This document shows positions 1 to 64,000 of a stretch of DNA of 64,000 nt, one piece after another. The stretch spans positions 18,556,001 to 18,620,000 of the forward strand of contig NC_092312.1 of the NCBI RefSeq assembly GCF_036785885.1, in the 5' to 3' direction. Source of the DNA: Coffea arabica. Taxonomy: Eukaryota; Streptophyta; Magnoliopsida; Gentianales; Rubiaceae. Positions within the stretch are counted from its first letter, which is position 1, and the number at the start of each line of letters is the position of its first letter. Position numbers and translations under genes: made by a program. The notes beneath the pieces are model-generated. The model was not told where the DNA came from, made no database searches, and saw only the letters and a program-made list of their open reading frames with translations.

Positions 1-112
1 TGCTCGAGGAAGTGTACATTCTGTTTGATTACATTTCTTTTGTCATGTATAAGCATCATGTTAAAGTTTTGGCTGTATTTGTGATGGATTATTGCGAATC
101 ATTTTGCCATAG

Positions 113-2666
113 GTTCCTTGACATTCTGCATGAGGCTCCTTTATTTGGTCACCGGAAGCCTACTAGCATTTTGGGGAGTATATTCTACTGTATTTTGCTG
201 GCAAGTGGTAGCTATTATCTGCTTCGGAGTCAACTAAGTTAATTACTACATTTTCAGTTTGTACCAAGAACTGCTGATTTTCTTGAATTTTAGGCAGGTT
301 ATGCTATTATTGCTGCTGGAGCTACATGGTTTTTTCACCCTCAACCGGAACTGATTTCACCTTTGCTCTGTAGTTCTGATGTCATTCTTTTGGTAATCAC
401 AGGTACATGCTTGGTCTTCTTTACCCTTTTTTGATGTATTCTTCGATGTGATGACTTAACTGCCCTGGAAGTTGGCGGTGATTTTAACTTTGCTTTTTGC
501 AGGCTTCATCTTTCAAGTTTCATTTGATTTAGATGTCATATAATTCATCTCAGTTTTTTTGAGTTTTCTTTTCAAATACTTCCTGATCTGTAGTTTATCA
601 TTGTTACTGTGTTTTCCAGGTTTATTTCAGCAATACCTTGTCTATCAAGTGCAGAAAATACGGTTACAGGTTCTCTCTCTCTCTCATACACACACTCACA
701 CACACGCACAGACACACATACACACACAGAAGCACATACATAAACATGAGTTCATATGCATTTGGGGTATGTATGTGTATAATCCTTTCTATTTATCAAT
801 TGATTTCAAGTCCATCTTGGTACTAATTTGTTTTCTTTTGTGTATGTATGTTTCTTTTCTTCCAACTTTGGGAAGATGTAAATAATTCTTTGAACTAAAG
901 GTAGAACTTCAGAAGGAAACCTTAACCATCATTGTCAACTGCATAAATAATTTGGAAGCCAAAGTTTTGATTGAATTTTGGGATTTGTGAAGTCTAAGCT
1001 AAGAGAGGAGCTAATAAATTGACTAAAGAATTAGGTATAAGACAACACACAAGGCGAGATGTGAGGAGATTGGTGGAATCATGGGGACATTAGGACATTC
1101 TGAGTGCACATGTGTTCGTAATAGTTATGTTCTTGAACTAATTTATGTGTGCTGTTATTTTACTTAGCAAGTTTATGAGTATTTTTCTTGATCTCTTGGT
1201 TGCTGTTATTTTATCCCAGCTTAAAATTTGTAGCTTTTGAAGCTTAGATTCAAGGCATGCATGTGTTTTGTAGGGTTACTACGTTTTCAGCCAAAAGTTG
1301 AAGCACATTATTCGCCTACCTTTTGCTGTTATAGCATGTGGTACGTTTGTATCTGCATTTTCATGCCCTATGATGTTGTAACCTGAAGAATTTCTAAATA
1401 TGAAGAAATCATAGTAAATATTTACTCCATTTTGACATCAAATTAGTTTGTCCCATTCTATATAGTCTAGTGTTTATCTCGCATTTGGACGCAGTTCTTT
1501 GCTTTTTGTTTGAAGACATTTTCAGAATTCAATCTTCACCTAGCATTTTTTAGTCCTTAAGTAGGTCATCTTTGCCTTTTGACCAGTCTTCCATCCAAAT
1601 ATTACTGGAAATCTTACTAAATTACTACTTTTTCTTTTTCATTTTAAATTATTATTCTTTTTCTTTAAGTTCCTTGTTTACTGCATGATGATCAACCTTC
1701 TTTTATTGAATGTTCCTCCATTTATCTCTTGTAATACCTTGCTCGTATTCTTCACAGAAATACTGAAATGTAGTCAGCACCTTTTTGGCTTTCAATGAGA
1801 TATCTCTATGATATATGCACTGCAGGAACTGCAGCTATGCTGCTTATCCATGTCTGGGAAATTTATATACGCTTTCTGTCCATATCAACAATACTTAGGT
1901 ATGCTATTAGTTCTTTGAATACATACTCAAGTTCACTAGGTTCATCTGGACTAATGTAAACTCTCTTTTTTCAATCTGTCTGGAAGAAACAAACATGCAT
2001 ATGTTAAGCACTTTTTTTTATGTGAAAAGTTACTTTTGCCAAATGCAAGAAGCATATGTAGCATCTAGGAATCCATGATTGCTGCCAAGGGAAACTGTTC
2101 ATTTCTGACTATTTAATCACTTAGCATTAAATGTGCAGGATTATTATGCTAGCTGAGATAATTTGTGCTGCGTTCTTCATGAGTGTCTATATTGGTGAGT
2201 TTTGACTGGCTAATTGTTATATGTAGTCATTAAAAATTCCACATTTTTTTGGCAATTAAATCGAGATGCTTTTGTTAGGATCTTGTTGATGACTGCACTG
2301 ACATGCATTCTATCATATAATAGCAACTTCATCTTGCTTAAAACTTTATTACTTTTGCCTATCAAGCACTACACTAACTAGTCCAGTATATAAGGTTCAA
2401 CTATAGCTGATTTGCTATCAGTTATAATTTTTCTTTCTGCAGGCTTCCAATTTTTAGTCATATGTAAGCATTGTAATGTTTTGGACTATGAATGCTGCAA
2501 TGGCCAGCACAAGTAGCTCCACAATGGTTCTTGTGCCATCAGTGTTTAATAAACATTTCTGTGCTGCAGGTTATGTACACCAGTACAGTGCATTGGATTC
2601 TCAACCTGATGTTTTGAAATCATTATATTCTCCACTTCAACCATCCAGCTCTCTGGAAGAGTTAAG
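113..2666 (+). CDS. FIP1-like multi-pass membrane protein, partial gene
   Basis: Seven exons splice in one frame: 113-200, 294-402, 620-669, 1274-1340, 1825-1898, 2139-2194 and 2570-2666. The 5' part lies outside the window. The peptide contains FLDILHEAPLFGHRKP, hydrophobic stretches around ILGSIFYCILL and AGYAIIAAGATWFF, then LFQQYLVYQVQKIRLQ, GYYVFSQKLKHIIRLPF, TAAMLLIHVWEIYI, IIMLAEIICAAFFM and YVHQYSALDSQPDVLKSLY. That is about four or five membrane segments. From memory this matches the N-terminal half of plant proteins annotated FIP1 (FRIGIDA-interacting protein 1), which continue into a long coiled coil. I find no coiled-coil exon between 2667 and 4273. Unspliced reading after 2666 stops at once, then YYNGR follows at 2677-2691, resembling the start of the missing part. 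The copy is therefore probably 3'-truncated. The membrane topology is visible; the family name is recall, and function is not shown by the sequence. Confidence 0.6.
672..740. repeat. (CT)n/(CA)n microsatellite in FIP1-like intron
   Basis: A run of CT dinucleotides passes into imperfect CA repeats just after the 5' splice site that ends the exon at 669. It is intronic, and the reading frame across it is chance. Confidence 0.9.
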
Positions 2667-2730
2667 GTAACAATATTACAATGGTCGGACTGCTTCAGCC
2701 TCTGAACAATTTTTCAGCTAGTTTACTTTC

Positions 2731-3761
2731 TTTCCTGTAATGTCTTAAGGCTGATGTGGTAGGTCACCACACAGTGTAGGTGATTGCTTTCACTACCATA
2801 AAATTAACCTTCCACTGCCCCCGGTACCTCCCCTATCCAGAAGTTGTACTACATAATAGCGCATTTTGAGAACTTCTGATGACTCTGCTACACTTTTTGC
2901 CAGCAGTTCTCTTGAAACCGTTCTGTTACTGCCGGCATTTGAAACTTCCTGATAATTGCTAATCATGAGCTTGAGTTATATTAGACCACTTTGGATACCA
3001 ATCTATCTAAACTAGATGTTCCAAGTCTATTTGTGTGCTTAAACTTCAACACTCTTTTTCACCACCTCTTGGTCATTCTTCTGCAGATGCATATCCAAAG
3101 TTTGCTTTCTATTTGTCATTATTGTATTACCTTGATGAAACTAGAATGTATATTGTTGTAAAGCAGGAGTTTTCATGTTCAACTGGCCTATAAGGCAAAG
3201 TATTATGTAACAAATCCATGACATCATGATGTATTTGTGCTCACAATCTTCTCTTCTACATGAATTCTTGCATTTATGAAGATGTTCTCAGCATCTAGAT
3301 AAATGCTTTCATGATTGTTATCCCAATTTAATTTTGGGAATGATTATTGCTCTTATCTCATTCAATACTCTGGAAGATCACAGATAAATGGAGATAAAGT
3401 ACTGAAACAGTAGGCCATTATTGTGCTTCCAGACCCAAGCAGAAAATGGGCAAGTAATTTTTGGTGCTCAATTGAAATCAAATGCTGCTTCTGTGCCAAT
3501 TAGCTTGCCTGGATTTGGATTTTTTTTGGGGCTCGACTGAGATGGCTCAATTGTGGTTTGAAAGTGGCATTTTTGAAATACTTTCCTAGGATGAGAGTTT
3601 TGATAATTAAGTTGAAATGTGTACAACTGTGACGTGGTTGGTTTTAATGCACTCTAATAAGGACATCTGGTTTTTTTTTTTTTTTTAGATTTTGTATTCT
3701 GAAAATCAGTACTTGGGATAGCACACTGATAAGGATGTCTCTTTTCTTTTCTTTATGTCTT
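2731..3761. other. Intergenic, no gene seen
   Basis: About 1 kb follows the FIP1-like exons. It contains short open frames only, a poly-T run near 3671 and no recognisable exon. It may hold decayed 3' untranslated sequence of the FIP1-like gene. Sequence that is duplicated elsewhere begins close to 3762. Confidence 0.5.
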
Positions 3762-4677
3762 AATCCTAATTACTACTAGCGTTTTATGGTGAAAACAGTT
3801 ATACACAGCATTTTGCTCCTCTATAAATGCTCTTCCATCTTTCGGCTCTTTATGAAGACATAAGTAACGTGCCAAAAGCACTTTCTGTGCTCTAACAAAT
3901 GCCTACAGAGTGAGTGTGAGTGCCAATTGATCATCAATTCATACCCAAAATGAGTAGAGAAACACATATATATGAGTTGACTTTGGCTTGCAATAATAAC
4001 TGATACTTCACCTTGTAATGCCAACTAAGAGAAGATTTATGTCACACCATCATAGCATTAAGATCTAAGATTTTTTTAAACTCCCAAATCAAGGGTAATT
4101 ATGCCTAATGATTACATATACTAGCTAGCACAAATTACAATCAATCTATCCAGATTCAAGAGTAAACTTGAGGCCCTTTAAATTGTTGCTTCTCCACTTT
4201 ATCCATAACTCTTCATAGAACCACCAAACCTAACCTAAAAAACCTCTCTCCCTCTTGTATTCAGAAGAAGATCATGGCAAAGAAACCTAGCATGGGTCGC
4301 CAAAAGATCAAAATTGCAAAAATTGAGACCAAGAATCATCTCCAAGTTACATTCTCAAAACGCCGTTCGGGACTCTATAAGAAGGCGCACGAACTCAGCA
4401 CTCTCTGTGGCGTTGAATTAGCCATTATAGTTTTTTCCCCAGCGGGAAAAGTATTTTCTTTTGGCCATCCTAGTGTCGATTACATAATCGATAAATTCAT
4501 TGCGCGATGCAGAAATCCTCAGCCAAACTCGAGTGCACTCCACCTCGTTGGGGCTCACAGGAATGCCAGTAGTGTCCGGGAGCTCAACTTGCAGCTCACT
4601 CAAATTCTCAGTGAATTAGAAATTGAGAAGAAAAGAGGCGAGGCATTTGATCTCATGAGAAAAGCCAGCCAAAATCA
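3762..4677 (+). repeat. Segment duplicated at 20125-21040 (source copy)
   Basis: About 916 bp recurs at a constant offset of 16363 with only a few substitutions. It spans the roughly 510-bp upstream region of MADS gene A and the first 404 bp of its coding sequence. The constant offset means there are no indels, so the duplication is recent. This side is the source, because here the gene continues to its natural stop. Confidence 0.9.
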
Positions 4678-4945
4678 TTATTGGTGGGAATCCCCTGTTA
4701 ATGAACTTGGATTACACGAACTTGAACAACTAAGAGATTCACTGGAAAACATGAAAAACAGTGTGACGAGTCATGCTAGCAAGGTGGCGGCTGAGGCTAA
4801 TTACAACAATTCTTCATTTTTTACACTAAACAATGGTGCTGCTGCGGGATTGTATCATCAATATGAGAGCAAACCAACCGGGGTCAGCGTGGGTTCGGTC
4901 CATCCTAATATCTTCAACTTTGGATATGATAATGGAGGATTTTGA
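4274..4945 (+). CDS. Type I (M-alpha) MADS-box protein, AGL62-like (gene A)
   Basis: This is a single-exon gene for 223 aa. The MADS domain covers residues 8-67: it opens [11 protein letters not shown], has the DNA-contact core [17 protein letters not shown], and continues [23 protein letters not shown]. The lack of introns, the absence of a K-box, and the FSFGHP end mark type I M-alpha proteins (AGL61/AGL62 group). A charged helix at about residues 103-130 precedes WWESPVNELGLHELEQLRDS, the typical C-terminal module of this clade. The end, FNFGYDNGGF, resembles the end of gene C (FALGYGRGFF). The ATG at 4274 is the first in frame and sits seven codons before the domain. Family members are nuclear transcription factors that pair with other type I MADS proteins in female gametophyte and endosperm; that role is inferred here. 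A broken copy lies at 20637-21040. Confidence 0.9.
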   Translation: MAKKPSMGRQKIKIAKIETKNHLQVTFSKRRSGLYKKAHELSTLCGVELAIIVFSPAGKVFSFGHPSVDYIIDKFIARCRNPQPNSSALHLVGAHRNASSVRELNLQLTQILSELEIEKKRGEAFDLMRKASQNHYWWESPVNELGLHELEQLRDSLENMKNSVTSHASKVAAEANYNNSSFFTLNNGAAAGLYHQYESKPTGVSVGSVHPNIFNFGYDNGGF

Positions 4946-5096
4946 AGCCTATTCGGTATAAACTTATCTCGTTTTTCCGATTTGACTTTGGTGGATCAAG
5001 CTAGTGCCTCGCTAGTCTAAACTGTCAATAATTAGGTCATTGCTCTTCTCTGATGATTCCTCCATCAATCTACTGTAAATAGTTTAATCTCATAAA

Positions 5097-5690
5097 GGGT
5101 GCGTTTGGTACTATAGAATTGAAATTGAATTAGAATTCGAATTCTATAAAATTGGAATTCCAAGTCATTGCAATTCTTTCGTTTGGAAAATGCATAGAAT
5201 TGGTATGGAATTTCAAATTCTTTGCGTGAGAGAAGAATTCATTAGGAATTAGAATTATTTTCATGAAATATTTGCTTACATAAAATTTTTATTTTATTTT
5301 TATATAATAATTTTTTTCTTACATTTGGCTAATTTTTACTAAAAATTTAAAGGAAAAAATCAATATATGCCTTTAATAATTTATTTTTTCGTGCATTTAG
5401 CTAATTGTTACTAAAGCTTTAAAGAAAAAAGCTTACTTCCTTTTTTTTGGCAAAATACCAGCCAAAGCCCCAAAACCAGCTGAGACATTCAGCAAAAATT
5501 ACAACCAACAATGACAATATAAATAGAAAATATTGCAACAATGACAATATAAAGTGTCATTGAATTCAAGCCCCGTAGAATTGAAATTCAATTCTAATTA
5601 TTTGGGAAAGTTAGAAGCCAAACAAAAGAATTAGAAATAAGGCTTCCAATTCCAATTCTATGCCTCAATTCTATAGGAACCAAACCACCC
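5097..5690. mobile_element. MITE-like element with GGGTG..CACCC ends
   Basis: The left end reads GGGTGCGTTTGGTACTATAG. The reverse complement of the right end reads GGGTGGTTTGGTTCCTATAG, followed on both sides by GAATTG-rich sequence, giving imperfect terminal inverted repeats of about 40 bp. The 594-bp interior is AT-rich and non-coding, with a loose internal direct repeat around 5318-5430. I could not define a convincing target-site duplication, so the superfamily is open; ends of this type occur in hAT and Harbinger MITEs. Confidence 0.65.
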
Positions 5691-6734
5691 AAACAAAAGT
5701 GTCATTGCTTAAATTGTTTCAAAGCCTGCCCCATTCATTCACCCCCAAAAATAATAATAATAACAAAACGGAACGTAGAGAATAACTTCACTGTGGTTCA
5801 ATTCCTGGACGTAATTAGGTGAGGCAACTTATACAATGCACAAAAAGTAGTTGAGTTGATTTTTTCCATTCAATTTGAGCGGATGAGGGGTGAAAGTGGA
5901 ATTTAACAAGCTCCATTCCTAGAGTCCGAGCTACATCGCACTTGCCTGGCACGGATTAAGGAAATAATTGGAAAAATTGTTTACTAAGAGTCCTATATAC
6001 TTAATACATGTAAATCATACTCGATTACCGCCCACAGATTAAGGAAATAATCGGAAAAGTAGTTTCATTTTTATTGATCTATTTAACGAAGTTGAATTGA
6101 GAACATTTTGGAGACACTTTAGTTGTCACCAAGCTGAGGAAATAAATTTTTCTAATTTTAACCTAGGCAAGAAAATACTTAGCCAAAAAAAGAAGAAGAA
6201 ATAATTAGATTTTTGGAAGTATATATGTTTCTATATGTTGATGCATGAATTCATCCAAACAATATGTATATCGCTTTGCTAAAAGATAATAAACCATTAA
6301 CTACTTAAACTAACTACACATGCCATTAAATAACAATTTGATCGTTTGTTTTTTTTTGTAATTTTGATGAAATGATTAGATCGATAGTTCTCAACAATGC
6401 CATTTTCTTGGTCAGTGTGAGAGAGTAAATTATGTTTTGCCAGGAAAAGAAGAAAATAGCTGTTAATTCTAGACAAATTGTCCATTTCTAAGTTTAATCC
6501 ATCAATCAATGAGGAGTTAACACTAATTTATATTTTGTCGAAAAAAAAGAGAGAAAAAGATAGAGATGTTACTCTACATAAATCATCCATTTCTAAGTTT
6601 AATCCATCAATCAAGGGGAAATTAGGAGGGTGAAACAATGGAAACTGGAGAAAATATATCGACCGAATCACAATAAAATCTTTGACGTTTTTAGGAAACA
6701 AAATTACGGGTAAATATTAAGGAAGGTGGAACCT

Positions 6735-6743
6735 TATATAATA
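6735..6743 (+). promoter_or_regulatory. Candidate TATA box of MADS gene B0
   Basis: TATATAATA lies 92 bp upstream of the start codon in otherwise mixed sequence. The same motif is kept at the same spacing in the array copies (for example 25507-25515), consistent with a core promoter shared by all B-type genes. Confidence 0.5.
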
Positions 6744-6826
6744 ATAGGATAGGATGCCAAAGCAATGTAGCTAGCCCTTAATTCATCAAAATCCCACCAA
6801 AAGACAAAAAAAAAAAAAAGGCGAAA

Positions 6827-7549
6827 ATGAACAACATGATGATGAAGAAGAAGACGACCCAAGGTCGAAAAAAAATCGAGATCAAGAAGATAGACAACTT
6901 GAGCAACAGGCAAGTAACCTTCTCCAAGCGAAGAGTCGGTCTCTTCAAGAAAGCAAGTGAACTTTGCGTCTTGACCGGGGCAGAAGTTGCCATCATCGTT
7001 CATTCTTTGGGCAAGCGCGTCTTTGCTTTTGGTCACCCCAACATTGACGCTGTTATTAACCGCTATACCACGGGATCGGCATCATCATCATCATCATCAT
7101 CCTCCTCGTCATCCGTTGCTGATCCGAAAATCCCACTGGGTGCTCATGAGATTCAACAACACAACCGACACTATGCTAAAGTGTCCAAAGAATTAGAGGT
7201 CGAGAGAAAAAGAAAGGAATTGATTGAAGGTTCGAAGTTAGAGAACGGTGGGAGTTTTTGGTGGGATGACCCAATTGAGCATATGGGTTTGGAGGACCTT
7301 CAACAGTATAAAGCTTCATTGGAAGAGTTGAAGAAAAAGCTGTTGATGAGAGCCGATGACTTGATGTTGTTGAAAAATTCTTCTTCTTCTTCAACTAATT
7401 TGGGCTTAAATAATAGCGGTGATATCAATCCCGGCGTGACTGCAGTTGGTTGTGATGATATGTTATTCAATCAGACGACGACTGAATACTGCAACAACTC
7501 CATCGTTCCTTATGGTTCTGATGACTTCGGAAATTCTCTGCAGGTTTGA
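6827..7549 (+). CDS. Type I (M-alpha) MADS-box protein, intact founder-like copy (B0)
   Basis: This is a single exon of 240 aa. The MADS domain spans residues 13-72, beginning [12 protein letters not shown], with the core [19 protein letters not shown] and the end [15 protein letters not shown] run of 11 serines at residues 86-96 comes from an in-frame TCA repeat. A charged helix ([14 protein letters not shown]) and the M-alpha motif WWDDPIEHMGLEDLQQYKAS follow, then an Asn/Ser-rich tail. The start is the ATG at 6827; MNNMMMKKK is a basic N-terminal extension. In contrast to six array copies, the frame is open through LEVERKRK. It keeps Thr-31 in VTFSKRR, which is Ala in all array copies. It is a likely nuclear DNA-binding factor, and the partner and targets are unknown. 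Confidence 0.9.
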   Translation: MNNMMMKKKTTQGRKKIEIKKIDNLSNRQVTFSKRRVGLFKKASELCVLTGAEVAIIVHSLGKRVFAFGHPNIDAVINRYTTGSASSSSSSSSSSSVADPKIPLGAHEIQQHNRHYAKVSKELEVERKRKELIEGSKLENGGSFWWDDPIEHMGLEDLQQYKASLEELKKKLLMRADDLMLLKNSSSSSTNLGLNNSGDINPGVTAVGCDDMLFNQTTTEYCNNSIVPYGSDDFGNSLQV

Positions 7550-8298
7550 AGATCTGTGGTTGGCAAAGTCCGGATAAGTTTAATATATGCATGGCTTTCA
7601 GCAGTTTTTTTTTACTGTTTAGTTTATTGACGATTTTTCACAGTGTTGTTAGCGTTCGTTCCTTATGAATTACTATAAATTAGGCTCTTGCAGTGTTTTA
7701 TTTTATTGTGTTGACTGATGTCTCTTTTTTTGTTTTTGTCTTTCAGTGATTTTTAAGTAGGGAGTATTCTTTATCTCCCCCTCTATGCGTGCATATATTT
7801 ATATATATATGTGTGTGCGATCCAATCTTAAATAATTGATATTAGTGTTAAAAAGCACACTTACTTTGTGTGCAATTTAGAAATCATTATTATTTTTTAT
7901 GAATTTGTAAATTTTATTGTTTCATTAATAAATTTTATAAGAACTTTTCATTAACAAACTTCAATTTATAATTAATTTTTTCTTCAATTAAAAATAGATA
8001 ATTTGGTAATTGCAATATTTAGAGTGATTATGTTGGTAAATGTGATCACGTGACTTAGGGTAAAAAATTAATTTTCTAAGAATAAAATTGAAAGTTCGAA
8101 AAAAAATTGTAGAAAATATTTACACTGGCTGTCAATGCCCTCTTCTTATATATTGTATAAGATTGAGGGCCTGGACTAAATGACACCAAATAGACAAAGT
8201 GAGATGTGTAAAAATAATTAATCCAAGTTTCCTTTCCTTTTTCTTTTAAATCCAATAGTATATTGCATGAAATTAAAAGCTTTAAGCAGTAAACTTAC
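7550..8298. other. B0 3' flank and junction with the synthetase intron
   Basis: The AT-rich 3' flank of B0 runs to about 8159 and includes a G-box-type CACGTG at 8047-8052. From 8160 to 8298 the sequence is not shared with the array and reads as the intron after the last visible synthetase exon. No further coding exon is seen on either strand. Confidence 0.6.
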
Positions 8299-11200
8299 AG
8301 GATCAATCAAGCCCAAATCATGGGCTACATACAACCTCAGCCTATCTAAAGTTTTATTTACTGATGCAGGCTGACCCACTGCAAACAAGATGAGATCACC
8401 TGATCCCGCAGATAAGTGTTTGAGTAACTTGTCTTTCTTTGTGTGGTCCAAGCATGATACCAGTGGGGAAATCCCTTCAATTGCCCCTAAAAGATATACA
8501 TCAAGCACTAAGAACAATATAATCTGCAAAATGCGATGAAATGTGCAAACAATCACAAACATCACTCTCACCATCTTCTAACACCTTTAAGAAAGGCAAA
8601 CCCTTTGCTCCAGATTTAATAGCTTCATTGTAAATATCACCTTTCTTCAAAGCAGTATTTGAGTATGTCTTTCCTCCTGAAGGGACACACAAGGCTTTAA
8701 CAATTCCCCCACTCTTCAAGGTATCTGCAAATGCCTTGAAGGAGGAATCTGAAAATATCTCAGATACCTGCAAGCCAAGACCATTAGGTAATCACTCCAA
8801 AAAACAAAAAATAGATTTAAGATTTCATAATATAGTATCATCTATGGTACCAAAAGAATGACAACCTGTCTCCCCCCCCCCCCCCCCCCCCTCTCCCAAA
8901 AAAAAAAAAGAAAAAGGGAAAAGAAACTATTTTTCTTGGGACAAACTGAAGAAGGGGCTATAGACTGCATTGGCAGCTCTCAGTTGAGAAAATTGAAAGA
9001 GATAAAGAATAAAAACAAATAATGCATGAAAACCAACAAGCTTTACATCTTTCAATCCAAGATCAAAACGAGTATCTGGCCTATCTGAACCGTATTGGCT
9101 CATGGCTTCAGCATAAGTGAGCCTTGGGAAAGGGTCAGGTAGCTGGACACCTTTGATCTCAAGGAAAACCTGCAGGAAAATATTTATCATGCCCCGTCAA
9201 CTTACCAGTTGAATATCAGAAGTAACAGCAAAAGTAATATCAATACAGAATTAAGAGTTGTATTAAACATCTAAATTGGGCCATCAGAGCCCTCATCTAC
9301 CCATGTAACCCATGCCTCGCTAGACCCTAACTCCATGCTACAAAAGGAAAAATTGGACAGCATCCAGCTTTAAACTTCAGGGGAAAAAATCAAGCTTATT
9401 AGAACAAACAACTATTTCGGAACAAACCTACATATATATATATATATATTATTTGCTGATACCAAAAGGAATCATATGATAGACTACAAGCATGACGAGG
9501 TAAAATTTACACTAAAACATACGTATAATTTGTTTCAATCTTCTAAAAGATATTTAGTCAGATAATGCAAAAGATTGTCATGTTTACTCAGAAGTAATAA
9601 TTATTTTCGGCACCACATATAGGCCAAGCATGTGCACAGCTGATGATGTTTAGCTTCTATACAGCAAAATGTTATACAAGTTTTAACAAGATTAATGCTA
9701 TTACAGTTCAATTCCCACACCCAGCCCATAACACAGGAGAATGTTACTAAAATTGGAAAGTAAAAGATCATACAAAAATCTACCAGGAGGTGCGAAACCT
9801 AGGTCATCAAATTCAAATACTAACCAATCAGTTGAAAAACAGGATTCAACCATCATATAGGCTCTGGTCGAAAATAACATTCGATTCAGAATTTCTGGAA
9901 GGTATTAAAAATTCAAATCAACAGTTTAGAGCCCCACAATGTACGTAAATTTAGTTATAATATTGCTATGGAAGAACAGCTTCTTTTAATGAAAATTTCA
10001 GGACATGTTTTACAGAATTTTATGTGCAGAAAATATATCTCACTTCAATAGAGGATTTTATCAAAGGTCTGAAGGAACTCACAAATTGTGAAATCAGATT
10101 ATTGCTCTACTATCTATTAGGCTATCAACTACAGCAAACTAATTGGCAGGATCAAGGAAGTGAGAGGGGTCAGCTAAATGAAACGTATCTTAACTCACTG
10201 GATCATTCTAATGCTTTTATCCCCACCTCATTTCATTTTGTGATTTGTTACCTCATCAAACTATTTCTACCACCCAAAAAAAAAAAAAAAGACAACCTTC
10301 CTAATCAAATCTTCATTAAGTCTGAGCATGTCCTCTAAGGGAGTGAAAGCCATCTCCATATCTAGTTGCGTAAATTCAGGTTGTCTATCTGCCCTTAGAT
10401 CTTCATCCCTGAAACACCTGCAAAGCAAGAGCAGATGAAGTCACATTGTGGTCTTGGTTGTATACTAATAAATGACCCAGCAATAAATGCAAAATTTCTT
10501 GATCCCCCCTCTAGAATCCTTTTTCCTCATAATAATCTGAGGGGGGAAGGGGGGAGATCCTCTTCACATAAGTTGAACAATGTGTGGCAGAATGTAAAGA
10601 TGCAAGAGAAAAGGGGAATTTAAATGAAAATCAACAGTCTGATCAAATAGTCGTAAACTTAAAACTTATTACCTTGCAATTTGATAGTATTTATCAAAAC
10701 CAGAGACCATCAACATTTGTTTGAACAGCTGCGGACTTTGGGGCAAGGCATAAAATGTTCCTGGCTTTAAATGATGGAATTAAGCAATCAGATTTTTATT
10801 TGATGACTGATATATCTCTGGAAAACATAAACTTGAAACGTAGAGAATTAGATGTTAAAAAGCCAATAAAACAAGTAAATATTTTTCATCCTTGATGTTT
10901 CGATGTATCAAATGCTGTATGGAAATTGTTCAGCCTCCATCACTTCCAAAAGATCTACACGAGTTGTATTAAATGGCGTTCTCCTTTTCTTATCTTACAA
11001 GTTGCCTTGAGCGGGTTCTCAACAACAAAGGTAAAAAGTTTGGGGAATAACAGCTCAAATGCAATGAAATTTTAACTCTGAGTATAAATTTGAGAAGCTA
11101 AAAACATAGGTAGCCATAAAAGGCTGGAGATTAAGCGTAGCTTAGAAAACACAATTTGGCTTGAATTCGAGATTGAAGCCTGATGGGATGGGAATTCTTT

Positions 11201-14130
11201 CAAAATCACTAAGTCATCACCAGGACAAACGACAACATCAATACCAAGATTACATTTTGTTTTTCAATTCACTTCAACAGAAAACAAGGGAAAACACCAA
11301 AAGAGTGAAGAGGAGAAATTAGAGATAATCCCGAGATAGGTACATTTAACAGGGCAAATACTGTACCTGAATTCTTGAAGGGACAAGATAATCCCGAGCA
11401 CCTTCTGGGGTAGATCTAGATAGAATTGGAGTCTCAATCTGCCTTACAAACATGAAGGCAAGGATCAGAGAGTGGAAGAGACAGACTCCAGTAGAATCTT
11501 CTGATTGCACTAAGATGTTAAAATGCAAACATTACCTCCACAAAATCATGTACATCCTCAAGGTACCTTCGGATGAGTTTTACCACTTGATGCCGCAATA
11601 TAATGTTGGAAGTCATTTGTGGCCGGCGCAAATCAAGGCATCGATATCTAGTAACAGGTATGGGGACCATTTAATCCGTACAGTTTAAGAGACATGCATC
11701 GAAGATCTTACAAGCAGTAAACAATCAATATATTTTAGGCTATGGAAAAAACTATGGCCTCTGAAGCATTGCATGCTTTAAAGCCACAAACTACATTGAA
11801 TAGAAAACACACATCATAGGGTATGGAACATGCAAAATGTGAGAATTGATGGTAAATAACCCATGCTACCTCTTCAACTATGTGGTTCAAAGATCAACAT
11901 CACCAAAATCCCTTATCATCATATAGTGATATTACTTACTAATTTTATTTCTTCTCTTGTAAATGAGGCAAGCACTAGTATTCTTTTACTTAAGCAGTTA
12001 AGTGTCTCAGAAACAACTAGAACAACAAACCATGACCCAAGCAAACTCCAGTTTACCCACTCCAGTCACAATACCACAAATTAGCGAGAGGAAGCAGAAA
12101 CAAAAGTAGACCTTCAATCATTAAGAAATGCCCAACTCGACCAGAAAAGTAAAAATATCAATTATCAAGAGAACTAACAGCAATCTGCAGAGAGAAGCAA
12201 AACATAAGCCCATGGTCAAAAAACTTCAGAAAGTTTTCACCTCAAGCGAATTTCCTCCTTTACAGATTCTTTGGCATCATCTGCAGTAGTAACTAAGAAA
12301 GGCAGCTTAGATCTCACAGTATTCAGAACATGGACACGCTCAGCAGCCACCTGCAAACTTAAGCAATTGTACTAAAACCACCAAAAAGAATAATCATCCA
12401 GGAGCAAATCCAAGTTAAGGAAATAATAAAACAGCGGTCATCAGTTATTAGAATTCGTCTTCCACAATCAACTACACATCATAATTCCACAACCAACTTT
12501 GCAGAAACTAAGTAAATTGTGGAGCACTGAGATAAAGAACTCATCCATGAACATATGATTATAACATCAGCAACAATTCATTACCTTTCCTTCTCTCCTA
12601 GTCAATCACCAGCATCAGACTTCGATTTTCTCTTTCTCTGATGCACCTAAGCTGTGATCTTCTTCTAATAACACTTATAGAATAGCAATTCAAACAAGGT
12701 CGTATTTTAACCATATTAATCATTACACTTGGAAGGTTTTTGCGGGGGAAAACATAAAACATTGCCCTTGGATTGTTCTTGTTACACCTGTTAATTTTAA
12801 CACTTGAACACTTCAAAAATTGGGCCAGGGGGACTGCTTGAACAAAAGCCTAAAAAGGTTTTCCTTCAAATCACAATGCAAAACACCCTTGACACAATAG
12901 ATCTGGTTGAATTCATAACAACTAGCACCACGCCTTGTTTTCAGCCATAGGCATGTTATTCTCAGTTTCTTAAAGAGTTCATGGAGACTAAACAGACAGG
13001 TGAACTGCCAAAGGAGACCTCAAATTCAAATTTTCTAGACTTACTATAGTGAGAATGTCATCAGTGACTTCCTTCAGCTGCTTTTTCTGTAATTATTGCA
13101 GAATGCATCCATCTATGCATAAAGATTTAAAGCTAAAGCAGAACACACCTCTACTGCACCAGTCCTCATCTTCTTGTTGACAGACTCAATTGGGCGAGGC
13201 CGAACAACACCTTCTACGGCCACCACATACTCAACTCTTAAGTCATTCACTGTTGAATGAGCATCAGGAAATTCGTTGGGAAGGGTCGTAATCTGAAATT
13301 CCCAAAGCACAAAAGGTAAAGACCAGTTCAACAACTCGCCCCAAAGATACTCTTTGTCGCAATTTCATCAAATAGCATATTCATAGCTACTCTTTCCCAT
13401 GCAGCATTTATCGCAAATCAACAAGCATTCTCAACAAAGAAAACAAACCAAAACACGGATTGTAGACTGTAAGTACTGGTAACTTCAGACAGATTACTTC
13501 AAATAAAATTCCATCAATGTTCAAAATTTTCCACGTTTCCTAGGCAGAATGCCTTAAATTTCTGACTTAAGTAAACAAACTAATGGTCATCATGTTCAAA
13601 AATATTTATTACAATGGAAAAATAAAAGCAATAGCCAGTCAAGAACTATTACATGCTCAAGAAATGAAAGATTGAGAATTCATTATTTTTTTTTAAAAAA
13701 AAAAAGGAGAGAGAGAGAGAAGAAAATGAAAAATAAGTACCTGTACAACACCGGTATGGTCACGGAGATTAACGAAAGTGAGGCCACCATGAACACGATG
13801 AAGGGCAACCCAGCCGCAGAGCCTGACCCGTTTATTCACATCAGCTTCTGACAATTCACCGCAGAAAGCGGTCCGGCTCACCCATTCAAGAGAAGGGATG
13901 GAGCGAGATACTTTAGGGGAAGCGGCAACAAGTGGTGTTTCAGTTGAAGAAGGAGAAGGAGACGAAGCAGAAACAGAAGGAGTTGAAATGCAGCGTTTAG
14001 GAGGTTGCGTGGGTTTGAAGCTGGGGCTGTGCGAGTTTAGGAATAGAAGAGGCAATGGAGGTGGTTTGAGTGAGAAGTGTTTATAGCGGAAGGCTATACT
14101 GGGCAGAGCGCGGAGGAGTTGTGCGGCCAT
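8299..14130 (-). CDS. Aspartyl-tRNA synthetase, organellar (bacterial-type), 3'-truncated
   Basis: This is class II AspRS, which charges tRNA-Asp. Ten exons join in frame: 14130-13741, 13292-13149, 12350-12241, 11647-11536, 11438-11367, 10764-10673, 10417-10297, 9169-9047, 8767-8572 and 8486-8299, giving 516 codons. Residues 1 to about 70 are Ser/Pro-rich with few acidic residues, as in a plastid or mitochondrial transit peptide. The OB-fold anticodon-binding domain follows ([30 protein letters not shown]). Motif 1 is in [20 protein letters not shown], and motif 2 is [20 protein letters not shown] bacterial-type GAD insertion domain follows. Family members run to about 650 aa, ending in motif 3 (a GLDR-type glycine-rich motif). 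No exon for this part was found down to position 1, so the protein lacks an essential ATP-binding motif. Every visible splice site and frame is clean, so the loss looks recent. The likeliest reading is a 5' duplicate or a gene cut by the rearrangement near 8160. Confidence 0.8.
8872..8891. repeat. Poly-C run in synthetase intron
   Basis: Twenty consecutive C residues are followed by CTCTCCC and a poly-A run, inside the intron between exons 8767-8572 and 9169-9047. The length is likely unstable and prone to sequencing error. Confidence 0.9.
9430..9449. repeat. (AT)n microsatellite
   Basis: A short pure AT dinucleotide run lies in a synthetase intron, upstream of exon 9169-9047 in gene orientation. 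Confidence 0.85.
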
Positions 14131-14616
14131 CTCGCGGCAGCCGCTTCAATTTTTCAATTGAGACTCTGAGCAGATAAGTCCATGGCCGGGGGACGAAGCC
14201 GAATTGAATTGAGAGTCCAAAACTATGTCGTTTTCCTGGTCCTTTTACTTCAGTGTAGATTGGGCTTGGCCTACCAAAGCTTGCTGAGCCAGCCTGCTCC
14301 ATTTGATCCCAATGTTGTTGTTGACCCTAACCATAACGTGATTGGGGTTGGGCATGTACGCTCGATCTATTTTAAAATGAAACAAAGTTGGGCCAAGTTA
14401 CGTAGGAAAATCAAGTGAGTTAAAATAACTTCCTTGCGTATATTTGTTTGACAAGAAAAATTTGTAGATAAAATAAGTAGTTAATTATACTTATTGAAAA
14501 TATTGTGGTAATCAAATATTTTTCCTTTAAAGTCCTGTAAATTTGGATGCAATGTGCAGAAAATTAAGGTAGTATTTGTTGGTAAAGAAAAATATGGAAG
14601 AGTAAAGGAAAGTTAG
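14131..14616. promoter_or_regulatory. Synthetase upstream region
   Basis: This holds the presumed promoter and 5' leader of the minus-strand synthetase. Short open frames on both strands (for example 14182-14418) show no domain or codon pattern of a gene. No TATA box was identified with confidence. Confidence 0.4.
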
Positions 14617-15859
14617 TTATATTTTCCTTTAGCTCCTTTGAGGTTTAACCAAATTGCCAAATAAACTCTATAATTCTACAAAGTTATAGATAACCCTCTT
14701 TGTGGTAAACAAATATAATAAAGACACTTTTTGATGTGAGTTAATTATTTTACTAACATTATTGGTCCTCTCGTCATTAATGTTATCAACATCGTCTTAT
14801 GCTAGAAATCCTAAAATGCCCTTGAAACCATAAATTCCTCATTTCCTTCTACCGGAATCTACGTAATTTGCAAAAGTCCACCAAGTTGGCTGCTGCCAAA
14901 TTCGATAATCATGAATTCACAATCAAAATACAAACATGAATCCCATGAACATCCATCCATACATCAGTATATCCTTTTCATTAACACAGCAAAAATTAAA
15001 TCCAAATGCAACAATTACGAGCTCTTAAAGTGTTATAAAATTAAGTTGGATGTGTACCAAATCGTCAAAAAAAAATAAAAATGTATGCTTTGTGTAGGCC
15101 CTACTATATTTGTTTGAGCCTGAATATTTGTGATTGGAATAAAAGAGAATCAAGAAAGAAATGAAGGTAATTGTAAAAGGGAAATGGCTCATCAAATTTG
15201 GTGCACAAAAGGAGAGAGTTAATGAAGCCTGGATGGTGGTTTTGGAGAAAGAATAGAGTTTCGAATTTTTCATAAAAAGAAGATTTAGAGCTGAAGTTAC
15301 AGTAATGCAGCAGTAGCAGGGATATTAATGAAGCAAGGGGAAGTCCGATCGAATAATTGAAGAACAAAAACAAGTTAGTGGAATAGAAAAACATACTACA
15401 CTCTTTTTCTTTTCCATATTTCCTCAATTTCCTTTCACCAACCTATTTAGTTACCTTTTCTCTTTCCTACCCTTTATGTTTACTTACATCATTTTCCTTT
15501 ATGTTGGTTTGTTATGTCCTGTATGCATGTTATTAAGAAATTGTTTTTCGTTATTTTTGTTTCTTTACTTCTTCTAATTTATTCATTAACTTCTCTTTGG
15601 AATGCAAAAATTATTATGTTTAGATTGTATTCTCTTCCTTTCTTCCTATCTTTTCTTCTCTCTCTCTCTCTCTCTCTTTGCTTTTTTGACAAGGATTAGT
15701 TAAAATTTGCAAATTGTAGGAATAAGGGCATTTTTATCATTTCAGTATCTCAGTTAACAGGGGTTTAGACACCATCCATTGTAAGGGTATAATTATAATT
15801 TGGTCAAGCTATAGAGCTTATTTGGTGTTTTGGCCCGACTTCAGGGGAGGTAAATGTAA
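14617..15859. mobile_element. MITE/MULE-like element, about 1.24 kb
   Basis: The left end contains CTCCTTTGAGGTTTAACC, then CCAAATAAACTCTATA. The reverse complement of the right end contains CTCCCCTGAAGTCGGGCC, then CCAAATAAGCTCTATA. These are imperfect terminal inverted repeats of about 60 bp with matching spacing. The interior is non-coding, with a (CT)n run near 15658-15678. No clear target-site duplication was found. The look is that of plant Mutator-like non-autonomous elements, but the superfamily is an inference. Confidence 0.5.
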
Positions 15860-17041
15860 TTAAGCCTAAAATGAATTGGAATTTACGAGCATATGCATAC
15901 AATTCTTTGGTCTCAAGTCACAGCAGCTGTTTTTTTCCTTTTTTTTTTTTTTTTTGTCTAACGAACACAGCTGTTGCTATCAGTAAAGTGGAGCGATTTC
16001 ATTGGTCGGGCGCACAGGCCATCATTTGACGTGGTCTGCAACGTGCATGCAAACGCTTAGAAACTAATTATGGCATATGATTAAACAAGGCTACATAAGC
16101 GGGCAAGAGTTGTATTAGCTCAGGATATATAAGTACACATTGGAAACGAGTTGAAAACATTGAAATCTGTAACATTATTAATGGCTTCTTAACCTTTAAT
16201 ATTTCGCAATGACTAATAATAAGAATAGTAATTATCAATGCATATTTCCATAAATAATTGATGATATTTACTACGTCTCTGATATAAGCTGCTACTAAAT
16301 ACTAAGCTAAGGTAAGTATATTAAGAAGAAATCAAAATCTTCAAAAATCTTGTAAGCAGTCTTAATTATTATTATTATTAGTAATAAATTTGTATCATAA
16401 CTGAGAAGATAATAACATTAATTATAAACTATGGCATGCTTTTATTTTATTTCATTTGGAAAAAGTTACATGTGCATGGTGTTTGCCCGCTCAATATTAC
16501 GTCGAAACGAGTGTTCTTTTTTCAAATAACGGTCCGATCGCTTATTACCTTAATTGACATGAGTACTTGACAAAGTAACAAAAAATTATTTTACATTCTT
16601 GTGATTACAATGTAGTGGCATGTCGTATTACTTTTTTTTTTTTTTTGGGGTTTTGGAAATTTACATATCATTCCTTTTATGTATCCAGTATTTTCACATT
16701 GAGATTAGAATCGCCCAAAAAAAAAATCTTATGCAATAATAATTACTACTATTTTGTAAGTTCTTATCTATATATCAGCATTTACCATTCAAGTGTTACA
16801 TGCCTTTTAATTGCTTACTCTTTTTTTTCTTTTTTGTCTATTCTGGATTAGGCTGTGAATGTGACCAAAAGGTAAGAACAAGTTAACAGTCTTGGCTTAA
16901 AAGGTAACAAGAAGTTAATAGTCATATCCTAAATGGTAGCAAAAATCTACAACGATGTGGCAGAAACTTCTAGGAAAATGAACACACCCTTTAAATCCCC
17001 AGCCACATTCCTCCCATTGGAACATAATTCCTGCTTAAACA
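15860..17041. promoter_or_regulatory. Upstream region of MADS gene C
   Basis: About 1.2 kb of AT-rich sequence holds poly-T runs near 15940 and 16631 and no supported gene. A TTTAAAT at 16991-16997, about 50 bp before the gene C start codon, is a possible weak TATA-like element. Confidence 0.35.
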
Positions 17042-17707
17042 ATGGCAAGAAAGAGCAAGGGTAGGCAAAAGATTGAAATGACAAGAATGTCAAAAGAAAG
17101 CAACTTACTTGTTACTTTCTCAAAGCGCCGCTCTGGCCTTTTCAAGAAGGCTTATGAACTCCACACACTTTGTGGTGCTGAAATTGCAATAATCGTTTTC
17201 TCCCCAGGGAAAAAGGTTTTCTCCTATGGCCATCCTTGCCTTTACTCCATCATCGATCGTTTCGTAACCGGAAAAGCTGGCCCGAGTTCGAGCAGTTCGC
17301 AAATTGTTGAGGCACACAGGGCAGCGAGCATTCGCGAACTCAACATGCAATTGACTGAAATGCTTAATCAGTTAGACGCTGAGAGAAAGCGTGGTGAGGA
17401 GCTGATCAAACTGAGGACAGCGAGTCAAGGAAGATGCTGGTGGGAGGCTCCGGTTAATGATCTTGGACTTCAAGAACTGGAGCAACTAAAGGCGGCCATG
17501 GAGGAGCTGAAGAAGAATGTGGCCAATCAGGCAGAGAAGTTGATGGTGGAGGCTTCCAACGCGACTGCGTTTCTTGGGTCATCGAGTTCCAAGGGAGGAG
17601 GCCATGTTGGTCCAAGTAACATTGACGCTAAGGTTCCTCCTCCTGGTCTGGGACTTTCTATGACTCCTCATGGGTTTGCACTTGGATATGGTCGTGGATT
17701 TTTCTAA
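17042..17707 (+). CDS. AGL62-like type I (M-alpha) MADS-box protein (gene C)
   Basis: This is a single-exon gene for 221 aa. The MADS domain spans residues 7-65 and starts KSKGRQKIEM, close to Arabidopsis AGL62 as I remember it. The core is [17 protein letters not shown], then TLCGAEIAIIVFSPGKKVFSYGHP. A short Ser-rich linker follows (PSSSSSQIVEAHRAASI), then a charged helix (LTEMLNQLDAERKRGEELIK), the clade motif WWEAPVNDLGLQELEQLKAA and a Gly-rich tail ending FALGYGRGFF. It is the most canonical of the MADS genes here and has not been duplicated in the window. AGL62 in Arabidopsis delays endosperm cellularisation, acting with M-gamma partners such as PHE1 and AGL80. A similar reproductive role is plausible but is inference from family membership. 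Confidence 0.92.
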   Translation: MARKSKGRQKIEMTRMSKESNLLVTFSKRRSGLFKKAYELHTLCGAEIAIIVFSPGKKVFSYGHPCLYSIIDRFVTGKAGPSSSSSQIVEAHRAASIRELNMQLTEMLNQLDAERKRGEELIKLRTASQGRCWWEAPVNDLGLQELEQLKAAMEELKKNVANQAEKLMVEASNATAFLGSSSSKGGGHVGPSNIDAKVPPPGLGLSMTPHGFALGYGRGFF

Positions 17708-20124
17708 ATCATATATCCAGAAATTGGTCTGATCTATTGTAGTAGTATTTTGTTCTGTTGAATCATATTTGGGTGTCTGTATTGTACCGTATAAGTAAGT
17801 CTGGGTATTAATCTTATCTACTTTATTCCTGTGTATTTTTGTTGATGTTGTACAAGAAGCCTTTTATGCCAAAACAGTAAAAATGGGATAAAGTTTTCTT
17901 TTTCGATGTATTACCAATCTATCCCGTATTTGGAATCAAGGAAAGAAACCAATAGGAGATGATTGTAAAGTAAAAAGAAAAAACATAAGAAACTTTTTTT
18001 CTGGCTTTAATCTTCTAGACTGCCGCATGCGATGAAACTGTCAAACAAAGATGTGAAATAATAATAATAATAGCGTTAAAGAATTGCATGACTTAGTTTG
18101 GACTTTTTTTCCCCTAATATCTCTTCACACCAGTATAATAGGGTTTTTCAGTAGGTATACTAGGTAAATATCGAGAGGCTAAAATTAAAAATTAAAAATC
18201 TATCCAAACTAATGCTTTTCGATACCGAAGGCAGAACGGCTTCGTAATTCTTAGCTTCCTTCGTCCATTTCGGTGAAACATCAAACAACCTATACATGTG
18301 AAAATTTTCCCCAAAAAAATGTTTAAAAATAGTTTCCAGAAAGAATTCTTAAACAACGCATTCAATTTGTTAATGTACTCATCTTTTTTTTTTTTGGACT
18401 TTTTTTTTTATAAGTGGAATGTCTTGAACTTTTGATCTCTCACAACTCCTTTCTGCCCTATCATCTATCACATCCCTTCCCCCTCCCTCCTCTCTCGGAT
18501 TAATGTACTCATCTTGATGCTAGGTATTCACATTTATAACAATTTTTATAAAGTTTAGTACTTGTTTTGAGGATCTAAATTCTTCGCGATTGCTAGGGCT
18601 ATTAGTCGAGTTTTTTGAATAGGGTTTTGATAAGTCCAAACTTTACTCACAAATTAAATGGTGCTTTTAGGTTTGGATTTCGTTAAAAGATTCAAATTCA
18701 ACTCACACTTGTATAAACGTTTCAAAGTCAGAGGTTTAACCTAGTAAGATCCTAAATTAGCTCATATTTAATTCGAGTTTAATATTCAGGGTCAAAATCT
18801 GTCAAGTCCGATTAAAGATAAAATCGAACGGTATTTTTTTTTTAACCGAATGGGTCAGACTCAGACTAATTCGACTCCATTAACAATTCTAATAGTTGTA
18901 GAAACACTTGCATAATACATTTAACAGTTGGTTCGACCGAGTTGGTTCGAACTAATCTCAGCTATTAATTTGAAATTTAAATAAATTTTAAATCAACAAT
19001 CAAGATAAGCTCTAGCCTTGCTTGGTCGATCCCCACAATTAAAACCTTTAAAAGTCTTCTGCCAACATCACAGAATCCCAATTCGTGGTTTTGATGCCTG
19101 ATTGACACTATACTAAGTTGTTTAGGATCACGGTTCGAAAGTGCATCGCTACAAATGAAAAGCATTTAGGTTCCATTTTGATTGGACGAAACGTCCTTTA
19201 CAATAAAATTCACCATTCTTGTGCAAAATGTTTGATCATAATGAGTAAATTTTCGTCCAATATTTGAATGAATTACTGAAAAAAAAATGAATAGCATGTT
19301 GTTCCTGTTTCTTATGTTGGTTTTCTCATACTTGCACGTGTACACGTTAGTTCCTTTTACAATACCGATAGACAAACGATGTTTCCCCTTGTAGTACAAA
19401 AGAAGAAGAAGAGTAAAAACAAAAGGAATAGACGATGATTGTATAGTGTTTTGAACCATGGAGAGTTCACAATGATAATCAATAGGATATTAGCTAAATA
19501 GGTAGAGAAAAGTTGGGCGGATTTAATCCATGGGCCTTGAGATCAAAGTTCAGCGAATAAGGTTTACTGGGGTTTTCAGCTTGTCATAACTGTATGATAC
19601 TGACCTACAAAAAAACCCCAACAAAAACCTTAGAAAGTACTATTGATCCAGATATGACGATAGAATTCTTGCTTTGATGACCCTTTGTTACTTTAAAGAC
19701 AATGATGATAACTAGTTGAAGGTTGTCAGATTATTGTATGGCTTTCCGTTAATAGCTGGCATATATCATACTATATTTGAATCTTTGGAAGATTTCTTAC
19801 CAAGTGTTTTCTAATCACTTTCAAGTAAGAACGTGTGACTAATTATCAATTTGGCATCTTCTTAAATTTTTTGATTCGTGGTAGCTTTTGCATCTTAGCT
19901 TTATTTCCTAAATTTTAAGGTTTTACTTTTTTTCACCGATTTCTTCACTTGTTAACAAAATCCCTGTAATTATTAATTAATAGCAGGAGGTAAATAGCTA
20001 CAATTCCTTTGTGACAAAAAAAAAAGCCACAATTCCTATTTACCCATTTGCCCTCTTAGTTCTTAGCATATAGGGCATGTGAAGTGAAGCTGCTGCCAAT
20101 TCACTTACGTTATGATTCACTTCT
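17708..20124. other. Intergenic, no gene seen
   Basis: About 2.4 kb of AT-rich DNA has only short, patternless open frames. Poly-T runs occur near 18385 and 18403. I see no exons, RNA genes or clear terminal repeats; decayed transposon sequence is possible but not shown. Confidence 0.5.
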
Positions 20125-21040
20125 TATCCTAATTACTACTAGCGTTTTATGGTAAAAACAGTTATACACAGCATTTTGCTCCTCTATAAATGCTCTTCCA
20201 TCTTTCGGCTCTTTATGAAGACATAAGTAACGTGCCAAAAGCACTTTCTGTGCTCTAACAAATGCCTACAGAGTGAGTGTGAGTGCCAATTGATCATCAA
20301 TTCATACCCAAAATGAGTAGAGAAACACATATATATGAGTTGACTTTGGCTTGCAATAATAACTGATACTTCACCTTGTAATGCCAACTAAGAGAAGATT
20401 TATGTCACACCATCATAGCATTAAGATCTAAGATTTTTTTAAACTCCCAAATCAAGGGTAATTATGCCTAATGATTACATATACTAGCTAGCACAAATTA
20501 CAATCAATCTATCCAGATTCAAGAGTAAACTTGAGGCCCTTTAAATTGTTGCTTCTCCACTTTATCCATAACTCTTCATAGAACCACCAAACCTAACCTA
20601 AAAAACCTCTCTCCCTCTTGTATTCAGAAGAAGATCATGGCAAAGAAACCTAGCATGGGTCGCCAAAAGATCAAAATTGCAAAAATTGAGATCAAGAATC
20701 ATCTCCAAGTTACATTCTCAAAACGCCGTTCGGGACTCTATAAGAAGGCGCACGAACTCAGCACTCTCTGTGGCGTTGAATTAGCCATTATAGTTTTTTC
20801 CCCAGCGTGAAAAGTATTTTCTTTTGGCCATCCTAGTGTCGATTACATAATCGATAAATTCATTGCGCGATGCAGAAATCCTCAGCCAAACTCGAGTGCA
20901 CTCCACCTCGTTGGGGCTCACAGGAATGCCAGTAGTGTCCGGGAGCTCAACTTGCAGCTCACTCAAATTCTCAGTGAATTAGAAGTTGAGAAGAAAAGAG
21001 GCGAGGCATTTGATCTCATGAGAAAAGCCAGCCAAAATCA
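20125..21040 (+). repeat. Duplicate of the gene A region (array edge)
   Basis: This is a copy of 3762-4677 at constant offset 16363 with few substitutions. It carries the whole upstream region and the first 404 bp of gene A. It ends abruptly at 21040, where the sequence switches to the interior of the 237-bp MITE of the array unit, with a few bases shared at the joint (AAAATCA/CAAAATA). Confidence 0.9.
20637..21040 (+). pseudogene. Truncated copy of MADS gene A
   Basis: It starts with the same ATG and N-terminus as gene A ([18 protein letters not shown]) and keeps the [11 protein letters not shown] core. Codon 58 (Gly in FSPAGKV) is TGA at 20808-20810, so reading stops inside the MADS domain. 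Homology ends at codon 134, just before WWESPVNEL, at the junction with array sequence. Substitutions include Thr to Ile in KIETKN and Ile to Val in ELEIEKK. It cannot make a full MADS protein, although its promoter region is preserved. Confidence 0.9.
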
Positions 21041-21336
21041 AAATATCCAAAAATTTATACACTTCAAAAAAAATTTTTACAACTTCTACAGTAAGTTACA
21101 ATAAAATTTTAGATAAACAACCAAAAAACTTATTTACCAAATAGGGCCTAAGTAGATTTAAGGAAAAAAAAAATCAAAAAGTAGTTTTGACAAAAAAAAT
21201 GGTAGATTTAAAGAAAATCACATAATTCCCCCGAGATCCCAACATCCCTTCAGCATCCATCCTCTCGTCCCTCCGACGTAAAGCCCTACTGATTAAACCA
21301 CAAAGTTCATCCAAATCTTAATTAGGAGCCAATCCG

Positions 21337-21509
21337 GTGAGTGTGTTTGGATTACACATTATTTTCACATTTTTTACACGCACTGACTTGCTTACATTAT
21401 TAACACATTTTCAACTACTTTTTTTATGTTACATACATCGCATCAAAAGAGTGCTACAGTATTTTTTCACAAATTTATTTCAAATAATTTACTATCCAAG
21501 CACACTCAC
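21337..21509. mobile_element. 173-bp MITE with GTGAGTGTG ends (unit 1 copy)
   Basis: The left end GTGAGTGTGTTTGGATTA pairs with the right end, whose reverse complement reads GTGAGTGTGCTTGGATAG. Further similarity extends to about 35 bp. The interior is AT-rich with no coding capacity and no clear target-site duplication. Copies lie at 27443-27615, 33533-33705 and the matching place in every other unit. Short units carry a diverged version (for example beginning at 39604). It inserted before the array formed. Confidence 0.65.
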
Positions 21510-21778
21510 TATTCTTGAAGTCGTACTCTTTCAAAATTGAATCAGCAATTAAGCAAGTCAATCCAGCACGAGGGTTGGAAGGAAGAACGGGAGTTTTATG
21601 TGCAATGATTGCACTCAAACTAGGCAGGAAGAAAAGTATATATCATCTATTATTCTATATTATGCAAAGTACATGTGTTTCTTCGTAAAAGTCTGATTAT
21701 AGAATTTAGCCCATCTTCATTATTATAAGCTGACTTTAGCTCCTCTCAAATATTATAAGTTGTGATGATCAGTTCTTA

Positions 21779-22703
21779 GGGCATCCACAGCGCGGGTGTA
21801 ATGGCCCTCCATTACACCGCTCCATGACACGGTCTCTCATTGGAGTCGTGTCATGGAGATTACACGCATCATATATTGTGATGATCAGTTCTTAGGGCAT
21901 CCACAGCGCGGGTGTAATGGCCCTCCATTACACCGCTCCATGACACGGTCTCCCATTGGAGTCGTGTCATGGAGATTACACGCATCATGGATATGATGCG
22001 TGTAATTTATTAGAAGGTGGGACCCATGATTAAATGTAAAATAATTCTAGCCACCAATTTTAGCTTCAACGGTAAGTTTGCCAGCACACAACACATTTTA
22101 GCTTTCCAACGGTTAGATTTTAGTCTTCTATATAAACACACAACACTTTGGGAACGATTCGAAGGCAATGACAATGAAAACTAGTATTCATTTTGTTATT
22201 ATTTGTATTTTATTTGATTTAAATTATGTAATATTATGTTATGGAGTTCAACTAATTATATTCCGAATTATTAATTAAGTATGGGTTATTATGATATCTT
22301 CGCATTTGAGGCATCAAATATTTGTTTAATTTCCTGCATAATTATTTTTGAAAAAAAAACAATATATTATTTTTGAAAGATAGAAAAGATATATTATTCA
22401 AACTTAAAAATTAATAATATCATTTTTAGAAAATAAAAAATTCAAAATGTAAAAAATTTAATGAAAGTTAGTACTTTATTTTTTAAAAATAACAAAATTA
22501 TTTTTAAAAATTACTTTATTTATTTATGGGATATGAGTTATGCATTATTAAAATAAATATTTGATTTAATTGTGGATCCATGTTATTACACCTTATGGAG
22601 TGTAATCCATTGTGAGTGAAAGTGTAATAAAAGAGGAGAAAGTGGAATGCTGACGTAGCATGTGGATTACACTCCACAAGGTGTAATAGTATTGTGGATG
22701 CTC
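21779..22703. mobile_element. PIF/Harbinger (Tourist-like) MITE, unit 1, 925 bp
   Basis: The ends are GGGCATCCACA and TGTGGATGCTC, flanked by TTA on both sides. The left end is tandemly duplicated with 116-bp spacing (21760 and 21876), and the duplicate includes about 16 bp of host flank. The interior has a short CAACGGT..TATATAAA stretch and no transposase. Confidence 0.85.
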
Positions 22704-22706
22704 TTA

Positions 22707-25506
22707 AGTTAAAATGGGAATCATAACACTTTTGTTGACTACTGAATGGAAATTTAAATTGGAATTTAAGAATAGGAGATGATATTGTAGTGAGAGATAA
22801 AAAGAGAGGGGCGAGGGGCGAAAATGAAAAGAGAGGTTAGGTATTGGGATGGGTAGTGGGAGGATCTGGTCTGCGATTAATATAATTGTAATGCTTTTTC
22901 AATGCTGCCCGGCTATTTGCTGTCAAATTAGTAAGGCCATGGGCAATTCTACACCGGCAAGTTGTTTTGGAGAAACTCAAGTCCTCAAGCCCAACATGTC
23001 GGCCCAAAATAGGTCCACGAGACGTTTAATGACAATTGGACGTCCCTTTCAGGGTTGCATGCTGAGCCCAATGTAGAAAGCCCTCTTCCGTGTGTGGTCC
23101 ATGAACTGACGCCCCCAACAGGAACGGTGGTCCAGTCATAAATTCCTTGTTTTTCTCTGTCTTTTTTGTCTTTTCAAATTTATTAATGAATTCTGTCCAG
23201 AATACATCTTGGTCCCGGTGGTCATCATCATACATTACCAGCAACTACAATCTGTTGTCTTGAGAAGCAGGCTCAGCGCAGACAAGCAGAGGCCAGGTCA
23301 AATAAGGGATCCTACATTCGGCAACAAATTGGAGTATTTACATCCGCTTGGTTTTGCTGAAAAATATGGTATACTGTACTATTGGGCAGACATACGTGTC
23401 AAAATGTGTGACTCGAACGAATTTGAATTAGTTAAAATGACGTTGAGTAGATTGAATTGAGTACACGTGGTATATTGATAGTGGTTGTCTAATGGACCGT
23501 CCGACCTGCCACCTGTACTAATTGGCAATCTTCCAAACCTTAGTTTTAACTAATTATGAAATTTGTTGACCTTAATTTCAAAGTTCTTGTAAAGGTGGAC
23601 CTTAAAGAGACATTAACATATGAATATTGACCGTGACAGTGAATAGACTCGGTAAGTACTAGTATCACCTTTTTTATGGTTAGTGAAAGCAGTTACTATC
23701 AAGAACTAGTAAAACCTCTTCCGCCAATTATCACCTACAGGTTAGGCTGCTATTTTCTGCTGTTGGACAAGATCAACTACAATATCATTGGATTGTCTCC
23801 CCCTTCCAGAATCCGGAGATACACGATAATGCTCAGGTCCTTGTCATGGACAAATAATGAGATTGATTACACAACGGTTCACTCCCCGATACAGAATTTT
23901 TTTTTATTTTTTAAAAAGAAGGGTATCATCGGCATTCTCTTTCTTCGCATGCCTCGCTCAGCTACTGGTGGCAGATATGATGAGCAAGTATCTATGTTGC
24001 ACATAAAGCCCGAGAAAGGGATTTGACATTAACATTTATCGGAATTTTTTTTTCTTTTGTAAAAAATTCTTATTTCGACTATTTATAATTACTCATGACT
24101 ATTTTTATTTTTAATTATTTAAATATATATTTTTCCTAAACATTGTAATTATCAATATAAAATTATTTTATGAAAAATATTTAAAAGATTAAAGTTTGCT
24201 TTAACAATAAAAAATTTATTCAAAATACATGCTTATAAATATTTTATATTTTTTCATTGCACGCATATCGTATGTGCATTGAGCACTAGTTGCAATAATG
24301 GTGAGAGACGCTGCACAAAGAAGAGGATTTGAAGATACCATACTAAATAATGCTCCACTAAAAGTAAAAATACCAAAGCAAGTGGCCTAGCCGAAATGCA
24401 AATGGCCCCCTAACTCTACGTCCATGGGCCGCGCGCCAGTTGAATGGTGACTCGAAATTTTTTTTTTTTTTTTTTTTTTGTAAATTCGCTTCGTCTTGTT
24501 TCGGTTGACAGCTATCACAATATCCGTTACTCAATCAACTAAACTCCAATCTCACGCAATATCAGTTTTACATTTATGACAAATTAATTAAAATGGAAGT
24601 GCATAATTTTGCTGCCTGCGAAAAGTCTAGCCTTTTGATTCTGAAATGAGATACAGGTCGCCAACCTAATTTTAAATATGAATCTATAGATGGGACCCAA
24701 GTCCAATTTGGTGAGGACTAGCGTCCAACCCCGTTCTACTGGCACGGATTAAGGAAATAATTGGAAAAATTAGATTTTCTATATACTTAATACATGTAAA
24801 TCATACTCGATTACCGCCCACGGATAAAGGAAATAATTGGAAAAGTAGTTTCCTTTCTATTTAACGAAGTTGAATTGAGAACATTTTGGAGACATTTTAG
24901 TTGTCACCAAGCTAAGGAAATATATTTTTCTAATTTTAACCTAGGCAAGAAAATACTTAGCAAAAAAAAAAAGAAGAAATAATTATGTTTTCGGAAGTAT
25001 ATATGTTTCTATATGTTGATGCATGAATTCATCCAAACAATATGTATATCGCTTTGCTAAAAGATAATAAACCATTAACTACTTAAACTAACTACACATG
25101 CCATTAAATAACAGTTTGATCGCTTTTTTGTTTTTTTGTTTTAAAAATTTTGATGAAATGACTAGATAGATAGTTCTCAACAATGCCATTTTCTTGGTCA
25201 GTGTGAGAGAGTAAATTATGTTTTGCCAGGAAAGAAGAAAATAGCTGTTAATTCTAGACAAATTGTCCATTTCTAAGTTTAATCCATCAATCAATGGGGA
25301 GTTAACACTAATTTATATTTTGTCGAAAAATATAGAGATGTTACTCTACATAAATCATCCATTTCTAAGTTTAATCCATCAATCAAGGGGAAATTAGGAG
25401 GGCGAAACAATGGAAACTGGAGAAAAAATATCGACCGAATCACAATAAAATCTTTGACGTTTTTAGGAAAGAAAATTACGGGTAAATATTAAGGAAGGTG
25501 GAACCT
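22707..25506. other. Unit spacer upstream of the MADS copy
   Basis: About 2.8 kb is repeated in each unit. Open frames at 23209-23460 and 23676-24026 recur, but they match no family I know. The second varies in its C-terminus with the length of a poly-T run, so I do not call them genes. The block 24040-24290 is very AT-rich and ends in a possible Helitron-like terminus. A poly-T run lies near 24459-24479. Confidence 0.5.
24259..24289 (+). mobile_element. Candidate Helitron-like 3' terminus
   Basis: A short hairpin (CGCATA-TCG-TATGTG, one G-T pair) lies 9 bp before CTAG, followed by T. This is the layout of plant Helitron 3' ends. No matching 5' TC end was established and no Rep/helicase gene is present, so this is tentative. 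It recurs in every unit. Confidence 0.3.
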
Positions 25507-25597
25507 TATATAATAATAGGATGGGATGCCAAAGCATTGAAGCTAGCCCTTAATTCACCAAAATCCCACCAAAAGACAAAAAAAAAAAAAGGCGAAA

Positions 25598-26322
25598 ATG
25601 AACAACATGATGATGAAGAAGAAGACGACCCAAGGTCGAAAAAAAATCGAGATCAAGAAGATAGACAACTTGAGCAACAGGAAAGTAGCCTTCTCCAAGC
25701 GAAGAGTCAGTCTCTTCAAGAAAGCAAGTGAACTTTGCGTCTTGACCGGGGCAGAAGTTGCCATCATCGTTCATTCTTTGGGCAAGCGCGTCTTTGCCTT
25801 TGGTCACCCCAACATTGACGCTGTTATTAACCGCTATACCACGGGATCGGCATCATCATCATCATCATCATCATCATCCTCGTCATCCGTTGCTGATCCG
25901 AATACCCTGTTGGGTGCTCATGAGATTCAACAACACAACCGACACTATGCTAAAGTGTCCAAAGAATTAGAGTCGAGAGAAAAAGAAAGGAATTGATTGA
26001 AGGTTCGAAGTTAGAGAACGGCGGGAGTTTTTGGTGGGATGACCCAATTGAGCATATGGGTTTGGAGGAGCTTCAACAGTATAAAGCTTCATTGGAAGAG
26101 TTGAAGAAAAAGCTGTTGATGAGAGCCGATGACTTGATGCTGTTGATAAATTCTTCTTCTTCTTCAACTAATTTGGGCTTTAATAATAGCGGTGATATCA
26201 ATCCCGGCGTGACTGCAGTTGGTTGTGATGATATGTTCTTCAATCAGACGACGACTGAATACTGCAACAACTCCATCGTTCCTTATGGTTCTGATGACTT
26301 CGGAAATTCTCTGCAGGTTTGA
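25598..26322 (+). pseudogene. B-type MADS copy, unit 1, frameshifted
   Basis: The frame opens at 25598 with MNNMMMKKK. It has a full MADS domain (core [15 protein letters not shown]) and a 12-serine tract. One base is missing relative to B0 near 25970, turning LEVERKRK into LESREKERN and a stop at 25996, for 132 aa. The rest (WWDDPIEHMGLEELQQYK and the tail) stays open in another frame to 26322. The lesion is shared with units 3 to 7, so it predates most of the amplification. The 132-aa product would keep DNA binding and dimerisation but lose the C-terminal module. It could be a truncated MADS peptide or simply dead; the sequence does not decide. Confidence 0.8.
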
Positions 26323-26941
26323 AGATCTGTGGTTGGCGAAGTCAGGAGGATTCTATAATAAGTTTAATATATGCATGGCTTTCAGCAGTTTTCTTTTTAG
26401 TGTTTAGTTTATGGATGGTTTTTCACAGTGTTGTTAGTGTTCGTTCCTTATGAATTACTATAGATTAGGCTCTTGCAGTGTTTTATTTTATTATGTTGAC
26501 TGATGTCTCTTTTTTTATTTTTGTCTTTCAGTGATTTTTAAGTAAGAGTATTCTTTATATATTTATATATATGTGTGTGTGCGAGCCAATCTTAAATAAT
26601 TGATATTAGTGTTAAAAAGCACACTCAATGTGTGTGCAATTTAGAAATCATTATTATTTTTTATGAATTTGTAAATTTTATTTTTTCATTAATAAATTTT
26701 ATAAGAACTTTTCATTAACAAACTTCAATCTATAATTAATTTTTTCTTCAATTAAAAATAGATAATTTGGTAATTGCAATATTTAGAGTGATTATGTTGG
26801 TAAATGTGATCACGTGAGTTAGGGTAAAAAATTAATTTTCTAAGAATAAAATTGAAAGTTCGAAAAAAAATTGTAGAAAATATTTACACTGGCTGTCAAT
26901 GCCCTCTTCTTATATATTGTATAGAAAAAGACACGATCACA

Positions 26942-26959
26942 GTCCGTAATGTTACGGAC
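26942..26959. other. 18-bp near-perfect palindrome in unit 3' flank
   Basis: GTCCGTAA, TG, TTACGGAC form 8-bp perfect arms with a 2-nt centre. It lies 20 bp right of the point where homology to the B0 segment stops, and it is kept in all units. It may mark the end of an inserted sequence or a breakpoint. Confidence 0.6.
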
Positions 26960-27018
26960 GCTTTTTCACCGCAAGATTACATGTGCGTTGATGCGTTTCC
27001 AGTTTGTCCAATAACTAA

Positions 27019-27255
27019 GGCCTTGTTTGCAAGCAAGTTTTGGCTAAGTTTATTTGTTGCAAGTTTTTTAAAAACAGTTATAATAACTTCAAAAAATTTT
27101 CAAAAATTTTAAATTATATTCTTCAAAATATCCAAAAAATTACTTCAAAATATCCAAAAATTTATACACTTCAAAAAAAAATTTTACAACTTCTACAGTA
27201 AGTTACAATAAAATTTTAGACAAATAACCAAAAAACTTATTTACCAAATAGGGCC
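27019..27255. mobile_element. 237-bp MITE with GGCCTTGTTTG ends and TAA target site
   Basis: The left end is GGCCTTGTTTGCAAGCAAGT. The reverse complement of the right end is GGCCCTATTTGGTAAATAAG. TAA flanks both sides (27016-27018, 27256-27258), as in PIF/Harbinger-type MITEs. Other copies include 33109-33345 and a 215-bp version at 39201-39415 in front of short units, which lacks an internal 22-bp repeat. The left edge of the whole array falls inside this element. Confidence 0.75.
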
Positions 27256-27884
27256 TAAGTAGATTTAAAGGAAAAAAAATCAAAAAGTAGTTTTGACAAA
27301 AAAAAGGGTAGATTTAAAGAAAATCACATAATTCCCCCGAGATCCCAACATCCCTTCAGCATCCATCCTCTCGTCCCTCCGACGTAAAGCCCTACTGATT
27401 AAACCACAAAGTTCATCCAAATCTTAATTAGGAGCCAATCCGGTGAGTGTGTTTGGATTACACATTATTTTCACATTTTTTACACGCACTGACTTGCTTA
27501 CATTATTAACACATTTTCAACTACTTTTTTTATCTTACATACATCACATCAAAAGAGTGCTACAGTATTTTTTCACAAATTTATTTCAAATAATTTACTA
27601 TCCAAGCACACTCACTATTCTTGAAGTCGTACTCTTTCAAAATTGAATCAGCAATTAAGCAAGTCAATCCAGCACGAGGGTTGGAAGGAAGAACGGGAGT
27701 TTTATGTGCAATGATTACACTCAAACTAGGCAGGAAGAAAAGTATATATCATCTATTATTCTATATTATGCAAAGTACATGTGTTTCTTCGTAAAAGTCT
27801 GATTATAGAATTTAGCCCCTCTTCATTATTATAAGCTGACTTTAGCTCCTCTCAAATATTATAAGTTGTGATGATCAGTTCTTA

Positions 27885-28793
27885 GGGCATCCACAGCGCG
27901 GGTGTAATGGCCCTCCATTACACCGCTCCATGACACGGTCTCTCATTGGAGTCGTGTCATTGAGATTGTGATGATCAGTTCTTAGGGCATCCACAGCGCG
28001 GGTGTAATGGCCCTCCATTACACCGCTCCATGACACGGTCTCCCATTGGAGTCGTGTCATGGAGATTACACGCATCATGGATATGATGCGTGTAATTTAT
28101 TAGAAGGTGGGACCCATGATTAAATGTAAAATAATTCTAGCCACCAATTTTAGCTTCAACGGTAAGTTTGCCAGCACACAACACATTTTAGCTTTCCAAC
28201 GGTTAGATTTTAGTCTTCTATATAAACACACAACACTTTGGGAACGATTCGAAGGCAATGACAATGAAAACTAGTATTCATTTTGTTATTATTTGTATTT
28301 TATTTGATTTAAATTATGTAATATTATGTTATGGAGTTCAACTAATTATATTCCGAATTATTAATTAAGTATGGGTTATTATGATATCTTCGCATTTGAG
28401 GCATCAAATATTTGTTTAATTTCCTGCATAATTATTTTTGAAAAAAAAACAATATATTATTTTTGAAAGATAGAAAAGATATATTATTCAAACTTAAAAA
28501 TTAATAATATCATTTTTAGAAAATAAAAAATTCAAAATGTAAAAAATTTAATGAAAGTTAGTACTTTATTTTTTAAAAATAACAAAATTATTTTTAAAAA
28601 TTACTTTATTTATTTATGGGATATGAGTTATGCATTATTAAAATAAATATTTGATTTAATTGTGGATCCATGTTATTACACCTTATGGAGTGTAATCCAT
28701 TGTGAGTGAAAGTGTAATAAAAGAGGAGAAAGTGGAATGCTGACGTAGCATGTGGATTACACTCCACAAGGTGTAATAGTATTGTGGATGCTC
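27885..28793. mobile_element. PIF/Harbinger-like MITE, unit 2, 909 bp
   Basis: GGGCATCCACA and TGTGGATGCTC ends have flanking TTA at 27882-27884 and 28794-28796. The left end is duplicated with 100-bp spacing (27866 and 27966), so the original element was about 809 bp. Inside are perfect 14-bp inverted arms (28065-28078 with 28083-28096) and a 24-bp inverted pair (28676-28699 with 28753-28776, one mismatch). The motif TTACAC occurs repeatedly near both ends. Confidence 0.9.
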
Positions 28794-31686
28794 TTAAGTT
28801 AAAATGGGAATCATAACACTTTTGTTGACTACTGAATGGAAATTTAAATTGGAATTTAAGAATAGGAGATGATATTGTAGTGAGAGATAAAAAGAGAGGG
28901 GCGAGGGGCGAAAATGAAAAGAGAGGTTAGGTATTGGGATGGGTAGTGGGAGGATCTGGTCTGCGATTAATATAATTGTAATGCTTTTTCAATGCTGCCC
29001 GGCTATTTGCTGTCAAATTAGTAAGGCCATGGGCAATTCTACACCGGCAAGTTGTTTTGGAGAAACTCAAGTCCTCAAGCCCAACATGTCGGCCCAAAAT
29101 AGGTCCACGAGACGTTTAATGACAATTGGACGTCCCTTTCAGGGTTGCATGCTGAGCCCAATGTAGAAAGCCCTCTTCCGTGTGTGGTCCATGAACTGAC
29201 GCCCCCAACAGGAACGGTGGTCCAGTCATAAATTCCTTGTTTTTCTCTGTCTTTTTTGTCTTTTCAAATTTATTAATGAATTCTGTCCAGAATACATCTT
29301 GGTCCCGGTGGTCATCATCATACATTACCAGCAACTACAATCTGTTGTCTTGAGAAGCAGGCTCAGCGCAGACAAGCAGAGGCCAGGTCAAATAAGGGAT
29401 CCTACATTCGGCAACAAATTGGAGTATTTACATCCGCTTGGTTTTGCTGAAAAATATGGTATACTGTACTATTGGGCAGACAGACGTGTCAAAATGTGTG
29501 ACTCGAACGAATTTGAATTAGTTAAAATGACGTTGAGTAGATTGAATTGAGTACACGTGGTATATTGATAGTGGTTGTCTAATGGACCGTCCGACCTGCC
29601 ACCTGTACTAATTGGCAATCTTCCAAACCTTAGTTTTAACTAATTATGAAATTTGTTGACCTTAATTTCAAAGTTCTTGTAAAGGTGGACCTTAAAGAGA
29701 CATTAACATATGAATATTGACCGTGACAGTGAATAGACTCGGTAAGTACTAGTATCACCTTTTTTATGGTTAGTGAAAGCAGTTACTATCAAGAACTAGT
29801 AAAACCTCTTCCGCCAATTATCACCTACAGGTTAGGCTGCTATTTTCTGCTGTTGGACAAGATCAACTACAATATCATTGGATTGTCTCCCCCTTCCAGA
29901 ATCCGGAGATACACGATAATGCTCAGGTCCTTGTCATGGACAAATAATGAGATTGATTACACAACGGTTCACTCCCCGATACAGAATTTTTTTTATTTTT
30001 TAAAAAGAAGGGTATCATCGGCATTCTCTTTCTTCGCATGCCTCGCTCAGCTACTGGTGGCAGATATGATGAGCAAGTATCTATGTTGCACATAAAGCCC
30101 GAGAAAGGGATTTGACATTAACATTTATCGGAATTTTTTTTTCTTTTGTAAAAAATTCTTATTTCGACTATTTATAATTACTCATGACTATTTTTATTTT
30201 TAATTATTTAAATATATATTTTTCCTAAACATTGTAATTATCAATATAAAATTATTTTATGAAAAATATTTAAAAGATTAAAGTTTGCTTTAACAATAAA
30301 AAATTTATTCAAAATACATGCTTATAAATATTTTATATTTTTTCATTGCACGCATATCGTATGTGCATTGAGCACTAGTTGCAATAATGGTGAGAGACGC
30401 TGCACAAAGAAGAGGATTTGAAGATACCATACTAAATAATGCTCCACTAAAAGTAAAAATACCAAAGCAAGTGGCCTAGCCGAAATGCAAATGGCCCCCT
30501 AACTCTACGTCCATGGACCGCGCGCCAATTGAATGGTGACTCGAAATTTTTTTTTTTTTTTTTTTTTTTGTAAATTCGCTTCGTCTTGTTTCGGTTGACA
30601 GCTATCACAATATCCGTTACTCAATCAACTAAACTCCAATCTCACGCAATATCAGTTTTACATTTATGACAAATTAATTAAAATGGAAGTGCATAATTTT
30701 GCTGCCTGCGAAAAGTCTAGCCTTTTGATTCTGAAATGAGACACAGGTCGCCAACCTAATTTTAAATATGAATCTATAGATGGGACCCAAGTCCAATTTG
30801 GTGAGGACTAGCGTCCAACCCCGTTCTACTGGCACGGATTAAGGAAATAATTGGAAAAATTAGATTTTCTATATACTTAATACATGTAAATCATACTCGA
30901 TTACCGCCCACGGATAAAGGAAATAATTGGAAAAGTAGTTTCCTTTCTATTTAACGAAGTTGAATTGAGAACATTTTGGAGACATTTTAGTTGTCACCAA
31001 GCTAAGGAAATATATTTTTCTAATTTTAACCTAGGCAAGAAAATACTTAGCAAAAAAAAAAAGAAGAAATAATTATGTTTTCGGAAGTATATATGTTTCT
31101 ATATGTTGATGCATGAATTCATCCAAACAATATGTATATCGCTTTGCTAAAAGATAATAAACCATTAACTACTTAAACTAACTACACATGCCATTAAATA
31201 ACAGTTTGATCGCTTTTTTGTTTTTTTGTTTTAAAAATTTTGATGAAATGACTAGATAGATAGTTCTCAACAATGCCATTTTCTTGGTCAGTGTGAGAGA
31301 GTAAATTATGTTTTGCCAGGAAAGAAGAAAATAGCTGTTAATTCTAGACAAATTGTCCATTTCTAAGTTTAATCCATCAATCAATGGGGAGTTAACACTA
31401 ATTTATATTTTGTCGAAAAATATAGAGATGTTACTCTACATAAATCATCCATTTCTAAGTTTAATCCATCAATCAAGGGGAAATTAGGAGGGCGAAACAA
31501 TGGAAACTGGAGAAAAAATATCGACCGAATCACAATAAAATCTTTGACGTTTTTAGGAAAGAAAATTACGGGTAAATATTAAGGAAGGTGGAACCTTATA
31601 TAATAATAGGATGGGATGCCAAAGCATTGAAGCTAGCCCTTAATTCACCAAAATCCCACCAAAAGACAAAAAAAAAAATGGCGAAA

Positions 31687-32412
31687 ATGAACAACATGAT
31701 GATGAAGAAGAAGACGACCCAAGGTCGAAAAAAAATCGAGATCAAGAAGATAGACAACTTGAGCAACAGGAAAGTAGCCTTCTCCAAGCGAAGAGTCAGT
31801 CTCTTCAAGAAAGCAAGTGAACTTTGCGTCTTGACCGGGGCAGAAGTTGCCATCATCGTTCATTCTTTGGGCAAGCGCGTCTTTGCCTTTGGTCACCCCA
31901 ACATTGACGCTGTTATTAACCGCTATACCACGGGATCGGCATCATCATCATCATCATCATCATCATCCTCGTCATCCGTTGCTGATCCGAATACCCTGTT
32001 GGGTGCTCATGAGATTCAACAACACAACCGACACTATGCTAAAGTGTCCAAAAAATTAGAAGTCGAGAGAAAAAGAAAGGAATTGATTGAAGGTTCGAAG
32101 TTAGAGAACGGCGGGAGTTTTTGGTGGGATGACCCAATTGAGCATATGGGTTTGGAGGAGCTTCAACAGTATAAAGCTTCATTGGAAGAGTTGAAGAAAA
32201 AGCTGTTGATGAGAGCCGATGACTTGATGCTGTTGATAAATTCTTCTTCTTCTTCAACTAATTTGGGCTTTAATAATAGCGGTGATATCAATCCCGGCGT
32301 GACTGCAGTTGGTTGTGATGATATGTTCTTCAATCAGACGACGACTGAATACTGCAACAACTCCATCGTTCCTTATGGTTCTGATGACTTCGGAAATTCT
32401 CTGCAGGTTTGA
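31687..32412 (+). CDS. B-type M-alpha MADS protein, intact array copy (unit 2)
   Basis: The frame is open for 241 aa from the ATG homologous to B0. An extra in-frame ATG at 31678 (MAKMNN) exists only here, because the poly-A leader ends AATGGCG instead of AAGGCG. The MADS domain is at residues 13-72 with core [16 protein letters not shown] 12-serine tract follows, then [12 protein letters not shown] with frame kept by GAAGTC where the siblings read GAGTC. WWDDPIEHMGLEELQQYK and an Asn/Ser-rich tail complete it. It matches unit 1 at lineage-specific sites yet lacks that unit's frameshift. It may be a secondary correction, gene conversion or an assembly effect. It is the best candidate for a functional array member, and a nuclear transcription-factor role is inferred from the family. 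Confidence 0.85.
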   Translation: MNNMMMKKKTTQGRKKIEIKKIDNLSNRKVAFSKRRVSLFKKASELCVLTGAEVAIIVHSLGKRVFAFGHPNIDAVINRYTTGSASSSSSSSSSSSSVADPNTLLGAHEIQQHNRHYAKVSKKLEVERKRKELIEGSKLENGGSFWWDDPIEHMGLEELQQYKASLEELKKKLLMRADDLMLLINSSSSSTNLGFNNSGDINPGVTAVGCDDMFFNQTTTEYCNNSIVPYGSDDFGNSLQV

Positions 32413-33974
32413 AGATCTGTGGTTGGCGAAGTCAGTAGGATTCTATAATAAGTTTAATATATGCATGGCTTTTAGCAGTTTTCTTTTTAGCGTTTAGTTT
32501 ATGGATGGTTTTTCACAGTGTTGTTAGTGTTCGTTCCTTATGAATTACTATAGATTAGGCTCTTGCAGTGTTTTATTTTATTATGTTGACTGATGTCTCT
32601 TTTTTTATTTTTGTCTTTCAGTGATTTTTAAGTAAGAGTATTCTTTATATATTTATATATATGTGTGTGTGCGAGCCAATCTTAAATAATTGATATTAGT
32701 GTTAAAAAGCACAATCAATGTGTGTGCAATTTAGAAATCATTATTATTTTTTATGAATTTGTAAATTTTATTTTTTCATTAATAAATTTTATAAGAACTT
32801 TTCATTAACAAACTTCAATCTATAATTAATTTTTTCTTCAATTAAAAATAGATAATTTGGTAATTGCAATATTTAGAGTGATTATGTTGGTAAATGTGAT
32901 CACGTGAGTTAGGGTAAAAAATTAATTTTCTAAGAATAAAATTGAAAGTTCGAAAAAAAATTGTAGAAAATATTTACACTGGCTGTCAATGCCCTCTTCT
33001 TATATATTGTATAGAAAAAGACACGATCACAGTCCGTAATGTTACGGACGCTTTTTCACCGCAAGATTACATGTGCGTTGATGCGTTTCCAGTTTGTCCA
33101 ATAACTAAGGCCTTGTTTGCAAGCAAGTTTTGGCTAAGTTTATTTGTTGCAAGTTTTTTAAAAACAGTTATAATAACTTCAAAAAATTTTCAAAAATTTT
33201 AAATTATATTCTTCAAAATATCCAAAAAATTACTTCAAAATATCCAAAAATTTATACACTTCAAAAAAAAATTTTACAACTTCTACAGTAAGTTACAATA
33301 AAATTTTAGACAAATAACCAAAAAACTTATTTACCAAATAGGGCCTAAGTAGATTTAAAGGAAAAAAAATCAAAAAGTAGTTTTGACAAAAAAAAGGGTA
33401 GATTTAAAGAAAATCACATAATTCCCCCGAGATCCCAACATCCCTTCAGCATCCATCCTCTCGTCCCTCCGACGTAAAGCCCTACTGATTAAACCACAAA
33501 GTTCATCCAAATCTTAATTAGGAGCCAATCCGGTGAGTGTGTTTGGATTACACATTATTTTCACATTTTTTACACGCACTGACTTGCTTACATTATTAAC
33601 ACATTTTCAACTACTTTTTTTATCTTACATACATCACATCAAAAGAGTGCTACAGTATTTTTTCACAAATTTATTTCAAATAATTTACTATCCAAGCACA
33701 CTCACTATTCTTGAAGTCGTACTCTTTCAAAATTGAATCAGCAATTAAGCAAGTCAATCCAGCACGAGGGTTGGAAGGAAGAACGGGAGTTTTATGTGCA
33801 ATGATTACACTCAAACTAGGCAGGAAGAAAAGTATATATCATCTATTATTCTATATTATGCAAAGTACATGTGTTTCTTCGTAAAAGTCTGATTATAGAA
33901 TTTAGCCCCTCTTCATTATTATAAGCTGACTTTAGCTCCTCTCAAATATTATAAGTTGTGATGATCAGTTCTTA

Positions 33975-34883
33975 GGGCATCCACAGCGCGGGTGTAATGG
34001 CCCTCCATTACACCGCTCCATGACACGGTCTCTCATTGGAGTCGTGTCATTGAGATTGTGATGATCAGTTCTTAGGGCATCCACAGCGCGGGTGTAATGG
34101 CCCTCCATTACACCGCTCCATGACACGGTCTCCCATTGGAGTCGTGTCATGGAGATTACACGCATCATGGATATGATGCGTGTAATTTATTAGAAGGTGG
34201 GACCCATGATTAAATGTAAAATAATTCTAGCCACCAATTTTAGCTTCAACGGTAAGTTTGCCAGCACACAACACATTTTAGCTTTCCAACGGTTAGATTT
34301 TAGTCTTCTATATAAACACACAACACTTTGGGAACGATTCGAAGGCAATGACAATGAAAACTAGTATTCATTTTGTTATTATTTGTATTTTATTTGATTT
34401 AAATTATGTAATATTATGTTATGGAGTTCAACTAATTATATTCCGAATTATTAATTAAGTATGGGTTATTATGATATCTTCGCATTTGAGGCATCAAATA
34501 TTTGTTTAATTTCCTGCATAATTATTTTTGAAAAAAAAACAATATATTATTTTTGAAAGATAGAAAAGATATATTATTCAAACTTAAAAATTAATAATAT
34601 CATTTTTAGAAAATAAAAAATTCAAAATGTAAAAAATTTAATGAAAGTTAGTACTTTATTTTTTAAAAATAACAAAATTATTTTTAAAAATTACTTTATT
34701 TATTTATGGGATATGAGTTATGCATTATTAAAATAAATATTTGATTTAATTGTGGATCCATGTTATTACACCTTATGGAGTGTAATCCATTGTGAGTGAA
34801 AGTGTAATAAAAGAGGAGAAAGTGGAATGCTGACGTAGCATGTGGATTACACTCCACAAGGTGTAATAGTATTGTGGATGCTC
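33975..34883. mobile_element. PIF/Harbinger-like MITE, unit 3
   Basis: Same ends, TTA flanks and 100-bp left-end duplication as the unit 2 copy; 909 bp. Confidence 0.9.
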
Positions 34884-37779
34884 TTAAGTTAAAATGGGAA
34901 TCATAACACTTTTGTTGACTACTGAATGGAAATTTAAATTGGAATTTAAGAATAGGAGATGATATTGTAGTGAGAGATAAAAAGAGAGGGGCGAGGGGCG
35001 AAAATGAAAAGAGAGGTTAGGTATTGGGATGGGTAGTGGGAGGATCTGGTCTGCGATTAATATAATTGTAATGCTTTTTCAATGCTGCCCGGCTATTTGC
35101 TGTCAAATTAGTAAGGCCATGGGCAATTCTACACCGGCAAGTTGTTTTGGAGAAACTCAAGTCCTCAAGCCCAACATGTCGGCCCAAAATAGGTCCACGA
35201 GACGTTTAATGACAATTGGACGTCCCTTTCAGGGTTGCATGCTGAGCCCAATGTAGAAAGCCCTCTTCCGTGTGTGGTCCATGAACTGACGCCCCCAACA
35301 GGAACGGTGGTCCAGTCATAAATTCCTTGTTTTTCTCTGTCTTTTTTGTCTTTTCAAATTTATTAATGAATTCTGTCCAGAATACATCTTGGTCCCGGTG
35401 GTCATCATCATACATTACCAGCAACTACAATCTGTTGTCTTGAGAAGCAGGCTCAGCGCAGACAAGCAGAGGCCAGGTCAAATAAGGGATCCTACATTCG
35501 GCAACAAATTGGAGTATTTACATCCGCTTGGTTTTGCTGAAAAATATGGTATACTGTACTATTGGGCAGACATACGTGTCAAAATGTGTGACTCGAACGA
35601 ATTTGAATTAGTTAAAATGACGTTGAGTAGATTGAATTGAGTACACGTGGTATATTGATAGTGGTTGTCTAATGGACCGTCCGACCTGCCACCTGTACTA
35701 ATTGGCAATCTTCCAAACCTTAGTTTTAACTAATTATGAAATTTGTTGACCTTAATTTCAAAGTTCTTGTAAAGGTGGACCTTAAAGAGACATTAACATA
35801 TGAATATTGACCGTGACAGTGAATAGACTCGGTAAGTACTAGTATCACCTTTTTTATGGTTAGTGAAAGCAGTTACTATCAAGAACTAGTAAAACCTCTT
35901 CCGCCAATTATCACCTACAGGTTAGGCTGCTATTTTCTGCTGTTGGACAAGATCAACTACAATATCATTGGATTGTCTCCCCCTTCCAGAATCCGGAGAT
36001 ACACGATAATGCTCAGGTCCTTGTCATGGACAAATAATGAGATTGATTACACAACGGTTCACTCCCCGATACAGAATTTTTTTTTTTTTTTTAAAAAGAA
36101 GGGTATCATCGGCATTCTCTTTCTTCGCATGCCTCGCTCAGCTACTGGTGGCAGATATGATGAGCAAGTATCTATGTTGCACATAAAGCCCGGGAAAGGG
36201 ATTTGAAATTAACATTTATCGGAATTTTTTTTTCTTTTGTAAAAAATTCTTATTTCGACTATTTATAATTACTCATGACTATTTTTATTTTTAATTATTT
36301 AAATATATATTTTTCCTAAACATTGTAATTATCAATATAAAATTATTTTATGAAAAATATTTAAAAGATTAAAGTTTGCTTTAACAATAAAAAAATTTAT
36401 TCAAAATACATGGTTATAAATATTTTATATTTTTTCATTGCACGCATATCGTATGTGCATTGAGCACTAGTTGCAATAATGGTGAGAGACGCTGCACAAA
36501 GAAGAGGATTTGAAGATACCATACTAAATAATGCTCCACTAAAAGTAAAAATACCAAAGCAAGTGGCCTAGCCGAAATGCAAATGGCCCCCTAACTCTAC
36601 GTCCATGGGCCGCGCGCCAGTTGAATGGTGACTCCAAATTTTTTTTTTTTTTGTAAATTTGCTTCGTCTTGTTTCGGTTGACAGCTATCACAATATCCGT
36701 TACTCAATCAACTAAACTCCAGTCTCACGCAATATCAGTTTTACATTTATGACAAATTAATTAAAATGGAAGTGCATAATTTTGCTGCCTGCGAAAAGTC
36801 TAGCCTTTTGATTCTGAAAAGAGATACAGGTCGCCAACCTAATTTTAAATATGAATCTATAGATGGGACCCAAGTCCAATTTGGTGAGGACTAGCGTCCA
36901 ACCCCGTTCTACTGGCACGGATTAAGGAAATAATTGGAAAAATTAGATTTTCTATATACTTAATACATGTAAATCATACTCGATTACCGCCCACGGATTA
37001 AGGAAATAATTGGAAAAGTAGTTTCCTTTTTATTGATCTATTTAACGAAGTTGAATTGAGAACATTTTGGAGACATTTTAGTTGTCACCAAGCTAAGGAA
37101 ATATATTTTTCTAATTTTAACCTAGGCAAGAAAATACTTAGCAAAAAAAAAAAAGAAGAAATAATTATGTTTTCGGAAGTATATATGTTTCTATATGTTG
37201 ATGCATGAATTCATCCAAACAATATGTATATCGCTTTGCTAAAAGATAATAAACCATTAACTACTTAAACTAACTACACATGCCATTAAATAACAGTTTG
37301 ATCGTTTTTTTGTTTTTTTGTTTTAAAAATTTTGATGAAATGACTAGATAGATAGTTCTCAACAATGCCATTTTCTTGGTCAGTGTGAGAGAGTAAATTA
37401 AGTTTTGCCAGGAAAGAAGAAAATAGCTGTTAATTCTGGACAAATTGTCCATTTCTAAGTTTAATCCATCAATCAATGAGGAGTTAACACTAATTTATAT
37501 TTTGTCGAAAAATATAGAGATGTTACTCTACATAAATCATCCATTTCTAAGTTTAATCCATCAATCAAGGGGAAATTAGGAGGGCGAAACAATGGAAACT
37601 GGAGAAAAAATATCGACCGAATCACAATAAAATCTTTGACGTTTTTAGGAAAGAAAATTACGGGTAAATATTAAGGAAGGTGGAACCTTATATAATAATA
37701 GGATGGGATGCCAAAGCATTGAAGCTAGCCCTTAATTCACCAAAATCCCACCAAAAGACAAAAAAAAAAAAAGGCGAAA

Positions 37780-38504
37780 ATGAACAACATGATGATGAAG
37801 AAGAAGACGACCCAAGGTCGAAAAAAAATCGAGATCAAGAAGATAGACAACTTGAGCAACAGGCAAGTAGCCTTCTCCAAGCGAAGAGTCGGTCTCTTCA
37901 AGAAAGCAAGTGAACTTTGCGTCTTGACCGGGGCAGAAGTTGCCATCATCGTTCATTCTTTGGGCAAGCGCGTCTTTGCCTTTGGTCACCCCAGCATTGA
38001 CGCTGTTATTAACCGCTATACCACGGGATCGGCATCATCATCATCATCATCATCATCATCCTCGTCATCCGTTGCTGATCCGAATACCCCGTTGGGTGCT
38101 CATGAGATTCAACAACACAACCGACACTATGCTAAAGTGTCCAAAGAATTAGAGTCGAGAGAAAAAGAAAGGAATTGATTGAAGGTTCGAAGTTAGAGAA
38201 CGGCGGGAGTTTTTGGTGGGATGACCCAATTGAGCATATGGGTTTGGAGGAGCTTCAACAGTATAAAGCTTCATTGGAAGAGTTGAAGAAAAAGCTGTTG
38301 ATGAGAGCCGATGACTTGATGCTGTTGATAAATTCTTCTTCTTCTTCAACTAATTTGGGCTTTAATAATAGCGGTGATATCAATCCCGGAGTGACTGCAG
38401 TTGGTTGTGATGATATGTTCTTCAATCAGACAACGACTGAATACTGCAACAACTCCATCGTTCCTTATGGTTCTGATGACTTCGGAAATTCTCTGCAGGT
38501 TTGA
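37780..38504 (+). pseudogene. B-type MADS copy, unit 3, frameshifted
   Basis: The core is [15 protein letters not shown], nearer to B0 than units 1 and 2 are (Gln and Gly retained), but with Thr to Ala. GHPSID replaces GHPNID. The same 1-bp loss as in unit 1 ends the frame at 132 aa (stop at 38178). The C-terminal module remains open in another frame to 38504. The TATA region and leader are intact. Confidence 0.8.
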
Positions 38505-40018
38505 AGATCTGTGGTTGGCGAAGTCAGGAGGATTCTATAATAAGTTTAATATATGCATGGCTTTCAGCAGTTTTCTTTTTAGTGTTTAGTTTATGGATGG
38601 TTTTTCACAGTGTTGTTAGTGTTCGTTCTTTATGAATTACTATAGATTAGGCTCTTGCAGTGTTTTATTTTATTATGTTGACTGATGTCTCTTTTTTTAT
38701 TTTTGTCTTTCAGTGATTTTTAAGTAAGAGTATTCTTTATATATTTATATATATGTGTGTGTGCGAGCCAATCTTAAATAATTGATATTAGTGTTAAAAA
38801 GCACACTCAATGTGTGTGCAATTTAGAAATCATTATTATTTTTTATGAATTTGTAAATTTTATTTTTTCATTAATAAATTTTATAAGAACTTTTCATTAA
38901 CAAACTTCAATCTATAATTAATTTTTTCTTCAATTAAAAATAGATAATTTGGTAATTGCAATATTTAGAGTGATTATGTTGGTAAATGTGATCACGTGAC
39001 TTAGGGTAAAAAATTAATTTTCTAAGAATAAAATTGAAAGTTCGAAAAAAAATTGTAGAAAATATTTACACTGGCTGTCAATGCCCTCTTCTTATATATT
39101 GTATAGAAAAAGACACGATCACAGTCCGTAATGTTACGGACGCTTTTCCACCGCAAGATCACATGTGCGTTGATGAGTTTCCAGTTTGTCGAACAACTAA
39201 GGCCTTGTTTCGCAGGCAAGTTTTGGCTAAGTTTATTTGTTGTAAGATTTTTAAAAATAGTTATAATAACTTTAAAAAGTTTTCAAAAATTTTAAATTAC
39301 ATTCTTCAAAATATCCAAAAATTTATACCCTCTAAAAAAATTTTTATAACTTCTACAGTAAGTTACAATAAAACTTTAGACAAATACCCAAAAAACTTAC
39401 TTACCAAATAAGGCCTAAGTAGATTTAAAGGAAAAAAAAATCACAGAGTAGTTTTGACAAAAAAAAAAGGTAGATTTAAGGAAAATCACATAATTCCCCC
39501 GAGATACCAACATCCCTTCAGCATCCATCCTGTCACCCCTCCGACATAAAGCCCGACCGATTAAACCACAAAGTTCATCCAAATCTTAATTAGAAGCCAA
39601 TCTGGTGAGTGTGTCTGGATTATACATTATTATTTTCACCTTATTTACACGCACCGACTTGCTTGAATTATCAACACATTTTCAATCACTTTTTTTTTAT
39701 CTTACATACGTCGCATCAAAAAAGTACTACAGTATTTTTTCACAAATTTATTTCAAATAATTTACTATCCAAGCACACTCATTATTCTTGAAGTCGTACT
39801 CTTTCAAAATTGAATCAGCAATTAAGCAAATCAATCCAGCGCGAGGGTTGGAAGGAAGAACGGGAGTTTTATGTGCAATGATTACACTCAAACTAGGCAG
39901 GAAGAAAAGTATATATCATCTATTATTCTATATTATGCAAAGTACATGTGTTTCTTCGTAAAAGTCTGATTATAGAATTTAGCTCCTCTCAAATATTATA
40001 AGTTGTGATGATCAGTTC

Positions 40019-40021
40019 TTA
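40019..40021. other. Empty MITE target site, unit 4
   Basis: Short units read GATCAGTTCTTAAGTTAAAA with a single TTA. Long units have the MITE between two TTA copies at this point. The same empty site is at 51172-51174 and 62331-62333. Confidence 0.9.
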
Positions 40022-42840
40022 AGTTAAAATGGGAATCATAATACTTTTCTTGACTACTGAATGGAAATTTAAATTGGAATTTAAGAATAGGAGATGATAT
40101 TGTAGTGAGAGATAAAAAGAGATGAGTGAGGGGCGAAAATGAAAAGAGCGGTTAGGTGCTTTTTCAATGCTGCCCGGCCATTTGCTGTCAAATTAGTAAG
40201 GCCATGGGCAATTCTACTCCGGCAAGTTGGTTGGAGAAAGTCCAGTCCTCAAGCCCAACATGTCGGCCCAGACGTTTAATTACAGTTGGACGCCCCTTTC
40301 AGGGTTGCGTGCTGAGCCCAATGTAGAAAGCCCTCTTCCGTTTGTGGTCCATGAACTGACGCCCCCAACAGGAACGGTGGTCCAGTCATAAATTCCTTGT
40401 TTTTCTCTGTCTTTTTTGTCTTTTCAAATTTATTAATGAATTCTGTCCAGAATACATCTTGGTCCCGGTGGTCATCATCATACATTACCAGCAACTACAA
40501 TCTGTTGTCTTGAGAAACAGGCTCAGCGCAGACAAGCAGAGGCCAGGTCAAATAAGGGATCCTACATTCGGCAACAAATTGGAGTATTTACATCCGCTTG
40601 GTTTTGCTGAAAAATATGGTATACTGTACTATTGGGCAGACAGACGTGTCAAAATGTGTGACTCGAACGAATTTGAATTAGTTAAAATGACGTTGAGTAG
40701 ATTGAATTGAGTACACGTGGTATATTGATAGTGGTTGTCTAATGGACCGTCCAACCTGCCACCTGTACTAATTGGCAATCTTCCAAACCTTAGTTTTAAC
40801 TAATTATGAAATTTGTTGACCTTAATTTCAAAGTTCTTGTAAAGGTGGACCTTAAAGAGACATTAACATATGAATATTGACCGTGACAGTGAATAGACTC
40901 GGTAAGTACTAGTATCACCTTTTTTATGGTTAGTGAAAGCAGTTACTATCAAGAACTAGTAAAACCTCATCCGCCAATTATCACCTACAGGTTAGGCTGC
41001 TATTTTTTGCTGTTGGACAAGATCAACTACAATATCATTGGATTGTCTCCCCCTTCCAGAATCCGGAGATACACGATAATGCTCAGGTCCTTGTCATGGA
41101 CAAATAATGAGATTGATTACACAACGGTTCACTCCCCGATACAGAATTTTTTTTTTTTTTTAAAAAGAAGGGTATCATCGGCATTCTCTTTCTTCGCATG
41201 CCTCGCTCAGCTACTGGTGGCAGATATGATGAGCAAGTATCTATGTTGCACATAAAGCCCGAGAAAGGGATTTGAAATTAACATTTATCGGAATTTTTTT
41301 TTCTTTTGTAAAAAATTCTTATTTCGACTATTTATAATTACTCATGACTATTTTTATTTTTAATTATTTAAATATATATTTTTCCTAAACATTGTAATTA
41401 TCAATATAAAATTATTTTATGAAAAATATTTAAAAGATTAAAGTTTGCTTTAACAATAAAAAATTTATTCAAAATACATGATTATAAATATTTTATATTT
41501 TTTCATTGCACGCATATCGTATGTGCATTGAGCACTAGTTGCAATAATGGTGAGAGACGCTGCACAAAGAAGAGGATTTGAAGATACCATACTAAATAAT
41601 GCTCCACTAAAAGTAAAAATACCAAAGCAAGTGGCCTAGCCGAAATGCAAATGGCCCCCTAACTCTACGTCCATGGGCCGCGCGCCAGTTGAATGGTGAC
41701 TCCAAATTTTTTTTTTTTTTTTGTAAATTTGCTTCGTCTTGTTTCGGTTGACAGCTATCACAATATCCGTTACTCAATCAACTAAACTCCAGTCTCACGC
41801 AATATCAGTTTTACATTTATGACAAATTAATTAAAATGGAAGTGCATAATTTTGCTGCCTGCGAAAAGTCTAGCCTTTTGATTCTGAAATGAGATACAGG
41901 TCGCCAACCTAATTTTAAATATGAATCTATAGATGGGACCCAAGTCCAATTTGGTGAGGACTAGCGTCCAACCCCGTTCTACTGGCACGGATTAAGGAAA
42001 TAATTGGAAAAATTAGATTTTCTATATACTTAATACATGTAAATCATACTCGATTACCGCCCACGGATTAAGGAAATAATTGGAAAAGTAGTTTCCTTTC
42101 TATTTAACGAAGTTGAATTGAGAACATTTTGGAGACATTTTAGTTGTCACCAAGCTAAGGAAATATATTTTTCTAATTTTAACCTAGGCAAGAAAATACT
42201 TAGCAAAAAAAAAAAGAAGAAATAATTATGTTTTCGGAAGTATATATGTTTCTATATGTTGATGCATGAATTCATCCAAACAATATGTATATCGCTTTGC
42301 TAAAAGATAATAAACCATTAACTACTTAAACTAACTACACATGCCATTAAATAACAGTTTGATCGTTTTTTTGTTTTTTTGTTTTAAAAATTTTGATGAA
42401 ATGACTAGATAGATAGTTCTCAACAATGCCATTTTCTTGGTCAGTGTGAGAGAGTAAATTATGTTTTGCCAGGAAAGAAGAAAATAGCTGTTAATTCTAG
42501 ACAAATTGTCCATTTCTAAGTTTAATCCATCAATCAATGAGGAGTTAACACTAATTTATATTTTGTCGAAAAATATAGAGATGTTACTCTACATAAATCA
42601 TCCATTTCTAAGTTTAATCCATCAATCAAGGGGAAATTAGGAGGGCGAAACAATGGAAACTGGAGAAAAAATATCGACCGAATCACAATAAAATCTTTGA
42701 CGTTTTTAGGAAAGAAAATTACGGGTAAATATTAAGGAAGGTGGAACCTTATATAATAATAGGATGGGATGCCAAAGCATTGAAGCTAGCCCTTAATTCA
42801 CCAAAATCCCACCAAAAGACAAAAAAAAAAAAAGGCGAAA

Positions 42841-43565
42841 ATGAACAACATGATGATGAAGAAGAAGACGACCCAAGGTCGAAAAAAAATCGAGATCAAG
42901 AAGATAGACAACTTGAGCAACAGGCAAGTAGCCTTCTCCAAGCGAAGAGTCGGTCTCTTCAAGAAAGCAAGTGAACTTTGCGTCTTGACCGGGGCAGAAG
43001 TTGCCATCATCGTTCATTCTTTGGGCAAGCGCGTCTTTGCCTTTGGTCACCCCAGCATTGACGCTGTTATTAACCGCTATACCACGGGATCGGCATCATC
43101 ATCATCATCATCATCATCATCCTCGTCATCCGTTGCTGATCCGAATACCCCGTTGGGTGCTCATGAGATTCAACAACACAACCGACACTATGCTAAAGTG
43201 TCCAAAGAATTAGAGTCGAGAGAAAAAGAAAGGAATTGATTGAAGGTTCGAAGTTAGAGAACGGCGGGAGTTTTTGGTGGGATGACCCAATTGAGCATAT
43301 GGGTTTGGAGGAGCTTCAACAGTATAAAGCTTCATTGGAAGAGTTGAAGAAAAAGCTGTTGATGAGAGCCGATGACTTGATGCTGTTGATAAATTCTTCT
43401 TCTTCTTCAACTAATTTGGGCTTTAATAATAGCGGTGATATCAATCCCGGCGTGACTGCAGTTGGTTGTGATGATATGTTCTTCAATCAGACGACGACTG
43501 AATACTGCAACAACTCCATCGTTCCTTATGGTTCTGATGACTTCGGAAATTCTCTGCAGGTTTGA
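42841..43565 (+). pseudogene. B-type MADS copy, unit 4, frameshifted
   Basis: 132-aa open frame (to 43239) with a complete MADS domain and 12 serines, then the shared 1-bp loss. The remaining C-terminal frame runs to 43565. It matches the unit 6 copy; SIRRRL in the overlapping frame distinguishes it from units 3, 5 and 7. Confidence 0.8.
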
Positions 43566-45127
43566 AGATCTGTGGTTGGCGAAGTCAGTAGGATTCTATA
43601 ATAAGTTTAATATATGCATGGCTTTCAGCAGTTTTCTTTTTAGCGTTTAGTTTATGGATGGTTTTTCACAGTGTTGTTAGTGTTCGTTCCTTATGAATTA
43701 CTATAGATTAGGCTCTTGCAGTGTTTTATTTTATTATGTTGACTGATGTCTCTTTTTTTATTTTTGTCTTTCAGTGATTTTTAAGTAAGAGTATTCTTTA
43801 TATATTTATATATATGTGTGTGTGCGAGCCAATCTTAAATAATTGATATTAGTGTTAAAAAGCACAATCAATGTGTGTGCAATTTAGAAATCATTATTAT
43901 TTTTTATGAATTTGTAAATTTTATTTTTTCATTAATAAATTTTATAAGAACTTTTCATTAACAAACTTCAATCTATAATTAATTTTTTCTTCAATTAAAA
44001 ATAGATAATTTGGTAATTGCAATATTTAGAGTGATTATGTTGGTAAATGTGATCACGTGAGTTAGGGTAAAAAATTAATTTTCTAAGAATAAAATTGAAA
44101 GTTCGAAAAAAAATTGTAGAAAATATTTACACTGGCTGTCAATGCCCTCTTCTTATATATTGTATAGAAAAAGACACGATCACAGTCCGTAATGTTACGG
44201 ACGCTTTTTCACCGCAAGATTACATGTGCGTTGATGCGTTTCCAGTTTGTCCAATAACTAAGGCCTTGTTTGCAAGCAAGTTTTGGCTAAGTTTATTTGT
44301 TGCAAGTTTTTTAAAAACAGTTATAATAACTTCAAAAAATTTTCAAAAATTTTAAATTATATTCTTCAAAATATCCAAAAAATTACTTCAAAATATCCAA
44401 AAATTTATACACTTCAAAAAAAAATTTTACAACTTCTACAGTAAGTTACAATAAAATTTTAGACAAATAACCAAAAAACTTATTTACCAAATAGGGCCTA
44501 AGTAGATTTAAAGGAAAAAAAATCAAAAAGTAGTTTTGACAAAAAAAAGGGTAGATTTAAAGAAAATCACATAATTCCCCCGAGATCCCAACATCCCTTC
44601 AGCATCCATCCTCTCGTCCCTCCGACGTAAAGCCCTACTGATTAAACCACAAAGTTCATCCAAATCTTAATTAGGAGCCAATCCGGTGAGTGTGTTTGGA
44701 TTACACATTATTTTCACATTTTTTACACGCACTGACTTGCTTACATTATTAACACATTTTCAACTACTTTTTTTATCTTACATACATCACATCAAAAGAG
44801 TGCTACAGTATTTTTTCACAAATTTATTTCAAATAATTTACTATCCAAGCACACTCACTATTCTTGAAGTCGTACTCTTTCAAAATTGAATCAGCAATTA
44901 AGCAAGTCAATCCAGCACGAGGGTTGGAAGGAAGAACGGGAGTTTTATGTGCAATGATTACACTCAAACTAGGCAGGAAGAAAAGTATATATCATCTATT
45001 ATTCTATATTATGCAAAGTACATGTGTTTCTTCGTAAAAGTCTGATTATAGAATTTAGCCCCTCTTCATTATTATAAGCTGACTTTAGCTCCTCTCAAAT
45101 ATTATAAGTTGTGATGATCAGTTCTTA

Positions 45128-46036
45128 GGGCATCCACAGCGCGGGTGTAATGGCCCTCCATTACACCGCTCCATGACACGGTCTCTCATTGGAGTCGTGT
45201 CATTGAGATTGTGATGATCAGTTCTTAGGGCATCCACAGCGCGGGTGTAATGGCCCTCCATTACACCGCTCCATGACACGGTCTCCCATTGGAGTCGTGT
45301 CATGGAGATTACACGCATCATGGATATGATGCGTGTAATTTATTAGAAGGTGGGACCCATGATTAAATGTAAAATAATTCTAGCCACCAATTTTAGCTTC
45401 AACGGTAAGTTTGCCAGCACACAACACATTTTAGCTTTCCAACGGTTAGATTTTAGTCTTCTATATAAACACACAACACTTTGGGAACGATTCGAAGGCA
45501 ATGACAATGAAAACTAGTATTCATTTTGTTATTATTTGTATTTTATTTGATTTAAATTATGTAATATTATGTTATGGAGTTCAACTAATTATATTCCGAA
45601 TTATTAATTAAGTATGGGTTATTATGATATCTTCGCATTTGAGGCATCAAATATTTGTTTAATTTCCTGCATAATTATTTTTGAAAAAAAAACAATATAT
45701 TATTTTTGAAAGATAGAAAAGATATATTATTCAAACTTAAAAATTAATAATATCATTTTTAGAAAATAAAAAATTCAAAATGTAAAAAATTTAATGAAAG
45801 TTAGTACTTTATTTTTTAAAAATAACAAAATTATTTTTAAAAATTACTTTATTTATTTATGGGATATGAGTTATGCATTATTAAAATAAATATTTGATTT
45901 AATTGTGGATCCATGTTATTACACCTTATGGAGTGTAATCCATTGTGAGTGAAAGTGTAATAAAAGAGGAGAAAGTGGAATGCTGACGTAGCATGTGGAT
46001 TACACTCCACAAGGTGTAATAGTATTGTGGATGCTC
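45128..46036. mobile_element. PIF/Harbinger-like MITE, unit 5
   Basis: 909 bp, with ends, TTA flanks and 100-bp left-end duplication as in units 2 and 3. Confidence 0.9.
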
Positions 46037-48932
46037 TTAAGTTAAAATGGGAATCATAACACTTTTGTTGACTACTGAATGGAAATTTAAATTGGAATTT
46101 AAGAATAGGAGATGATATTGTAGTGAGAGATAAAAAGAGAGGGGCGAGGGGCGAAAATGAAAAGAGAGGTTAGGTATTGGGATGGGTAGTGGGAGGATCT
46201 GGTCTGCGATTAATATAATTGTAATGCTTTTTCAATGCTGCCCGGCTATTTGCTGTCAAATTAGTAAGGCCATGGGCAATTCTACACCGGCAAGTTGTTT
46301 TGGAGAAACTCAAGTCCTCAAGCCCAACATGTCGGCCCAAAATAGGTCCACGAGACGTTTAATGACAATTGGACGTCCCTTTCAGGGTTGCATGCTGAGC
46401 CCAATGTAGAAAGCCCTCTTCCGTGTGTGGTCCATGAACTGACGCCCCCAACAGGAACGGTGGTCCAGTCATAAATTCCTTGTTTTTCTCTGTCTTTTTT
46501 GTCTTTTCAAATTTATTAATGAATTCTGTCCAGAATACATCTTGGTCCCGGTGGTCATCATCATACATTACCAGCAACTACAATCTGTTGTCTTGAGAAG
46601 CAGGCTCAGCGCAGACAAGCAGAGGCCAGGTCAAATAAGGGATCCTACATTCGGCAACAAATTGGAGTATTTACATCCGCTTGGTTTTGCTGAAAAATAT
46701 GGTATACTGTACTATTGGGCAGACATACGTGTCAAAATGTGTGACTCGAACGAATTTGAATTAGTTAAAATGACGTTGAGTAGATTGAATTGAGTACACG
46801 TGGTATATTGATAGTGGTTGTCTAATGGACCGTCCGACCTGCCACCTGTACTAATTGGCAATCTTCCAAACCTTAGTTTTAACTAATTATGAAATTTGTT
46901 GACCTTAATTTCAAAGTTCTTGTAAAGGTGGACCTTAAAGAGACATTAACATATGAATATTGACCGTGACAGTGAATAGACTCGGTAAGTACTAGTATCA
47001 CCTTTTTTATGGTTAGTGAAAGCAGTTACTATCAAGAACTAGTAAAACCTCTTCCGCCAATTATCACCTACAGGTTAGGCTGCTATTTTCTGCTGTTGGA
47101 CAAGATCAACTACAATATCATTGGATTGTCTCCCCCTTCCAGAATCCGGAGATACACGATAATGCTCAGGTCCTTGTCATGGACAAATAATGAGATTGAT
47201 TACACAACGGTTCACTCCCCGATACAGAATTTTTTTTTTTTTTTTAAAAAGAAGGGTATCATCGGCATTCTCTTTCTTCGCATGCCTCGCTCAGCTACTG
47301 GTGGCAGATATGATGAGCAAGTATCTATGTTGCACATAAAGCCCGGGAAAGGGATTTGAAATTAACATTTATCGGAATTTTTTTTTCTTTTGTAAAAAAT
47401 TCTTATTTCGACTATTTATAATTACTCATGACTATTTTTATTTTTAATTATTTAAATATATATTTTTCCTAAACATTGTAATTATCAATATAAAATTATT
47501 TTATGAAAAATATTTAAAAGATTAAAGTTTGCTTTAACAATAAAAAAATTTATTCAAAATACATGGTTATAAATATTTTATATTTTTTCATTGCACGCAT
47601 ATCGTATGTGCATTGAGCACTAGTTGCAATAATGGTGAGAGACGCTGCACAAAGAAGAGGATTTGAAGATACCATACTAAATAATGCTCCACTAAAAGTA
47701 AAAATACCAAAGCAAGTGGCCTAGCCGAAATGCAAATGGCCCCCTAACTCTACGTCCATGGGCCGCGCGCCAGTTGAATGGTGACTCCAAATTTTTTTTT
47801 TTTTTGTAAATTTGCTTCGTCTTGTTTCGGTTGACAGCTATCACAATATCCGTTACTCAATCAACTAAACTCCAGTCTCACGCAATATCAGTTTTACATT
47901 TATGACAAATTAATTAAAATGGAAGTGCATAATTTTGCTGCCTGCGAAAAGTCTAGCCTTTTGATTCTGAAAAGAGATACAGGTCGCCAACCTAATTTTA
48001 AATATGAATCTATAGATGGGACCCAAGTCCAATTTGGTGAGGACTAGCGTCCAACCCCGTTCTACTGGCACGGATTAAGGAAATAATTGGAAAAATTAGA
48101 TTTTCTATATACTTAATACATGTAAATCATACTCGATTACCGCCCACGGATTAAGGAAATAATTGGAAAAGTAGTTTCCTTTTTATTGATCTATTTAACG
48201 AAGTTGAATTGAGAACATTTTGGAGACATTTTAGTTGTCACCAAGCTAAGGAAATATATTTTTCTAATTTTAACCTAGGCAAGAAAATACTTAGCAAAAA
48301 AAAAAAAGAAGAAATAATTATGTTTTCGGAAGTATATATGTTTCTATATGTTGATGCATGAATTCATCCAAACAATATGTATATCGCTTTGCTAAAAGAT
48401 AATAAACCATTAACTACTTAAACTAACTACACATGCCATTAAATAACAGTTTGATCGTTTTTTTGTTTTTTTGTTTTAAAAATTTTGATGAAATGACTAG
48501 ATAGATAGTTCTCAACAATGCCATTTTCTTGGTCAGTGTGAGAGAGTAAATTAAGTTTTGCCAGGAAAGAAGAAAATAGCTGTTAATTCTGGACAAATTG
48601 TCCATTTCTAAGTTTAATCCATCAATCAATGAGGAGTTAACACTAATTTATATTTTGTCGAAAAATATAGAGATGTTACTCTACATAAATCATCCATTTC
48701 TAAGTTTAATCCATCAATCAAGGGGAAATTAGGAGGGCGAAACAATGGAAACTGGAGAAAAAATATCGACCGAATCACAATAAAATCTTTGACGTTTTTA
48801 GGAAAGAAAATTACGGGTAAATATTAAGGAAGGTGGAACCTTATATAATAATAGGATGGGATGCCAAAGCATTGAAGCTAGCCCTTAATTCACCAAAATC
48901 CCACCAAAAGACAAAAAAAAAAAAAGGCGAAA

Positions 48933-49657
48933 ATGAACAACATGATGATGAAGAAGAAGACGACCCAAGGTCGAAAAAAAATCGAGATCAAGAAGATAGA
49001 CAACTTGAGCAACAGGCAAGTAGCCTTCTCCAAGCGAAGAGTCGGTCTCTTCAAGAAAGCAAGTGAACTTTGCGTCTTGACCGGGGCAGAAGTTGCCATC
49101 ATCGTTCATTCTTTGGGCAAGCGCGTCTTTGCCTTTGGTCACCCCAGCATTGACGCTGTTATTAACCGCTATACCACGGGATCGGCATCATCATCATCAT
49201 CATCATCATCATCCTCGTCATCCGTTGCTGATCCGAATACCCCGTTGGGTGCTCATGAGATTCAACAACACAACCGACACTATGCTAAAGTGTCCAAAGA
49301 ATTAGAGTCGAGAGAAAAAGAAAGGAATTGATTGAAGGTTCGAAGTTAGAGAACGGCGGGAGTTTTTGGTGGGATGACCCAATTGAGCATATGGGTTTGG
49401 AGGAGCTTCAACAGTATAAAGCTTCATTGGAAGAGTTGAAGAAAAAGCTGTTGATGAGAGCCGATGACTTGATGCTGTTGATAAATTCTTCTTCTTCTTC
49501 AACTAATTTGGGCTTTAATAATAGCGGTGATATCAATCCCGGAGTGACTGCAGTTGGTTGTGATGATATGTTCTTCAATCAGACAACGACTGAATACTGC
49601 AACAACTCCATCGTTCCTTATGGTTCTGATGACTTCGGAAATTCTCTGCAGGTTTGA
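48933..49657 (+). pseudogene. B-type MADS copy, unit 5, frameshifted
   Basis: It predicts the same protein as the unit 3 copy: [15 protein letters not shown] core, 132 aa to 49331, then the C-terminal module in a second frame to 49657. Silent changes shared with units 3 and 7 (GGAGTG, ACAACG) mark common descent. Confidence 0.8.
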
Positions 49658-50461
49658 AGATCTGTGGTTGGCGAAGTCAGGAGGATTCTATAATAAGTTT
49701 AATATATGCATGGCTTTCAGCAGTTTTCTTTTTAGTGTTTAGTTTATGGATGGTTTTTCACAGTGTTGTTAGTGTTCGTTCTTTATGAATTACTATAGAT
49801 TAGGCTCTTGCAGTGTTTTATTTTATTATGTTGACTGATGTCTCTTTTTTTATTTTTGTCTTTCAGTGATTTTTAAGTAAGAGTATTCTTTATATATTTA
49901 TATATATGTGTGTGTGCGAGCCAATCTTAAATAATTGATATTAGTGTTAAAAAGCACACTCAATGTGTGTGCAATTTAGAAATCATTATTATTTTTTATG
50001 AATTTGTAAATTTTATTTTTTCATTAATAAATTTTATAAGAACTTTTCATTAACAAACTTCAATCTATAATTAATTTTTTCTTCAATTAAAAATAGATAA
50101 TTTGGTAATTGCAATATTTAGAGTGATTATGTTGGTAAATGTGATCACGTGACTTAGGGTAAAAAATTAATTTTCTAAGAATAAAATTGAAAGTTCGAAA
50201 AAAAATTGTAGAAAATATTTACACTGGCTGTCAATGCCCTCTTCTTATATATTGTATAGAAAAAGACACGATCACAGTCCGTAATGTTACGGACGCTTTT
50301 CCACCGCAAGATCACATGTGCGTTGATGAGTTTCCAGTTTGTCGAACAACTAAGGCCTTGTTTCGCAGGCAAGTTTTGGCTAAGTTTATTTGTTGTAAGA
50401 TTTTTAAAAATAGTTATAATAACTTTAAAAAGTTTTCAAAAATTTTAAATTACATTCTTCA

Positions 50462-53400
50462 AAATATCCAAAAATTTATACCCTCTAAAAAAATTTTTAT
50501 AACTTCTACAGTAAGTTACAATAAAACTTTAGACAAATACCCAAAAAACTTACTTACCAAATAAGGCCTAAGTAGATTTAAAGGAAAAAAAAATCACAGA
50601 GTAGTTTTGACAAAAAAAAAAGGTAGATTTAAGGAAAATCACATAATTCCCCCGAGATACCAACATCCCTTCAGCATCCATCCTGTCACCCCTCCGACAT
50701 AAAGCCCGACCGATTAAACCACAAAGTTCATCCAAATCTTAATTAGAAGCCAATCTGGTGAGTGTGTCTGGATTATACATTATTATTTTCACCTTATTTA
50801 CACGCACCGACTTGCTTGAATTATCAACACATTTTCAATCACTTTTTTTTTATCTTACATACGTCGCATCAAAAAAGTACTACAGTATTTTTTCACAAAT
50901 TTATTTCAAATAATTTACTATCCAAGCACACTCATTATTCTTGAAGTCGTACTCTTTCAAAATTGAATCAGCAATTAAGCAAATCAATCCAGCGCGAGGG
51001 TTGGAAGGAAGAACGGGAGTTTTATGTGCAATGATTACACTCAAACTAGGCAGGAAGAAAAGTATATATCATCTATTATTCTATATTATGCAAAGTACAT
51101 GTGTTTCTTCGTAAAAGTCTGATTATAGAATTTAGCTCCTCTCAAATATTATAAGTTGTGATGATCAGTTCTTAAGTTAAAATGGGAATCATAATACTTT
51201 TCTTGACTACTGAATGGAAATTTAAATTGGAATTTAAGAATAGGAGATGATATTGTAGTGAGAGATAAAAAGAGATGAGTGAGGGGCGAAAATGAAAAGA
51301 GCGGTTAGGTGCTTTTTCAATGCTGCCCGGCCATTTGCTGTCAAATTAGTAAGGCCATGGGCAATTCTACTCCGGCAAGTTGGTTGGAGAAAGTCCAGTC
51401 CTCAAGCCCAACATGTCGGCCCAGACGTTTAATTACAGTTGGACGCCCCTTTCAGGGTTGCGTGCTGAGCCCAATGTAGAAAGCCCTCTTCCGTTTGTGG
51501 TCCATGAACTGACGCCCCCAACAGGAACGGTGGTCCAGTCATAAATTCCTTGTTTTTCTCTGTCTTTTTTGTCTTTTCAAATTTATTAATGAATTCTGTC
51601 CAGAATACATCTTGGTCCCGGTGGTCATCATCATACATTACCAGCAACTACAATCTGTTGTCTTGAGAAACAGGCTCAGCGCAGACAAGCAGAGGCCAGG
51701 TCAAATAAGGGATCCTACATTCGGCAACAAATTGGAGTATTTACATCCGCTTGGTTTTGCTGAAAAATATGGTATACTGTACTATTGGGCAGACAGACGT
51801 GTCAAAATGTGTGACTCGAACGAATTTGAATTAGTTAAAATGACGTTGAGTAGATTGAATTGAGTACACGTGGTATATTGATAGTGGTTGTCTAATGGAC
51901 CGTCCAACCTGCCACCTGTACTAATTGGCAATCTTCCAAACCTTAGTTTTAACTAATTATGAAATTTGTTGACCTTAATTTCAAAGTTCTTGTAAAGGTG
52001 GACCTTAAAGAGACATTAACATATGAATATTGACCGTGACAGTGAATAGACTCGGTAAGTACTAGTATCACCTTTTTTATGGTTAGTGAAAGCAGTTACT
52101 ATCAAGAACTAGTAAAACCTCATCCGCCAATTATCACCTACAGGTTAGGCTGCTATTTTTTGCTGTTGGACAAGATCAACTACAATATCATTGGATTGTC
52201 TCCCCCTTCCAGAATCCGGAGATACACGATAATGCTCAGGTCCTTGTCATGGACAAATAATGAGATTGATTACACAACGGTTCACTCCCCGATACAGAAT
52301 TTTTTTTTTTTTTTTAAAAAGAAGGGTATCATCGGCATTCTCTTTCTTCGCATGCCTCGCTCAGCTACTGGTGGCAGATATGAAGAGCAAGTATCTATGT
52401 TGCACATAAAGCCCGAGAAAGGGATTTGAAATTAACATTTATCGGAATTTTTTTTTCTTTTGTAAAAAATTCTTATTTCGACTATTTATAATTACTCATG
52501 ACTATTTTTATTTTTAATTATTTAAATATATATTTTTCCTAAACATTGTAATTATCAATATAAAATTATTTTATGAAAAATATTTAAAAGATTAAAGTTT
52601 GCTTTAACAATAAAAAATTTATTCAAAATACATGATTATAAATATTTTATATTTTTTCATTGCACGCATATCGTATGTGCATTGAGCACTAGTTGCAATA
52701 ATGGTGAGAGACGCTGCACAAAGAAGAGGATTTGAAGATACCATACTAAATAATGCTCCACTAAAAGTAAAAATACCAAAGCAAGTGGCCTAGCCGAAAT
52801 GCAAATGGCCCCCTAACTCTACGTCCATGGGCCGCGCGCCAGTTGAATGGTGACTCCAAATTTTTTTTTTTTTTTTTTTTTGTAAATTTGCTTCGTCTTG
52901 TTTCGGTTGACAGCTATCACAATATCCGTTACTCAATCAACTAAACTCCAGTCTCACGCAATATCAGTTTTACATTTATGACAAATTAATTAAAATGGAA
53001 GTGCATAATTTTGCTGCCTGCGAAAAGTCTAGCCTTTTGATTCTGAAATGAGATACAGGTCGCCAACCTAATTTTAAATATGAATCTATAGATGGGACCC
53101 AAGTCCAATTTGGTGAGGACTAGCGTCCAACCCCGTTCTACTGGCACGGATTAAGGAAATAATTGGAAAAATTAGATTTTCTATATACTTAATACATGTA
53201 AATCATACTCGATTACCGCCCACGGATTAAGGAAATAATTGGAAAAGTAGTTTCCTTTCTATTTAACGAAGTTGAATTGAGAACATTTTGGAGACATTTT
53301 AGTTGTCACCAAGCTAAGGAAATATATTTTTCTAATTTTAACCTAGGCAAGAAAATACTTAGCAAAAAAAAAAAGAAGAAATAATTATGTTTTCGGAAGT

Positions 53401-55549
53401 ATATATGTTTCTATATGTTGATGCATGAATTCATCCAAACAATATGTATATCGCTTTGCTAAAAGATAATAAACCATTAACTACTTAAACTAACTACACA
53501 TGCCATTAAATAACAGTTTGATCGTTTTTTTGTTTTTTTGTTTTAAAAATTTTGATGAAATGACTAGATAGATAGTTCTCAACAATGCCATTTTCTTGGT
53601 CAGTGTGAGAGAGTAAATTATGTTTTGCCAGGAAAGAAGAAAATAGCTGTTAATTCTAGACAAATTGTCCATTTCTAAGTTTAATCCATCAATCAATGAG
53701 GAGTTAACACTAATTTATATTTTGTCGAAAAATATAGAGATGTTACTCTACATAAATCATCCATTTCTAAGTTTAATCCATCAATCAAGGGGAAATTAGG
53801 AGGGCGAAACAATGGAAACTGGAGAAAAAATATCGACCGAATCACAATAAAATCTTTGACGTTTTTAGGAAAGAAAATTACGGGTAAATATTAAGGAAGG
53901 TGGAACCTTATATAATAATAGGATGGGATGCCAAAGCATTGAAGCTAGCCCTTAATTCACCAAAATCCCACCAAAAGACAAAAAAAAAAAAAGGCGAAAA
54001 TGAACAACATGATGATGAAGAAGAAGACGACCCAAGGTCGAAAAAAAATCGAGATCAAGAAGATAGACAACTTGAGCAACAGGCAAGTAGCCTTCTCCAA
54101 GCGAAGAGTCGGTCTCTTCAAGAAAGCAAGTGAACTTTGCGTCTTGACCGGGGCAGAAGTTGCCATCATCGTTCATTCTTTGGGCAAGCGCGTCTTTGCC
54201 TTTGGTCACCCCAGCATTGACGCTGTTATTAACCGCTATACCACGGGATCGGCATCATCATCATCATCATCATCATCATCCTCGTCATCCGTTGCTGATC
54301 CGAATACCCCGTTGGGTGCTCATGAGATTCAACAACACAACCGACACTATGCTAAAGTGTCCAAAGAATTAGAGTCGAGAGAAAAAGAAAGGAATTGATT
54401 GAAGGTTCGAAGTTAGAGAACGGCGGGAGTTTTTGGTGGGATGACCCAATTGAGCATATGGGTTTGGAGGAGCTTCAACAGTATAAAGCTTCATTGGAAG
54501 AGTTGAAGAAAAAGCTGTTGATGAGAGCCGATGACTTGATGCTGTTGATAAATTCTTCTTCTTCTTCAACTAATTTGGGCTTTAATAATAGCGGTGATAT
54601 CAATCCCGGCGTGACTGCAGTTGGTTGTGATGATATGTTCTTCAATCAGACGACGACTGAATACTGCAACAACTCCATCGTTCCTTATGGTTCTGATGAC
54701 TTCGGAAATTCTCTGCAGGTTTGAAGATCTGTGGTTGGCGAAGTCAGGAGGATTCTATAATAAGTTTAATATATGCATGGCTTTCAGCAGTTTTCTTTTT
54801 AGTGTTTAGTTTATGGATGGTTTTTCACAGTGTTGTTAGTGTTCGTTCCTTATGAATTACTATAGATTAGGCTCTTGCAGTGTTTTATTTTATTATGTTG
54901 ACTGATGTCTCTTTTTTTATTTTTGTCTTTCAGTGATTTTTAAGTAAGAGTATTCTTTATATATTTATATATATGTGTGTGTGCGAGCCAATCTTAAATA
55001 ATTGATATTAGTGTTAAAAAGCACACTCAATGTGTGTGCAATTTAGAAATCATTATTATTTTTTATGAATTTGTAAATTTTATTTTTTCATTAATAAATT
55101 TTATAAGAACTTTTCATTAACAAACTTCAATCTATAATTAATTTTTTCTTCAATTAAAAATAGATAATTTGGTAATTGCAATATTTAGAGTGATTATGTT
55201 GGTAAATGTGATCACGTGAGTTAGGGTAAAAAATTAATTTTCTAAGAATAAAATTGAAAGTTCGAAAAAAAATTGTAGAAAATATTTACACTGGCTGTCA
55301 ATGCCCTCTTCTTATATATTGTATAGAAAAAGACACGATCACAGTCCGTAATGTTACGGACGCTTTTTCACCGCAAGATTACATGTGCGTTGATGCGTTT
55401 CCAGTTTGTCCAATAACTAAGGCCTTGTTTGCAAGCAAGTTTTGGCTAAGTTTATTTGTTGCAAGTTTTTTAAAAACAGTTATAATAACTTCAAAAAATT
55501 TTCAAAAATTTTAAATTATATTCTTCAAAATATCCAAAAAATTACTTCA
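50462..55549 (+). repeat. Array unit 6 (short)
   Basis: MITE-free unit almost identical to unit 4. It is 6 bp longer, from poly-T length differences. Confidence 0.9.
54000..54724 (+). pseudogene. B-type MADS copy, unit 6, frameshifted
   Basis: 132-aa frame to 54398 with a full MADS domain, the shared 1-bp loss, and a second frame to 54724. It carries the unit 4 type of silent variants. Confidence 0.8.
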
Positions 55550-56286
55550 AAATATCCAAAAATTTATACACTTCAAAAAAAAATTTTACAACTTCTACAG
55601 TAAGTTACAATAAAATTTTAGACAAATAACCAAAAAACTTATTTACCAAATAGGGCCTAAGTAGATTTAAAGGAAAAAAAATCAAAAAGTAGTTTTGACA
55701 AAAAAAAGGGTAGATTTAAAGAAAATCACATAATTCCCCCGAGATCCCAACATCCCTTCAGCATCCATCCTCTCGTCCCTCCGACGTAAAGCCCTACTGA
55801 TTAAACCACAAAGTTCATCCAAATCTTAATTAGGAGCCAATCCGGTGAGTGTGTTTGGATTACACATTATTTTCACATTTTTTACACGCACTGACTTGCT
55901 TACATTATTAACACATTTTCAACTACTTTTTTTATCTTACATACATCACATCAAAAGAGTGCTACAGTATTTTTTCACAAATTTATTTCAAATAATTTAC
56001 TATCCAAGCACACTCACTATTCTTGAAGTCGTACTCTTTCAAAATTGAATCAGCAATTAAGCAAGTCAATCCAGCACGAGGGTTGGAAGGAAGAACGGGA
56101 GTTTTATGTGCAATGATTACACTCAAACTAGGCAGGAAGAAAAGTATATATCATCTATTATTCTATATTATGCAAAGTACATGTGTTTCTTCGTAAAAGT
56201 CTGATTATAGAATTTAGCCCCTCTTCATTATTATAAGCTGACTTTAGCTCCTCTCAAATATTATAAGTTGTGATGATCAGTTCTTA

Positions 56287-57195
56287 GGGCATCCACAGCG
56301 CGGGTGTAATGGCCCTCCATTACACCGCTCCATGACACGGTCTCTCATTGGAGTCGTGTCATTGAGATTGTGATGATCAGTTCTTAGGGCATCCACAGCG
56401 CGGGTGTAATGGCCCTCCATTACACCGCTCCATGACACGGTCTCCCATTGGAGTCGTGTCATGGAGATTACACGCATCATGGATATGATGCGTGTAATTT
56501 ATTAGAAGGTGGGACCCATGATTAAATGTAAAATAATTCTAGCCACCAATTTTAGCTTCAACGGTAAGTTTGCCAGCACACAACACATTTTAGCTTTCCA
56601 ACGGTTAGATTTTAGTCTTCTATATAAACACACAACACTTTGGGAACGATTCGAAGGCAATGACAATGAAAACTAGTATTCATTTTGTTATTATTTGTAT
56701 TTTATTTGATTTAAATTATGTAATATTATGTTATGGAGTTCAACTAATTATATTCCGAATTATTAATTAAGTATGGGTTATTATGATATCTTCGCATTTG
56801 AGGCATCAAATATTTGTTTAATTTCCTGCATAATTATTTTTGAAAAAAAAACAATATATTATTTTTGAAAGATAGAAAAGATATATTATTCAAACTTAAA
56901 AATTAATAATATCATTTTTAGAAAATAAAAAATTCAAAATGTAAAAAATTTAATGAAAGTTAGTACTTTATTTTTTAAAAATAACAAAATTATTTTTAAA
57001 AATTACTTTATTTATTTATGGGATATGAGTTATGCATTATTAAAATAAATATTTGATTTAATTGTGGATCCATGTTATTACACCTTATGGAGTGTAATCC
57101 ATTGTGAGTGAAAGTGTAATAAAAGAGGAGAAAGTGGAATGCTGACGTAGCATGTGGATTACACTCCACAAGGTGTAATAGTATTGTGGATGCTC
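56287..57195. mobile_element. PIF/Harbinger-like MITE, unit 7
   Basis: 909 bp, same ends, TTA flanks and 100-bp left-end duplication. Confidence 0.9.
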
Positions 57196-60091
57196 TTAAG
57201 TTAAAATGGGAATCATAACACTTTTGTTGACTACTGAATGGAAATTTAAATTGGAATTTAAGAATAGGAGATGATATTGTAGTGAGAGATAAAAAGAGAG
57301 GGGCGAGGGGCGAAAATGAAAAGAGAGGTTAGGTATTGGGATGGGTAGTGGGAGGATCTGGTCTGCGATTAATATAATTGTAATGCTTTTTCAATGCTGC
57401 CCGGCTATTTGCTGTCAAATTAGTAAGGCCATGGGCAATTCTACACCGGCAAGTTGTTTTGGAGAAACTCAAGTCCTCAAGCCCAACATGTCGGCCCAAA
57501 ATAGGTCCACGAGACGTTTAATGACAATTGGACGTCCCTTTCAGGGTTGCATGCTGAGCCCAATGTAGAAAGCCCTCTTCCGTGTGTGGTCCATGAACTG
57601 ACGCCCCCAACAGGAACGGTGGTCCAGTCATAAATTCCTTGTTTTTCTCTGTCTTTTTTGTCTTTTCAAATTTATTAATGAATTCTGTCCAGAATACATC
57701 TTGGTCCCGGTGGTCATCATCATACATTACCAGCAACTACAATCTGTTGTCTTGAGAAGCAGGCTCAGCGCAGACAAGCAGAGGCCAGGTCAAATAAGGG
57801 ATCCTACATTCGGCAACAAATTGGAGTATTTACATCCGCTTGGTTTTGCTGAAAAATATGGTATACTGTACTATTGGGCAGACATACGTGTCAAAATGTG
57901 TGACTCGAACGAATTTGAATTAGTTAAAATGACGTTGAGTAGATTGAATTGAGTACACGTGGTATATTGATAGTGGTTGTCTAATGGACCGTCCGACCTG
58001 CCACCTGTACTAATTGGCAATCTTCCAAACCTTAGTTTTAACTAATTATGAAATTTGTTGACCTTAATTTCAAAGTTCTTGTAAAGGTGGACCTTAAAGA
58101 GACATTAACATATGAATATTGACCGTGACAGTGAATAGACTCGGTAAGTACTAGTATCACCTTTTTTATGGTTAGTGAAAGCAGTTACTATCAAGAACTA
58201 GTAAAACCTCTTCCGCCAATTATCACCTACAGGTTAGGCTGCTATTTTCTGCTGTTGGACAAGATCAACTACAATATCATTGGATTGTCTCCCCCTTCCA
58301 GAATCCGGAGATACACGATAATGCTCAGGTCCTTGTCATGGACAAATAATGAGATTGATTACACAACGGTTCACTCCCCGATACAGAATTTTTTTTTTTT
58401 TTTTAAAAAGAAGGGTATCATCGGCATTCTCTTTCTTCGCATGCCTCGCTCAGCTACTGGTGGCAGATATGATGAGCAAGTATCTATGTTGCACATAAAG
58501 CCCGGGAAAGGGATTTGAAATTAACATTTATCGGAATTTTTTTTTCTTTTGTAAAAAATTCTTATTTCGACTATTTATAATTACTCATGACTATTTTTAT
58601 TTTTAATTATTTAAATATATATTTTTCCTAAACATTGTAATTATCAATATAAAATTATTTTATGAAAAATATTTAAAAGATTAAAGTTTGCTTTAACAAT
58701 AAAAAAATTTATTCAAAATACATGGTTATAAATATTTTATATTTTTTCATTGCACGCATATCGTATGTGCATTGAGCACTAGTTGCAATAATGGTGAGAG
58801 ACGCTGCACAAAGAAGAGGATTTGAAGATACCATACTAAATAATGCTCCACTAAAAGTAAAAATACCAAAGCAAGTGGCCTAGCCGAAATGCAAATGGCC
58901 CCCTAACTCTACGTCCATGGGCCGCGCGCCAGTTGAATGGTGACTCCAAATTTTTTTTTTTTTTGTAAATTTGCTTCGTCTTGTTTCGGTTGACAGCTAT
59001 CACAATATCCGTTACTCAATCAACTAAACTCCAGTCTCACGCAATATCAGTTTTACATTTATGACAAATTAATTAAAATGGAAGTGCATAATTTTGCTGC
59101 CTGCGAAAAGTCTAGCCTTTTGATTCTGAAAAGAGATACAGGTCGCCAACCTAATTTTAAATATGAATCTATAGATGGGACCCAAGTCCAATTTGGTGAG
59201 GACTAGCGTCCAACCCCGTTCTACTGGCACGGATTAAGGAAATAATTGGAAAAATTAGATTTTCTATATACTTAATACATGTAAATCATACTCGATTACC
59301 GCCCACGGATTAAGGAAATAATTGGAAAAGTAGTTTCCTTTTTATTGATCTATTTAACGAAGTTGAATTGAGAACATTTTGGAGACATTTTAGTTGTCAC
59401 CAAGCTAAGGAAATATATTTTTCTAATTTTAACCTAGGCAAGAAAATACTTAGCAAAAAAAAAAAAGAAGAAATAATTATGTTTTCGGAAGTATATATGT
59501 TTCTATATGTTGATGCATGAATTCATCCAAACAATATGTATATCGCTTTGCTAAAAGATAATAAACCATTAACTACTTAAACTAACTACACATGCCATTA
59601 AATAACAGTTTGATCGTTTTTTTGTTTTTTTGTTTTAAAAATTTTGATGAAATGACTAGATAGATAGTTCTCAACAATGCCATTTTCTTGGTCAGTGTGA
59701 GAGAGTAAATTAAGTTTTGCCAGGAAAGAAGAAAATAGCTGTTAATTCTGGACAAATTGTCCATTTCTAAGTTTAATCCATCAATCAATGAGGAGTTAAC
59801 ACTAATTTATATTTTGTCGAAAAATATAGAGATGTTACTCTACATAAATCATCCATTTCTAAGTTTAATCCATCAATCAAGGGGAAATTAGGAGGGCGAA
59901 ACAATGGAAACTGGAGAAAAAATATCGACCGAATCACAATAAAATCTTTGACGTTTTTAGGAAAGAAAATTACGGGTAAATATTAAGGAAGGTGGAACCT
60001 TATATAATAATAGGATGGGATGCCAAAGCATTGAAGCTAGCCCTTAATTCACCAAAATCCCACCAAAAGACAAAAAAAAAAAAAGGCGAAA

Positions 60092-60816
60092 ATGAACAAC
60101 ATGATGATGAAGAAGAAGACGACCCAAGGTCGAAAAAAAATCGAGATCAAGAAGATAGACAACTTGAGCAACAGGCAAGTAGCCTTCTCCAAGCGAAGAG
60201 TCGGTCTCTTCAAGAAAGCAAGTGAACTTTGCGTCTTGACCGGGGCAGAAGTTGCCATCATCGTTCATTCTTTGGGCAAGCGCGTCTTTGCCTTTGGTCA
60301 CCCCAGCATTGACGCTGTTATTAACCGCTATACCACGGGATCGGCATCATCATCATCATCATCATCATCATCCTCGTCATCCGTTGCTGATCCGAATACC
60401 CCGTTGGGTGCTCATGAGATTCAACAACACAACCGACACTATGCTAAAGTGTCCAAAGAATTAGAGTCGAGAGAAAAAGAAAGGAATTGATTGAAGGTTC
60501 GAAGTTAGAGAACGGCGGGAGTTTTTGGTGGGATGACCCAATTGAGCATATGGGTTTGGAGGAGCTTCAACAGTATAAAGCTTCATTGGAAGAGTTGAAG
60601 AAAAAGCTGTTGATGAGAGCCGATGACTTGATGCTGTTGATAAATTCTTCTTCTTCTTCAACTAATTTGGGCTTTAATAATAGCGGTGATATCAATCCCG
60701 GAGTGACTGCAGTTGGTTGTGATGATATGTTCTTCAATCAGACAACGACTGAATACTGCAACAACTCCATCGTTCCTTATGGTTCTGATGACTTCGGAAA
60801 TTCTCTGCAGGTTTGA
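60092..60816 (+). pseudogene. B-type MADS copy, unit 7, frameshifted
   Basis: 132-aa frame to 60490 with an intact MADS domain and serine tract, then the shared 1-bp loss and a second frame to 60816. It matches the unit 3 and unit 5 copies. Confidence 0.8.
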
Positions 60817-61620
60817 AGATCTGTGGTTGGCGAAGTCAGGAGGATTCTATAATAAGTTTAATATATGCATGGCTTTCAGCAGTTTTCTTTTTAGTGTTTA
60901 GTTTATGGATGGTTTTTCACAGTGTTGTTAGTGTTCGTTCTTTATGAATTACTATAGATTAGGCTCTTGCAGTGTTTTATTTTATTATGTTGACTGATGT
61001 CTCTTTTTTTATTTTTGTCTTTCAGTGATTTTTAAGTAAGAGTATTCTTTATATATTTATATATATGTGTGTGTGCGAGCCAATCTTAAATAATTGATAT
61101 TAGTGTTAAAAAGCACACTCAATGTGTGTGCAATTTAGAAATCATTATTATTTTTTATGAATTTGTAAATTTTATTTTTTCATTAATAAATTTTATAAGA
61201 ACTTTTCATTAACAAACTTCAATCTATAATTAATTTTTTCTTCAATTAAAAATAGATAATTTGGTAATTGCAATATTTAGAGTGATTATGTTGGTAAATG
61301 TGATCACGTGACTTAGGGTAAAAAATTAATTTTCTAAGAATAAAATTGAAAGTTCGAAAAAAAATTGTAGAAAATATTTACACTGGCTGTCAATGCCCTC
61401 TTCTTATATATTGTATAGAAAAAGACACGATCACAGTCCGTAATGTTACGGACGCTTTTCCACCGCAAGATCACATGTGCGTTGATGAGTTTCCAGTTTG
61501 TCGAACAACTAAGGCCTTGTTTCGCAGGCAAGTTTTGGCTAAGTTTATTTGTTGTAAGATTTTTAAAAATAGTTATAATAACTTTAAAAAGTTTTCAAAA
61601 ATTTTAAATTACATTCTTCA

Positions 61621-64000
61621 AAATATCCAAAAATTTATACCCTCTAAAAAAATTTTTATAACTTCTACAGTAAGTTACAATAAAACTTTAGACAAATACC
61701 CAAAAAACTTACTTACCAAATAAGGCCTAAGTAGATTTAAAGGAAAAAAAAATCACAGAGTAGTTTTGACAAAAAAAAAAGGTAGATTTAAGGAAAATCA
61801 CATAATTCCCCCGAGATACCAACATCCCTTCAGCATCCATCCTGTCACCCCTCCGACATAAAGCCCGACCGATTAAACCACAAAGTTCATCCAAATCTTA
61901 ATTAGAAGCCAATCTGGTGAGTGTGTCTGGATTATACATTATTATTTTCACCTTATTTACACGCACCGACTTGCTTGAATTATCAACACATTTTCAATCA
62001 CTTTTTTTTTATCTTACATACGTCGCATCAAAAAAGTACTACAGTATTTTTTCACAAATTTATTTCAAATAATTTACTATCCAAGCACACTCATTATTCT
62101 TGAAGTCGTACTCTTTCAAAATTGAATCAGCAATTAAGCAAATCAATCCAGCGCGAGGGTTGGAAGGAAGAACGGGAGTTTTATGTGCAATGATTACACT
62201 CAAACTAGGCAGGAAGAAAAGTATATATCATCTATTATTCTATATTATGCAAAGTACATGTGTTTCTTCGTAAAAGTCTGATTATAGAATTTAGCTCCTC
62301 TCAAATATTATAAGTTGTGATGATCAGTTCTTAAGTTAAAATGGGAATCATAATACTTTTCTTGACTACTGAATGGAAATTTAAATTGGAATTTAAGAAT
62401 AGGAGATGATATTGTAGTGAGAGATAAAAAGAGATGAGTGAGGGGCGAAAATGAAAAGAGCGGTTAGGTGCTTTTTCAATGCTGCCCGGCCATTTGCTGT
62501 CAAATTAGTAAGGCCATGGGCAATTCTACTCCGGCAAGTTGGTTGGAGAAAGTCCAGTCCTCAAGCCCAACATGTCGGCCCAGACGTTTAATTACAGTTG
62601 GACGCCCCTTTCAGGGTTGCGTGCTGAGCCCAATGTAGAAAGCCCTCTTCCGTTTGTGGTCCATGAACTGACGCCCCCAACAGGAACGGTGGTCCAGTCA
62701 TAAATTCCTTGTTTTTCTCTGTCTTTTTTGTCTTTTCAAATTTATTAATGAATTCTGTCCAGAATACATCTTGGTCCCGGTGGTCATCATCATACATTAC
62801 CAGCAACTACAATCTGTTGTCTTGAGAAACAGGCTCAGCGCAGACAAGCAGAGGCCAGGTCAAATAAGGGATCCTACATTCGGCAACAAATTGGAGTATT
62901 TACATCCGCTTGGTTTTGCTGAAAAATATGGTATACTGTACTATTGGGCAGACAGACGTGTCAAAATGTGTGACTCGAACGAATTTGAATTAGTTAAAAT
63001 GACGTTGAGTAGATTGAATTGAGTACACGTGGTATATTGATAGTGGTTGTCTAATGGACCGTCCAACCTGCCACCTGTACTAATTGGCAATCTTCCAAAC
63101 CTTAGTTTTAACTAATTATGAAATTTGTTGACCTTAATTTCAAAGTTCTTGTAAAGGTGGACCTTAAAGAGACATTAACATATGAATATTGACCGTGACA
63201 GTGAATAGACTCGGTAAGTACTAGTATCACCTTTTTTATGGTTAGTGAAAGCAGTTACTATCAAGAACTAGTAAAACCTCTTCCGCCAATTATCACCTAC
63301 AGGTTAGGCTGCTATTTTCTGCTGTTGGACAAGATCAACTACAATATCATTGGATTGTCTCCCCCTTCCAGAATCCGGAGATACACGATAATGCTCAGGT
63401 CCTTGTCATGGACAAATAATGAGATTGATTACACAACGGTTCACTCCCCGATACAGAATTTTTTTTTTTTTTTTAAAAAGAAGGGTATCATCGGCATTCT
63501 CTTTCTTCGCATGCCTCGCTCAGCTACTGGTGGCAGATATGATGAGCAAGTATCTATGTTGCACATAAAGCCCGAGAAAGGGATTTGAAATTAACATTTA
63601 TCGGAATTTTTTTTTCTTTTGTAAAAAATTCTTATTTCGACTATTTATAATTACTCATGACTATTTTTATTTTTAATTATTTAAATATATATTTTTCCTA
63701 AACATTGTAATTATCAATATAAAATTATTTTATGAAAAATATTTAAAAGATTAAAGTTTGCTTTAACAATAAAAAAATTTATTCAAAATACATGATTATA
63801 AATATTTTATATTTTTTCATTGCACGCATATCGTATGTGCATTGAGCACTAGTTGCAATAATGGTGAGAGACGCTGCACAAAGAAGAGGATTTGAAGATA
63901 CCATACTAAATAATGCTCCACTAAAAGTAAAAATACCAAAGCAAGTGGCCTAGCCGAAATGCAAATGGCCCCCTAACTCTACGTCCATGGGCCGCGCGCC
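61621..64000 (+). repeat. Array unit 8 (short, cut by window edge)
   Basis: The first 2.4 kb of another short unit with an empty MITE site. Its MADS copy would lie about 1.1 kb beyond the right edge, so the array does not end here. Confidence 0.9.

Follow-up and report, generated by a model that had tools for sequence, protein, structure and literature searches.

The 64,000-nucleotide stretch of Coffea arabica DNA analysed here (the window) contains a head-to-tail array in which a MADS gene repeats together with its spacer. The array is probably a young gene-derived tandem repeat, macrosatellite-like in form, in which a mostly dead gene has been spread by unequal exchange; it resembles a gene on its way to becoming a satellite repeat more than a collection of additional functional genes.

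Organization of the array

Self-BLAST and unit alignment distinguish seven complete units and a partial eighth, all in one orientation, from position 21039 to the end of the window:

21039..27145, plus strand: U1, edge unit; 6107 bp, carries the MITE-like insert and a frameshifted gene copy
27146..33235, plus strand: U2; 6090 bp, with insert and the sole open full-length MADS ORF among the seven gene-bearing array units
33236..39306, plus strand: U3, long type L; 6071 bp, 0/6071 differences from U5 and from U7
39307..44388, plus strand: U4, short type S; 5082 bp, lacks the MITE-like insert
44389..50459, plus strand: U5, type L; 6071 bp
50460..55547, plus strand: U6, type S; 5088 bp, 4 SNPs/5082 and 2 indel events relative to U4
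55548..61618, plus strand: U7, type L; 6071 bp
61619..64000, plus strand: U8, type S, cut at the window end; 2382 bp, 2 SNPs/2380 relative to U4 and 3/2381 relative to U6

This layout bears out the original prediction of at least seven head-to-tail copies with an eighth unit at the edge, the window holding seven gene copies, and likewise the expectation of regular 5-6 kb tandem units composed of a MADS gene and a spacer (complete units measure 5.1-6.1 kb). Of the 42943 20-mers in the array, 35109 repeat an earlier one; a single mononucleotide shuffle gave 0 of 42943, which excludes an array arising by chance. Searches for tRNA and Rfam families returned 0 matches, and no second gene came to light in the spacer: the frames tried, five from U1 and a single one from U3, all fell short of the Pfam cut-off (one match, 15.2 bits against a cut-off of 25). 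Zero minus-strand BLAST matches start within the first 30 kb, ruling out inverted units as a hairpin source of double-stranded RNA.

After the two introductory units the order is L-S-L-S-L-S, an L unit measuring 6071 bp and an S unit 5082-5088 bp. No difference separates the three L units and the S units differ from one another by 2-4 SNPs, whereas S differs from L by 84 (U4) or 82 (U6) SNPs over approximately 5051 positions; like units in separate blocks are thus closer than unlike neighbours, which is the signature of a higher-order repeat. Its period, the L+S pair, is 11.15 kb, and at this spacing exact repeats extend up to 8688 bp. Private bases number nine in U1, six in U2, one in U6 and zero in the remaining five units, of which U8 is partial and the L units, being mutually identical, can carry none. 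All nine of those in U1 lie at 21114-21855, in its outer part, and an excess at the edge is expected if the interior has been homogenised more than the edge. Three bases (26346, 26401 and 26624 in U1 numbering) are shared by U2 and U4 and differ from those of paralogue F (described below) and the other five gene-bearing units; U2 elsewhere groups with U1, so this sharing is a sign of exchange. Bases common to U8 and the L units at 23719 and 23757 were dropped as further examples because retention of an older state in U8 explains them equally well. Judged from the sequence, the two-unit repeat, the identical L units and the derived variants common to non-neighbouring units point to unequal exchange.

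Two kinds of spacer

The spacers are not near-identical throughout, as had been supposed, but of two kinds, distinguished by the presence of an insert and by a 5.3% diverged block; nor do they extend about 2.8 kb upstream of the gene, the distance before the ATG being approximately 4.54-4.56 kb in U1 and U3 and 3.53 kb in U4. The features that separate the two kinds are:

21779..22703, no strand assigned: MITE-like insert of 925 bp in U1, flanked by TTA, with ends GGGCATCCACA...TGTGGATGCTC
27885-28793 (U2), 33975-34883 (U3), 45128-46036 (U5) and 56287-57195 (U7): MITE-like insert, 909 bp
39082..40350, no strand assigned: older spacer island across the L|S junction, its ends approximate, having been placed on the alignment by hand
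near 50.2-51.5 kb and 61.4-62.7 kb: further copies of the older spacer island

U1, U2 and every L unit carry the insert; in the alignment U4, U6 and U8 have a gap in its place. MITEs of the PIF/Harbinger type are recognised by a 3-bp TTA-like target duplication and short inverted ends. All five inserts are flanked by TTA and their inverted ends are alike at 10 of 11 positions, so that by sequence they are MITE-like in this sense. A plain TTA, the empty insertion site, is read in U4; with TTA on both sides of the insert in L, this rules out the S unit as a deletion derivative of L. The empty site of S adjoins the older spacer block: U4 differs from U3 at 55/1036 positions (5.3%) at the unit start and at 17/3790 (0.45%) in mid-unit, and U3 differs from U1 at 12/222 positions at the unit end.

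These differences bear on the chance that the true unit number is lower, the assembler having repeated a shorter array or interleaved its two haplotypes. Such an artefact would account for the absence of any difference among the three 6071-bp L units and for the long exact repeats at 11.15-kb spacing, but the S units are mutually different, U1 and U2 differ from the rest, and reads longer than about 9 kb could separate the exact repeats; we consider it unlikely. An insertion as well as 5.3% divergence sets the L spacer apart from that of S, so at least two unit types are real, but this leaves the unit number unfixed.

A paralogue outside the array and its possible silencing

To the left of the array lie an intact relative of the array gene, on which the original prediction is silent, and the remains of a different MADS gene:

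5946..8159, plus strand: paralogous block F, outside the array; 93.4-94.1% BLAST identity to the seven units
6827-7549, plus strand: intact 240-aa MADS ORF of F, inside that block
20122..21040, plus strand: left border; 99.5% copy of 3758-4677, comprising the start of a second MADS gene (copy of g4274)

The border copy of g4274 has an in-frame stop after codon 57 and is cut short near codon 134, at the start of the array; border and array share 3 bp (TCA) at the junction. Comparison of F with U2 gives a dN/dS of 0.42 (7 silent and 11 replacement differences; p=0.08), and their coding sequences are less diverged than their flanks (18/723 versus 57/1439; p=0.08). Constraint may therefore have acted for part of their history, and some copy may still work.

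Transcription of the array might yield small RNAs that methylate or cleave F (and U2) and so lower the dose of MADS protein in the seed. Of the coding 24-mers of F, 449/700 are found exactly in the array (U2 included), in 2902 copies in all, a degree of matching that by itself is expected of any recent paralogue. None of the coding 24-mers of g4274 (0/649) or g17042 (0/643) is found there, the broken border copy matching 307/649 of those of g4274; this leaves F and U2 as the sole possible targets among the genes of the window. Precedents can be found in the excerpted accounts of siren siRNAs that act on the AGL genes of Capsella both in cis and in trans (PMC11649575) and of Arabidopsis accessions in which silencing of FOLT1, attributed to RNA-directed methylation, goes with a locus of functional and truncated FOLT2 (PMC5257005); small RNAs and methylation are reported for the latter, whereas here the likeness is one of sequence arrangement alone. 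The MITE-like DNA in U1, U2 and the three L units would also suit a source of small RNAs. Against this, no inverted arrangement was found in the search described above, and CpG is without clear depletion, its observed/expected ratio being 0.73-0.81 across the eight units, 0.84 for the F block and anywhere from 0.23 to 0.79 in other flank stretches. The sequence accordingly bears no clear mark of long-standing methylation, and a methylation scar was rejected on the comparison of the units with the F block. On balance, silencing of F by the array appears improbable.

The MADS gene copies

The reading frames of the seven array copies are:

25598..25996, plus strand: truncated MADS ORF of U1, 132 aa; Pfam SRF-TF 65.9 bits
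31678..32412, plus strand: intact MADS ORF of U2, 244 aa; SRF-TF 64.6 bits
37780..38178, plus strand: truncated MADS ORF of U3, 132 aa; SRF-TF 71.3 bits
42841..43239, plus strand: truncated MADS ORF of U4, 132 aa; SRF-TF 71.3 bits
48933..49331, plus strand: truncated MADS ORF of U5, 132 aa
54000..54398, plus strand: truncated MADS ORF of U6, 132 aa
60092..60490, plus strand: truncated MADS ORF of U7, 132 aa

Six of the seven lack the same single base and encode only a MADS-domain fragment, this 1-bp change removing the C-terminal half of the protein. Hence the array is indeed one of MADS genes, as originally predicted, but to call it the amplification of a transcription-factor gene overstates the case, since most copies fall short of full length. 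Microsatellite slippage in the polyserine tract (25851-25887) was discarded as the cause of the frameshift: the alignment places the missing base about 80 bp further on. Two histories would explain the open frame of U2: restoration by a 1-bp insertion, which takes two events in total, or an ancestral frame, the loss having passed into U1 by conversion, which takes three.

Plant type I MADS genes have a MADS domain without a K-box and a reading frame in one exon. In all four full-length proteins (those of U2, F, g17042 and g4274) SRF-TF was found and no K-box was detected at E 0.001, and each is encoded by one open frame, which by sequence places them with type I. The array gene may be M-alpha, as originally proposed (or M-alpha*/AGL62-like), a plausible placement; the marks of the M-alpha* clade, in the excerpted source, are endosperm expression and M-gamma partners (PMC8788222). 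An IMUP match of the MADS proteins (27.1 bits in U2 against a cut-off of 27, lower in the others listed) was set aside, as were weaker matches to SR-25, WND and LtuB; the IMUP and SR-25 matches cover a serine-rich stretch.

Several features of the copies bear on whether they are kept for their protein, either full-length (U2) or as a 132-aa MADS-only competitor for partners or sites. Five of the six truncated products are identical in sequence, the three tested (U1, U3 and U4) give a full SRF-TF match, so that the broken copies are not certainly inert, and F, like each of the seven array copies, has TATATA at -90 to -92 relative to the same start. Four of nine private changes of U2 fall within the 393 of its 6090 bp at the gene (p=0.002, in a test picked after the data had been seen). 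The identity of the copies, however, is explained by their recency, and within the 132-aa ORF U1 and U3 show four amino-acid differences but no silent ones, as weak or absent constraint would allow. All seven array copies have Ala where the motif RQVTFSKRR has Thr, a residue kept in F, in both other full-length MADS genes of the window and in the three MEF2 chains shown, and the SRF-TF scores of the four array copies tested are lower than those of F (73.7), g17042 (80.5) and g4274 (86). Retention of the array for dosage of a MADS protein is very unlikely. Among the observations that nonetheless run counter to a mostly dead array are the open frame retained in U2 and the promoter-block TATATA kept in all seven copies.

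Proposed origin of the array

Under the preferred explanation, a young repeat spread by unequal exchange, a MADS gene without K-box related to F would have been amplified head to tail together with its promoter and spacer. One lineage of units would then have gained the MITE-like insert while the older, insert-free version of the spacer persisted in another, after which the L+S pair may itself have become the unit of amplification and given rise to the higher-order repeat. The gene-breaking change would have been carried along into six of the seven copies by unequal exchange and conversion, the array as a whole not being kept for its protein. The locus would thus capture a gene at a step between tandem duplication and satellite DNA, and the order of events is largely readable because of the two-unit block, the unit-marking insertion and the shared frameshift.

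Comparison with known systems

Macrosatellites consist of kilobase units repeated head to tail with high identity, as do the seven complete units here; they typically have tens of copies, varying in number between individuals, and the window shows seven and a partial unit. One gene of such a repeat, DUX4, is a retrogene with known silencing biology. In the excerpted descriptions of the human D4Z4/DUX4 macrosatellite, as here, every tandem unit has a transcription-factor gene (PMC3616921, PMC5849414), whereas the coffee units alternate in two forms with the gene broken in six of seven copies. The TSPY array of the primate Y chromosome is likewise made of gene-bearing tandem units, homogeneous and 20.4 kb long, whose copy number is thought to shift by unequal sister exchange and which include many pseudogenes in chimpanzee clusters; these units are larger and Y-linked, and the excerpted account describes no two-unit higher-order form (PMC3924835).

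Among the open-licence papers searched, none was recognised as reporting type I MADS genes in a higher-order array. Here spacer and gene repeat together in a regular two-unit block with up to 100% identity, a regularity that is probably unusual for these genes. Frequent duplication and pseudogenes are shared with the birth-and-death evolution of type I (M-type) MADS genes in plants, as far as the excerpted source describes it (PMC13293092).

If the array makes small RNAs, it would connect changes in copy number with MADS regulator dose in a directly testable way, and regulators of this kind are tied to hybrid seed failure in Capsella in the excerpted report (PMC11649575). It is conceivable, as a highly speculative extension, that a dead reproductive-type MADS gene has become a higher-order satellite acting as a dosage-sensitive source of small RNAs against F, so that array length would tune the MADS dose of the endosperm and could create a hybrid seed barrier between copy-number variants. 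If it makes none, the array exemplifies that regular amplification need not imply selection for a gene product.

Organization of the MADS array

When the window is compared with itself by BLAST, parallel self-matches run from 21038 to 64000, and alignment at the recurring start divides this tract into eight + strand units, of which the first seven are complete and the last is partial; this bears out the original prediction of at least seven head-to-tail MADS units with an eighth at the edge. Of the 20-mers in the array, 35109/42943 repeat an earlier one, compared with 0/42943 in a single shuffle that preserved base counts alone.

Units of the MADS array (unit alignment)
U1, +, 6107 bp
U2, +, 6090 bp
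U3, +, 6071 bp
U4, +, 5082 bp
U5, +, 6071 bp
U6, +, 5088 bp
U7, +, 6071 bp
U8, +, 2382 bp up to the window end, partial (the array's right border falls beyond the window)

After an introductory pair (U1 and U2, which differ at 21/6088 positions), long units (U3, U5 and U7) alternate with short ones (U4, U6 and U8). The long units are identical without gaps (0/6071 differences) and the short units, counting the available part of U8, show 2-4 SNPs plus one to two indel events in pairwise comparison, whereas the long units differ from U4 by 84 SNPs and from U6 by 82 over ~5051 bp, with gaps adding ~1.0 kb; therefore, the repeated block is a long unit plus a short unit. This block is 11153-11159 bp in length, and exact matches at that spacing reach 8688 bp.

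The insert of the long units is 909 bp (925 bp in U1), begins GGGCATCCACA, finishes TGTGGATGCTC and has TTA at both flanks; U4 continues uninterrupted through one TTA, with a matching gap in U6 and U8, so the long units carry the insertion and the short units represent the empty site. The insert is MITE-like, and the rule of a 3-bp duplication makes it a putative Harbinger-type element. A tandem duplication affects its left end together with part of the flank:

21760-21988 (U1): duplicated left end, 116 bp
Equivalent place in U2, U3, U5 and U7: duplicated left end, 100 bp

Divergence is uneven along the unit: U4 differs from U3 at 55/1036 positions (5.3%) in the first part, 17/3790 (0.45%) mid-unit and 12/222 (5.4%) at the unit end, so every long-short junction carries one older spacer island of ~1.3 kb. 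U3 differs from U1 at 12/222 positions at the unit end and 0/1200 at 21900-23100, a stretch that takes in the bulk of the insert as well as the flank to its right. Outside these islands the array is young. For neutral rates between 1e-9 and 1.5e-8 per site per year, the identity of the long units places upper bounds on their age of ~165,000 down to 11,000 years, depending on the rate and assuming a star tree and correct assembly.

Compared with the long units, U1 differs at 44/6060 positions and U2 at 43/6058. Bases private to a single unit number nine in U1, six in U2, one in U6 and none in the remaining five, although such bases are impossible in the identical long units and the U8 count derives from a partial unit. 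At 26346, 26401 and 26624, U2 agrees with U4 against the five other gene-bearing units and F, a MADS paralogue outside the array; at 25682, 25709 and 25908, U2 sides with U1. From this pattern we infer unequal exchange with conversion, which fits both the edge-to-interior gradient and the conflicting base groupings. The most likely explanation of the array is that of a repeat enlarging and homogenizing through exchange, with the MADS gene carried as a passenger. In form it resembles gene-bearing macrosatellites already known, D4Z4/DUX4 and TSPY as these are described; a two-unit higher-order MADS array was not recognized in literature searches on such arrays, family duplication, small-RNA or other precedents. 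Type I MADS genes are described as following birth-and-death evolution (PMC13293092).

Neighbouring MADS genes and the left border

Together with two other full-length genes (g4274 and g17042) and F, the array forms a mixed local MADS cluster:

4274-4945, +: g4274, intact MADS ORF, 223 aa
5946-8159, +: F, with an intact ORF of 240 aa at 6827-7549
17042-17707, +: g17042, intact MADS ORF, 221 aa

BLAST gives F an identity of 93.4-94.1% with the seven units. Its substitutions relative to U2 number 34/850 in the 5' part, 18/723 in the coding region and 23/589 in the 3' part (coding versus flanks, p=0.08), with a dN/dS of 0.42 (7 silent, 11 replacement; p=0.08), a pattern that leans towards past constraint without demonstrating it. 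The array starts at the point where a copy of 3758-4677 stops within a second MADS gene. This border copy matches its source at 99.5% identity, but its reading frame is interrupted by a stop following codon 57; at the junction, it and the first unit have 3 bp in common. Its divergence is low beside the ~4% between F and the units, which suggests that the left border arose or was converted after F and the array separated.

The array also remains a candidate source of small RNA: 449/700 coding 24-mers of F are found exactly in it, and 679/712 of those of U2 recur elsewhere in it, although CpG content does not clearly favour this (observed/expected 0.73-0.81 across the eight units versus 0.84 in the F block). 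None of the coding 24-mers of g4274 (0/649) or g17042 (0/643) is present in the array; the broken border copy, which lies outside the units, matches 307/649 of those of g4274. Siren siRNAs are described as targeting AGL genes in cis and in trans in Capsella (PMC11649575), and in Arabidopsis, FOLT1 methylation is described as going along with a locus where FOLT2 is present in both functional and truncated copies (PMC5257005).

Gene copies of the array

The array part of the window holds seven gene copies, six of which are broken into two frames in translated searches, because U1 and U3-U7 are one base short where F reads GAGGTCG and U2 reads GAAGTCG in the alignment. The ORF is 244 aa in U2, which remains a putative spare functional gene, and 132 aa in the six others. 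Four of nine private changes in U2 lie inside a 393-bp stretch at the gene (post hoc test, p=0.002), a cluster that may reflect conversion from an unseen intact copy, selection or chance. U2 also has a private replacement. A private A-to-T change in U2 (31667-31690) creates a new in-frame ATG (MAK-) immediately 5' of the usual start.

The 132-aa fragment, which remains a candidate competitor, scores 65.9 (U1), 71.3 (U3) and 71.3 bits (U4) against the full SRF-TF model in the three products tested, each of which is without the C-terminal half. The Thr of the motif RQVTFSKRR is replaced by Ala in all seven array copies. U1 and U2 show two further replacements, of Gln by Lys and of Gly by Ser. 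F, g4274, g17042 and the three MEF2 chains compared have the same Thr and Gly; the Gln position is Leu in g17042.

In the spacer, a 116-aa ATG frame (23676-24026 and homologous places) is open in U1, U3, U5, U6, U7 and U8 and closed in U2 and U4. The U1 and U3 versions have no Pfam match, and the frame is probably due to chance.

Other features of the window

Two GAD pieces and an OB-fold lie within 8218-14326 (-), presumably an intron-split gene for a bacterial-type aspartyl-tRNA synthetase:

8221-8577, -: second, weaker GAD piece, 20.3 bits (under the cut-off of 23.4)
8504-8791, -: GAD domain, 42.6 bits
13696-14145, -: OB-fold, 31.1 bits

At the left end of the window, 1-3757 has a CpG observed/expected ratio of 0.23 (0.73-0.81 in the array) with TpG/CpA at 1.36, and is possibly long-methylated DNA.
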